The translations under genes and the position numbers were made by a program. Positions 1-64,000 of a stretch of DNA of 64,000 nucleotides are shown here, piece by piece. The notes below the pieces were generated by a model, which was given only the letters and a program-made list of their open reading frames with translations, was not told where the DNA came from and did not search any database. Position 1 is the first letter of the stretch. The number at the start of each line of letters is the position of its first letter. Origin of the DNA: Dysidea avara (lineage: Eukaryota > Porifera > Demospongiae > Dictyoceratida > Dysideidae); NCBI RefSeq assembly GCF_963678975.1, contig NC_089275.1, forward strand, positions 19,170,220-19,234,219, written 5' to 3'.

Positions 1-49
1 ATGTAGAAAAGCCACCATGTAGTGGCACTACTGTGAATTAATAACTTCC

Positions 50-416
50 CTGTTAGCAATGATAAATGGGACACAAAGGAGGACACAGGTACTCTAAGTC
101 CATGAAACGTGTATTGTATGTACTGAGGTATGCCAAAAGGCACCTGTTGGGCTGAAGCTACAGTATGTCAAACAGTGAAAACATTAAGCTTGTAGCTTTA
201 GCCTTTGAGTTGCACTTGTCTGAATACACATTTAGTCAGGCAGTCAGTTAGTAGAAAGTTCCATCAAAAATTGTAGCAATCTATTGGAAGCATTTCAGGT
301 CATACCAATGGTATTTATGGGCTTTGTTATACCTTCCGAGGTGCCATGAAGGTATTATGAGGTTAGCTGTTGTCAATACCTTTTGGTGAAAAGGTGCAAA
401 TTAACCTTAATGATAC
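50..416 (+). repeat. 3' half of a hairpin-bearing interspersed repeat
   Basis: This stretch matches, with many substitutions, the sequences at 5380-5643, 15365-15631, 43040-43463 and 59148-59539. Shared words include GGGACACAAAGGAGGA, a run beginning GTCAGTTAGTAGAAA, and a long body ending near a CATGATCCCTA terminus in the better copies. It is non-coding and lies downstream of the last visible MFS-A exon, so it is probably inside the next intron of that gene. Confidence 0.6.
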
Positions 417-467
417 ATAATATACTGTATAATTATACATGTATATGTACGTAATTACATAGCTTAC

Positions 468-3400
468 CCTGTACATTCAGGTTTGTCAGGTAGAAAACAA
501 CCAGTCACAATAACTCCTATTAAACACAACAGTGCTGCAAACATACTGGGCAGGCAATAAGGGAATTTTTCCAAAAAGGAATCTGCAAATAAAAAAGGAA
601 CAGAGCAAGAAAGTTTTATAAATGATTTTTATGAGCATAACATTCCCCATACAAAAGTTACATACAATAGGTGCACTAAGTTGTTAATATGGTGAATTAT
701 TACCCTTGATACTATGTGCATACTATGTGTTAAAAATACATAGCATATCATAGCTGAATATCAATTGTACAGCATACATTATCCATGGAATTTTTACATT
801 TAAAGATATGTTTCTAAACATATACATATAGCATCATGTAAGAGAAAGTGTAGTACTGCAGAGAATACGCAGCTTATAACAGGATGTAAGCATACAACCT
901 GTTCTAAATATAATATTGCTTACTTGGAGGTAAGTTGTATTGTCCTAGAGGATCAGCTAACACACCTATGGATATATGTATAGTGTGTACCAAATGTTAC
1001 TACATTATGTATATACTATAAGGATATACTTATATAAAGGAGGACGCTAACTGTTTCTATCTGCATACACACAACTATTAAAAATGATTACAGTGGATCC
1101 TCACTTATCCGAATCTCAGTTATCTGAATACCTCGATTATCCAAATGCCAAATGTGACTGTTCTATTAGAGTATTTTGCCATCAGTGTGCATTCTATTAG
1201 AGTAAATGACTGTTCCATTAGAGTAGTTGAATGAAGCTGTATAGAAATCAATGGGCTTCAGTTATCCAAACAATTTCACTTATCTGAATACTTATAAGAA
1301 CAAAGCAGTTCGGATAACTGAGGATCCACTGTATTGCTAAAAGTTAACTAGCGAATGTGCACAACGGTTCTGTGTTGTCAATGATTATACTCTTACGTTC
1401 TCTATACATAAGAGTTTAGTAGTCCCCTAGCAATTGGTGTTAAATAGTAGTCCCCCAGCAATTGGTGTTAAATTGGAGCTGATATTTGCTGTTTTGGTAT
1501 CAATAGGTATCAGTCATTAAGCTACTCTGAAACCACTGGTGCCTAATATCATAATCATACCGTGTAACCTCTAAAATCTGATGCTCATTGGTATAAGAAA
1601 ATTGTGTCAAATTAGTAAGGTTGTTGGATTATTGAGGTAGTATTACATAGGAAATGTCCTTTTGGTATACAAAACAATGTCATATTATGGAGGTACGTAT
1701 GCATTTTGGATTACAGAGGTGTTGGGATTAGAGTTCAGCGTATAAATCCTAAATTTGGATGGAGCTGGAAATACGTAGTGTTGAAGACATGCATGTATTT
1801 CTAGCACATATTGTGTAATTTTGTCAAGTTCAGCAATTTATCACATTAATTTTGCATCAAGATATTCCAATAAAACAGTCACTACCTAACAAAATAATAA
1901 TTATAACAATAACACATATGATTAACTCAAAAGGTCAACTATACAGTACAACTAAATGCAGATATTAATAATTAAGTATATACTTGTAAAGCAGTAATCA
2001 GTATCAGGTATCTGCATTGTCGAAATGCACATAATGTATGCGGGGTATTGGCATTGGATTGAATTCCTGATATTTCACTGTATCAATGGAACACAAGTCT
2101 TAAAAAGGTCCACTGAAATGGAAAATTCACTTACCATTTTATTGAATAAATAGGTTGTTTGTATCATGCAATACACAAAAACAACTTTTAAATAATTCAA
2201 TAATGTTATTGTATTAATGTTCAGGTGCAGTACTAAGCTCTCCTTTTCAACTTCATAATGTTCCAAGATTACTTGAACGTTCTGCTGGAAACCAATAGTA
2301 GAGTTGTTTTGTAGTTGCCTAACTTAGCCTGTACTGTAGTCGGCTTCACACTATCGAAGCTCACTGGCTTCATTATGCTTCACTGCAAGAAAGTTTAGTT
2401 TGTTTATTTACAAAGTTGTTTCATTGAATATGTCAGTGTTGATTGAAGAATGCTATCAGAATCATTTAATGAAAAAAAGTACCATGAAACAAACAGTAGT
2501 ATCAATGTTAGAATAATGTTGTATGATTAACTGCAGGCTGAGATTCAGCCAGTACATCAATAGCAAAATTTAGTGCAGACTACCTCCCATACAGGTAGTG
2601 TATTTGTAGCTAGCTATCTTGCTATTATTTACTGTCTCACTATGGCTGTTGACTATCTACTTGCTAGCTATTATCAGATTTGACAAAGCTCCACTTGGTC
2701 ATAGCTACTCAACTTTCAACATCACCATACTTGACGATCTTGCTAGATACAGTACCTTACTCTTGCTTGATCTTGTTCCCACTTAAATGGTTACAATGCT
2801 ATGAACACTGACAATAAAATATGGCAAATTTTAATTTGGTCATTTTGTAAGTGTCCACCAAATCCCCAATTTTAGCTCCATGCCAAAATTCTTGCTCATA
2901 TGGTAGTACATAACAAAAAATGTACTACTGCATATTTGCTAAATAGAAACAGGGACCAATCAACAAGGTTGTTTATTCTACGCTGGAAATCAATTAATGG
3001 CAAGGATGGCCCAACTGCAGCAAAGGGTAAACATGTAATGTAGGATGTTACGTAGTTACTGAGATGATAACTAACTAGATTTTTGCTCATATCTTGATCT
3101 GGTACTGTACTAGTACAAGTAAGTTTGACTTTTAAGTTCACAATGGCATTATTTTATCATGTTTATAAGACTGAGTATATATACTATACGTAACCACATC
3201 TATCAAACCTGATGCTGCTGGTCCCAACACTAAAGCAGAGTTAAATGCAGTAGAAATTAGTGACATTCCAAAACCCTAAATGGTAAACCAGCATTTTAGG
3301 ATTAATAATACAACATGATATAGAGGGAGAGTATCAAACTGCACTGTACGCTGTAAAAATGAGCTTGTAAAGTCCTATGGCATTGTTCAAACAACTCGGT

Positions 3401-6400
3401 GATTTGTGTTAATTGGTGACTAACTGTAAGTGCAGTGGTGTGCATGTATGCAAACCTGTGAAGAAACTGAAGCTAATAAGTAAAAGAACAGTGTACACAG
3501 AAAAATGTAGCTGTAAATGAGAAGCCATGTAATTGGCTACACAATTTGCTACCACATCGTACTTCACTGCATTCATAAATTACACTTTGCTAATATTTCG
3601 TGCAGAGAATCTTGGTACAAAGAGAAAGGCTTACTGCCTTGGACGAATCCAGTTCCCATGTGCCTATAGTACCCTGAATCGTCATGAATATCAATCTCGC
3701 ACATAATGTCTCCATTCAAGATTTCATCAAGGTTGCCATCCCTGTCTTGATAGCTTTGCAACACACTTAAATGGATAGAGTTTCAGTCATTGCAATTCCA
3801 CCTATACGTACTTTGAACTAGTAACATGTTAAAGCTGGTCTGGACAATCAACAGAAGGTATAGGTTTATGCTCAAAGACAAAGGTCTGCTGGTTGTTTTA
3901 CGGGCTCATTTTTCACAGCCTGTAGTGTAGTTCATGCAGTGGAACCAACCTATTTCACATAAGGAGTACTAAAATTGGTATACGTACAGTATTGCACAAC
4001 TGAGATTATATAGTAAGTTTCAGTTTGATGTCATGCGATCAGTATAGAAATTAATGACACCTTGAAAGATGTGGTGTTTAGTTTTAAAGAAACATTTAGG
4101 AATATTTACACACAAGAAAAGTTGCAAACTACTTATAATTTGATGTAACATACATAGATAGTGTTTGTTTGTGAGTACTCAATTGTTAACAGGATATAGG
4201 GACTACCTGAACCCTACAAATATATAATCAAAACTGTCCTACTATTAGTAGATTAATACTTTCGGCACCAAATGAGCATGTGCACTGATGGTCAGTTTAT
4301 GGAGAATTTAATCAACATACACAATGTCTGGCTCAAGCTGTCCTACTAGAAGAAAACATTAGGGATCAAAGAATCAAAAAGTAGTGAAACAAGGGAATAG
4401 TAAAAAAAGTAGCAAAATAAGAGAGGTTGCCTATACCTGAAGAACATTTAATCCCTATACTGTATTTCAGAATTACTAAATTCTGAAAGTCTATTAGTAC
4501 CTGCAGGTATAGGAAACCTCTCTTGTTTCGCTATGTTTTACTATTCCTTTGTTCCACTGCCTTTTTAAATTTCTATTTTTTCTTCTACTTGTTTGTGTAA
4601 CATGACTAATGAACCCGCCCATACCACATTAAAAGATAGAATGGCACCAGGCATGCCATTACATTAATTTTGCATTTGAGCAGTGCCCGAACAATCAATT
4701 TAATGAAAAGTACAGTGACCACTACGTTTCGTCTTCATCTGTGTTCCATGAAGAAGTGTCTCTGTAACCACTAGAGACAATATGGATAATAAGCTTAATA
4801 GCTGCCACCACAACCACATATCATGCTATTGCAAATCAGTACCTTGCATTGGGAAGCGATAAAGCCTGGAACACGGAAAAACGGAACAGCGGAATAATCG
4901 AATAATCGAAAATTACATTCTAAACGTTATACTATTATTTATGCTCTCTATAGCATTTATATACACTCCTTACCTCACAGCAACTCTGCCGAGAACACTA
5001 TCGCGATAGCAGAACACTAGAGGAGATCCTCAGGGCATTCATTAACTAGAATACAAACACATCTATTCACCCTAGAACAAACTAACCAACTTTCTAATAC
5101 ATTTTAATGCACAATCGCTGCAAAACTATAGGTTCTCTCTGCTATTCTTGCCATAAACTAGCTGTTCACATGATCAACTGCCCAAATTTATTAGAGGCGT
5201 GTTGTACAAAGCAACAGGAATTTAAAGTAGTGTTTGACTTTAGAATTTATTTAAACACGTTTGGAGATGTATATCTAACAGAGTTAAGAAAGGTTAGCTA
5301 TTACTCCACTGCAGATTTCTGGGGTGGAGTGCGCTTGTCACTAATAAATTCGGGCAGTTACTCGTGTGCATCAAACAGTGAAAAAATCAAGCCAGTAGCC
5401 CTACGTATGCAATGTAAAGTTATGCTTGACTGAAAGCATCGACTGGTCAGTTAGTAGAAAATTCAGTTAAATAGAAAATTTTAAAATTCCATAGAAACTT
5501 GTTGGGAGGATTTGGGATTGCTCTGAAGGAGTTTTTGGGCTTGGTTAAGCTTAACCAATATCGCCAAGCAGTTTTGAAGAAAAACTGAGGGTGTTTTCAG
5601 GTGATTTTAAAGGGCAAGAAAGCCCAGAACACCATGATCCCTAATGTACAGTATTACCACACTATATCATAGAATCACAACAATCATACGTACAATTTAC
5701 TTGCCTTATTTACATCATCAGAATGTTCATACACAATAGCTCTACAATTGCCAACAACTCCTACAGAATGGAATTGAACAATATATATATATACTACAAA
5801 CTTAAGGAGAATCCTCAATTTAATTATCAAGTGTTTTTGCCTTAGAAATTGATAGTGATGCACCAATGCTGATTATATTTAGTATCAGTTATATTTTAGA
5901 GGCGTCAGGCTTGTTTGGTGGGAGGAAACTTTGGCAAATTTGCTGCAACAGGATTTTTGGTGAGGAAAAGTTTGGTATTTTTGTTAGTAGCTAATATAGA
6001 TTTGTAATGGACAAACAATTGGTGGATTTAAGTTTGGAGAAACACTGCTTACTCACCAAATCTGCCAAACTTTCCTCCTACCAAACGTTCCGGCTATACA
6101 GTATCTGATTAGCAAATATCATGTTTTACATTTACAATTACCATTGGATAGTCCAGTAAGAACTCTGAAGATAACAGCCATATAAAAGTTGACACTGAAT
6201 CCAAAGAAGAATGATGAGAATGCCATACATATTCCACTGTACATCAGGATGGTCTTCTTGCTACGAGCATCAGCTACCCAACCCCAGAAGTAACTGGAAT
6301 GAAGCACAATGAGAATAATAGGTGGCCCACACAAGACAACTTTTACATTTCATCCCAATAGTTTAGATGTTCTTAGGCAAACCATACTATTTTCTTAGTA

Positions 6401-6656
6401 AATTCCATCATGACTTGATTTGCAGCAACATAATTATAGTTTATGCATGCCCGTACAGTAGATGCATTGCAATGTTAGTTTATAGTACCTTCCGCAAAAT
6501 CTGCCAAAGTACATCGAAGAAGCCAGGAATCCAGCATATCGTCCTACATAAGTAAAACTTGAAGTGCACAAACCATCGAAACTAGCACATAAACAAAAAT
6601 ACTTTTCTCTATTACAACGTACCAATATTTCTGTCTTCAATATCAGGGAGTAAAAA
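468..6656 (-). CDS. MFS-A: major facilitator transporter, ZIFL-like (partial, 7 exons seen)
   Basis: Seven minus-strand exons, in coding order: 6623-6656, 6489-6543, 6142-6293, 5705-5760, 3209-3275, 924-965, 468-582. Joined, they stay open and read as the first half of a 12-helix major facilitator protein: a FLLPD start, then GRYAGFLASS (helix 2), the MFS loop motif GWVADARSKK, helix 3, GLSNG, GPAAS and helices 5-6 ending in CFLPDKP. The order and spacing resemble the zinc-induced-facilitator-like (ZIFL) family, which transports small solutes or cations across membranes; the substrate here is unknown. Every exon has the same length and phase as its counterpart in MFS-B. The donor after 5705 is GC rather than GT. 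The first exon (helix 1) was not found, and the second half lies beyond the window edge. Family assignment is good, substrate is not assignable. Confidence 0.85.
583..3208 (-). other. MFS-A introns 5 and 6
   Basis: Apart from the 42-nt exon at 924-965, this stretch is intronic. The larger intron (966-3208) carries a pogo-like MITE at 1091-1331. No convincing coding sequence was seen in the rest; short open frames here show no recognisable domain. Confidence 0.6.
1091..1331. mobile_element. pogo/Tigger-like MITE, copy 1
   Basis: The two ends are inverted copies beginning CAGTGGATCCTCA, and the element is flanked by TA on both sides (1089-1090 and 1332-1333), as expected for the Tc1/mariner-pogo group. 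It is 241 bp long and has no coding capacity. The interior contains three copies of the TGACTGYTCTATTAGAGTA word at 1155, 1186 and 1207. A close relative lies at 15972-16201. Confidence 0.85.
3276..5704 (-). other. MFS-A intron 4
   Basis: Intron between exons 3209-3275 and 5705-5760. It starts with an apparent GC donor. About half of it is the repeat at 4346-5643. In 3276-4345 nothing recognisable was seen. Confidence 0.6.
4346..5643 (+). repeat. Hairpin-bearing interspersed repeat, long copy
   Basis: The left end (about 4346-4595) is an imperfect inverted repeat: sequence around GTGAAACAAGGGAATAG is mirrored by CTATTCCTTTGTTCCAC. It is followed by ATGACTAATGAACCC, as in the copy at 58414-59539, then by a body ending CATGATCCCTA at 5643. 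The hairpin-plus-body order is the same in both long copies, so this is one family. No protein domain was recognised. Confidence 0.6.
5905..6090. repeat. Short inverted-repeat element
   Basis: A left arm around GTTTGGTGGGAGGAAACTTT is mirrored about 150 bases later by an imperfect right arm around AAACTTTCCTCCTACCAAAC. It sits inside MFS-A intron 3 (5761-6141), is non-coding, and looks like a small TIR element. No target-site duplication was established. Confidence 0.6.
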
Positions 6657-6897
6657 CTACAATGTAATGAAGTAATATTTACAAGATATAGGTATATACA
6701 TAGCTATGTGCTAGAGATCACTCAATTGTACCAAGCCTTAATTTAGCTAAAAGATTGTGCTGTATAGCAGTTTGGCAGATATCTAGAATTAATTTAAGTT
6801 AATTCTGCTTGAATCCATGTAAGAGGAGCCTATAACATTTACATTGTTTGTTCATTAAGTCAAGCCAAAGCACCAGGAGAGCTCCAGTCAGGGTCGT

Positions 6898-8792
6898 GGG
6901 TAATGGCATAGATTATATATTCATTACCCGGGTTATGAAACATAGCGGTGTACCCCAGTAGTAACCGTACATTCCAAAATTCTAATCTGTGTTGTTAATT
7001 ATTTCTATGCATTCCACATTCTAATTCAGTGATAAGGCAAAACTGTTTATTCTACTTTGTTGTTGTTCGTTTAAAAGTGAGTTTAAGTAAGAAAAAGACC
7101 GTGTTGCTGAAAAGAAGCAGTCAATTTGGTCTTGTTTTGATGTTTCTATGCAATTTGTAAGAAAGTGATGGGCAGCAGCTACAACCTATTTTAGTGTATA
7201 TACCAATTTCATTGCATTATTGTCTCTGTTTAGACTGTTTGACGCTTTTCTACAGTAAAGGACTCATGTAAGATTTGTATTACCTGGTTAGTTTATCAAT
7301 TTCATACTGGGATGTCAGGTTGTGGATGGTTGTTTGCAAGAGTTACCATTGGCAATAAGAAATTTTTTGTACCTGCCAAGCTAAACTACTGCAACTATTT
7401 CAGTACTTTTGTTTTGCAAAGTAGTCTACTGTTATTAAAGTTTTACATGAGTGATATAATGAAGTGCCACATAATTTGTGATGGTTTCCATGACACACAG
7501 AATTCACTATTTTTTTAGGGCTCATTCAATGGTACCACACATTACCTACAAGTACTGATGCTGGTTAAACAGATAGAATTTTATTGGACTGTACTGCATT
7601 CCAACACAGGAAGGAAAGTTATTTACTAATATCCAGATTACAATGAGAACAGAGCTGATCTACGAAACAGTGAGATCAACCGCATATTTGGAACACCTTA
7701 GAAGCACAAGAGGCAGATGGTTTAACAAAGACAGTCAACAAACAATGTCAAGGAATTTGTAGCCGAACCTGAATGAATCAAGTGACCTAAATATATATTG
7801 AAGCAGTAAAAATATTTCGGTAAAAGGGGGTGTGCTGGTGCGAATAAGACCATGGACTAGTTTCCTAGTTATTCGGGTGCTTGTAGTATCCTAGTACAGT
7901 TGTGTTGAAGTTGTATAGCACAACCTTGTCAAACAATAATGGTGATAATACTGTACAGGTCATTCACAAATGGTGGTCTCCACTTCCTACCTGATGATAG
8001 TTTTAAAATCTATATCATACCTAGCCACTATACTAGCTTGTGTTTTTTCATTTAGCTGTAAACCATGCAGCAGTAAAAATACTGAAATTGTAGCACATCA
8101 TTGCAACATAAAATCTTGTACAGAAATGTTAATAACTTATGCTGTAGTATTATAGGTATGTGCTACAAATTTATGTTGTTGCCCAGGCCGTGCTCTGAAG
8201 TTGCATTCATAATTGGTCAGACTCAGCTACAAGATGTGCCAAACCGTCTGTGTAGTGTATACATTCAATTTTTCTGTAACAAGATGCAATATATCCACTG
8301 GTCTCCACTGGTGAGTAACTATAGTCCAGATGTGCTATACCAAGGCCAGGTGGTTGTCACATGAGAATCAGGATTTGATGCAATTCTGAGCAAATTTTTT
8401 GGCAAACTCTCCTACATTCATGCCTGTCATACATCTGCTCAGGAAGGTAGTATCATGGAAGTCCGGTACATAGCAGTGTCATCAATTAACTGCAGATCCG
8501 TCAGATCGCCTTGTTCAGAGATCTTGCTAGTGACTACTGGCACTTCACCCTTCTGAATTGTTAGAGAAGACGCTTAACTCCAGTTAGACTGCAAATACAC
8601 AATTTAACTTAACGATTTTATACACTAGCTCACCTTCAGATACTTCTTTTAGCCAGTCTTTTACGTTCTTCCCATTACATGCGCGTTACTATAGTACATT
8701 CCAATTAAGTGCATTAACAACGTGGAATGTCAGGAGCGAAGTACTCCATTTCATAACCCAGGTAACGGATATATAATCTATAGCAAAGGGTA
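6898..8792. mobile_element. Old DNA element bounded by inverted repeats
   Basis: Sequence from about 6898 (TAGATTATATATTCATTACC, then GGGTTATGAAA) recurs inverted near 8745-8792 (TTTCATAACCCAGGTAACGG, then ATATATAATCTATAG). The similarity continues inward for about 80 bases. The interior has no intact transposase. It is best read as a decayed or non-autonomous element; superfamily unknown. Confidence 0.5.
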
Positions 8793-9484
8793 GGATGAAG
8801 GGTAGACTAAGATCTTTTCCAATACAGTATGCATATTATGTGCATTACATCAACTATGGTAAGGGCTCAAAACCAACTAAAATCAGAGGAAATTTTTAGT
8901 ACAGATTCACAGAGCTGTACAGCCAGATAAAATCCATACCCAGGTTGGAGCCCCAGACATCAGATTGTTTGTATTACCATGCAGAGCCTGGAAAAGTAGC
9001 TAGTGTTGTCTTTGATAGACTATTTATGTAGATTTTTGTCTCTGATGAATAATGATTACTGTGTGTTCTGTCACTGTACTAAAAGACTGGTTTTCTCAGA
9101 AATGATTGTAATATTGCTGTTATAATTTTAAAATGATGGACCTCAATTATACACTGCAAATAAAATTTCTACAGCGTTTTTATTTCTTTCATCACTTATT
9201 TGTATAGATGTCAACTATGCCTCCAATATAGTTTCACTTGCTGCCAAAGTTGTAAGCTGTTAAAGATGAAAGGCTACAATTGACAGTGCACAAACTATTC
9301 GGCAATTTTGTCGGAATCTGATGGTAGGATAGATATATTCCTGCACTATATTATGCAATTCATGTCCCAATATTTGAATGCCCCAATCTGTTTCACTTTT
9401 AGTTTGAATGGAAAAATGTATCTGCAGTTAGGACAGTTTCAAACAAACCGCCATGCAACACCATTTTAAAAATGAATAATAAAA

Positions 9485-9700
9485 TACGGGTAGGCTTGAG
9501 CCAATTATGCTTGCCTATTACACTTTCAAGCAGTGCTCAAAAGTCCATGCTCAAAATTATGCTCTTGAGTTGGCTGTTTTATTAGAGTATATCAGCTTTT
9601 ACTAACTACTATATTAGAGTAAATAACTGTTCTATTAGAGTATCCTGATCTTATTTCCACAAAGTGTGAATAATCAGCCAAGAATTGAATTGAGCTAAAA
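9485..9700 (+). repeat. Interspersed repeat with TATGCT words, copy 1
   Basis: Shares its order of words with 54830-55080: CTCAAAATTATGCT, then two or three copies of the TTATTAGAGTA motif (9589, 9621, 9642), then GAAGTGTGAATAA-like sequence and CAACCAAGAA-like sequence. It is non-coding. The two copies are diverged, so boundaries are approximate. Confidence 0.55.
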
Positions 9701-10408
9701 TATACAGGACTACAACAGGGGCATAGGTAGGGGGGCTCGGATGGTTTGGGTGAACTCCCCTTTTCAGTGGCAAAGAAATTTAAATTAAAAATCGCATTAA
9801 ACTTTCAGCCTTGGAACTCTCCAGTAGGTATACCCACGCTGTCGCGGCCCCCTGAGAATCAAATCATACTAAAGGTGAATCATTAATGAAGATACGAAGC
9901 AAGACTATAGGTGGTTGTATACATATCTGGTGGAAACGGCAGAGATCTCATTTTGAAAATGGTCATTATGGTGGAGATTAGTTATAGGGCAGCAGTTGCA
10001 GTAATCGTGATATACACGTGTCAGGTTAGAATATGGTATTGAATACGATAACTGTGAATGTCTGTTTAGTTCAATGTTTGGTTCCATGAGGTGAGCATGT
10101 GATGTCTCGAATGTATTAGAGTACAAGCCAGTCTAGTGACAAGTTGAGAGAAGAGCCAAGAATGATGTTAAAGTTTGTTCTCTGAATAACGCTTTTCCAA
10201 CAAAAGGAGCTCAGGAGTGGATTCCAGAGAAGGGCAGTGTGCTAAGTTGGGAATCGGTATGCTATCCTGCAGTGAAGATTAGTTAATAGTGCTCGCAAGC
10301 TGCATAAACAGCAGTGTAGGTTTCAGCTAGATAGATGCACACAAAGCTAATGTTACTGCCTAAGGGCAGATTTTGTGTATACATAATTTTCATCTAGGAA
10401 CTAGCTGT

Positions 10409-10986
10409 CAGAGTTGGGTTTGTTACCCTAAAAATGTAACTAGTTACATATTACTCATTACTTTTATGTGATGTAGTGCACTACATTTACATATTACTTA
10501 CTGAAAAAAGTAACGAGTTACATATTACTCGCTACTCTGAGGGCTGTAGCTAGTAATAATATTACATATTACATTCGTTCGTTACAAACTATAAAGTAAG
10601 TCCAACCTTCTAAATACAAGCTACCAACCTACAACTACAAGTGACACGAGCACACACGAGTGAGACACGTGTTTCTCTGGTGTAGTTCAGCCACAAATAC
10701 ATACTTTGTTGTAGTATCTTGGCCTCAAGGGCACTCCCCATACACTATCATTCTTTGTCCATGCCTATAACGCTATCTCCAGTCTTGTCTGGACCCAAAA
10801 TGCAATCAATCACGTGCCTGGATACAATGAGCCTTAAAAGGAAGTAACGCATTACATTTGTTACAATTTCTGGATGTAATATCCATTATATATTACAACA
10901 GCATGTAACGCGTTATATTAATAGTTACTTCAAAAGTAATAATATTACGTAACACGTTAAAATTGTAAAGCGTTACTCCAACTCTG
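10409..10986. mobile_element. hAT-like MITE
   Basis: Ends are inverted: CAGAGTTGG at the left and CCAACTCTG at the right. They are flanked by CTAGCTGT (10401-10408) and CTGGCTGT (10987-10994), an 8-bp target-site duplication with one mismatch, as in hAT elements. Both subterminal regions are rich in GTTAC/GTAAC words such as TAACGCGTTA, typical of transposase-binding repeats. It is 578 bp with no coding sequence. A residual end of the same family is visible at about 43494-43519. Confidence 0.75.
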
Positions 10987-12206
10987 CTGGCTGTAGGGGG
11001 GAATTTCCCAGATATTCCACTTCCAAATTTGAAACCCCTTCCAAAATTTCCTGACTACACCCTTGTATAAGCTTCAGAGAGTTGCACATCTCATGCCATA
11101 CGTACTTAAACGGGTATGCTACTCAAAACTTGGCTTGCAAGGCACTGTACAGAATAAAAGAAGCATATACACAAAAGGCTTTGTGTACACATTTTATACC
11201 AATTGTGTATCTTAACCATTAGTTCCAGTTTGGAAAAGAGCGTGTGTATAATAAACACATGGTATCTATAGCAATATTTAAAATCGCTGATATACCTCAC
11301 TGAAAAATATGCACACCATACCACTTCACACATCTCAAATGTTAAAGTTTATATGTGACTGGATTTGACAAAACCCGGCTTCGACACACAAAGTTTCGCT
11401 AGGAGATATGGCGATTTTAAGTAATCATTGTGTAGTAACGTCCCAGTGCCTACAGCTATGCAAACAAAATTTGCACCAATTATTCTAGCTATCACTGTGT
11501 GGGTGTATAAGTTTCTGATACCCAAAATATGCCATGTTTTGGGCAGCTTTTTTCGAGTGGGTAATGATATCACAGATGGTGGTAATAGGGGCGGTGGGTG
11601 GGCTTAAAATAGGAGTATAAAATGGAGCAAGAAGACAAATGGAATCCAGATGCCAAGCTTGGGCCCTCCATAGCCCTCCATGGCCCTCAAATCACGCCAA
11701 ATAGATTGAGAACACCACTGGTGAGCTCTCTGTGAAGTCCCAGCTCACTACACACCACTACAACAAAGCCATGACCATTTAATGGCACCAATCCTCCACT
11801 CGTGGCTTTGACATGCAGGGTCAGAAGAAAGCTGCTGCAGAAACCAGACTTGCCAGTCCTGAAGGAAATACAGAGTGGAATATGATAGTGTATTAGACCA
11901 GCAATCCATTTCTGGTAAAAAGCATAAGTTTGATTTTGTGTGTGTGGAAGCCGGGTTATATGAAATCCGGTCACATATGTATGTGCTACATACATAGTTC
12001 ATACCTTAACCATGAATGGCAGATATGGGTATATCAGTGTTATTGATAGTGAACCAGACATCTATAGATTGACAATGAAAATAATACAGTAAAATCTCAC
12101 AAAAGACTATTCAACAGCAATTTAAAGAAGGAACATTACAAAAACATTACATGTAGACACACACAACAGACTGCACATTATACACATTTACTACACTATA
12201 TACAGG

Positions 12207-12207
<1 letters not shown>

Positions 12208-12265
<58 letters not shown>
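12208..12265. repeat. (CA)n microsatellite
   Basis: About 29 perfect CA dinucleotides in a row, followed by CG and unrelated sequence. Probably length-variable between individuals. Confidence 0.95.
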
Positions 12266-12269
<4 letters not shown>

Positions 12270-13875
12270 TTAGTCTAGTAGACACTCACCATTATAGTAA
12301 ACAAAGCAACATACACTTTCACCATATGCTTTGTGATGTGATGATGTCTCAAAAAGGAGTGAAGTCTTTGTTTTACCATTCTGCATGTGAGGCGTAAAGT
12401 ATGATTGCATGAGGTAATTATACTGGCTCTGAAGATATGGCACATGGCTTCACTATTGTATATTCACATAAAAGTCAACTCAATAATTCTTACGCAGTTT
12501 TTAGTACTGTATAGAAGGGATCATGAGGGTTTGCACCAAAAAGACGTTTGACCAGAATTCAGGACATTATAATTGTTTGCGCTACAGCAATTTAAAAGCT
12601 ACAGTATATTACTATAGCTATAGACTATAAATATTATTGTAACAGCTACTGTTGTACAGATGTCATATGTATACTATTATTTTAAGAGTTCATAACATTG
12701 GAGCTCTCCACTATTGTTAACTGTTGATTATACAATATAATTACTGTATCATTAAGATGAACATATTATAGGACATGCAGCTATGCAATTACACTGATCA
12801 AAGCTTGTTACAATAACATTCATTGGTACATACCTAATGAGTTCTAGAGCCCGATATGCTGGAACACATGTATTTAATCCAGTGACAGTATCAGTGACAT
12901 TTCTAGAGCTGACAATAGATATACACGGAACAAAACATAAATGTTGCCGTACCTTTTAAAATAATTAGTATACAATGACATTTCAGGTGCTTAATGCTTT
13001 AAACTTGGTGAATAAACAATGCTTGCAACATTATCTGGAGACTTTTCTGACCATAATTTCACTGGAGCCTGAATAAAGGTAGAGAGCAGTGCTTCCTGTC
13101 ACGCCATAGAGGTGATCACCTATAGTGTCTACAGCATGGTGCTCTGCGATTATTTTCAATTAATGTTAGGGCCTTATAATTACTGTAGTCAGTGTTCACA
13201 TTTGTTTACATTAATGTCAAAGTAATGACAAGTGGAGGCATAGGCCCTTTTTAAGAATAAAGTAGTGATGAAATCTAAAACTGCTAAAACTTAATGTACA
13301 ATGGGTAACAACCAAATACTCTAATAGAACATTCAAACCAACTTCAAATTAACTAGGCTCATAACAGTCATCTTCTTCTGTCAGCCTGATATATATCTAG
13401 TTTGGCAGTTCATTGGAAATAACAGGGCGTGGCTACACCGGCTCTGTAAAGTTATCGTCAGCTGTGCTGAACTTCTCTTAATAGTTTACACACAAACAGC
13501 TGTTGGTATTGTGACACAACGACCTACTGTACTGTAATCCAGAGCAATACAATAAAAATAACTTCGAAGCCAACGCTGGGTAGTAGGCAGATAGTCTCAG
13601 TAGTACCATAGTCCCAAGAGTCGGGTAATTACAGTAGGTGTTTGTATACCAGTAGTCTCAAACGTTTTATTACATACATTTCTTTTACTTAAGTGAACCA
13701 TATAAACATTCACGTACCAGTTTCAGGGTGAGCTAGTAGGAGAGACAGTCAAGTGAAAATATTAGGTTACAGCTAGATTAACACGGGCGCCGTAAAATAG
13801 AATAAGACCCTTTGTGGTGGCATAGATAATTGTATGTACAGACTACTATACATCTGTGATAGTGGTAGATGTGAG

Positions 13876-14850
13876 ATGATCAACGCTGATGATTTAACAA
13901 GTACAAGTCTAGTTTTGCAGCAAGTAACGGAGATCTATGATAAAGAATTAGGATGTGGAACTTACGGTAGAGTTTATGCAGTCAACTACCTTGGTAAAAT
14001 CTGTGCAGCCAAAGAAATCCAGTTGAAAATTTACTCGAGCCCTGTCGATAAAGTAGGACAAGTGAAGATCAAAGAGTCAGTTTTGAAGACGTGTGTCCTA
14101 TACAGTGAATTACGTCATCCTAACGTCATTCAGTTCCTAGGTGTGTATTACCCCATTCGTTCAGCTGTCGTATCTCTGCCAGCAATGGTGATGGAGATGA
14201 TGTCCTATAACTTAACTTCCTTTGTGAATAATCATCAAGATATTCCTGTCCATATCAAGTATTCTATTGTGCATGATGTATCCCTTGGACTTCGTTATCT
14301 TCATAATTATGATCCTCCCATTGTCCACCAGAACTTGTTTCCTAACAATATCTTATTAACAGGTTGTTTTGTGGCCAAGATCAGTGACATTGCTCTGGCT
14401 AATGGAATACTAGATGAGTACTTGCCTTATTCGTCTTCAGATTATACTATTGACTTCATAGCACCTGAAGTGTTTTCTGGAGATCCGATTTCTACACCAA
14501 TGGATGTGTTTTCATTTGCTGGAATAATTCTCTATGTATTTAGCCAGAAGTGGCCTAGAGTCTCGATTCAAAAGAAATTTAATTGCCATGCAGTGACCCT
14601 GTCTGAAGCCGAAAAACGTCTAGAGCACCTGGAAAAAATGGAGACAGAATTCACAATGGTGAAGCCACTGGTGGTGGAGTGTCTTAACGATGATCCTGCT
14701 GCAAGACCAACTATGGAAATTGTTTCTGAAAGAATTCAGAGAGACAAGAATAAATGTGCAACACAAACACCATATGATGGCACCACATTTAACATACCAT
14801 TGAAACAAACACGAAATGTTGCAAGGTTGCAGCAAAATCTAATAATTAAG
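13876..14850 (+). CDS. K1 exon 1: pseudokinase domain of a kinase-Kelch protein
   Basis: 325 codons forming a complete protein-kinase fold: glycine loop GCGTYGRVY near residue 26, the VAIK-type Lys at 46 (CAAKEI), an alpha-C Glu near 67, HPNVIQFLG, the catalytic loop near 151 and an APE motif. The catalytic loop reads HQNLFPNN, so the HRD Asp is Asn and the following Lys position is Phe; the DFG motif reads DIA. By family knowledge that predicts little or no phosphotransfer with nucleotide binding perhaps retained. The fold is closest to TKL or tyrosine-kinase-like groups. I chose the ATG at 13876 because its next residues align with the start of K2; an in-frame ATG lies upstream at 13834. 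The exon ends at AAG before GTAGGT, phase 0, and joins the Kelch exon at 17868, giving a 661-residue protein. Confidence 0.85.
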
Positions 14851-15191
14851 GTAGGTATCACTATGCATTGTTTAAATTGCATGCATGTGTAATGTGACTA
14901 AATACAATAGACCACTTTGACATGGCAATGAATCACACTACATTTCTCGGGAGAAAAGTATTGCAACTCATTGCCATAGCCAAGGCAAACATTCATGTGA
15001 AATACTTTCACAAATCTTGTAACTTTTGTGAATTTCATTTAGCTACCTGTTTCAGTAAACATTATTAACATAGCTTTTGCAATTTTAAAAATTCACATAT
15101 TAAACTCTTTCCTATTTATTGTAACTAGCTAGTCCTATATGCTTTCTAATTAATTGTTGTACTTGTTTTTTCCTGCAACTTGTTTTGATAG

Positions 15192-15227
15192 AATGAGGCT
15201 TTTGAGAAAGAAAACTTTGCGATGTAG
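15192..15227 (+). CDS. Possible alternative last exon of K1 (kinase-only isoform)
   Basis: A pyrimidine-rich tract and TTTTGATAG acceptor precede 12 in-frame codons (NEAFEKENFAM and a TAG stop) that fit the phase-0 donor at 14850. If used, the product would be the kinase-like domain alone with an 11-residue tail. No equivalent was found in K2, and no polyadenylation signal was established, so this is tentative. Confidence 0.25.
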   Translation, partial: NEAFEKENFAM

Positions 15228-15364
15228 GAAAACACTACTACAGTTTTACTAAAGGCCATCTTAATGTCCTCAATCCTTGGTGTCCAATGATTTTCACCTA
15301 GTACATGCATTGAAACAATTTTCACCTATTGCACGTATTGAAACGATTTTCACCTATTGTACAG

Positions 15365-15631
15365 TGAAAAAAATCAAACCTGTATTATTATAGTATTATC
15401 TGTAATTATGCTTGTCTGAAGGCATCAGGCAGGCAGTATAGTCAGTCGGTAGAAAATTCTGTTTACTGCAAACATTTATCATAAGCCTTTTTGCAGCCAC
15501 TGCGAAGACACCTTTGGGCTTGATTCTATATGCATAACCAATACCGTCAGAGCACCATGAAGGTATTTTGAAGCTGGTTTCCGGTCAATATTTTTTGTGA
15601 GAAAGTGCAAATCTCCATTCAGTTTCCCTAA
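15365..15631 (+). repeat. Fragment of the hairpin-repeat family
   Basis: Matches the 3' halves at 5380-5643 and 59148-59539, including GTCAGTCGGTAGAAAATTC and a stretch ending AAATCTCCATTC then CCCTAA. The family terminus is interrupted precisely here by the hAT-like element starting at 15632, which continues again as CCCTAA at 16632. Confidence 0.55.
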
Positions 15632-15744
15632 TAGTGTTGTTTTGGTACTACAAAATCATTTTGGTTTAGTTCTAGTACCCTTAGTGTACAGGGGTTTTAG
15701 TTAGTATTAGTTTTAGCAAGAGTTCGGAATATATATATTTAAGA

Positions 15745-16249
15745 GAGTATCCAACACTGTATTGCCCCTTCAAAATGCACTGCGTAATAATGTTATGCAA
15801 TAGTCATCATCACCAAAGCTGTTAACTTGCTTCAAGAGCTATAAGGGCCTTGAAGTGCTTGCAGGTCTTTGCTTTGGTATATCAATGCCTATCAACAAGT
15901 CTTTCATGGCGAAGTCATGTGTTGGAGTTTACTGAAATTATACTAAAATATTCGGATATGTTGCACAATTACAGTGGATCCTCACTAATCCGAACTCCAG
16001 TAATCCGAACGCTCGATAATCCGAACAGTGCAAATGACTGTTCTATTAGAGTATTTTGCAACAAGTGTATGTTCTATTAGAGTAATTGAACTAGGTTCTG
16101 TATTATAATCAATGGGTTCACTAATCCAAACAAATTCACTAATCTGAACAAAGTTTTGTCAATTTGAGAACAGAGCTGTTCGGATTAGTGAGGATCCACT
16201 GTATTATGCAGTGCATATTGAAGGGGCAATACAGGCGTTGGATACCCTC
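15745..16249. mobile_element. TIR element nested in the hAT-like MITE
   Basis: Inverted ends of about 45 bp: the left has GTATCCAAC, CTGTATTGCCCCTTCAA and ATGCACTGC in order, and the right end carries the complement of all three. It contains a pogo-like MITE at 15972-16201. Superfamily not assigned. Confidence 0.7.
15972..16201. mobile_element. pogo/Tigger-like MITE, copy 2
   Basis: Same ends as the element at 1091-1331 (CAGTGGATCCTCACT, inverted at the right), TA on both sides, 230 bp. Internal copies of the 19-bp word at 16035 and 16066. It is the innermost of three nested insertions, hence the youngest of them. Confidence 0.85.
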
Positions 16250-17867
16250 CTAAAGCTTTTGGTTTTAGTAGTTTTATTTTGTATTGTTGACAACTTACAC
16301 ATAAATAAGATTAATATTTTTTATGACTTCACTTGCACTTGCAGGCATAAGCAACTTCAATAAATTGTGAGAATTGGCAGTGATCTTTGCATTTTAGAAT
16401 GTACTGTCAGGTTTGCTTTTGTCTGAAATCTTTTAATTTAGTACTAGTATTAGAACCAAAAGTTCAAGAAATTTTCCTTTAGCTAGTTTTAGTTTTTAAC
16501 CAAAAATTCCATTGGTTTTTAGCTTTAGCACCATAACACCTTGTAATTTTGATTTAGTTTTAGTATGCTAGAATTAAAAATAATTTAAAGTACTTTTAGT
16601 TCTAGTACCTTAGAACCAAAACAACACTAATCCCTAATAATACTTGTGTATCATCTACTATATACAATGCATTTGCATCAATGGATATTGTGTTAAATTA
16701 TTTTTGCAAGTCCAAGAATGTCATGAAATCTTTTCAGTAGCTGAAAGCTAAATAAAATCTTTTACATGTGTAAGCGTGAAGACATGTACAATTACTATTG
16801 TTACAGCCAAGAATTGATTAAATGAAATGAACTTCGTAAGCTCTAGCTATATACTCTGTACTCTCATAAAACCAGCAGTATAGCCAGACCTTAAGGGATG
16901 GGTGGGCACTCTCACCAGCACATTTCATCCCATGTAACTAACTAGTACAAAATGCTAGTCCATCCTTAGTGGACTGACTCTACATACATTTAGTGTTTTT
17001 CAAAAGTGCATAAATGTATGTAGCTAGCTAATAATTATACTAGCTATACGCTGCTGTTCTTGCAGTTTATTTCACTAGTCTAATGCTACTGCCTGAATGA
17101 TATAGAAGCTAGAAATGAAAAATAACTTATTACGCCTCCTTGTCTTGTTCTCTTTTAACTAACCCTTTATACTCCAACCTTACTCTTGGGATAATTTTAT
17201 GGCTTAATTCAGCCACCAATTGCAATTTTTTGCCTCCAACTAACTTTACTCGCATCAGAGAATTTAATTTTCGTCTATCACTAATCCTGCCAACAAAAGA
17301 ACCCATGCTGTTACTCATCATAGATGTAAAAGTACCTCCTCCCTCATGTTCTTCTTCCCCACCTAAAATTAGGTTTACATGATATTGTGCATTGAATAGA
17401 AAGCACTCAGATCACATGATGTAACTATTGAATTTATCTCAATGTCAGCTACTGATTTACAACAAAAATGCAAGATATGCGCTACTTGTCTCTTGTTCAT
17501 AATAGCATAAGCGAATGGGCTCCACTGTCCTAAGTAAATTTGGGTAGGCATGTGCCCACCCAGGCCCACCCTTGGCTACGCCACTGCATAACAGTAGAAA
17601 AATAAAAATTATCATAAAATTAATTATAATACTGAGCAAAATAAAATGGAGAGAAATACATGGAAAATAAAGAAAAACTGGAAAGAAAAATAGGTGAAAA
17701 AAGCACAATAGACATGCAATTATAAGACTTCAAAATAATGCATTCTGTTTAGTACAGAACAGAGAGTTTGTTGAATAAAAGCTTGAAACTGCATGTATCT
17801 GTAATTTCCTGTATACACATGCACAGTGTGACTAAGTAGTTAGTAATATGTATGACTGTATTGTTAG

Positions 17868-18878
17868 GATGCACCACCACTAATTCCATCATTGCTTAGT
17901 GGTGCATACACTCTTAAGTGGACAAGATTAGCTGATCTTCCTGTTCCCATGAATTTTGCAAATGTTGCTGCTAAAGATGATAAAATCTTTGTAACTGCTT
18001 CTAGTTCTTTTGACAATACTTTTCACCACTTGTACGTCTATGATGTAAATAAAGATGACTGGCACACACTACCACCATCAGGCCACTGGGATGGTATTCC
18101 TCACATCATTGGTGATAAGTTAGCCATTATTGGCGGATATCTTTCATCTACAAATAAAGTAACAAATGAAGTGTCAACTTTCAATGAAGACAACCAAACC
18201 TGGATATCTTGTTATCCTGATATGCTCTTAGCTAGGAGACAACCTGGAGTGGTTAGTTACTTGGAGCATGTTATTGTTCTTGGTGGAAAAAAAGATGAAA
18301 CATACATAACACGAGATGATATTGAAATACTTAACTGGCGAGAAAACATTCAATGGAAAAGGGTATTACTGAAATTACCAGTACCAATGTGGGGTTTTAC
18401 TCCTTCTACTTGTGATGATCAGCTCATCATTGTTGGACATCATGACGAAGTTCATCGCTACAATGTGCCGTTTATGATATCGTTTACTGACATTATATCA
18501 TCAGTCGACCATGAAGATACATCTGTAAATTTTGTATGGGTTAAGCTCACTCCAACTCACCCTTACTGGTCTATAACTGTACTACCTAATTCATCTCCAC
18601 CGGTGATAGTTGGTGGGCGTGACAGAAGTGGTAAAGAATCAACAGATTGCATCAAAATGTATGACAGTTCTTATAACTCATGGAAGACAATAGCTACCTT
18701 ACCATCACGCAGGGGAAGAGTTGCAGTAGCTACAATCAGCAACAATTCCATCATTGTTATTGGTGGCATTGCTCAAATGGGTGGCCAGGACACATCTAAA
18801 GCCTACAATCTGACTTTAGTAGAGCTGGGGCAAGCAGAACTTTCCAAGCTTAGAAAACCATCAATAATAGAATTTTAA
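17868..18878 (+). CDS. K1 exon 2: Kelch-repeat domain
   Basis: A single 1011-nt exon giving 336 residues, opening with DAPPLIPSLLSG after a TTGTTAG acceptor and ending KPSIIEF before TAA. It carries Kelch-type blades: GG doublets in AIIGGYLSS, VIVLGGKK, VIVGGRDRSG and IIVIGGIAQ, each followed by an aromatic-containing strand such as NQTWISCYP or YNSWKTIATLP. Kelch domains form beta-propellers that usually bind other proteins, so it may act as the targeting part of a kinase-like scaffold. The exon aligns end to end with K2 exon 2. Boundary and frame are supported by that alignment. Confidence 0.88.
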   Translation, partial: DAPPLIPSLLSGAYTLKWTRLADLPVPMNFANVAAKDDKIFVTASSSFDNTFHHLYVYDVNKDDWHTLPPSGHWDGIPHIIGDKLAIIGGYLSSTNKVTNEVSTFNEDNQTWISCYPDMLLARRQPGVVSYLEHVIVLGGKKDETYITRDDIEILNWRENIQWKRVLLKLPVPMWGFTPSTCDDQLIIVGHHDEVHRYNVPFMISFTDIISSVDHEDTSVNFVWVKLTPTHPYWSITVLPNSSPPVIVGGRDRSGKESTDCIKMYDSSYNSWKTIATLPSRRGRVAVATISNNSIIVIGGIAQMGGQDTSKAYNLTLVELGQAELSKLRKPSIIEF

Positions 18879-21051
18879 TGTCTTATACTAAAATTCTAAA
18901 GCTGCATAGCATATTAATTATTTTAAAATACTGTCATTGTTATTTCTACTGCTTACACTTTACTTGTCTGTTATCCTAGAAAATCCATGTGCATGTATAA
19001 ATTAATGTGATGTTTTATTATGTAATGATTGTAGCCATGCATACTCTGTTAATGTTTCTATAAAATGCATCATAATTTGTAATCATGTGTATGTATGTAT
19101 GTTGCATGTACACATAAAAATTATAAGCATAATTTAATTTATAGACATATTTTCATTTTCTTCATTCGTCTATCTCTCTAGAAAGAATACCACTACTTTG
19201 TTATTTTCCAAGAGAAAATTTTGAATCACTTTGATATGTTCCATATTATATTGATGTATAATTTCAATGAGAATATAATGGAAACATGCATCTATGTATA
19301 CATATACAGCAGCTAGCTATATGCATTTTCACCACAAAAAAACAACTTTTAGTTGTTTTCCAAATCATTGGAAGTGCCCTTTGGCCCATCAGTGGCTTAT
19401 GGCTTAGCTTTCCAATGATCTGGAAAGCTACTTATGTTGTTTGTAGTATTTAATTGTATAATCCATGAACACACCTTTGTTTTGATTATGCTATACCATA
19501 ATTAGCCTAAATATTTTAAGGGGAAAATACTTTTAACATTCAACAATGTATAAAATTTTTGCAGATTTGCAAGCAACCCAATTGTAATGATATTTATCTT
19601 TTTGTTTATTAAAACTTCACAGCATGACAGCTGAAGGTCTACAGGACCACCAAGCCATAGGCTGTAGCCTGATGAACAATAAGTCCAAGAGTAAAATAAT
19701 TTTTTTTTACTCTTGCTACTTGCTACTACTTATAGAGCTATACATATGTATGGTGTGTGTGTATGTGTTCATGAGCGGAGCTCGAGGTCTAAATATGCAT
19801 TAAAGTTTCATCATTATTCTAATCTAAATTTCTCATTAGTTGACAATGGAAAGGCTCCTTCAGGAGGCCACAACTTGGCTTTGTTCCACATGAAACTTTC
19901 ACAAGATATAGAACAGAAATTGGGAAAGATTATTTGGGCATCAGGCTGGTTTTATACTATAATATTATTATCAAGTCTACCAGTTGAGCACTGAAGGGTT
20001 TGCGCAGAAGGCAGAGCCTCAACGGGGAAACGGCTGTTTTGGATCAACTGGATTGTCACCAAACAACACTTCTATAAACTGGAAGAATGACAAGCTGTTT
20101 AGTACAGTTTGCAATTTGTCGATACAGTTAAATGTCGTGGGACTCTTCTATCATTCTTATAAAAGTGTCAAAATCCTGCCTTGTGCACACACATTTTTTT
20201 TTCTAAATATCAGCTATAACTCGCATCAAATTAATTTGAACTACTGTGAATATCTGTTGCACTACTCTCTTTAACTACCGTGACATCAGGTGGTACCACT
20301 CTATACACAGGTAGTAAACCCTTGGCTTCCCAAATGTCAAACAGTATGGTAGTACTGTTTAATAGGGTTCCTCCTTAAAATGATGGGCATGGCCCATGAT
20401 GCTGCAATTTTAAACAATCATAGAAACATGATACATGAAGAAAATGACTTTAACTGAATAGTCTTGTGCATCGCCTTCGGCTTACTTAAATCCAGACATG
20501 AAAACAGCTGGATATTAAATTTTTTTCTTAATTGCCAAAAACCCTAATTTTGGTCTGTCTGCTAGCCTGCCTGCCTGTCTGCCTGCAAGGCTAGAGGCAA
20601 AAAAAAAACAGCACACGGCCACAATTTTGCAACACAATTACAAACTCACTGGTGGCATGTGCAAAAGAAGTGATATCTATACCAAAATAGCCAAGCTATA
20701 ATAAAGGGTGTGCCCCCCAAAAAGACATGGTGAAATCCAAGGTGCTTGGTGACAAAGAAATGGTTGTGATAGTAGTAAGATACTCTCAAGAGTTTATAAT
20801 AGTTTATATTATGAACTCCTGATAGTAGGTTAAGGCATTGCAAAAAGTTTAAATACAACAATATTGGTGAATTTAGTGCCATGGAGAAGGCAGCACAAGT
20901 CAACTTCACATGAATTGTCATAATTTTTACCATGATATATTATATAGCCTACCATCATGCACAGCTATCACCTTGGATTTCACCTTTTTCACCCTACTTT
21001 TCAGATGTGGGGGGTGCATCCTTTTTACAGCTTGTCTGATTTGGTGTAGAT
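18879..21051. other. Spacer downstream of K1
   Basis: K1 3' untranslated region followed by AT-rich spacer. Short open frames at 19713-20274 show no known domain. A C/T/G-rich run (repeats of CTGCCTGTCTGC) lies near 20556-20588. Nothing else recognisable was seen. Confidence 0.5.
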
Positions 21052-21290
21052 ATGTGACCGGGCCTGCAAAAACAGGGCATGTGGGCACGAACTACACCCT
21101 GTCACACTACAAGTCATGTCTCATTACTGGATTATTTGCATTCTTCATAAAACCAACTAAATGATTACTAAGAGCTAAAAGATGCATTGCCATAGCATAA
21201 TGGTATAAAAAGTAATGCAGCGAAGGAAGTTTGAAAAAAGTAGACAAAAATCATGTGCCCACATGCTCTATTTTGCAGGCCCAGTCACAT
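21052..21290. mobile_element. TIR element with GGGCCTGCAAAAAC ends, copy 1
   Basis: The left end (GTGACCGGGCCTGCAAAA, then GCATGTGGGCAC) is mirrored at the right (GTGCCCACATG, then TTTTGCAGGCCCAGTCAC). It is 239 bp and non-coding. Relatives: 23251-23424 and 55305-55545. Confidence 0.75.
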
Positions 21291-21439
21291 ATATAAATTT
21301 AGCAAAAAAAAACTATTTTCCGTATATGCAGCCTTTACTTCTTGATTATGAGTGATATTCTGTATTAAATGGCCAGAAATAGCTATGTAGTTTAAATTTG
21401 TAATCTGGTAGTGAAAAAAGATTGAAAGTTGTTATAATT

Positions 21440-21638
21440 CAGAAGTATCTTGACCTAGTATTTTTATCATAATACCACCATCTCTCACAAGTCCACAAGA
21501 AAATGTCTTACTATTTGTATATTATTTGCTGTCATTGGCTTGGTTCCGAATTACTGAAACTTTTAACTGGAGCACTTGTCTTTTCTCATCTTCCAGTGTG
21601 GGGCACTTCACTACATACTCAATCATTACAAAGACTCG
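21440..21638 (+). mobile_element. LINE 3' fragment
   Basis: Collinear with 40617-40835 of the non-LTR element in the K2 intron; for example AAGAAAATGTCTTACTATTT and ACTACATACTCAATCATTAC are shared. It covers the region just after the reverse transcriptase domain. It ends a few bases before the minisatellite at 21650. Confidence 0.75.
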
Positions 21639-21649
21639 TAATTAATATA

Positions 21650-22888
21650 CAAAACAAATACATGGACACAAAACACATGTATACAAAACACATGGATACA
21701 AAACACATGGACACAAAACACATGGATACAAAACACATGGACACAAAACACATGGATACAAAACACATGGAAACAAAACACATGGACACAAAACACATGG
21801 ACACAAAACACATGGACACAAAACACATGGATACAAAACACATGGGCACAAAACACATGGATACAAAACACATGGATACAAAACACATGGACACAAAACA
21901 CATGTATACAAAACACATGGATACAAAACACATGGATACAAAACACATGGACACAAAACACATGGATACAAAACACATGGACACAAAACACATGGATACA
22001 AAACACATGTATACAAAACACATGGATACAAAACACATGGAAACAAAACACATGGGCACAAAACACATGGATACAAAACACATGGATACAAAACACATGG
22101 ATACAAAACACATGGACACAAAACAAATGGATACAAAACACATGGACACAATACACATGGATACAAAACACATGGACACAATACACATGGATACAAAACA
22201 CATGGACACAAAACACATGGACACAAAACACATGGACACAATACACATGGACACAATACACATGGACACAAAACACATGGACACAAAACACATGGACACA
22301 AAACACATGGACACAAAACACATGGACACAAAACACATGGACACAAAACACATGGACACAAAACACATGGACACAAAACACATGGACACAAAACACATGG
22401 ACACAAAACACATGGACACAAAACACATGGACACAAAACACATGGACACAAAACACATGGACACAAAACACATGGACACAAAACACATGGACACAAAACA
22501 CATGGACACAAAACACATGGACACAAAACACATGGACACAATACACATGGACACAAAACACATGGACACAAAACACATGGACACAAAACACATGGACACA
22601 AAACACATGGACACAAAACACATGGACACAAAACACATGGACACAAAACACATGGACACAAAACACATGGACACAAAACACATGGACACAAAACACATGG
22701 ACACAAAACACATGGACACAAAACACATGGACACAAAACACATGGACACAAAACACATGGACACAAAACACATGGACACAAAACACATGGACACAAAACA
22801 CATGGACACAAAACACATGGACACAAAACACATGGACACAAAACACATGGACACAAAACACATGGACACAAAACACATGGATACAAAT
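21650..22888. repeat. Minisatellite of 15-bp units
   Basis: About 82 head-to-tail units of ATGGACACAAAACAC, period exactly 15. Units from 21650 to about 22260 are variable (ATAC, GTATAC, GAAAC, GGGCAC or ACACAATAC variants), whereas those from about 22261 to 22875 are nearly all identical apart from one near 22540. Because 15 is a multiple of three and the unit has no stop in most frames, long open frames arise on both strands (MDTKH repeats on plus). I do not take these as genes. Confidence 0.95.
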
Positions 22889-23250
22889 GCAACAACTTAT
22901 AGTCCGGCAGACAGCAGGATGAAGTTTGCAAAATGGTCTATAGTTTATTTTAATGCACTTTTGGATTGTCCTGTATACCTAAAACAATATTCCACCTGCT
23001 GGACAGATGTCAGCCTTGGGCATTTCGCCATAGCAAACAAAGTTTAATTAGCTGCATAGCAACCATACAAATTTCACAAAATAGCTTCTGTGGGTTTCAG
23101 TTTTACCCAAAATTGTTTGATAACTTGACCATTTAACAAAGCTGAGGTATTACAATTAATGTCAGAAAAAAAACTGAATAATTAAATAGTCCCATAAATC
23201 CCTGAAAGCATCATTATGCATACCGTAGTTATGTATTTTTCAATAACTAT

Positions 23251-23424
23251 CACAGGGCCTGCAGGCGTAAACTACACCCTGTCACACAACAGGAATTATC
23301 TCAATTGCTTAATACCTGCTTAAATTGTCAAAGCTATAGCACATTGGTACATAAAGTTATGGGAGATTAAATTTTGGCAAATTTTATATGCTCACATGCC
23401 CTATATTCACAGGCCCAGTCACAT
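23251..23424. mobile_element. TIR element with GGGCCTGCA ends, copy 2
   Basis: CACAGGGCCTGCA at the left and CACAGGCCCAGTCAC at the right. Internally it shares AACTACACCCTGTCACAC with the copy at 21052. Truncated relative to the other two copies. Confidence 0.6.
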
Positions 23425-26400
23425 TTGCTCTCTTACCTTTCTTTAGTTTGCTTATTTAAAAAATGTTTGTTTAATGGTTACCATTACTTTTAGACTTGAG
23501 AGAATAAACACAGTTTTCTGGTAGGAAATTTAATTCTGGCCTTTTCCTGTTGAATGCTTCTAAATCATTATGATAGAATCAATTATCTCGATGACAATAT
23601 GGTTTGTCTCTTTTTGGCTTTGCTGGTGTGGAAAAGCTTAGTTAATACATGCTTTCTCCAGCTAAAGTCCATGAAGTGCAAACAATGTATCAGGTGCAGT
23701 ATTACAAAATGTTCAAAATCTAACCATAACATTGGTGCTATAGATAGAATTTGAGTTTTATACATAAAGAAGTTAATGTACGTGTATGTAGATCATCAAA
23801 TGTATAAGCTCAAAAACTAGTACTTGTCATATACTTGCAGAGTATGTCACAAAGCACTCACTATACAGTGAATAGCATATGTGTGTTCTTCATCTATGCT
23901 TATTAACTGCCTGGTATTTAGATTCTTCACACCTGTTCCACTATCATCTAGCTAACTTAGCTTATTTTCAAGAAATAATGGAATTAGTTATGCCTTATTT
24001 GGGGCATCATATGTGGTTATCCATGCAGTACAGCAGCTGCCTCTTGTACCCCCTATATACTCTGAAATGTGGACACCGTTATTTGTCTAAGGTCCCATTT
24101 GTATTAAACACACATACAATTAAACCTCTGAGATCAGGCAACTTTCCAATACAAACAGTACAGTGGGGTCTCAGAATAGTATTGTGAGAGCCTCTACATT
24201 TTCCAATAAGAACAGTATAGTGAAGTCTTAAGGTGTACAGAATAGTGCCGTGAGAGCCTCTAGCTTATTAAAATTTTTATATACATAGGGCACACACACA
24301 CATGTATGTATGACTGTGTGCTACCTCTTAATCAACATTTTTGTGTGTACAGTAAATAGATCATGACATGCCCTTTGTACTGAAGTTATGCCTGTTCTCA
24401 ATCACTTCTGTCTGTACCTTTTGTTATTTTCACTGAAATGGCTATTAAATCAAATTCTTTACGGTATGTTATTCTCTTACACCTGTATGCTGCTCCTCTT
24501 TTGGTAACCTTACAATTTGGCATGCAAGAAATTTCAATGATATAAAAGTGGTCAATGTACCAGCCATTTTGTGACCAAATTTGCAAGAAAGGTCTTCCAC
24601 ATACCAAATTTTACCATTGCAATGATTCATAACTTAATTTAGATTTGAAATAAGTTATTGATTGAAATTTTGTCAGCTGTGAGCCATAACATAGAGCATT
24701 GGAAGAAGAAAAACTTCAGAAACAAAGTTATTCATACAATTATGTGTGGGAGACACAAATCCAGCCTTTAAGAGCATCCATTGCATTATATTGCATAAAC
24801 CATAAACAAAACTAGACTTAAAAGTCTTTCCTGCTGCCACTTATTTGCTCCACTAACAATTTCTTCTATTGGCATTTATCAACAACATATATATTGGGGT
24901 CAGCAATAGCCTGCCATAGTATGTGTGTGGCGCACAGTATATTCAGTATGCAGCACAAATTTGGTTTTACAAATAATTCATAATAGTGCATGCTGAATGT
25001 ACACATGTATATTGCGTATATGTACGTATACAGCCAGTGTTCTATGAATTACAGTGGTAGGCAGGGACAGTGCTCGGTTACAACAAATCCATAACAGTCA
25101 AGCTGTACAAAAGGTGTAGTGGTGCTACAACTGTGCTGAAATTTTGATCATTGGAGCAATTTCTTGGTGATTTACTTCACAGTTTGGCTATTCTGTTCCG
25201 CAGTTTGGCTATTTTGGCATGGATCCTATCATTTACTACTTTACATGTGCTCTATTCAAGGCAGAAAGTCAAGTTGATGTTGAAAACAAAGCTTAGAGAA
25301 TTTACTTATATCTAAAACCATTTAGTTAATGAGATTACATTAATTTAACTAGTATAAATTTACTTAATCGCTCAACATAAAAGTAATAGTGAACTTGTTC
25401 ATTCCAGTTACCTCTGCCAGGCCTGCCTTATTAAGGAGGTGGTTGCATTAAACATGTTAAGGTCACTGTGTACACAAATAACAATTAGGAGACTGTTACA
25501 ATGGTCAGTTTAAATCAGGTGGCCTTATTATACAGTGATCCAGTTGGACAGGTTTCATTGTATAGTTGAATATTAGAAGTATTGCATAATCACAAATGCA
25601 GTAAAATACCTACAGTAAAGCAAACAGGCATAACACGGAATGTGATCAAAGGAATCAAATGAAACTTGGTGTATGACTTTGACTCATGATGCACTGTCTT
25701 TATGCCAATTTTTAAGAAATTTGAAAAGAGTGGGTTAATGTTTTAATTTCTTTGATAAATTAGCATGGAATGACTAAAATACTAGAATTTCCTGAGTTAA
25801 TATCCCAATTTGCCCAATGCTGACAGAGGTCCAGCAGGTGGTTTTGAGTAGTCCATAGTATGGAGAAATATTTTGTGACATAAAATAAACTATAGACCAC
25901 ATTGCAAGGTTCAGCCAAAAAAGCCCATTCTTCTGCCGGACTATTAAGGCAAATTACAAAGATAATTGAACAAATTGCATGAAAGTAAAAAAAAAGCAAC
26001 AGTCGATAATAGCAGCAGTAGAATTCTGATAAGAAAGTTACCCTATAAACCAATGTGGGGAAGGTGGCTAATTATTCATTACAATTCTACATGCACCTGA
26101 CTGTTTTATTAGAGATAGCTGAATGCTCTATTAGAGTATTTCAATCTTTTACTATTACAATTATTATTTTGAGAAGTGAAAGAGTTAAATAGTCCTTTCT
26201 CCATTGGTCTTCTGCCCATTCTTCAGCATTCAGTCTCTATGAAGCAAGTTCGTTCATAACATCTGTAGCCGCAATCATTAAAACATTGAGATGATGAAAT
26301 AATGGTGAAAACTCATAATAATGACCAAATTTAGGCAGTGGATCTGAAATACAATAGCTAAGTGGCCTAAAGAGTCCAGAAAACAGTGGGAGGGAGGCAA

Positions 26401-26602
26401 TCAAGAGAGAATATAAATTGTGGTATTTAGACATCTCTCACCTGGACCCACACTACAATCAAATAGATTCAGTACCATCTTACCAACGGGAGGATGGCTC
26501 AAGTTCACTAACAAAAATCTGGTTAACGGACAAAAATTTGAATTTCCAGAATTAATTGCTCTAGCATTTTGGATGTTGCCGTGGTTTTTTCAATGATATG
26601 AT
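23425..26602. other. Spacer upstream of K2
   Basis: AT-rich spacer. A short tandem duplication lies at about 24140-24260 (two copies of a unit containing GTGAGAGCCTCTA). A pair of 19-bp-word copies is at 26098-26138. No gene-like sequence was recognised. Confidence 0.5.
26098..26138 (+). repeat. Tandem pair of the 19-bp TGACTG word
   Basis: TGACTGTTTTATTAGAGAT is followed 22 bases later by TGAATGCTCTATTAGAGTA, then TTTCAATCTTTT. Not inside any recognisable element here. Confidence 0.7.
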
Positions 26603-26760
26603 ATGGCGACTGATGATAAGTTCACACATACAGGTCTACTTTTAAAACAACTCAAATCACAAGTTCTTTCTTTAGTGGAAGCTTATGAAGACATGGGAAA
26701 TCCACAATCCAAACTGAAATCTTTCAAGTCAACATTGGACATGGGAATTGTGATAGACAG
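26603..26760 (+). pseudogene. Remnant resembling the K-gene 5' coding end
   Basis: The opening MATDDKFTHTGLLLKQL resembles the K2 start MADDFTRTGLVLKQI. The kinase motifs that should follow are absent, and after about 50 codons a possible donor (GACAG then GTCACT) resembles the end of K2 exon 1 (GACAG then GTAAGA). It may be a duplicated first exon with its middle deleted, or an alternative first exon. It lies about 500 bases upstream of K2. Weak evidence. Confidence 0.35.
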
Positions 26761-27257
26761 GTCACTGTTTATATCATTGATCATGAGGCTTTGGCAAAAG
26801 AGCAGTTCAACATACAGTTACTACAAATCTGTATCGGTTGATTGTTCTCGATGCACGGTTCAGCTCATGTGACCCATGAAAGCACAGACCATCACAAGGG
26901 GGTGACATACAGACACTCCGGCACTGTAGGTAGACCTACGCGGACCGCGGTCAAAGGTCAAGTCCATAAATTTGTGCCAAGCGAGCTAGGTGACAAGTCA
27001 ACGGTAAAAAATTCCAACCCACAATCAAAAAGTAAGTTACTGAAATATCGTCGCGAAGTCACCATTAAACAAAGATTGAACTGAGTAGTCACAGGTCAGT
27101 AGAAATTTCGGCGGGTCAAGACTGCGGAGGCGCAGAGCTAGCTACCTATAGCTACAGCGCGTACCTACTCCTCGCATCAGCCAATCCCTTCCGGCATGCA
27201 TGGCCACTACATTTCTAGAGCTTCAGTCTCACTCTTAGTAACTAGCTAGATGCTAAA
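26761..27257. promoter_or_regulatory. K2 upstream region
   Basis: Richer in GC and CpG than the surroundings (for example CTACGCGGACCGCGGTCAAA near 26937 and TACAGCGCGTACC near 27151), so it probably holds the K2 promoter. No TATA box was obvious. An 80-codon open frame here has no known domain. Confidence 0.3.
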
Positions 27258-28223
27258 ATGGCTGACGATTTCACTCGTACTGGTCTAGTTTTAAAACAGA
27301 TAACAGAGATTGATCGCGAAGAATTAGGACGTGGAACGTACGGAAGAGTTTATGCAGTCAACTACCTTGGTAAAATTTGTGCCGCCAAAGAAATCCAATT
27401 AAAGATTTACACGAACCTTGTCCGTAAAGTAGGACAAGTAAAGATTCAAGAATCTGTTATCCAGGCATGTATCCAATACAGTAAATTACGTCATCCTAAC
27501 GTCATACAGTTCCTAGGTGTTTATTACTCCACTACGTCAGTTGGTGTGACCCTACCAGCAATGGTGGTGGAAATGATGACCTGTAATTTGACTTCCTTTG
27601 TGGATAACCTTCAAGATATTCCTGTCCATATCAAATATTCTATTATGCATGATGTATCACTTGGACTTCGTTATCTTCATAATTGTGATCCTCCCATTGT
27701 CCACCATAATTTGTTTCCTAACAACGTCTTATTAATGGACTGTTGTTTGGCCAAGATCAGTGATATTTGTCTAGCTAATGGGGTACTAGATGAACACTTT
27801 CCATACTCTTCAGACAGCTCAATTGACTTCATTTCACTTGAAGCACTTTTTGAAGCTCCGCCTTATTCCACATCCATGGATGTATTTTCGTTTGCTGGGA
27901 TTATTCTTTATATCTTTAACCAACAATGGCCCAGGGTCTCAATCCAAAAGAAATCTAATCCCCATGCTGTGACCCTATCTGAAGTTGAAAAACGTCAAAA
28001 ACACTTAGATAAATTGAACAATGAATCAGCAATGTTGAGGTCACTGGTGGTTGAATGTCTTAACAATGATCCTGCTGCAAGACCAACCATGGAAATTGTT
28101 TCTGAGAGAATCCAGAAAGGGAAGTACATATGTGTAAAAGGGTCATTGCACAATGTTTCCACAGCCAGTACGCCGCTGAAACAAGTAAAGATTGAAAGGT
28201 TGCAGCAAAGAGTAATAAGACAG
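27258..28223 (+). CDS. K2 exon 1: pseudokinase domain of a kinase-Kelch protein
   Basis: 322 codons, close to K1 throughout. The glycine loop GRGTYGRVY is intact (near residue 24), as is the Lys at 44. The catalytic loop is HHNLFPNN (His 149, Asn 151 in place of Asp), the DFG position reads DIC (169-171) and the APE motif reads SLE (near 193-195), so it is more degenerate than K1. By family knowledge it should be catalytically dead or nearly so. The start ATG is preceded by AAA, a favourable context. The exon ends GACAG before GTAAGA in phase 0. Its only suitable partner is the Kelch exon 13.4 kb downstream at 41651, giving a 662-residue protein in the same layout as K1. Confidence 0.85.
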
Positions 28224-28787
28224 GTAAGAATATATAGCTAATTCAGTATCGATGACATACATGCTATGACTATATAGCTATGAGTCTTGTGGCCAATTAC
28301 ATGAAAGCACATAAAAGCAAACACACAAAAATCAGTGCCGTGGTTTACATGTATAATAATACCAGTTTTACAATCATAACTGTAGTTTTACATTTGGGAC
28401 TTGTGCTATTACAAGCCAGACAGTTACTCAAGACTATGATTATTTTTTGTACTATCCCCCAGACTATATAGTCATGCATCATACAGTGCACCAAGCCATA
28501 AACTTTCAAAAATTCAAGTAACCATAAGTTTATAACAAATCACTTAATTTACAACATAGCAACAATAGAAAAAAATATTCAGTAGAGTCAGGCAAATCTT
28601 TTTAAAAACAATTCACTTTAATTGGACAATTTCATATATGCTGCTATGTTTTAACCAATGAAATTGCACATTTTTTTGCTCTAATTGATGCCCGGTATTT
28701 GTTATTTGTTACTGTTCTATGTGTAATTTCACCCTATATTTCTTATTTTACTCAAACATACCATCAGAAAGGTAAGTTGTACAGTAC

Positions 28788-29345
28788 ACCAAGGCATAAA
28801 CTTCCAAAATCTGTTTAAAAATTTTATTTTCAACTTTAAAACTGCAACTTCTTACCACTTCACCCACTTTTTGTGTTGCATTTTATGAACTGCTGAATGA
28901 AATTTAGGTCAATTCACTTAGATTATTGCATATTTTAAATTGATATTACAAAATTTTAAAGTGAAAATTTCTACACATGCAAAGATTGAGTAATACTTAC
29001 CCAACCAAATAAGCTAAAGTTTTTCAGTTATTCGCTTGTATAACTCATTCTAAAGCAGCAATCAAGAAAATGCTCTGTAACATTTTCACAGAACACATCA
29101 AATGCTGTAAATCTAGTTTATCTTAAACTGTCACTGACTTGATGCGTTTTTTGTGAAAAAATCTGGATTTAAGAAGTGATAGGTCTGTAACAGAAACGCA
29201 AATTTGAAACAACCCGAAAATTGGCTCAAATTGTAGGTGCTTAATTGTGTATAACTGTTCCAATTTCATGGAAATAGCACCTTCCATTACAGAGTTACAG
29301 AATTTTAGAAATCGTGACTAAATTTTGGAAGTTTATGCCTTGGTG
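28788..29345. mobile_element. TIR element with CACCAAGGCATAAA ends
   Basis: CACCAAGGCATAAACTTCC at 28788 is mirrored by GGAAGTTTATGCCTTGGTG ending at 29345. A related single end (CACCAAGCCATAAACTTTC) is at 28490. Non-coding, about 560 bp, superfamily unknown. Confidence 0.7.
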
Positions 29346-31030
29346 AATTATAGCCCTTGATTGTAAACATGAAACTTATTACTTTTACGTAGCCAGCAAA
29401 CCCATACAACGTGTTGGGTGGCTGAAAGAAGGGATTTATATGCACTATAATTTGCACATTGGAATACTTTTTATATTTATACTGAAGTGTCCAGGTTGAA
29501 CTTTTCTTTGAGATCATGAGATGCTTAATGAAATGTGACCAGCCTCCTCTGCTAACCTTCTCTGCTATTGTATGGAATTCATATACATGTATGTATACTT
29601 TGTCAAAGCCAACGGCATAAACTAATTACATGAAGCTTTGCAATGGGGAAAACCACTAACTGTATTCATGTTGTCATTATGTGTGGTTTCTGTTTACGCA
29701 GATAACCACTAGATGCATACTATATTATTGCCAAATTAGTCTAGTCAATCTAGGTGATTTTTGGCCCATGCTCATCACTATTTGCAACAGAATTTTTTTC
29801 TTCATAGTTAACTTCTAAGAAGTGCCCGGATCAACATACTAAAAATGCACCCAAAGTCAAATACATATGTGAAATTTGATATGAATGTTCTATTAAAATA
29901 TTTTAACCCAGCTATTTTGGGTTTTGTCTTGTAACTCTGTAGGTGTTACTCTGATTTCTTTTAAACTACTTCTACATGGGTTCCTATATGCATGTTTTTA
30001 TATTTTTAAGTCATTCTAATAAAAAGTTTTCAATGTTTTCATGACAATAATTCTAGGGCTGTACTGGTACCAATGCTGTATGGTATCAGAACCAATATCA
30101 TTAGTATCAATCAATTAACAGTTGTGTTTATATTATACTTCACCAATTTTTTAGTGTGGTATGGATACTATTATAAGCCATAAAGTTGCTCTAAAACAGC
30201 ATGCATGAATGAGTCTAATTTTCCTTCACTGGTGGTTTTCAGTTGGTACCACCTTTTGAAGTTTATTTTTGTACAATTGATTTGTACTGACAAATTAGTA
30301 TCTTATCAAAACAATTTGTAAACAGTTATCAGCAACTAGCTACAGTATTAGATTGTCAGAAAGCACATTGAATTAGCTATATGCTGTAGCACTCATATTT
30401 TAACACTTGTATCCAAAAAAGCAAGATATCAGATCTGATGTAAAAATGGAACATCAGTACAGCATCAATTGCACAACTCTGTCAAGGGGAAGGATATTGG
30501 TGAGCATCTCAGACCAGTTAAACCGCAAAAGATCTGTCATCAGCTAGAAATTGAAGCATCTTTATGATATCTAAAGCAATGCAGTATCTCTGCATTAGAA
30601 TCCAAATGGAGAGGATTACATGGTCTGCCATCAATTAAGTGAGGGTACAGTCTAAATCAATCACAATTTCAGCAACAACAAACAAAGATGAATAAAGCCA
30701 TGACAATAATGTGCTCTACAGCAACATGCCTGTGTTGTATATATAGCAGGTTCTGGTTGATGTGCAATGATCAAAGATTGCTGATGGTACATGCCAATAC
30801 ATACACATCAGACTCTAAAGTGGTAATCAGACTTTAGACAAATAAAAGGGCTTGGATTGTATAGTTTGTTGATGATCAAGTTCCACATAATTAAAACGGT
30901 GATATACACATTGTTGTAAGCACTTCTATCTGGATATTGGAATGTTCACAAATAGCAACCATTATAATTTTTGGCTTGAGGAAATAGTTTTTAGGAAAAC
31001 AGTCAATTGGTGTAACTATAATAGGAAGCC

Positions 31031-31098
<68 letters not shown>

Positions 31099-31113
31099 AT
31101 AGTGTAGTAGTAG
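31031..31113 (+). repeat. (TAG)n/(CAG)n compound microsatellite
   Basis: About eleven TAG units, then about ten CAG units, then TAGTAATAGTGTAGTAGTAG. Intronic. Confidence 0.95.
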
Positions 31114-31745
31114 CATGAAAAGATAATTTTATATGATCATTATTACTTCTGACACAACTTAATAGCATCACATTAATGGTTTATGCTCAGCATAAAAATT
31201 ACTTGGAATTTTCTAGTTGTCTATACATAGAGTGATTCTCTCCATCGCCCTGCATTAGTACTGCAAATCTAATATAACATGCAAGTGTCATAAACACCAG
31301 TGAATTGCTTTTAAAGTCCAAAAGTTATTGCTGTATATTGCGCTGCGTGATCAATATAACCATCACTCCTCTGATCATTTGTAAATTTTTTACATTGAAG
31401 TTCCTTGGAAGTCTATTATAATAATCTCAGACTAAGGTATATCAACTAATGTATCAAACAATTTCACTAGAATCTAAGTATAACATGAGTGAGATTGAGT
31501 CCCAGATGCTATATTATAATTATTTTTCATGCACTTATGATTGATCCATCAAATATACTTATTACCAAGTTATTGGGGAGAAGGTGCTACGTACCTTATA
31601 ATTAATGCCTCTTTTACATGGTTGTAATCAGAGAGCACTGAGAAGGGAAGAGGTTCAAAGACATAAATATGTTTAACAACATGGAATTGGGGTTGGGGGA
31701 GGGTGTGTTTTCAGAAGAAAGGTTTTAATCATAATATACTAACAT

Positions 31746-31785
31746 CGACTGCTTTATTAAAATAAATGGTTACTCTATTAGAGTA
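31746..31785 (+). repeat. Tandem pair of the 19-bp TGACTG word
   Basis: CGACTGCTTTATTAAAATA and, starting 21 bases later, TGGTTACTCTATTAGAGTA. Stand-alone, not inside a recognised element. Confidence 0.65.
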
Positions 31786-32397
31786 GTTTGTTCTTAATTG
31801 AATTTCTAGTATTTCCCCAAGGTGCATTTTTAGTATGGTGATTTAGGAATTCCATAAAAGTATTTTATGAAGAAAAATATTCTGTTGCAATTAGTGTTGG
31901 GCCTTACTCTATTTTGACTAGACTAAATGCCTTAGTGGAGGCACTCTATTTATATATTGATTTGTAACTGTGTTTGTCTGCTACAGAAGTGCATGATTCG
32001 AGATGTTGTGAAATGAGATTGATGAGGTAAAGATTGTTGCACAATTCACTGTGCACAGCGAGTCTTTTGGTCTGGTCATCTTTAGCAGGAAGTGGTATTT
32101 AGTATTTAATTGAGCAGTTTATTGATGGTTTGTGGAGAACACGAACAAACTAGGAGGTTTCAATACCAGCCTACTTGTAATTGTCAGCTATGAAAGTGCA
32201 ATTTTATGTGTCCCAGTGTTATAATTACCTTTGACTTTTGGTATGCATGAAGCTTAGCTTAAACCACCTGTTTCCTGCTGTACTTGACTGCAGACATTGC
32301 ATTACATTATGCTTACACTACGATTGGCACTTGCTCCATGCATTGCCCTGGAGTGTATGGATCAAACTATGTAGAAAAGATTTTGATCATGCTGAGT

Positions 32398-32508
32398 ATA
32401 TACAACTGTAATGTGTGTAGTGAAGCATCTGAATACACAATAAAGTGTGAACTTTGTGACATGGTTGTGCATTGCATGCAGTCTGAAAAATATGCTTTGA
32501 AACATTGA
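32398..32508 (+). pseudogene. Cys-rich, PHD-finger-like fragment
   Basis: A 37-codon stretch with CNVC, then CELC 14 residues later, and a VHC motif, in PHD-type spacing. PHD fingers of this kind occur in ORF1 of some non-LTR elements, and the fragment lies upstream of one on the same strand. It ends at a stop at once and has no other domain, so I treat it as a fossil. Weak. Confidence 0.3.
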
Positions 32509-33037
32509 TGGGGTCATAAGTATTTACTGGTTCTGTGCCAGCTGTACTGAGCTAATTATGAGTTACATTAACAAGTTCTCTGGTAGTTTGGTGAATGAGA
32601 TCATTGAATCTATAGTCACTCCTATAAGTCAGCTCATTATAAAGTTCTAACTGATGCAACAAGTTAATTTCAAAAATTGCAAATGATGATCCCATACCAC
32701 CACAGTCACACATACTATCTACTGTACATTATTTTCAAAGCAATCTATGCATATAGCCTGCAATACATGCAAGACACAAGAGTGCATGTGAATCACATGC
32801 ATGGTTAATTTTTAAAAAATGAAGTAGGTTTCAAGTGATAAACATGAATTAATTAACAGTAGTGAAACATGATGTATATGAATGATGGTACATAGCTATT
32901 ACGTATAGTGTAGTTATGTGAAATTATTTTGACATTGGTGCTTCATTTTTAATTGATAATATTAAGCAATACACTAGTTTGTTAACTATTTTTGATATAG
33001 AGCATATAATTATAGTTATGGTATACATTTGTGGCTG

Positions 33038-33056
33038 TGACTGCTTTATTAGAGTA
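33038..33056 (+). repeat. Single copy of the 19-bp TGACTG word
   Basis: TGACTGCTTTATTAGAGTA, in otherwise unremarkable AT-rich intron sequence. Confidence 0.8.
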
Positions 33057-33446
33057 TCTAGTATTTTAATTCTTGCTTATCTCAAGTACAGCAGATTATG
33101 GGGTCTGTCATTTAAAGGCATGGTCACCATGCATCATTTTAAAACAATGCAGCTTCAGGTATCTACTCCCTTTTGCATTTAGTAATACAGATGCTTCAAA
33201 TAGTTTTGTGGTGAATATGAATTATTTCCTTAAAATCACATAATGAAGAAAACCATGCAATTGAAGATAAAAGATATACAATGTGCAGAAGGCACACACT
33301 CTTGGTACAAATCTACTTTGCTTTTTCCACCTTTTATTTTAGCAATTCTTTTGTTTTTTCATCTAATGTATGTTCAAGAATTATCTATTTGTATGGTCAG
33401 CATTAAAGGCCATTTCTGAGTGCATAGCTGCAATTTCACCTTCAAG

Positions 33447-33535
33447 TGACTGTTCTATTAGAGTACCTATGATTGCTTCCTAGTGAATGCATGTATTATT
33501 GATATTTTATTACATGTGACAGTTCTAGTAGAGTA
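33447..33535 (+). repeat. Two copies of the 19-bp TGACTG word
   Basis: An exact TGACTGTTCTATTAGAGTA at 33447 and a variant TGACAGTTCTAGTAGAGTA at 33517, 70 bases apart. No inverted ends are visible around them. Confidence 0.8.
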
Positions 33536-34459
33536 AGCTTATCTTGATGTTTTGCATATGTTCCTAGTGCTAGCGTCCATTTGTCAGTATTTTGCAGGGT
33601 TCCTACTAATTTTTTTGAATGTATACTGTCACTGAAACTGCCAGTACAACACACATTTTGTCCTGCCAAAACATAAAAATGTACTGGTACCCAGTTTTAA
33701 GCTTTCAGTGCTCGAGATATATAGTTATGCCAAAAGTAATGTATCCATTTCATAAAATATAGTCTTTTGTCTTTAAGCTATTAAATGAAACTTCATGCAT
33801 CCCACAAGTCAAATGTATAACACTGGATAACATGGTTTAAATACATATTGTACATTCATAGCTGACAAGTTCTGGTGTTCAAACCTCACTGTTTTGGCTT
33901 GAGGTAAAGCTTGTGGTCACAAACCATAAAAAAACAGCTTAATTAAATATTACTGGTATTACTGCCTTTGTAAGACTGCTCTCTAGCAGAAGTGTAGCGT
34001 TCTGATTTATCCAGCCACAATGTCCGGACAACAATAAAATTAACCAGTCAAGATGCAACATTGACCAGAAATTGGCTGATTGTCGAACATTATTTCGAGC
34101 CCCAATTTTGCTCATTGCTTTATCACCTATGCATATATATTTTATGCCAAAAGTTTTGCTGACACAATCTATGCATCTCATTAACGGCACATGCCATGCA
34201 TGAGTTTGTTATCATGGCCTAAAATGGCCTGAAATGATGGTTGCACTACTTCTATTGGCTTCTAGCTTTGCAATTGTGGTCAGGTTGGCAATTGTGTCCT
34301 GCATGCAAGCATCTACTGCTTTTCTTGTGATCAGCTCATGGCAACAGAGAAGTATGCAAAAATTTAATTTAATATCACACATCAGACAGCTCAGGCATGC
34401 CCAACATGCTTTAGCATCTGTAGTGTTCATCAGACATACATCTCAATAATAGTACAGAT

Positions 34460-37400
34460 CACGTGCACATATTCTGTGTATACGATAGTGTGTGTGCACA
34501 GTTATAGTTAGTTGCACCACATCTCCCTCACTGGGTTGATGCCTGAATATTTCAGGTGGTTGTATAGTATTGCCAATCATTGATCAAGTAACGTGACATT
34601 GATGCTCTGGGCTGGAGCTCCCAGTAGTTGAGGATGTTAGATGTTTAAGTGTGTTCGATTTACCCTCACCTCCCTGTACCCCGTTTGGGGTGTCAGCACT
34701 TTATGATGGAGGAGCATCTGCTTGTCCTATAACTTGCCCAGCAACTGTTGGTCCTGATGTGACATAAACTAGTTTATTGTTAGGAATGGGTGGTAAAGAA
34801 TGAGAGTGGTGTCTTTTATCATAGTCTGTTTTCTGATGTTGCTTGAACTAATTGTCCATGTCTCAAAATGATTTGAGATATGCCCATGTAGGTTGTAGCT
34901 GCTCAGTAGTTGTTGGAAAAGTATTTCAAAAGCATTTCCCCATAAGTAGCTCTGCTGGTGAAAAATTGCACCATAGAATTGGGGTGCTTCAATACATTAG
35001 CAAAGCCATATAGGGGTCATCTGATTCTTAGCAGTTTGTATGGCTCGTTCGACTTGGCCATTACTCTGAGGGAATAATGGACTGCTAGTTACATATATAT
35101 GGTAAATGTTACAGGACTTTGCAAATTCAGCAAACTCACAGGAGGAGAATTGAGGTCAATTGTCACTCGTGACAGTCTCTGGTATGCCATAATGAGAAAA
35201 AAACTGATCACAAGGCATCTATGATGTGGTAATTTCAGTTTGATTACTTCAATGAATCTAGAAAAATAATCAATGATCATCACATAATGGGTTTAAATAA
35301 AACAGGTCTGTTCCAATCTTCTGCCATGGATAGTCTGGTAACTGAGACTAAATAAGAGGTTCTTTACATGGGAATGATTCTCTTACACGTGTAGGGTGCT
35401 TTGCAATTATATCACTGATATGCCAAGCCACCAGACTGAAATCTTGGCACACAAATGACATCTCTGAATGCCCTGATGACCATTGTGAAGCTTCCGTAAC
35501 ATTTCCTGCTGCATAAGGAGATGTATCACAATACGAGAACCATACAACAGTAAATCATCATGTATACAGTTAACTAACCCCAATATGGTTTCAGGGAAAG
35601 GCTGAGGTGTTTCTTATTAGGCCAATCATGTTTACAGTAGGATGTAAGGGTGGAACAGGTGGGTCAGAGCTCTGTGCTGTCTTTATGTCACTGACGTATT
35701 AGCTGCTGGCTGGTAAATGGGCTACAGTTAGTGCTAGAAGTAACTCTGCTTCCTCTTGTAGTTATTGATTTCTGCTACTGAGACAGGGGCTCATGACAAC
35801 GTGTCTGCAGTGTACATTTGTTTGCCAGAAACATGTGTAATGGTGTAGTCAATTTTGATACACAGAGCCGAAACTGCAGAATTCTTGGGGATAGAGTATC
35901 CAAGCTTTTATTTCCAAGTAAGGGTATCTGTAGATTTTGGTCAGTGTTGATGGTAAATGTTTTGTCAAGAGTTTAAATGGAGAATCTTTCACAGGCCCAA
36001 GTTATTGTGAAGGCTTCCTTTTCAACTTGGATGTATGTGTCTGACATTACCCTTTAGGCAAATGCCATGAGTTTCAGTCTTCTGTAGTAGTGCAGCCCAA
36101 GTCCAAAGAAAGAGGCATCTCCACGGACCATGACATCTGCAATAACATCAAACAAGGCTAACACAGTTGGCTTTGCTATCTCTGCTTTAACACTAGCAAA
36201 TGATTCATCTTGTACAGTGCCCCACATCCATGAATTACGTAGTTGTAACAGTTCACAGAGTAGCTCTGTGATTTGAGCAAGATTACACGAAAACTTCCCA
36301 AATTGGTTTATCATACACATAAAACGTCGCAGTTCTGATTGTCAGGATCTGGTCGTATGCCAGACTGGTCTATAAGGTGGCCCAGAAACTTAATAGAGGG
36401 TTGCCAAAATTAACACATGTCTTGGTTGAGGGTAGCCCCTGCTGCCTGAATACAAAGGATTTTTTCGAGCCATGTATCGTGTTCACCTGTGTCTTTTCCA
36501 CATCATCCATATGGCAAAGGACTCTAAGAACTTGTGCATTCATTTTTGGAAATGCTCTGGAGCACTTGAAATTCCAAAAGGCAGTTTATTGAAGCAGTAT
36601 CTGCCACTGTGAGCAAGGAAGGCTTGCATATGTAAAAGTTCCGTGGATCTCTCCAGATGGGCTGCAGAGAGTTTTCTGAGGTTTGGCCAATTAAAAATCT
36701 GAAAAGTGTCTAAGGAAATTGCTGTGACTTCAGCTGCAGTATCTAACTTGAAGGAGACAGACTTGCCATTTAAATCTACCTACTTTCCAGAATGATGTGG
36801 ATTGATCTGCCAGTATGTTTAAAAAATACAGTGTCAAGATGGCTCTCTGCAGACATTTTTGGTCAAACAGCACGTCCTCGTTTGCGACATCATGACATCT
36901 TTGGCAGGGAATCTGTCACAGGAGTGTGTCACCTGTCCACACAGTGAGGCCATGTTTTCTTAAAGTTACAGCTGTTGAACTGCATTCTATCTAGTTCACT
37001 ACTAGTACATGTCTCACTTGAGTGCATGGTGCTGGGCCTGGACAACTTTGTGTTGGCGGATTACATGTTTAGCCTTTTCCAATGCAAGGTCAGGATATAC
37101 ATGTAGCTGTAAATGTTCAGAAAGATGGCACTTATGGATTCCAGCAACAAGTCTATCACGAATCATCTCTTCCTTGAGCTGTCCGTAGTTGCAGAATTCT
37201 GTCATGTTATAGAGTTCTATAATAAACTGTTCTGCTGATTCACCATCCAGTTGAATGTAGTGATTGAAGTGAGTTCTCTCAAAAATTACATATACATTCC
37301 TTAATTGTCACCTTGAAGAAAGAGTTGAACTTCCCTATCACTGTGTACATGTTTTCTGTCATCGTCAGCAATATTAGTAGACACTAGAACTGTCTCAGTT

Positions 37401-37615
37401 TCTTGGCCCATACAATAGAGAATTGTGCTCACTTGTTTTGACTTTGCTTGCTCTGCAAGTCCAAAAGCAACATGAAAACTGATAGAAATGTTGTTTCCAT
37501 TTTGGCCAGTCTTTGGGAGTCTTAAAGTTCAACAGATCTGGTGGTTGGAAATGGATTTGAACCATGAGTTATGTAATAGTGTGTGTGCATAGTGCAAGTA
37601 GTTAGTCACACCACA
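34460..37615 (-). mobile_element. Decayed Ty3/gypsy-type LTR retrotransposon
   Basis: Read on the minus strand, remnants appear in the order of a Ty3/gypsy element: a gag-like stretch (about 37500-37014), reverse transcriptase pieces (36660-36330), an RNase H-type stretch (36320-36054) and integrase pieces, first the zinc-binding part (about 35500-35330) and then the core (35283-35089). Every piece is broken by stops or frameshifts, so no functional protein is made. Possible LTR ends are related short sequences at 37565-37615 and just below 34521; both begin TGTGGTG on the minus strand. The left limit is approximate. The element lies antisense in the K2 intron. Confidence 0.75.
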
Positions 37616-38990
37616 GCATCTGTCTAATTAACCTGGATTTAACAAAGAAACTCTATGATACTTAACTTCATACCTGCTGTAGACTACTTGCAAGGTTTTT
37701 GTTTGATGCTCCTCTTCTTGGAAGACCGGCTCCCTCAAACCTTCAACTAACTCTGTTTGCATTTTTCACATATCTGTTAATTAAATTATTTAGGGTTGCT
37801 TCTTCTGCGACTCAAATACAAGAATCCATCATTACATAAGTTCTTCCAAATGATTGGCTTACTTCAGGTTAACAATGGGAATGAACATCTATTAAATCTA
37901 CAAATGTTATTATTATAACTGCATGTATCAACAAATATGCCCACCTTTTCCAGATACAAAGCTATTTTGGTAATTCTGCATCTCCTCTTTCTAACCACTT
38001 CTTAACAATGTTATACACTGTCAAAGGCATAGCCAGCTCCAGACATCAATAATTGTACACTATAATATTAATGTATCTAATACAACAGTCATTCTATTAT
38101 TACAGTTGTCAAGCAAATATTCAGTAATAGTAGCTATTCTAATAAAATGCTGAAATCACTATCAGACTATTTCTGAGAGTCTAATTCCTGAAGAATGGAT
38201 GAGGAGGCATGCCCCTAGATCCTGGCATCACCATTGTATGCTGTGACTGGTTATGAGTGGCTTTTAGTGTCTTTCACACCAGACATTGCCATGACTGTAG
38301 AAGTTTGAATGCTTGTGTAGCAGATAAGCCCCGTCTGATTATTCCAGCATGATTAAAGCATAATAGGTAACCAAAATCATCAAGCAGCATAATAGGGATG
38401 ATTTTCAAAATAATAAATTAAAATTTACATTGGGTGTGCCAGAAAGAAAGCAACTAATGAACACAATTCATATTGTTACTGCTGAAAACACATATTGAAC
38501 TGGCATTATCCAGAAGCTGTAGCCATTTTAGCTTTTGTGATATCTCAGAGTTTGCCAGAATTAAATTAATATAGATACATACAATTTAGAACATTTCAAA
38601 TAAAATGCCAACTTATTTAAAGTGGGCTATTTACAGTCAATATAAAGCTGTTTTGTAGAATTTTTGTGTTACTTGCTATATATAGGGTTAATAAGCATAC
38701 AGCATTTATAAGCAATGGAGGTTCCAAACGCTTGGTATAGTAGAAAGGTACCAACTCTTAACTGTTTCCACATATCTAATCCAATAAACCCAGAGTATGA
38801 ACATTTTTTCTTACCATCATTAATTCACAGAAATGGCACATGACAAATTTTGGTAGTTGACAATCAGGAGGAGCTTCAACATTCCCTTTCATACTTCAAG
38901 AGTTCTGTGGACTAGGTCCTTCAGGAAATGTGATTGGGAACAGCTAAGAGAAATGTTACATCATGCTTTTTGGCAAGTGATGATGAGATA

Positions 38991-39177
38991 CCGTAATTTG
39001 CTTTATTTTTGTGTAAAAAAATCATGATATAAGTTTTGTGTAAAAATATTTTCGCATGATTCATGTGAATGACTGCTCTATAAGAGTAGTTCGATCTTGT
39101 GTAAATTTTCGTATAAGAAATTTCGTACAAGTTTTGCATATGAAAATTATTTTGCAATAGAAAAAAGCAAATTACGG
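38991..39177. mobile_element. MITE with CCGTAATTTGC ends
   Basis: CCGTAATTTGCTTT at the left mirrored by AAGCAAATTACGG at the right, flanked by TA on each side. 187 bp, no coding sequence. The interior carries TGACTGCTCTATAAGAGTA at 39070, a copy of the dispersed word, although the element has no other similarity to the pogo-like MITEs. Confidence 0.75.
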
Positions 39178-39240
39178 TAGATGATAAGTAGGTTTCTATG
39201 GTATACTGCAGCAAGCTCTTGATACATTTATACTGTACCA

Positions 39241-41437
39241 CTTATGAAGGTCATTTCTAAGAAATCTAAGCAGCCCACTCCATGGTTTTCAGATGCTATT
39301 GCAGATATGATTAAGCTTAAAAAGATTGCTAAGCAAGAGGCTGAAAAATCTTTGGATCCTGCAGGCAAGGAACTGTTCAGAAGGCATAAAAATGACCCTA
39401 AAGTCATGGCACGCCAAACCAAGATGGATCATTTGCAGTCACAGTGTTGCAGAGCAATTAAGAATTTTCCACAGAAAGCTTTTTTATATGTGGTCATGTG
39501 TTAACAAAATAACTGGAAGGATAAGGACCAAAAAGGCAGCATCAAATGATTCACTTTTACTTTAGACTCTCTTAATAAACATTTTCAAACTGTAGTAGTC
39601 ACCTCATCACATTAATCTGCTGACAACTTTGCAATACCTGCTACTTCATGTGACACTAATCCATTCACTTCTGCTGAGATTTCAGAGTCATTGGTCCTGT
39701 CTCATCTGAACTCTCTGGATCTTAGGAAGTCCACAGGTCCAGATGGCTTGTCTGCTAGGTTCCTGAAAGAGATACAGTAGCTGATGTGTTTGCTGCTCCA
39801 TTAGCTACCTTATTTAACTGCTCACTGCAGAGCGCGTACCAGGGTTGTACCTTCAGACTGGAGGCATTCACATATTACTACAGTTCATAAAGGTGGTGCT
39901 TTGGACAATCCCAGCAACTTCAGACCAATCTCTGTTGTTGCTAAGGTATTAGAGAAAATTGTGTCAGTCCAACTTGGCACTTTCCTAGAGCAGAACAATC
40001 TACTCGATCCCCATCAGGGAGCATACCATGCAAGAAAGTCAACTGAGGATATTTTGTTGCTAGCAGTTGATAATATTGTTAACTCCATGGACAATGGGGT
40101 GCTGTCTATGCTGCCTTTCTGGATTTTCACAAGGCATTTGATTCCTTAGATTGCTGTATTCTACTGCAAAGGCTCTATAATATGAATGACAGTCCACCTG
40201 TGCTACAGTGGTTTAAAAGCTATTTAAGTGATAGAACTCACAGAGTTAAGTGTGGCATTCAATTTTCTTCTTGAGAATCCATGAAAGGTGGCATTCCTCA
40301 ATGGAGTGCACTTGGTCCTTTGTTGTTTTTAATTGATGTGAGAATAATCTTCCTCATAAGATTACTGAAGGCCTTCTACTCCAATATGCTGATGACACCA
40401 CCCTTGTTTGATGTGGAGATATCCCTGAAGTTGCTGCTAGTATTATGAATTCACAGCTTGAATTTCTTAATCAGTGGGCAATTGATAGTACAGTAGAATG
40501 GAATTGAATTACTCAAAATCAACAGTGATTTGGTTTAGGACATCTAAGCGTAGCCAGAGACCTCCTTATCCTCCTATTATTGTGAATAATGTTGTATTGA
40601 AAGTTGTTGCAAGTCAGAAGTATCTTGGCATAGTATTTGTATCCTGGGACCACCGGGTTTCACAAGTCTACAAGAAAATGTCTTACTATTTGTATATTAT
40701 TTGCTGTCATAGGAATGTTCTTGGTTCCAAATTAGTGAAACATTTGACTGAAGCACTTGTCCCTTCATTTTAACTATTCTCTTCCGTTGTGGGGTACTTC
40801 ACTACATACTCAATCATTACAAAGACTCAAGAGGGTGCAGAATAAGGTAGTGCATCTTTGTAGGAATTTGCACAAATACGATCGCATCTCGGAGCACTAC
40901 TAGCATCTTCATTGGCTTCCACTTGACTCTTTCATACAGTATTATTCTTTATGCTTGATGCATCGCCAGTTTCATGGAATGTGGTGTGTACCACTGCAAC
41001 CACCTGTTCTGTTTGGTAGGCATCAGATCTGGTGGGCATCACCATCATAATACTAGAGCATGCTTTTTCTTTGTTAATCTACCTAGATACCATTTAGCAT
41101 TTTCACAGAGACCTTTTTGTTACAAGACCTCACAATGGTGGAACGGATTACCTAACAAAGAGAATTTTGCTGTTGCTATTAACAACAGTCATTATTTTCT
41201 GTTTTAATATAATTCAATCATCTTTGTAATTTATCTTAAAGTTGTTGCATTTGTTTTGTTTTGTATTCGTGTCCATGTATTTGTTGTGTTTCCATGTGTT
41301 AAGTTTTGTACTTGTTAGCTAGCTACATATGTGTATATATTTGTCAGTATTGTATGCTGCTCTGGCAAGGAAGAACAGTAGTTGCCGATTGTCAGAGGGT
41401 GATCATAAATCAATCAAATCAATCAATCAATCAATCT
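39241..41437 (+). mobile_element. Decayed non-LTR retrotransposon (LINE), 5'-truncated
   Basis: Begins in the segment between endonuclease and reverse transcriptase (PWFSDAIADMIKLKKIA near 39286), continues through reverse transcriptase blocks (NPSNFRPISVV near 39910, DFHKAFDSLDC near 40128, a YADD catalytic box near 40388) and the post-RT region (QKYLGIVF near 40620), and ends in a short ATCA/ATCAATCA tail (41406-41437). The frame is broken several times. It resembles Jockey/CR1/L2-type LINEs. A fragment of the same family is at 21440-21638. Confidence 0.85.
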
Positions 41438-41650
41438 TGTTTAAGTATTTTAGGTTCCTTATTGATTTGACAACTGTTCACTTCCTTTTGGGTAATTTAG
41501 AAACATGTCATACCCCTTTGATGTGCTTAGTGAATTCAAGAATTCCTGCACTTGATTTGTTGCTATGCATTGCTTCTGAGTTGGAAGAGATAAGACTATA
41601 GCTACGAAAACTTGTGTACAAATACTTACATTTTCATGTATCATTTTTAG

Positions 41651-42673
41651 GATGCTCCCCCAGTAATCCCAGCACTACTCAGTGGCAGGTACACTCTCAA
41701 GTGGACAAGATTAGCTGATCTTCCTATTCCTATGAAGTTTGCAAATATTGCTGCCAAAGATGACAAAATCTTTGTTACAGCTTCTAGTGAATTTAATGGA
41801 GTTGTTAATCATCTGTATGCCTATGATATACATAAGGATAATTGGCTAGCACTTCCTGTGTCAGGTCATAGGGATGGTGTTCCTCATATCATCGGAGATA
41901 AGGTAGTCATGATTGGTGGATATCTGTCTTCTATTCGTGAAACAACTAACAAAATATCAACTTTCAATGAAAAGAACCAAACCTGGATATCTTATTATCC
42001 CGATATGCTTTCAATTCGGAGGCAACCTGGAGTTATTACTCACAAGGAATATGTTATTGTTCTTGGTGGAATAATGGATAATGTTTATGCAGTTCTGGAT
42101 AGCATTGAAGTACTAGATTGGCATGTTAATGTTCAATGGAAAAGAGCAGAATTGAAATTACCGGTGCCAATGTGGTGTTTTACCCCTTCCACTTGCAATG
42201 ATCAACTGATTATAGTTGGTTTTCAAGGCCAAGGGATTCAGTACAGTATGTCTTTTATGGTACCAATCAGTGCTATTATAGCATCAGCTGATCAACCAAC
42301 AAATCTAGATGCATCCTTTAGTTCGATTAGCTGGAGTGAAATTGCACCAACCTACCCTTACTTTTCTGTAGGTACAGTACCTGGTTCATCTCCACCAGTG
42401 ATAGTTGGAGGGCATGATCACAGTGGTAGAATAGCTACAGATTGCATAAGTTTGTATAAAGCTTCAGAAAATTCATGGAAGACAGTTGCTACATTACCAT
42501 CTGCAAGAGGAAGAGTTGCAGTAGCTACAGTCAGTAATAATGCTATCATTGTTGTTGGTGGCAGCACTCAAGGTGGTGAACTGAACAATGCTTTAGCACA
42601 CAGTTTGACTTTGGTGGAACTAGGCCAAGCTGAACTTTCCCAGTTCAAAAGACCATCCATAATAGATTTTTAG
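41651..42673 (+). CDS. K2 exon 2: Kelch-repeat domain
   Basis: A 1023-nt exon giving 340 residues, opening DAPPVIPALLSGRYTLKWTR after a TTTTTAG acceptor and ending KRPSIIDF before TAG. Kelch blades are seen as VVMIGGYLSS, VIVLGGIMD, VIVGGHDHSG and IIVVGGSTQ, each with the downstream aromatic strand. It aligns with K1 exon 2 over its whole length with short indels. As in K1, a beta-propeller that would bind a partner protein is expected. The 5' boundary is set by the acceptor and by the alignment with K1 and K3. Confidence 0.88.
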   Translation, partial: DAPPVIPALLSGRYTLKWTRLADLPIPMKFANIAAKDDKIFVTASSEFNGVVNHLYAYDIHKDNWLALPVSGHRDGVPHIIGDKVVMIGGYLSSIRETTNKISTFNEKNQTWISYYPDMLSIRRQPGVITHKEYVIVLGGIMDNVYAVLDSIEVLDWHVNVQWKRAELKLPVPMWCFTPSTCNDQLIIVGFQGQGIQYSMSFMVPISAIIASADQPTNLDASFSSISWSEIAPTYPYFSVGTVPGSSPPVIVGGHDHSGRIATDCISLYKASENSWKTVATLPSARGRVAVATVSNNAIIVVGGSTQGGELNNALAHSLTLVELGQAELSQFKRPSIIDF

Positions 42674-43039
42674 CTGCACATATATATATATATACACATA
42701 CATAAATATGTATTATAATAGTCACCACACACAATAATAGATTTAGTTCTTATTTTTTGGTTATATTATGTGGTTCTATATAGAAAGCATGTACTAATTG
42801 TAAAATTGTTCTAGTGTTAAAGTAGCAATGTTAACCAATGACCATTGACTTCTCCAGAATAATATAGGTGTGGAACTCAGTTTTTCCACATGGGAACATC
42901 CACTGCAGATTCCATGGGATTGTGAGTACATTAGGTTTACCAGTTCTTTGTAGTTTGATGTGTATTTATACAGTATATACAATAATGTGTTAAGTGATCA
43001 TACATGCTGTAAAATACATAGCTGCCTGCACTACTGCAA

Positions 43040-43463
43040 ATCAACACCTTGCACTGTCAGCAAAAAGAAATGGGACACAAAGGAGGATTAAGGTAAGTCC
43101 ATGTTGCATGCATTGTGCATGCTGAAGTATGCCGAAAGGAATGGGACAAAGCAATGTCAACAGCGAAAATATCAAACCTGGAGCATTAGCCTTTATCGAG
43201 TTACACTTGTCTGAAGGTATCAGGCAGGCAGGAAGTGAGACAGTCAGTAGAAAATTCCATTGAATATAATATATATTTAAAAATTTCGTAGTCACCTATA
43301 TAAGCATTTTGGGTTGTACTGAAGGCACTTTTTGGCTTAGTTATATATACCTAACCAATACTACCAAGGCTTATATATATAAGGAAGGATAGCCTTATGA
43401 AGCTGGCTTTTGGGTGATTAATTTTTTGCCAATAAATGTAATAAACCAAATCTCCATGATCCC
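43040..43463 (+). repeat. 3' half of the hairpin-repeat family
   Basis: Matches 59148-59539 closely: GTCAGCAAAAAGAAATGGGA, then GAGTTACACTTG, CAGTCAGTAGAAAATTCCAT and a CCATGATCCCTA terminus. Non-coding. Confidence 0.65.
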
Positions 43464-43691
43464 TAGCTACCGTGCTGTATGATATAAAACATTATGTAAC
43501 GCGTTACCCCCAACTCTGGCTAAGGAAATGTATGGTGCTTGATTTTGACAAGCCTAAAGTAGCCAAAGCTAGTTTCACTTCTTTCTCCTGGATGCTGCAA
43601 ACAGTAATAATTATAGTATGGATCACTTTTGCACATGCAGGAGTTTGCCACATAATATAAATTATATGACATCAGATGTTCTTAAAAACTA

Positions 43692-43710
43692 TGACTGCTT
43701 TATTAGAATA
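43692..43710 (+). repeat. Single copy of the 19-bp TGACTG word
   Basis: TGACTGCTTTATTAGAATA, one or two changes from consensus, standing alone. Confidence 0.7.
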
Positions 43711-44641
43711 CTATTTACTTGGGTGCTGCATGACTCTATATATTAAAGATCTCACACCATGCACCAGCCATTATTCATTGTGTTTCCAGTTTGTATGTGG
43801 TTTATAATTTATAAAGGTAAGTTTCATGACGAAAGCTATCCAAAGCCTTAGCTCATGGTGTGAAAATTAGTTGGTATACCATACAAGGTATTACAAAAAT
43901 TTTGATGAAAGGAAAAATTGATGAATGCACACTTCATGAGCTTTGATGAACTAAATTTTGATGAAAAGCAAGAAATCACACATTGGGAAAATTAAAAAGT
44001 AAAATTAAATTAAAATGTCAAATTTGTCAACCTTTTGTCGAATTCCCTGTAGTACATATCATATTAATTCTGGACCAGACCCTTGGGGGAACTTATAATT
44101 AAAATTATTGATGACTGCTACCCCAAGAAATTGGGTCTGGCCATGCAAGACTATAGGGTGTGGTTCCTTCCCAACTTAGGTAATGGGGAATTTTGTATGG
44201 ACATAAAGGTGGAGTCATATGAGATTGGGTTTTATAACCTTCGCACAATGTAAAATAATATGTGTGGAAGACTGAACATGTGTTTGTCAAAGAATTCAAG
44301 AAATTAAAGGTCGCACCTTGCCAGTACCAATGGCATCACAACAGTGTGAAAAACAGGTGTATAAGAAAATTTGAAGATGTGACTTGAGTGGATTATGATG
44401 GCGATGAGTTATCACAAGTTGTTGCTTATTGTAACTATGTCCACTTGGGATTAGCTTAGTTATAACACAGTTACAAGGATAATTCGGACAAATATATATG
44501 CACCACTCCCAAGAGTGAGCTAGCACTTGAGGGAGAGTACGTATATTTTGTCATATCCCAAGTAATTGAGCTATAACATTATAACTCAAGTAGTTTAACT
44601 AAGTGTGTCTATATATTTTGTGCTTCTATTATACATATCAG

Positions 44642-45617
44642 GATTCCCCACCACTGTTTCAGCACTGCCTAATGGCAGGTACACTCTCAAGTGGACAAGA
44701 CTAGCTGATCTTCCTGTTCCCATGAATTTTGCAAAAGATGATAAAATGTTTGTGACAGCTTCTAGTTCATTTGATGATACTTTCCATCATTTGTGACTGG
44801 CACACACTACCACCATCAAGTCACTGGGATGGTATTCCTCACATCATTGGTGGAAAGTTAGTCATCATCGGTGGATATTTGTCGTCTGCTACTGAAGTGA
44901 CAAATAAAGTGTCAACTTTTAATGATGACAACTAAAACCTATAGATATCATATTATCCTGGTATGCTCTCAGCTAGGAGACAACCTGGAGTGGTTAGTTA
45001 CTTGGAGCATGTTATTGTTCTTGGGGAGATTAATGGTTAAGCAAATGGAGCACGACATATTGAAATACTTGACTGGCAAGAGAACCTTCAATGGAAAAGA
45101 CTGTCAGTGTAACTACCTGAACCAATGTGGGCTTTTACTCCCTCCACCTATAATGATAAGCTTGTCATAGCTGGTTATCACCATGATAAAGGTCGTAGCA
45201 ATGGGTTCTACATGATACCAATTAATGCTATTATAGCATTAGCTGTTGACAAATCTGTACTTGAATGGAATGAGTTTTCTCCAACTCACCCTTACTGGTA
45301 AATCACTCTGCTACCTAATTCATCTTCTCCAGTCATAGTTGGTGAACGAAATCAACCCAGTACTGCATCAACAGATTGCATCAAAATGAATGACAATTCT
45401 GATGAGTCATGGAAAACAATTGCTACATTGCCATCACCCATGGCCAGAGGAAGAGTTGCAGTAGCTATATACAATCAGCAATAATGCCATTATCGTTATT
45501 GGCGGTATAGCCCAAAGAGGCAGTCAAGACACATCTAAGGCATACAATCTGACTTTAGTTGAGCTTGGTCAAGCAGGACTTACTCAGCATAAGAAACCAT
45601 CAATAATAGACTTTTAA
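44642..45617 (+). pseudogene. K3: decayed Kelch exon
   Basis: Aligns with the Kelch exons of K1 and K2 from the acceptor (CATATCAG) to the final stop at 45615-45617. Lesions: a 1-nt loss within the first 40 bases, a 12-nt in-frame loss near 44736, a 23-nt loss near 44795 that removes one blade strand, a stop at 44935 where K1 has Gln, a further stop at 45299 and other shifts. It resembles K1 more than K2 at several places. No kinase exon precedes it, so it was probably duplicated as an exon downstream of K2 and then lost. Confidence 0.85.
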
Positions 45618-46050
45618 GGACATACATAGAAACTCAAAACACTTACAATATTTTTAGTAAATATTAATGGAGAAGAGAGTGTCTAACTTACCTACAGTTT
45701 AAAGCACTCAGGAACATAATCAGAGCAAGACATGTAAACTTAACAAAAATCATAATTGCCAGGTAATTTTTGCTATTTGTCTTGTTCTTGATATGTTCCA
45801 CCTGACCACCTATAATTATATCTAAAACAATTACCTGCCTAATAAAGCCAAGAAAGGTTTGTCCCAAATGTGTGCAATATGACATTTCAAGTACATGTAT
45901 GTAAGGATATATCCATAGAGTATATATATGAACCTATAAATTAAAATAGTTGATAATTATGGTACTAGCTGATACTTATGTGTATGTACAATTGACATAA
46001 ATAAATAAATATACGATTGTATATAAATATGTAGTTATGCATAATTGAAA
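45618..46050. other. Spacer between K3 and MFS-B
   Basis: Convergent 3' ends of K3 (plus) and MFS-B (minus). AT-rich, with short TAAA runs near 46000. Nothing else recognised. Confidence 0.5.
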
Positions 46051-49000
46051 TCACTTCCTCTGTTTATCTAATCTTTTTGGAAAGAAAGCCACAATTGCCA
46101 TGGATAATAAAAATACCAATGCAAAAAGGATGAAGATAAGATGAAAATCAAATGGAAATCCAATATCTTCAGCTGTATCAGATAGTGATAGAGAGTAAAT
46201 GGCACCAAACACTACTGGAGCAAATGTCCTGCAAAAGTGAAAATATTTTAACATCAGCATATAAAGCAAACGTCATTGAGACAAATGCATTTATGCAAGT
46301 ATACACATACAGTGTACTGTAAATTCTGGCACTAACAGATGTATGGGCATAACATAATATACACACCTAAACAAGCTGGTTACTGTTACTGCTAAGCCAT
46401 TGACTGCTCCCAGCTTATCAGAAGTTACGGAGTTGTTGATGAAGAGTGATTGACATACAAAAGCATTAGCAATTGAAGCTCTTACAATAAGTAACACTAG
46501 GACCAGGAATAGCCATAGGACTGCAGGTCTGTACAAAACATGTGATGTTTATACACAATACTAATAATTCTTACTTGGAACTGAAGTATGTGAGAGATGG
46601 AAAGATCGGCAATAAAAAGACCACTGTTGCTGTATGAATGTGATATGTCTAGAAACAAATAAACATCATCATTATTGAATTACACATAATAAAGACATAT
46701 GCTACAGCTGCAGAGAAAATGCCTTGGAGCATTGCAACACCAGTTGGCATGAGGCAATGCCCCCTCCCCTCTCCCCCACTTTCAAATTATGTGATGTAGC
46801 TTCTTTTTACATGCTATGCATACATGATACTGTACAAGGAATGTACAGAGAAGCTGTATTAATTTGCAGTTATCATGCTCTAATTGAGCTGTAAATGCAT
46901 CTAATAGTTCAGTCATTGCATTAAAGTTATGTGTTTAAATTTGAGTTACTTACAGCTTTACAAAATCTTCTAATTCAACTTTAGCACTGATCTATATTAT
47001 GCACCTTATTTAAATCACTCAGATGCACCAACAAGAATTTCTCATAAAACTGAGTGTACTTTAATATTTTCTCTTTAGCTACCTTGTCTTAGCCTGGAGT
47101 CCCTTCAGTACATAAAAATTGCATACAATATATCTATACCATATACACTGCCGTACAATACATGCTAACATACCAATTGTACACCAAATCTTTTTTCCAT
47201 CTACAGAACAACAGAACGAGCACATGCAATAAGCACACGAATAAGTATATGTGTATAAGAGCATGTACGTATAATGTGTATGCACTTGTGACATCTGTGA
47301 CCTTGAATTGTCAAGGATAGACTCCATAGGGTAGAAATGGCCAAAACACCTCAGCAGTGTAACAGATATGGTTTGGTTCTGTGCCTTAGGTATTGTATAG
47401 TGTCATTTGAATTTACCACCTACTAAACCCTCCACCCTTTACTCCAACATGAATACTCATCATTAAGCAACCTCAATATCTAAACTGGCAGAAGGGTAAC
47501 CCCTTAACATTGGAATTGCTGAAAACATCTTATATAAGCCTTTGCAAGACAAAGTGATCAATTACTTCAAATTGTTATCAACTACATCAAGTGCAAGTTA
47601 CATATGTTGACAAAATTTGTCATTAATTGGGAAGTTACTGTTATGTAACTTACTGGAGTAAGAAGTAACAAGGAAAGTGGGATCATCAATAATCCAACTA
47701 TTGCAAGGGCTATCCCAATCTGGTTAAGAGAAAACCCTAAACCTCCTAAATAATATAAACATCATAGTCACTAAAATGACCAATGGATAATAATTGTTAA
47801 ACTATATATGTACCATGCACTACCAACTATCAAAAGTATACAGATGTGCAAAGGAATGCTAATTCAAGTACTGTACATAGCTATATATATTATACAATAC
47901 ATACATAGAAACCCCTAGTGAAACATGAGAAGTCATGGTACACTGGTTGAATACACAGGAAATTCTGGATCCCAGGCTGTGTGGCTCCTCAGGCACTTGC
48001 CTAGACTGAAAGCTGTCTGTGGATCAAGTCACCACCTAACTTGGGATTTTTTTTAGTTTTAGTAACATGTGTCTGACTCCCTGCTACACAGGCTTGAGTA
48101 GCCTTCTCTTCAGATCCCAAGTGACTAATAATCATAATCAAAAATGGTACAGGGTGTACAATACACCTAACAGTACAGCTAAATTTTACTATAGACATAA
48201 AATTTTTGAGGAGGAGAAATTTTCTTTGTAGGTGTACATCATAGAATTACCCTCAGATACAAAAGTTTTCAGTGCTTATACAAATAATTTGCTATGATAA
48301 CTAGCTAGCTATAAGTTTTTCTCTGAACCTTGCCATATTTGCTCATCTGCAGATTTCTATCTACATACCTTAAAACTTTTATGTATACAACTCTATAAAC
48401 ATATGCATTAATGTGACTTAGTCTGGGAAAATCGGTCTTATCGCCTATTAATTTTAAAGTATTGAGAAATGCCAGTTTTAAGTATTTAGTGTGTCGTAGC
48501 TAGCCAATGGTTGAAGTTGTGTGTGCCAAATTTTCACACGTTTTACGCCAATTCCTTACCCTCAAGAGCATCCACTGTGCAAGTAGCCAACATTTAAGTT
48601 TCCCGCCATTTTAGATAGTTCTTAAACTGAGGTTGGCTGTATCAGGCGAGCTCCAAAAGTAGAGGGAGGCAAAGGCCCGGAAGGAGGGCAAGAGGCTGTT
48701 AAAAATTGAAAAGGAAGGTGTAGAAATGAATTAGGCCAAGTTATAGGCCATTCAGGTCTCAAAACTGGCTTAAATGAAAGAAAATTCACATAAGAGGTCT
48801 TTATTGGTGAAAAATCGAATCTGCTGACATGAGCAATAAGACCAGTTTTTGCAGATCCAGTCACAAATTACATGAAGTTTCTAATTATAATTGCACAGGA
48901 AGTATATGGATACTATAGTACACAATTAAGTTGATATACTAACTGCCATAAAAACACCACAATCCATACTAGGCATACCTAGAGATATCCGTGTAGCACT

Positions 49001-52000
49001 CCACAATGAGAAACACTCATCAAATCCAATTGTACCAAATGAATACACACCGTACAATACTACAGTACCTAATGTCGCCTTATTCCTAAATGAATATGAA
49101 CATACAATGAGAGGTGTTGAATGTCAGATTGGTATGTGACCTTACTTTACTAAACTAAGAAAGACTTGCCATGAAGAGTGTACTTGTTCTTTGATTCTTT
49201 TCAGTTTTTGTATAAAAGTTGTTGTGGATGTCAGTGGTACGATAATAGTATCTTCTGAGTGATGATTTGATATTTCGACTTCAGAAGTAGAATTTTCAAC
49301 CTTTTCTTTATCAAGTAATCTCTTATAAGAAACAGTATTGACTGATAATGTGAGAGGGGAATTGTCTCTGCTCTCTGACTGTAGTTCTGCTACTTGCTGG
49401 AGGTCTGAATTATTCTCAAATGAGCAGTCATGTGTCTCCGCTTTAATATTATCCATTAGCACTAACTCTTCAGTAGTGCTGTTGTTGATTTCATCCAGGT
49501 CTTCAGTCATACTATCATCACTGCTACAAATTGGACAGCAAATATCATAACATGAATTATGGCAACATGCATTGATGCATAAACAAGGGTGAAAATTAGG
49601 ACTTTTGCCACATTAAAATGGCCGAACTCCTATGACCATGTACTGGCCGAATCATGCCATATGATTTTGTTACTTGTTCAGGCTGGTTATACTGAATTTA
49701 GAGTTTGTTGTGTAATAATTCTGTAACTCCGTTGCAGCTGTTATGTAAACAAAAGCAACATAACGAGTATACTATTATGTATAAGGTAGTGTAATTTAGT
49801 GTTGCACCGATATCCAAATTAGCCGATTATTCCGATAACCGATATTAAGCAACAGAATTAGCCGATACCGATAACCGATCCGATGTACACCAATAACACT
49901 AACACTCATCCTCATCATTATTAAATGGCTCATATTAGTGACATAACCATTGATATACAGCTCATTCTAGGCTAAAATGTAAAGTTAGATGTATACCACA
50001 AGTAAAAGTTACTCATGGTAAACAGGTTTTAAGTACATTTTACTACTGCTATATAGAGTTGAGACAAGTGGCTGGTACTACATAGAAACCTAAAAACCTC
50101 AATTTATTGTTGGGCATGGCCTAAACCCTGACAGTTTATTATGGGCATGGCTTGTAGTCACCGCTAAACCATTCACACATAACTTAATTAAAATGCCAAA
50201 TAACTTATGTCTAGCCTCCCCCACATCATTATACTACACAGCACAGTGGAGATTAACATCGGCCTTGATTTAATCAAAACCGATTAATCGGCTAGTAACC
50301 AATATCGGCCCGATACCGATTATTGAACCGATTATCGGTGCAACACTAGTGTAATTATAGGTATAGTTCTGAGTGTTGAAGGTTGGTAACCAGGTGCCAA
50401 CAAAGATGTCTTACACTCCGCAGAACTACATTACATTATAGTTTACTTATGATGCACTTTCTTCTTGTGTGATTTACACTATTAATTTTAAAGTATTGCA
50501 CATACATTTATGTGCTCATGCCCACCATGCCTCATCCATCATCTACACCAGTCTCCATTCTACTGTGTGTATTAGGGCTGAAATGATCATGGATATTTAC
50601 TATTTGAGTATTCTATAGAGTTAATAATCAAGTACTCATGAATACTAGCTACTTGTCATACTCATGTGACATGTTTTATACTGACCACAAGCAGTTTGTA
50701 ACCTTTTCAAGTGATGTCGATGGTATACATGTACACGCTGTACTACAGTACCGATATAATGCATGCAAATGTTCTCCTAACAAAGTGCAATAAATTCGAC
50801 AACTTAAATTTTGACAGCCTTCAACGTCACTTCTTGATGACAAGCACATCACATGATCTGAATCATGTGATCTTTATGAGTACTTGAGTACTAATTTTAG
50901 TTTTCGAGTACCAATATCCTTAATGACTACCCATGCATTTGCAGTATTTGTTTTAGCCCTAGTGTGTATAACGCATAACAATGTCTTGACAACTTTGAGC
51001 CTTTAATTCCAAGAATGGTTTAACTGACTTGCTTCAACAAGAAACATTTCGTGCAATCATTAGTCTGGAAAGGATCCATCCATCCCAGAAGAGAACACCT
51101 ATGGGCATGTCCAGTTGAGTACGTGCACATCTTACTATGAAATGCTTGTAGCAAGCCAACATTCTATTCAGTGGTTGGCTACAGCCATAAATAGTTTAAT
51201 TAATGATTAGCATCTCAACCATCAATGCTTCAAATAAATAACAACACAGGTACGTAGGAGGATTCAATGATTACATAACTATAAATAGCTACATGAGATA
51301 CCTCACACCTCACAATGAATCTAGTCTAGCTACTGTTGTTTGTTAGTACCTCAAACCATTGTGTAATGAATCAGTGGCTTTAAAAAATCATTGATGCAGT
51401 AAGGAAAAAGTTTGACATAGATGGAATGTGGTCTACACTCTATTAAGCATCACTGCCATAAAAGCATTGAAGGAAAGATCACATCTGCACCTAAAGCTAA
51501 TTCAATCTCTTAAATTCTTCAGTTGACCACACCACCCAATTCCTAACAATTATAATGTGTTACATAGTCACATAAAAATTATGTTAAATGTTGGAGTAGA
51601 AGGTTCAAATACAAAACAATACATTACGGCTAGGTTTATGCCAATGGTATAATTTAAAGCACAATTATAACTGTTACAAAAAAAAACATTAAGCCTCATG
51701 ACAGCTTAACAGCCAAGATGATTTTCAAACTTCTACAATGTGTATGCCACAAAGATAGACTGCAATTCATATCCAAAAACACATAATAATTATTATAGAA
51801 ATACGTAAGATCATGATATTCTAATAAGATCATGATATTCTAATATTACACTATAGTAATATAATGTATGATTGTTAATGGCTATAGCTACTTAACTGTG
51901 TGTATGATTTGGATGTACAGGCTACGCCTCTATCCAAAATTTACAATTACAATTAATATAACAGTCACTTACTCTTATACGGCAGTTAGGAAATGCTGAT

Positions 52001-55000
52001 ACACTCTAGTAAAACAGTCAGTTCTTGAGCATAATTGTGATTTTGAGAGCATGATAGGTTTGCAATTTGAGCATTGTTCAAAGGTTTCTTCAAAGCATGA
52101 TTGGCTTAAGTGTAATTATGGTCGTAGATTCAGCTCAAACCATTGCTTCTGATCAGTGCTTTTTTTTGCTGTGGTCTCAACTAGCATTCAAAATCCCCAC
52201 AATTTTATTGAACACTTGCTTGTCCAGATTTTATAAACACCACTATTAGTAGGGAACTCAAATACTGTATAAAGAATGGCACCAGTCACACGGTGCCATT
52301 CCTGTAATGAGTGAATGTGATCTTCCAACAATCAAATAGCTACTTAAAAGTGAAGTGGTCCTTATTCTGCTACTTACTTGTATATAACAATAAAGCATGT
52401 AGTAGCATAGACATACAGACAAGTACTCAGGATTGGAATCTAAATCATCCAGTTTTTTGTGCCGCTGGGATCATTGTTACTGGAAGTAGCAATATCATCA
52501 AATTTGTCACACAGAAGGTTAATTCTACTCTTGTAACTACGTACTTCCTAAAACATTTATAATTGAGTAGTCGTGCAATATAAGCTTAGTTTCTTCAATA
52601 TGGTGCCTATGCTTTGGCCAGTCACTTCGAGAAACACACTCACAAACCAGGCTTGGCAGCTAACTAACCAGCCCTTTTCACAAGCAAGGCTTACCAACAA
52701 CTGAAATAAGTACTTTCATTCTTCAAAAATAGAGTATTTTTATTGTCTCGCCTTTTTCAAAGGGGTAACAATGATCCGGCAAACGTATTTGTATTGGAGT
52801 TATTGGGCTCATGTGAGATGATCCCAATCCCATAGTTTGTATATCTATGGTTGTAGGGATTGCATTTAAACTGTGCTGAAACAACCCCTTCAATCCTTAC
52901 TTTAATTAGCCAATATAAATAGCAACTTGGCTAAAGTATGGCCAAACAATTATGTTATCTGCACTCACAATTGTATACAGTATTACAATATCTTGTTCTT
53001 ACATTTTATTCTCAGGTTTATCTGGTAGGAAACAACCAACAATGACTACTCCAAGTACACAGATTAATGCACTAAATACACTGGGAAGACAGAATGGAAA
53101 TTTCTCCAGGAAAGAATCTGTAGTGATTGCAACATTTGAGCTGGTTAACAAACACACTAGTACAGTAAGTTGCTAGATATACAGTACCCATAACTAATTT
53201 AAGTGTAGGTTAGAGAGCTAGCACGAGGATCTTTGTGGATTTCAAATACTGAGGTTTTTAAAATCCACGAAGACCCGAGGGCATGATCTCTAACCGACTT
53301 AGAAAATGTATGCATTTTATATGGGCATATAGCTTGGTGTGGGATTGGGTCGTACTGAAATCGTCACACAATGCTAAAATAATCATGGAAGGTAGAGCGT
53401 ACGTGCTTTTATCGAAGTGTTGAAAAAATCGAAGCTTGCCCACTTCCTTTCACAAGTTAGACTTGGATCTGGCACAGCTGGGAAGCAGCAGTAATCGATA
53501 ATGTCAAGCTGGGTTAGCAGTAGCCAGAGCCTATGGTATCACAACAGTGTAACGAATACATATGTCAAGGAAGCAGCTTGTGTGGATTTAAGCGATGGGA
53601 ATGAGCTGTCATGATTTGTGACTTGAGGGACGCCACAGTAGCACGAAGAACAGGCATGGCTTCGAATATGGACCACACCCATATTACATGTAGTGCAAAA
53701 TATTAAATATTTCTACAAGGAAGCTTACCCATTTTAGGTCTTAGTAAAGTCCATCCATAGTTTAACAGAAGATAAAATCCACCCTTACCCCTTTATAGTT
53801 GTTTTTTTCTTAGTTGTTCCCCTTTTGCCGTAGTTGTATTTTATTCGTTGTGGTTGTATAGTTTGTTGTGTAGATTCTAATTGTAGCATTTGTTGCCATG
53901 TGCATTTTTCCATTGTGATTCACCTTAAAACACTCTAGAAACAGATGGGCACTAAACAGAATTTTCATGATATTTCTGGACTTCTCTGTTCATTGTAACA
54001 AATGTGCATATTGTACCTCCCATAATCGAATTCTTTTAAGCATGCCTATAACATGAATAGAGTGGTTAACCACATATTGGCCTGGGAGACTGGTCGCCCT
54101 CTTTAGGCTATCAGCCTGAATGTGCTTGGAGGGAACATTGCAAATCATTGATCAATAGTGAGATTTGTGATGCTTGAGGTCTTTTCTGCTAGCAGGTTTC
54201 TAACCATTTTAAGAATCTGCTAGCAGGTCTCTTAGTGGATTTTAAAGACCTCATTATCCTCCAAAGATCTAAGCATATTATGCATATCAGTTTCTAAATG
54301 GTATTAGTATCAGCACATTAAAAAATGTAGCATTGAGATGAGATGTAAATATGTGTTACCATTACTTAAGTTAGTTTGCAACTTTAACAAAATTAATATG
54401 CAATAACATAGACCATGCTATAATCTATAGTGTAATTCTAGATTCAATACATGCTATACATGCATACATATATATGTATGCTTCTGCTACTCAAATATAA
54501 CACAAAGGACATTCAGTTAGGCTCCTTTTGAATCACCATGCACCCATAATGTTACTGTAGTGATGCAGTTCATATTTGGTACATGAGATCAGTTTGTCAG
54601 TTCAATGTTACAAAGTGGTACTTCGATAAATGGGCAAGAATCACTTTTCTGCCTGTTATAAAGCATTTTGAACATTCAGAAATTTGCAGTGACATAATAA
54701 GTCACATGCCTATGTAAAATACAAAACAATTTTTTGGCATTTAGAAAGATTTACTCCATTATGTTGTGTTACTACATAGGTGGAGTATTCATTGATTTGC
54801 CACAGTTCTAGTGTTGATAATGATACTTAATTTGTGGCTAGGCACAAGCCTATTATGCTCAAAATTTACCTACTATGCTTTTAAGTAGTGCTTAGAAATC
54901 ACGCCATTATGCTCAAAATTATGCTTTCAAAATAAGGTTATGCTCGAGAAATAACTATTTTATTAAAGCACATTAGTGTTTCCTGACTGCTGTATTAGAG

Positions 55001-58000
55001 TATGTGACTGCCCTATTAGAGTATCTCGATCTTACTTTACGAAGTGTGAATAACCAACCAAGAAACAGTTAAGTAAGTTATTATACATGAAATGCAGTAA
55101 TAATGCGTATCAGTTATCGTTTGCTTTCTTTCAGATGCATGGCATTGTGCATTTTAATTAAATTTTCAAAATATTGTCCCTATTATGCTAGCATCATGCT
55201 TGATGCTTTTGGTTACCTATTATGCTTTAAATTATGTTAGCATAAATCGGCCGGGGCCTATTTGTGACCTATATAATATAGCATCTAAAAATGGCAAATG
55301 TTTTACTGGGCCTGCAAAAACACGGCATGTGGGCACAATCTACACACTGTCATATCTCAGTATTGTAAGAAGAATACAGTTGCATTGAATTCTGTAACTT
55401 TAGTTATAAAGCCAACCAAATTCTTAGTAAATGCTGAAACAGTTATAGCCATATCCAAATACTATGAAAAGTTATAAGCCATAAAATTTTGGAAAAGTAG
55501 GTAAATATTATGTGCCCACATGACCTGTTTTTGCAGGCTCAGTCAGATTCAAATTCTATATGCTATATTTATCGTGCTTTGTGCACTTATATGATTTGAT
55601 GACAAGCAACATACTGGAGTTCAAGAGTAGGAACTGTGTGACTTCAAAATAGATCATATAGTATGGTCCTTTATATACAACAAAATTATACTCCAAATAC
55701 CGTACTTACTCGATTTGTGCACCAGGGTACTATTACTTATTTGCCCAAAGTAAGGATAAAATCCTTCAAAAATAGCTATCGCCAAACTGCAGTATTATTT
55801 GAGGGTGTGCTACTGCTATTTGGAACCTGCTATCCTATAACATTATATTATGTTACCACGTACTTGTTCTATACAAGGCTTTCTTTCACCCAAGTCATTG
55901 TAGCACAACCACATTATGCCTTGTGTTACACGGTCAGTTTACTAACAAATATCCAGAGTTTCAATTATGTGACAGCCATTAAAGTTTACCAGGACAGTAG
56001 GTATGAGAGCCCTAGTAATTAGTATTTACAAAGTATAGTGAGGTATGTACTATTTGATGGTGTGGTACAATAAAATTTTTTTTAAAACAAGGATAAAACC
56101 TTTTGAATAGTACCGCACTGCAGTACTGTTCAAGGGTGTGGCACAAATCGAGTAACTACAGTTATTATGCTGTACATACTTACTTGGTGGCAAGTTATAT
56201 TGGTCAAGTGGATCGGCTAATACTCCTAATAATAGAAATATATCAAGACAATAGCATCATAACAATGTTATAGCATACAAGCCTACCTGATATTGCAGGC
56301 CCAAATACAGTACTAGCTCCCCAAGTACTTGAAAGTAGTGACATCCCTAGTCCCTAATAATGCACATGTATTGAACAGCCATATACCATATTTGATACAT
56401 GACTTAAAAATATATATATTATATACAGCTGAAAAGCCATCTGTCTGTCTGTCTGTCCATAAGACAGTTTTTAATGCCTTCCTATCTGTTAAAGGTTCAG
56501 CTAAGTTGAAAGGCACCCGCCTTATAAACACAAGGTCTGATTCTAAGTAGTGACATTTTTTAAGTGCAATCTTTTTTCTATAATTACTATACGTATATAT
56601 GAACTTTTCGTACACCATGCATGGTGCTGATATCTGATGCTTATGACTTTTAGTTAGTGTGGACATGGTCCTGCATGTAGGGCAGGTACCAACACTGTCT
56701 TACATAAGCACTTTAAACAACTCTGTCTAACATACATACTTTAAAATTTATTGCACAAGAACAAAAAATTGGTAAAACTATGTCACAGTTGCATTACTTG
56801 TACATGCATTTGGCAAGATTCTAATGCATGCTGTGGTTTATTTATAGATAAACAGTATAAAAATTAATAACGGTGAGACTCAAATTTGGTGAATATGGTT
56901 AAATTCACCAATCTGCCAAATTTCAGTTACTTACCAACAAGCATTGTTCTTACTCAATATACTATAAATGTGCCAATACTTTTTGTTTCAATCAGATCGA
57001 GTACGTATACGAACAATAGATCTGCAATTTTGGCCAATGCTTGAATCATTAATGCTGACAAAGTAAAAACTTCTTTTCCCCATCAAATTGAAAAGAAAGT
57101 TTCCTATTGTATGGTACCTTATTAAATGGTTAATACAATACACTCTATTCCATTCAGTTACACATGATACAATTACTGAAAGTAACACTAAAAATGTTAC
57201 CTGATTGACATTGTCTGAATGCTCACACAAAAGAGCTTTACCGTTACCAACAACACCTGCAGCATAACAAGATGGTGAATAAAGAAGTGCATGTGTCCAC
57301 ACAAAACAAATAATGATTAAACCCTAAAGTAGTAACGTTATACATTATGTCTCAAAAGTTTTAGTAAGTACTCTACAGTACATCCAAATGTGATTAAGTA
57401 CTTTAAAATATTCTGGCCACACTGGCATTCTAGGTTTTATGCATAGAGGGTTTGCATGTGAAAAGTCTTGTGGCATGAATTATAAAAATGCTTAACAACT
57501 GTTGCTAGTCTGACATTTGTGAGGTTTACTTTTCAATGGCACGCAATGGGCAAATGCACTTATTTTGTCAACACGCTTTACCAAATAAGAGAATCTCTGT
57601 CAAAAGCTAGGATAAGGTTAGAAACAAACATTAAATATTAGCACTAAGTTGGTCAAGCGTGATATCAATTTTTCGTCGATTAGTCGTGAACCCTAACACT
57701 TTGTACAATTTTGACGATGGCTATCCTAGTTTATACAAGTGACTAACCTAGCGAACGTGTTCCATTCTACACTGAACCATTGAGACTGGCTGTAGCCTTC
57801 ACTCGCGTACCTCGCAAATGTCTGACAAGCAACGGTTGTTAAGCATTTTACGAAAATACGTCATAACGCATCACGCGTGCAATCCCTCTATTATGTCTAG
57901 TGCTGCCACGATATAGAAAAACTCTATATCATAAATCACTAAGATTTATATCATGATATGAACATATATCACGATATAGAAAAACTAACTGTAACATTTG

Positions 58001-61000
58001 CAAGACAAACATATACATACTTTCCATTATAATTTAAGTTGTTTAAGTTGGATGTATACCACAAGCAAGAGCTACTCTTGTTTATCAGGTTTTAAATGCA
58101 TTTTGCTACTGCTTTACAGTTGAGACAAGTGGCTGGCACTACATAAAAACCTTAAAACCTCCCAGTTTACTTTTTGGCTTGTTTACCACACTGCACCATC
58201 AACACATAACTTAATTCAATGCCAAATACCATAAGTCTGGCCTCCCCAACATCATTACACTAAGCAGTGCCACTATTGTGCAACCATCGATATAACTGAT
58301 TGGCTATATCATAATCATATCACCACCTTGTTAAATCGATACTATCAATGTATCGATATACCGTGGCAACACTAATTATGTCTTTAGATTATAAGTTAGT
58401 TTTTAACTTTAGACAAGTTTGAGGAAAAATTAGAAATTTTAAGTTCGATTAGGGATCATAGAAAAAACATGTACGGAAACAAGGGAGGTCACCTACACCT
58501 GCAGATATACTAGTGAACATTTAATCCCTAATCCACTCTACACCCAAGACCAAGACTGAATTAGGGATTAAATGTTCACTAGTATATCTGCAGGTGTAGG
58601 TGACCTCCCTTGTTTCCTACTTTTTTTTCTGTGATCCCTAATCGAACTTAAAATTTCTAATTTTTCCTCAAACTTGCTTGTTTACTTTTTTTGCAAATTA
58701 TTATGACTGGTGAACCCACGCATACCGCATCAAAAAAGGATGGAATGTTTTCATCTGAACGCATCCTCCAGCTATCAAAAACTGTTTTGAAAAATGCAGT
58801 GGCCATTACGCTTCACTTTCAGCTATGTTTAGTCCATTACACAGCACTACAGACGAATAACAGTAGAAGAAGTACCTCTGCAACAATCCAGTCACCACGA
58901 CAATTTGCACGTCCCAACTATCAATTACTGCCTCGAAAGTGCAACCATAGTTATCTGTGGTGCAGCGGCCATCACGCTTCACTTTCAGCTATATTCAGCC
59001 TGTTACAAAGCATCACAAACGAAGAGCACTGTTAGAATCATCTCAGCAATCAATCCATTCGCCACAGAAAATACGTACGATTTCCATTTACAAACGTACT
59101 GTATAGGGAAGCCATGCAGCACTCTACTGCGAATTGACATGTTGGGCTGTCAGCAAAAAGAAATGGGACACAAAGAAGGACAAAGGTAAGTCCATGATAC
59201 GTGCACTGTACATACTGCGATATGCCAAAAGGCACGTCTCGGGAAAAAGCAACGTTGAACAGTGAAAAAAATCAAGCCCGTACCCTTAGCCGTTATCGAG
59301 TTACACTTGCCTGAAGGAATCAGGTAAGCACACAGAAAGTTAGTCAGTAGAAAATTACATTGAATATATATTTTTTGTAAATTTCATAACAATTTATTGA
59401 AAGCCTTTAGGATCGTACTTAAGGCACTTTTGGGCTTTTGGTTATACCTAACCAATTCTGCCAAGGTGTCAGGTGGAGTTGTGAAGCTGGTTTTGGGGTG
59501 AATTTTTTGGCTAGGAAATTCAAATCTCCATGATCCCTAAACTGTATGATAGAAATAAATTTTACAGTATATACATATATGTATATGTACTCACAAAACA
59601 GAGTACAATTAGCCATTAACAATTTTGTACCATTGGACAATCCAAGAAGAAATCTGAAGATGACGGCCACATAAAAGTTGAAACTAAATCCAAAGAAAAA
59701 CGATGAGAGTGCCATACATATTCCACTGTACATCAAGATGGTCTTCTTGCTTTGTTTGTCTGCTAACCAACCCCAGAAGTAGCTGACCATAGAAAAAGCA
59801 TGAAAGAATAATTAATTGTATTTTAAAGAATCAGACACGATACATGAAAAGTACTACACATCTTTAAGAAGCACATGAGGTATGTTCATACATGCATAAA
59901 AAAAAATTATAATTGAATTTCAAAAATGCATTTGTGACCCAGTCTAGGAAAACCGGTTTTATCACCTTTATATTTAAAGTATAGAAATACCTATTTTGAG
60001 TATTCAAGGTGTTGTAGCTTGCCAATGGATGAAGCTACCTGTACCAAATTTTCACATGTTTTACACCGATTTCTTACCTTCCAGAGTATCCACTGTACAT
60101 GTACAAGTAGACAATAGTTAAGGTTCCTGCTATTTTAGATAGTGTTCAACTTAATGTTGTATGGGGCATTCAGGTCTCAAAACCGGCTAACATTAAAGGA
60201 CATTTACAGCACAAGTCTTTATTCAGTGCTACGGAGCTGTACAATCACATACAGCCATCCCCGGGATGGCCAGAATTCCATTAGGGCCATAGCCACTCAT
60301 ATCAGATTGCTACTGTGCTTGGGAAAAGCAGCCAGCAAAAGCAAGCCACTCAAGTCTAGCTGATTTTGATTGTAAATTTGATAGTTTATTCATGGAGGTT
60401 TGTGTTCTTGGTGAAAAAAATCAAATCTGTAGTCATGGGTGATAAGACGAGTTTTCCCAGATCCAGTCAAATTAATGTACATTTCTTTTGAAAATCAACA
60501 AAGCTTTGGTATTATAGTGGACCCTAAGTTATCCAAACCTTATAGTCTCAAGCAATGTTAAAAGCCTGCAACTACAGAGGTCATACGTACGTACTACACC
60601 TGTATTATGGTATAGACAGTTAATGGGATTCTGTACATCAAACCTAAGAGTTCAAACTGAATGTGCAGCTACTGTAGACTGTTGGTTATCCATCCCCTGT
60701 TTATCTGAAATTAAAATGACTGTTCTATTAGAGTAGTTGAACACTGGTGTATGTTTTATTAAGTATTTTTGTACATACTGTAAATGTATGGGTTTCAGTT
60801 TATTCATCTGTGCTCAAAATACTTTAATAGAACAATTTTGGATGAACAATTAAGGGTCAGTCTACTGTACCTGCACATAAAATTAAACTGAACTCTGAAT
60901 CCCATCCCAATAGCTAATTGTCTATACCATTTCAACATAATAACAATATTTATGATCTCTGTAGTTACAGCTTGAGCTACGGGCTATGAAAAAAGTAATT

Positions 61001-63660
61001 ACATAATAACATGTACATACACTACCTTGATAGTACGTGAGTTTTTCGGAAACCTGTTTCTCTGGTATAAACAAATGTACATAATATCATTTAGCCATTA
61101 CTATCCTTTAATTTCCAATGCAGCTCAACAGGCGTATATCAGCTTGTTAGCGTCACAGTTAAATATGACTCATTATTAACACAAATAATGGACTAATACT
61201 GTATAATGGTATAGTTATAGTACTGTGCTTATCTTGTTACCTTCCGCAGAATCTTCCAAAATACATAGATGAAGCTAAAAATCCAGCATATCTTCCTACA
61301 GTAACAGTAGTTATAAAACATTACCATAGACAATATCTGAAACCATACACATTCATTGTACATGCATATTTACATAGGCTATGCTTTGCATGGGCTGTAT
61401 TTTTGACTTCTAGTGTGACAGACTGTATTATATTGTTATTGCATATGTTGTAGATTATGTATAGATACCCATATTGTGACGTACGTACAATGTGTTTCAA
61501 TAAGAGTTGTTAGTAGTTTGTTGCCAAACCACACGTGACTATTATCCACATGTACAGCTTTAATCACTGACGATACATGGTGTCAGAAGTGGGATTCTGT
61601 GATGGCGAGTGTTCCTTTACAACCTCCAGCACCATTCTGTTTTAGCAAAACAGATGAGTGACCAAAACGGAAGAGGAGATTTGAACAATATCAAATGGCA
61701 TCCAGGCTGTCAGAGAAAAGTGATGAATGTCAAGCCAGTACACTTCTTTACTGCCTAGGCACTGATGCCTATGATATCCTAACAACCACTTGAATCTCAG
61801 ATGAGGATAGAAAAAGTATAGCAAGGTTCTAATGAAGTTTGATTAAAGTGAAACACAATTATGTGATATTCGAAAGGGCTCATTTCAATAGAAGGAATCA
61901 GCAACCTGGCAAATCGACTGAAGATTATATTACAACTCTACACCAGTTAGCACAAGGGTGTGAGTATGGTGGAATGACGGATGAACTGATCCGTGATCAG
62001 CTAGTCATGGGCATAAGAGATGAATCGCTGTCAGAGCATTTACAAATAGAGTCAAACATTACTTTGTAACATGCTAAGAAGTTTATAAGACAGAGAGAGG
62101 CAATTCAACAACAACAAAGTACGTATACTGAAGGGAAACAATGACATGCAAACTGAAACTCTTGAACCAATGTATGTGAACAAAGCAAAACAATACAAAC
62201 ATGAGGAGAAATATATCATAGTATCGCAGTCTTTATATTGGTACAAACATGCTAGTTACTTGAAGTAATTTGTCAGTCACAGTGTATAATGAAAATGCTA
62301 TATAAATATCAACTAAATACTATACATCTCAACTTGTGATTATATATAGTTATATATATTTACAACATGTATTTTGCTTATGTCAACCAGGGGCAGAGAA
62401 ATAGGGTGACAACTATACCTTTACACTTTAAAGAGTGTACTCCCTCACTTTTGTTTATATTTTGCTCAGAAGTATAGAAACTGTTATAATTATTCTACTG
62501 ATTAAGCCAACTTATTTTGCCTTGATTTAGTACTACAGGTTACCCAGCAATGGAATACTACCTGAATCAGTATTGGAAGCCCAAGAAATAGAGATACTCT
62601 AATAGAGCAGTCACCAGACTGCTGTTTTGCTATGTAATTTATCTAAATCTGCCTGCAAGTATCTGTAATAATACATGATTATGTGCATAGGTCTATTTTA
62701 AAGACTACTTATGTAGTATAATAATGATGGTCATGGACTTTATCCACAATGATGTCATGAGCACAAGATGGCCACATTATTTGGGGGACTATTGTACAGG
62801 TACCTATGGAGAAAAATTGTTTTGATTGATCATATTTCAACTGGGGAGGAGATACCGAACTCTAAACAAAAGGTGTGGTTTTGAGACAATACAATAATGA
62901 TTAATTTTGTATCACATGCTGGATAATTTTCAAGGAGACAACACTTGGTTATTGTTGCCCATTACATTGGATACTGGTCAGTAACTTACTTCACAAGTGA
63001 AATATATTTGATCAAAAAACATTTCTCAATAGGTTCCAGTATCCAAATAATGTGGCCATCTTGTACTCATGACATCATTGTGGATAAAGTTCATTGTCGT
63101 AAGCATACTGACCTACACATGTGCCACTGAAAATGTTCTCAGATTTAATGTCTCAAAACATTCAAATTTCATATTTTTATTTCTGTAGGGGTATACCCCT
63201 TAGTACAGAGGTATTGTCATGCTTTGCATACTGCACACTAAAGTACAGTTAATTGATAGCCTGGCTTTGCTCCCCCCTCTTTCCCTCCTACACTCACATG
63301 CACGCATGTATGTACATACACACACGCGCGTGCACACACACATACACAGTTCTCTACCCTGTATCAACAAGACATAAAGTGACAATAAAGATCTTAGAAG
63401 TTTTTGTATTATTACACCATCACAATAGGAATCAACCCATGTAAGAAAAAACCGCTGCAACTGTTTGCATAATAACTATTCGATCCACACATCACCTCAA
63501 CCCTTTACTAGTTGCATACATACATACTACTGTGTTTAAGTGTGTTATTATATACCCTTTTTCTTTAAGATACAGTCAACAACTAGGTATATTTAGACAA
63601 ATAAAACAAAATTAATCACAACCCACCAATATTCCTATGCTCAACATCGGGAAGTAAAAA
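46051..63660 (-). CDS. MFS-B: major facilitator transporter, ZIFL-like (13 exons, 5' end missing)
   Basis: Minus-strand exons in coding order: 63627-63660, 61241-61295, 59631-59782, 57201-57256, 56287-56353, 56184-56225, 53003-53117, 49146-49523, 48979-49085, 47654-47745, 46575-46648, 46367-46528, 46051-46228. They total 1512 nt with no shift, 503 residues and a TGA stop. Landmarks: FLLPDVEHRNIG, the MFS motif GWLADKQSKK, GPAIS, CFLPDKP closing helix 6, a hydrophilic linker of about 126 residues encoded by exon 8, then helices 7-12 including FSLWSATRISLGGLGF and the DKLGAVNGLAVTVTSLFR segment typical of ZIFL proteins. It should be a 12-helix membrane carrier; substrate unknown. All visible donors and acceptors are GT-AG. 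The helix-1 exon was not found. Confidence 0.9.
48411..48866. mobile_element. TIR element with TGTGACT ends, copy 1
   Basis: The left end TGTGACTTAGTCTGGGAAAA is mirrored imperfectly at the right (TTTTTGCAGATCCAGTCACA). It is collinear internally with 59932-60470, for instance TTTTCACACGTTTTACGCCA. It lies in MFS-B intron 9. Confidence 0.7.
49146..49523 (-). CDS. MFS-B exon 8: cytosolic linker between helices 6 and 7
   Basis: The longest exon of MFS-B (378 nt), listed separately because its content is unusual. It encodes a hydrophilic stretch rich in Ser, Thr, Asp and Glu (for instance SDDSMTEDLDEINNSTTEE), with no membrane helix and no recognised domain. In MFS proteins the loop between helices 6 and 7 faces the cytosol and often carries regulatory sites. 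Exon phases at both ends (2 and 2) match the neighbouring exons. Confidence 0.8.
49797..50348. mobile_element. hAT-like MITE with exact 8-bp duplication (GTGTAATT)
   Basis: Ends TAGTGTTGCACCGAT and ATCGGTGCAACACTA, flanked by GTGTAATT at 49789-49796 and 50349-50356. Subterminal repeats of CCGATA and its complement fill both ends. 552 bp, no coding sequence. Its core is shared with 57898-58374. Located in MFS-B intron 7. Confidence 0.9.
50573..50961. mobile_element. hAT-like MITE with exact 8-bp duplication (GTGTGTAT)
   Basis: Ends TAGGGCTGAAA and TTTTAGCCCTA, flanked by GTGTGTAT at 50565-50572 and 50962-50969. Subterminal words such as GAGTACTTGAGTACT recur. 389 bp, no coding sequence, same intron as the previous element. 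Confidence 0.9.
50970..53002 (-). other. Rest of MFS-B intron 7
   Basis: AT-rich intron. A short tandem duplication (GATCATGATATTCTAATAA) sits at 51809-51845, and a hairpin-like GGCACCAGTCACACGGTGCC around 52278. Otherwise nothing recognised. Confidence 0.5.
54830..55080 (+). repeat. Interspersed repeat with TATGCT words, copy 2
   Basis: Same order of words as 9485-9700, with two good copies of the 19-bp word at 54984 and 55005 (21 bases apart), followed by TCTCGATCTTA and GAAGTGTGAATAACCAACCA. Similar words continue to about 55255. Confidence 0.55.
55305..55545. mobile_element. TIR element with GGGCCTGCAAAAAC ends, copy 3
   Basis: ACTGGGCCTGCAAAAAC, then GGCATGTGGGCACAA, at the left; TTATGTGCCCACATG, then GTTTTTGCAGGCTCAGT, at the right. 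241 bp, similar to 21052-21290. Confidence 0.75.
57898..58374. mobile_element. hAT-like MITE with exact 8-bp duplication (ATTATGTC)
   Basis: Ends TAGTGCTGCCACGATATA and TATACCGTGGCAACACTA, flanked by ATTATGTC at 57890-57897 and 58375-58382. The centre matches 49797-50348 (for example GAGACAAGTGGCTGG and CACATAACTTAATT), but the subterminal repeats are ATATCATGATAT-type instead of CCGATA. Located in MFS-B intron 3. Confidence 0.9.
58414..58676. repeat. Near-perfect 118-bp-arm hairpin
   Basis: The left arm beginning CAAGTTTGAGGAAAAATTAG is mirrored by a right arm ending TTTTTCCTCAAACTTG. Both arms include GATTAGGGATCA or its complement and ACCTACACCTGCAGATATAC or its complement. The near identity of the arms implies recent formation or active arm correction. 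Confidence 0.9.
58414..59539 (+). repeat. Hairpin-bearing interspersed repeat, best copy
   Basis: Starts with a near-perfect hairpin (58414-58676, arms about 118 bp around a loop of roughly 25 bp). It continues with ATGACTGGTGAACCC, two diverged tandem units sharing TTACGCTTCACTTTCAGCTA-like sequence (58806 and 58972), and the body shared with four other copies, ending CATGATCCCTA. Open frames inside show no known domain. Confidence 0.7.
59932..60470. mobile_element. TIR element with TGTGAC ends, copy 2
   Basis: TTGTGACCCAGTCTAGGAAA at the left and TTTCCCAGATCCAGTCAA at the right. Collinear with 48411-48866, with an extra internal block (about 60215-60400) also related to sequence near 8900-9000. 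In MFS-B intron 2. Confidence 0.65.
60516..60867. mobile_element. Diverged pogo-like MITE, copy 3
   Basis: TAGTGGACCCTAAGTTATCC at the left, with TAAGGGTCAGTCTACTG at the right and TA on both sides. It carries an exact TGACTGTTCTATTAGAGTA at 60717 and an inverted variant at 60820-60836. Older than the copies at 1091 and 15972. Confidence 0.6.
61414..62130 (+). mobile_element. LTR plus gag fragment of a Ty3/gypsy-type element
   Basis: A 164-bp stretch from TGTGACAGACTG to GACGATACA (61414-61577) looks like an LTR, followed at once by TGGTGTCAGAAGTGGGAT, a primer-binding-site-like sequence. A gag-like stretch begins near 61602 and is broken by several stops; it is related to the gag piece at 37014-37205. 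No pol region follows. It lies antisense in MFS-B intron 1. Confidence 0.7.
62595..62613 (-). repeat. Inverted single copy of the 19-bp TGACTG word
   Basis: On the minus strand it reads TGACTGCTCTATTAGAGTA, an exact match to the consensus, with no recognised element around it. Confidence 0.8.
62732..63096. mobile_element. TIR element with about 60-bp ends
   Basis: GACTTTATCCACAATGATGT, CATGAGCACAAGATGGCCAC and ATTATTTGG at the left recur, inverted and nearly unchanged, at 63035-63096. 365 bp, non-coding, superfamily unknown. Confidence 0.75.
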
Positions 63661-64000
63661 CTACAACAAACAAAAAACACAGTTTATCAAATTACAAAAC
63701 ATAAAAGTTGTTAACTCTTACATACGTATACAGCATGGTGATGAATTATTATAGCTGCTTGCCATCAAAATGGCACAGGTAAGTCTTGCCTATATACTAC
63801 CAGGACCTACATTATGATAATGACAATAAACCTGGACCAGCGTTGAAACCGGGTCATTACTGCTGACCCAGGTGACCCACTGATGTTATCCGGGTCACAC
63901 CCGGATTTGACCTGGATGTGACCTGGATTAAATAAAGCCAAGGCGTGTGATAAGAGCTATGTTTCGGATAGTCTCAAGCGAGCAAGACTACGTTTTGAGC
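63661..64000. other. Window edge: MFS-B upstream sequence
   Basis: No exon for helix 1 of MFS-B was found. From 63836 the sequence carries repeated GGTGACC/GACCCGG words (TTGAAACCGGGTCATTACTG, ACCCAGGTGACCC), which look like the subterminal repeats of a further MITE cut by the window end. Confidence 0.4.

Follow-up and report, generated by a model that had tools for sequence, protein, structure and literature searches.

Very short interspersed words of high copy number, often paired, are known from bacteria as REPs, which move as REPIN units. Both REPs and REPINs are linked to REP-associated tyrosine transposases (PMC2817692, PMC3116915). In Caenorhabditis, the m1m2 sites of the MITEs CERP2 and CELE2 are bound by the host protein HIM-17 and have been dispersed by the thousands; part of them have been co-opted as germline promoters, where conservation is higher in the motifs than around them (PMC9757741). 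Sites for CTCF, with a 33/34-mer motif, have been dispersed by mammalian retrotransposons (PMC3368268). In placozoans, promoter hubs carry motif-bearing Mutator TIRs that are tied to looping, and CTCF is reported as absent in non-bilaterian animals (PMC12221973).

Here we describe a 19-bp word of Dysidea avara, followed up from a 64-kb window (i.e. the whole stretch of DNA that was analysed). It resembles the HIM-17 sites in being a short, paired motif with preferred spacings, located inside MITEs and present in many copies. In the HIM-17 system, two related MITEs bear the motifs in their inverted repeats and some 4,000 pairs lie outside accessible regions, whereas the D. avara word, known from sequence alone, lies in the interior of carriers with at least five end types as well as in a long repeat, in more than 100,000 copies (PMC9757741). 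Like the CTCF sites, it is a long motif dispersed by repeats, of a sequence-specific protein that is putative here; the CTCF sites belong to a known protein and were dispersed by retrotransposons, in contrast to the mostly DNA-transposon-like carriers found here (PMC3368268). With the placozoan hubs it has in common that an early-branching animal carries a motif specific to its lineage in a DNA transposon, but there one superfamily bears the motif in its TIR while in D. avara several kinds of carriers bear it internally (PMC12221973). Finally, it shares with the REPs and REPINs their shortness, copy number and frequent pairing, with the difference that it moves within larger eukaryotic elements (PMC2817692, PMC3116915). 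In some known cases a protein's binding site has been spread by one or two related transposon families. What differs here is one long motif common to carriers with several unrelated end types, in more than 100,000 copies.

The 19-bp word and its copy number

A first-pass annotation had reported more than 20 recurrences of the word in the window, beyond chance expectation. This is borne out: allowing up to 3 mismatches, the window has 23 matches, whereas 100 shuffles average 0.06 and never exceed 1. The positions it gave are correct within a few bases (9574 becomes 9571 and 13318 becomes 13317); the copies at 1186, 31746 and 60820 have 4 mismatches each. We add copies at 1863 (minus), 29882 (plus) and 52002 (minus), and weaker ones at 51970 (minus, 4 mismatches) and 54952 (plus, 5 mismatches). 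The 21-bp pairs 1186/1207, 9603/9624, 31746/31767 and 54984/55005 are real, as is the second word TCTCGATCTTA, which follows the first within one unit of about 28 bp. The contexts that had been named, i.e. CAGTGGATCCTC-ended elements, CCGTAATTTGC-ended elements and a TATGCT element around 54848-55260, are likewise present. The features of the window are the following (coordinates, strand, description; a dot stands for a feature without strand).

1091..1331,.: carrier, a 241-bp TIR element with ends CAGTGGATCCTC and TA on both sides
1155..1225, +: three words (1155, 1186, 1207), spacing 31 and 21 bp, in a MITE interior
1863..1881, -: word with 3 mismatches, no relative in the sample examined
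9571..9642, +: three words, spacing 32 and 21 bp, in a relic of the TATGCT element
13317..13335, -: word with 1 mismatch; beyond it, 61% similarity to L011:4683 across 114 columns
15972..16201,.: carrier, a 230-bp TIR element with ends CAGTGGATCCTC and TA on both sides
16035..16084, +: two words, spacing 31 bp, seen in 20 of 20 copies retrieved with a flank devoid of the word
26098..26138, +: two words, spacing 22 bp, then TTTCAATCT; similarity to sampled loci ends little beyond the words
29882..29900, +: word with 3 mismatches, a match to the 19-mer
31746..31785, +: two degraded words, spacing 21 bp
33038..33056, +: word with 1 mismatch; 26 bp on its left common to L025:7663
33447..33535, +: two words at a distance of 70 bp, with flanks in the same group as those of L068
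38991..39177,.: carrier, a 187-bp TIR element with ends CCGTAATTTGC and TA on both sides
39070..39088, +: single word with a GTTCGATCT tail, in the interior of the 38991-39177 element
43692..43710, +: word with 2 mismatches, no relative in the sample
51970..52020, -: two words (52002, 51970), in a TATGCT relic
54848..55260 (approximate limits),.: carrier, the TATGCT element, with a three-word cluster in register in 20 of 20 copies
54952..55033, +: three words and tail TCTCGATCT, spacing 32 and 21 bp, the central cluster of the TATGCT element
60717..60735, +: exact word in a degraded relative of the CAGTRGA elements
60820..60838, -: degraded word with 4 mismatches, in the same relic as 60717 on the opposite strand
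62595..62613, -: exact word; flank resembles the L014:4248 repeat

The genome-wide count at two mismatches, which the first-pass annotation had proposed, gave 126,402 copies of the 19-mer in the 550,814,596 bases (550.8 Mb) of the genome, against 14 for the reversed word. They are distributed over the strands as 63,457 forward and 62,945 reverse (6 and 8 for the reversed pattern), for a density of about one copy per 4.4 kb. A sample of twenty 10-kb stretches, taken at round coordinates of contigs C1-C4 irrespective of the word, contained 53 copies at up to 3 mismatches, spread over 15 of the 20 stretches.

No match to the 19-mer was obtained among the viral contigs. The 19-mer has three exact matches in the genome contigs of GTDB, two of them inside long open frames; such bacterial matches are, by our estimate, about what chance yields in 257 billion bases. 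In the portions of the literature accessible to the search, analogues but no description of the motif were found: two 10-mers appeared in none of the texts among the matches listed, and the 12-mer TCTATTAGAGTA appeared only in a paper on Heracleum microsatellite markers.

Some other features of the window were recorded. A short tandem repeat, open in several frames, runs for about 1.26 kb at 21640-22900. A 552-bp TIR element without the word lies at 49797-50348, with ends TAGTGTTGCACCGATA and target duplication GTGTAATT. Protein-kinase and Kelch-repeat genes occur as interleaved duplicates (13801-14892 and 27246-28241; 17868-18878 and 41651-42673); the word at 13317, close to one of these duplicated genes, does not align to the duplicate.

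A unit of about 28 bp that begins with the word

The 19-mer makes up the left side of a longer unit, TGACTGYTCTATTAGAGTATMTYRATCT, about 28 bp in length, which counts 52,701 copies genome-wide at up to 2 mismatches (reversed control, 0). We built a profile of this unit seeded by the ten-mer TATTAGAGTA alone, from 48 occurrences in the window and the sample, families not being collapsed. The left boundary of the unit is sharp, at the T of TGACTG, and on the right the unit fades into a graded tail, TMTYRATCT. The core, CTCTA-T-TAGAG, is a near-palindromic inverted repeat, and the arms on its two sides are unequal (TGACTG left, TMTYRATCT right). In the same 48 occurrences, with families not collapsed, the base preferences are specific to positions and do not follow an even decay: position 6 is shared by C (0.46) and T (0.48) next to a nearly invariant T at position 7 (0.96), and position 21 is T at 0.94 between positions at 0.44 (position 20) and 0.42 (position 22). 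The same shape of tolerance, although weaker, is obtained with one consensus for each of 27 flank families defined by single linkage, with a heterogeneity of the tail at p 0.016; this tail test is weak, and one of the families lumps 76 of the 129 clusters. A scoring matrix derived for the unit detects 95 sites at or above 12 bits in 264 kb, 29 of them in the window, against 4 with the reversed matrix.

Scans with Rfam (at gathering score) and ARAGORN found neither a structured RNA nor a tRNA; they covered the window and ten of the 20 sampled 10-kb loci, and further all 20 of these loci with L052 and L084. The idea of an snRNA promoter, with the word upstream of U6, gave a U6 family search that was empty here and in its controls alike.

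Arrangement of the words

The 129 word clusters analyzed (127 loci; two of the 129, in L008 and L032, are one locus fetched twice) comprise 58 single, 56 double, 10 triple and 5 quadruple clusters. The arrays are thus short, none of the 129 exceeding four words, at variance with the long tandem arrays of satellites and minisatellites. In the window and the sample, 35 of 38 neighbours at most 100 bp apart share their strand. Distances between neighbours, which it had been suggested to tabulate, group at 17, 20-23, 25-28 and 31-33 bp, with 17, 21 and 32 bp the most frequent. A helical phasing of the words was rejected, as these spacings form no single 10.5-bp series.

Exact words separated by a linker of 0 to 8 bases make 9,369 pairs genome-wide. 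Counted by hand in the first 100 pairs listed, all from contig C1, the linkers measure 2 bases in 39 pairs, 4 in 11, 6 in 26 and 8 in 19, with odd lengths in 5. Even lengths (2, 4, 6, 8) thus make up 95 of these first 100 listed pairs, which perhaps stem from a few families. Several of the 8-base linkers are the tail itself, and hence represent whole units placed head to tail, at 27-28 bp. In one family, one to four units follow each other in tandem with a 17-bp period.

Carriers with unrelated ends

The word is carried by MITEs flanked by TA duplications (two end types), by MITEs flanked by 8-bp duplications (three end types) and by one young long repeat. Such ends suggest names like pogo-like and hAT-like for the MITEs. 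Beyond the window, the following carriers were identified.

L001 1240-1664: ends TAGGGACCCGCC, target duplication GCTATTAA
L042 64-378: ends CAGGGGCGGTGGA (two mismatches between the ends), target duplication GGGAGTAA
L009 3754-3944: ends CAGGGCCGCCCA, target duplication TTAGTGGC
L052/L084/L094/L095: young repeat longer than 1 kb, in which a tRNA-like segment precedes the word

All defined carriers hold the word in their interior; in three elements of the window it lies at least 63 bp inside the ends, away from the terminal position of a transposase site. In the TAGGGACCCGCC elements the word groups are central, divergently oriented and near-palindromic. Elements with different ends have in common a left core that ends in CTTGCTACACTGCTTCTCTGAATACTG, ahead of the word.

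The long repeat is young: 19 of 40 scored matches are identical over 161 bp, the query locus included. A reading of it as a SINE, prompted by its tRNA-like segment and box motifs, was dropped, eight copies being 97-100% identical to the majority over about 1.1 kb; this agreement extends to the left end of the fetched stretches.

The flanks of the 129 clusters fall into 15 left and 18 right groups of at least two loci, and 34 clusters belong to none. A de novo scan of the window and the sample found it in 5 of 29 TIR elements and not in the other 24, and we estimate its enrichment in MITEs at about twofold over background at most. L014 2245-2708 does not carry the word though its ends are very similar to those of the carrier L014 5226-5560. 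Long tandem arrays of a short repeat were also observed at L014:2-1150, L015:4284-6296 and L020:2-1880; those of L014 and L015 run into the word and a conserved right-hand body, forming a high-copy composite repeat.

The words travel and decay with their carriers

Two carrier families were sampled by parts free of the word. For the TATGCT element the right part was used and the best 20 of 39 other matches were taken; for the MITE at 15972-16201 a word-free flank was used and 20 of 39 other matches were taken, the best ten and ten lower ones. In the TATGCT family the three-word cluster is in register in 20 of 20 copies, one of which has a deletion in the last word. In the 15972-16201 family all 20 copies are 231-235 bp long, bounded by TA, inserted in unrelated flanks and provided with two words 31-32 bp apart. 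Since the words are in register in both flank-sampled carriers, they are part of the masters and travel with the carrier. For the right half (114 bp) of the 15972-16201 element, 8 of 40 scored matches are identical, itself included.

Agreement of the TATGCT copies with their majority, in blocks of ten columns, is 0.92-0.99 for blocks inside the words; flanking blocks lie mostly at 0.82-1.00. In this family there is no constraint at the level of copies: words and flanks decay alike after insertion.

None of the 20 and 20 copies is empty; one element (1091-1331) has gained 21 bp, and one family varies from one to four units. The gain is the third word of 1155..1225, an extra 21-bp unit relative to four sister elements (window 15972, L018, L039 and L060), and in sequence it resembles the first word more than the adjacent second one.

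It had been suggested that the word could be a very short mobile or seeded unit. Where we looked, this found no support: besides the lack of an empty carrier copy, no target duplication stands out around 42 tailed copies, the best of 288 combinations (8 lengths, 4 left offsets and 9 right offsets) giving an unconvincing z of 3.46. The refuting case named in the first-pass annotation, that all stand-alone copies derive from one longer family, fails because the copies are spread over many flank families whose ends are unrelated. Certain stand-alone copies in the window do look like relics of some repeat, 33447/33517 grouping with L068 and 62595 with the L014:4248 repeat. In L037, a stand-alone copy lies about 50 bp from a repeated element, and the first 156 bases of the query around it match only themselves among the 40 candidates scored.

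Retention of the words between subfamilies

Three subfamilies with related ends were compared: TATGCT (20 copies, selected by flank), near-palindromic (7 copies) and a third form, A1B10 (3 copies). The loci of the last two had been picked by the exact word in 6 of 7 and 3 of 3 cases, which leaves word-less subfamilies invisible. Between TATGCT and the near-palindromic form the arms are 83% and 81% identical and the word cluster 85% over 53 bp, with the DNA between them unaligned. TATGCT and the third form likewise align by their ends and cluster only (word cluster 81% over 85 bp). Near-palindromic and A1B10 elements are in contrast 73% identical over 192 columns, through and past the words, so that replacement of the DNA around the words is not general.

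In six flank families, for which most loci were selected by the exact word, the last word is 0.95-1.00 identical and the flanks 0.48-0.97; in the youngest of the six, word and flanks are equal. Among unselected homologous pairs, a first pass of 118 alignments gave 0.728 for the word against 0.688 for the flank, 76 of 118 favouring the word, a weak difference polluted by minisatellite register. The second pass gave 0.777 against 0.735, 22 of 34 pairs favouring the word, a small excess.

A word common to D. avara and a related animal

One of the three exact matches of the 19-mer in GTDB contigs is in JACOMT010000094.1, filed under a Rhodobacteraceae bin. This contig looks bacterial up to about base 4,250 and eukaryotic thereafter (L029:4250-5370). 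The eukaryotic part matches best at a single place in the D. avara genome, G000:C12:25852053-25853328, in two blocks, at 77% over query 394-981 and at 85-86% over query 1-103; the remaining matches of the query are one 70-bp repeat at its end. From these similarities, the Rhodobacteraceae bin apparently includes animal DNA, from a relative of D. avara.

Between the blocks lies an apparent intron, in which GCTAAN-word-GTT is common to both animals (26 of 28 bases identical) while the rest hardly aligns. The D. avara intron has a second word 31 bp further; the relative has one word only. Of the nine bases flanking the word, 8 match, a level reached by 3 of the 990 pairs that can be formed from 45 word clusters of the window and the sample; none of these 45 clusters matches the flank of the relative in more than five of the nine bases. 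The intron word is probably ancestral and would have been kept while the intron changed, for this one locus, which was found through the word.

Discussion

Our preferred reading is that the unit is a putative binding site for a host protein, and that many transposon lineages have kept and spread this site; we give it about an even chance. In this view the unit of about 28 bp would be recognized by a host protein that binds DNA sequence-specifically. Many non-autonomous lineages with unrelated ends would carry one to four such sites in their interior, and would have retained them through the replacement of much of the DNA that separates sites from element ends. Each new insertion would seed sites, for more than 120,000 in all, most of which would decay neutrally, some being retained by the host. 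A captured site would account for the position-specific tolerance, the geometry of the arrays, the unrelated carriers, the replacement of DNA around some words and the orthologous site. That one of the three subfamily pairs aligns beyond the words lowers the odds; the like decay of words and flanks in the TATGCT family, the small excess in unselected homologous pairs and the presence of the word in only 5 of 29 de novo TIR elements also speak against this reading. Binding of a protein might benefit the transposon, e.g. if it made the chromatin of germ or stem cells more accessible. The host might make use of some of the sites. Of the three ideas of the first-pass annotation, a protein-binding site spread by transposons fits best, with carriers that have unrelated ends; its binding part stays putative. 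More specifically, and tentatively, the word could be the site of a lineage-specific genome-organising or germline protein, captured by several transposon superfamilies.

Part of the evidence can be read otherwise. Non-autonomous transposons could swap a tandem-prone 28-mer by template switching or recombination without any function of this module, which we consider rather unlikely. The left core ending in CTTGCTACACTGCTTCTCTGAATACTG that is common to elements with different ends, the tandem growth from one to four copies at 17 bp, the 21-bp gain in 1091-1331, the whole units head to tail at 27-28 bp and the equal decay of word and flank in the TATGCT family would all be in keeping with such swapping. 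But a neutral module should drag neighbouring bases along and lose its positions evenly, whereas the left edge is sharp and the tolerance position-specific; moreover, the words stayed while the surrounding DNA was replaced in two of the three subfamily pairs, and a relative has the orthologous word. Exchange of modules may nevertheless account for the common cores and the tandem growth, and may be the route of spread between lineages, which is compatible with a binding site. The word could also be a signal internal to the transposons, e.g. a site for a transposase or another element-encoded protein common to the carriers, as the central, divergent and near-palindromic word groups of the TAGGGACCCGCC elements might suggest. 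We regard this as improbable: the carriers differ in their ends and duplication lengths, hence presumably in their transposase, the word is absent from L014 2245-2708 and from 24 of the 29 de novo TIR elements, and it is present in a long repeat with a tRNA-like segment.

An independent micro-element of about 28 bp, mobile or seeded and inserting into other repeats, would explain the sharp left edge, the many unrelated contexts and the surroundings of the word in L037, whose 156 bp are without a second match among the 40 scored. It would also be expected to leave target duplications and empty carriers, and the best z of 3.46 among 288 combinations, together with the presence of the words in every copy read of the two sampled carriers (20 each), makes it very improbable. 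That all copies are relics of one longer transposon family we consider hardly credible, even though several stand-alone copies have flanks in common with some repeat, given the 15 left and 18 right flank groups, the 34 of 129 clusters in none and the unrelated ends of the carriers.

If a protein binds the unit, D. avara would offer an unusually large natural experiment on the acquisition of binding sites by transposons and on their retention by the host. The 28-mer is a ready bait for this putative protein, whose interest would be greatest in a non-bilaterian host, CTCF being reported as absent there (PMC12221973). If the site is indeed that of a lineage-specific protein, transposons of several superfamilies would jointly have delivered one regulatory network, and this in an early-branching animal.
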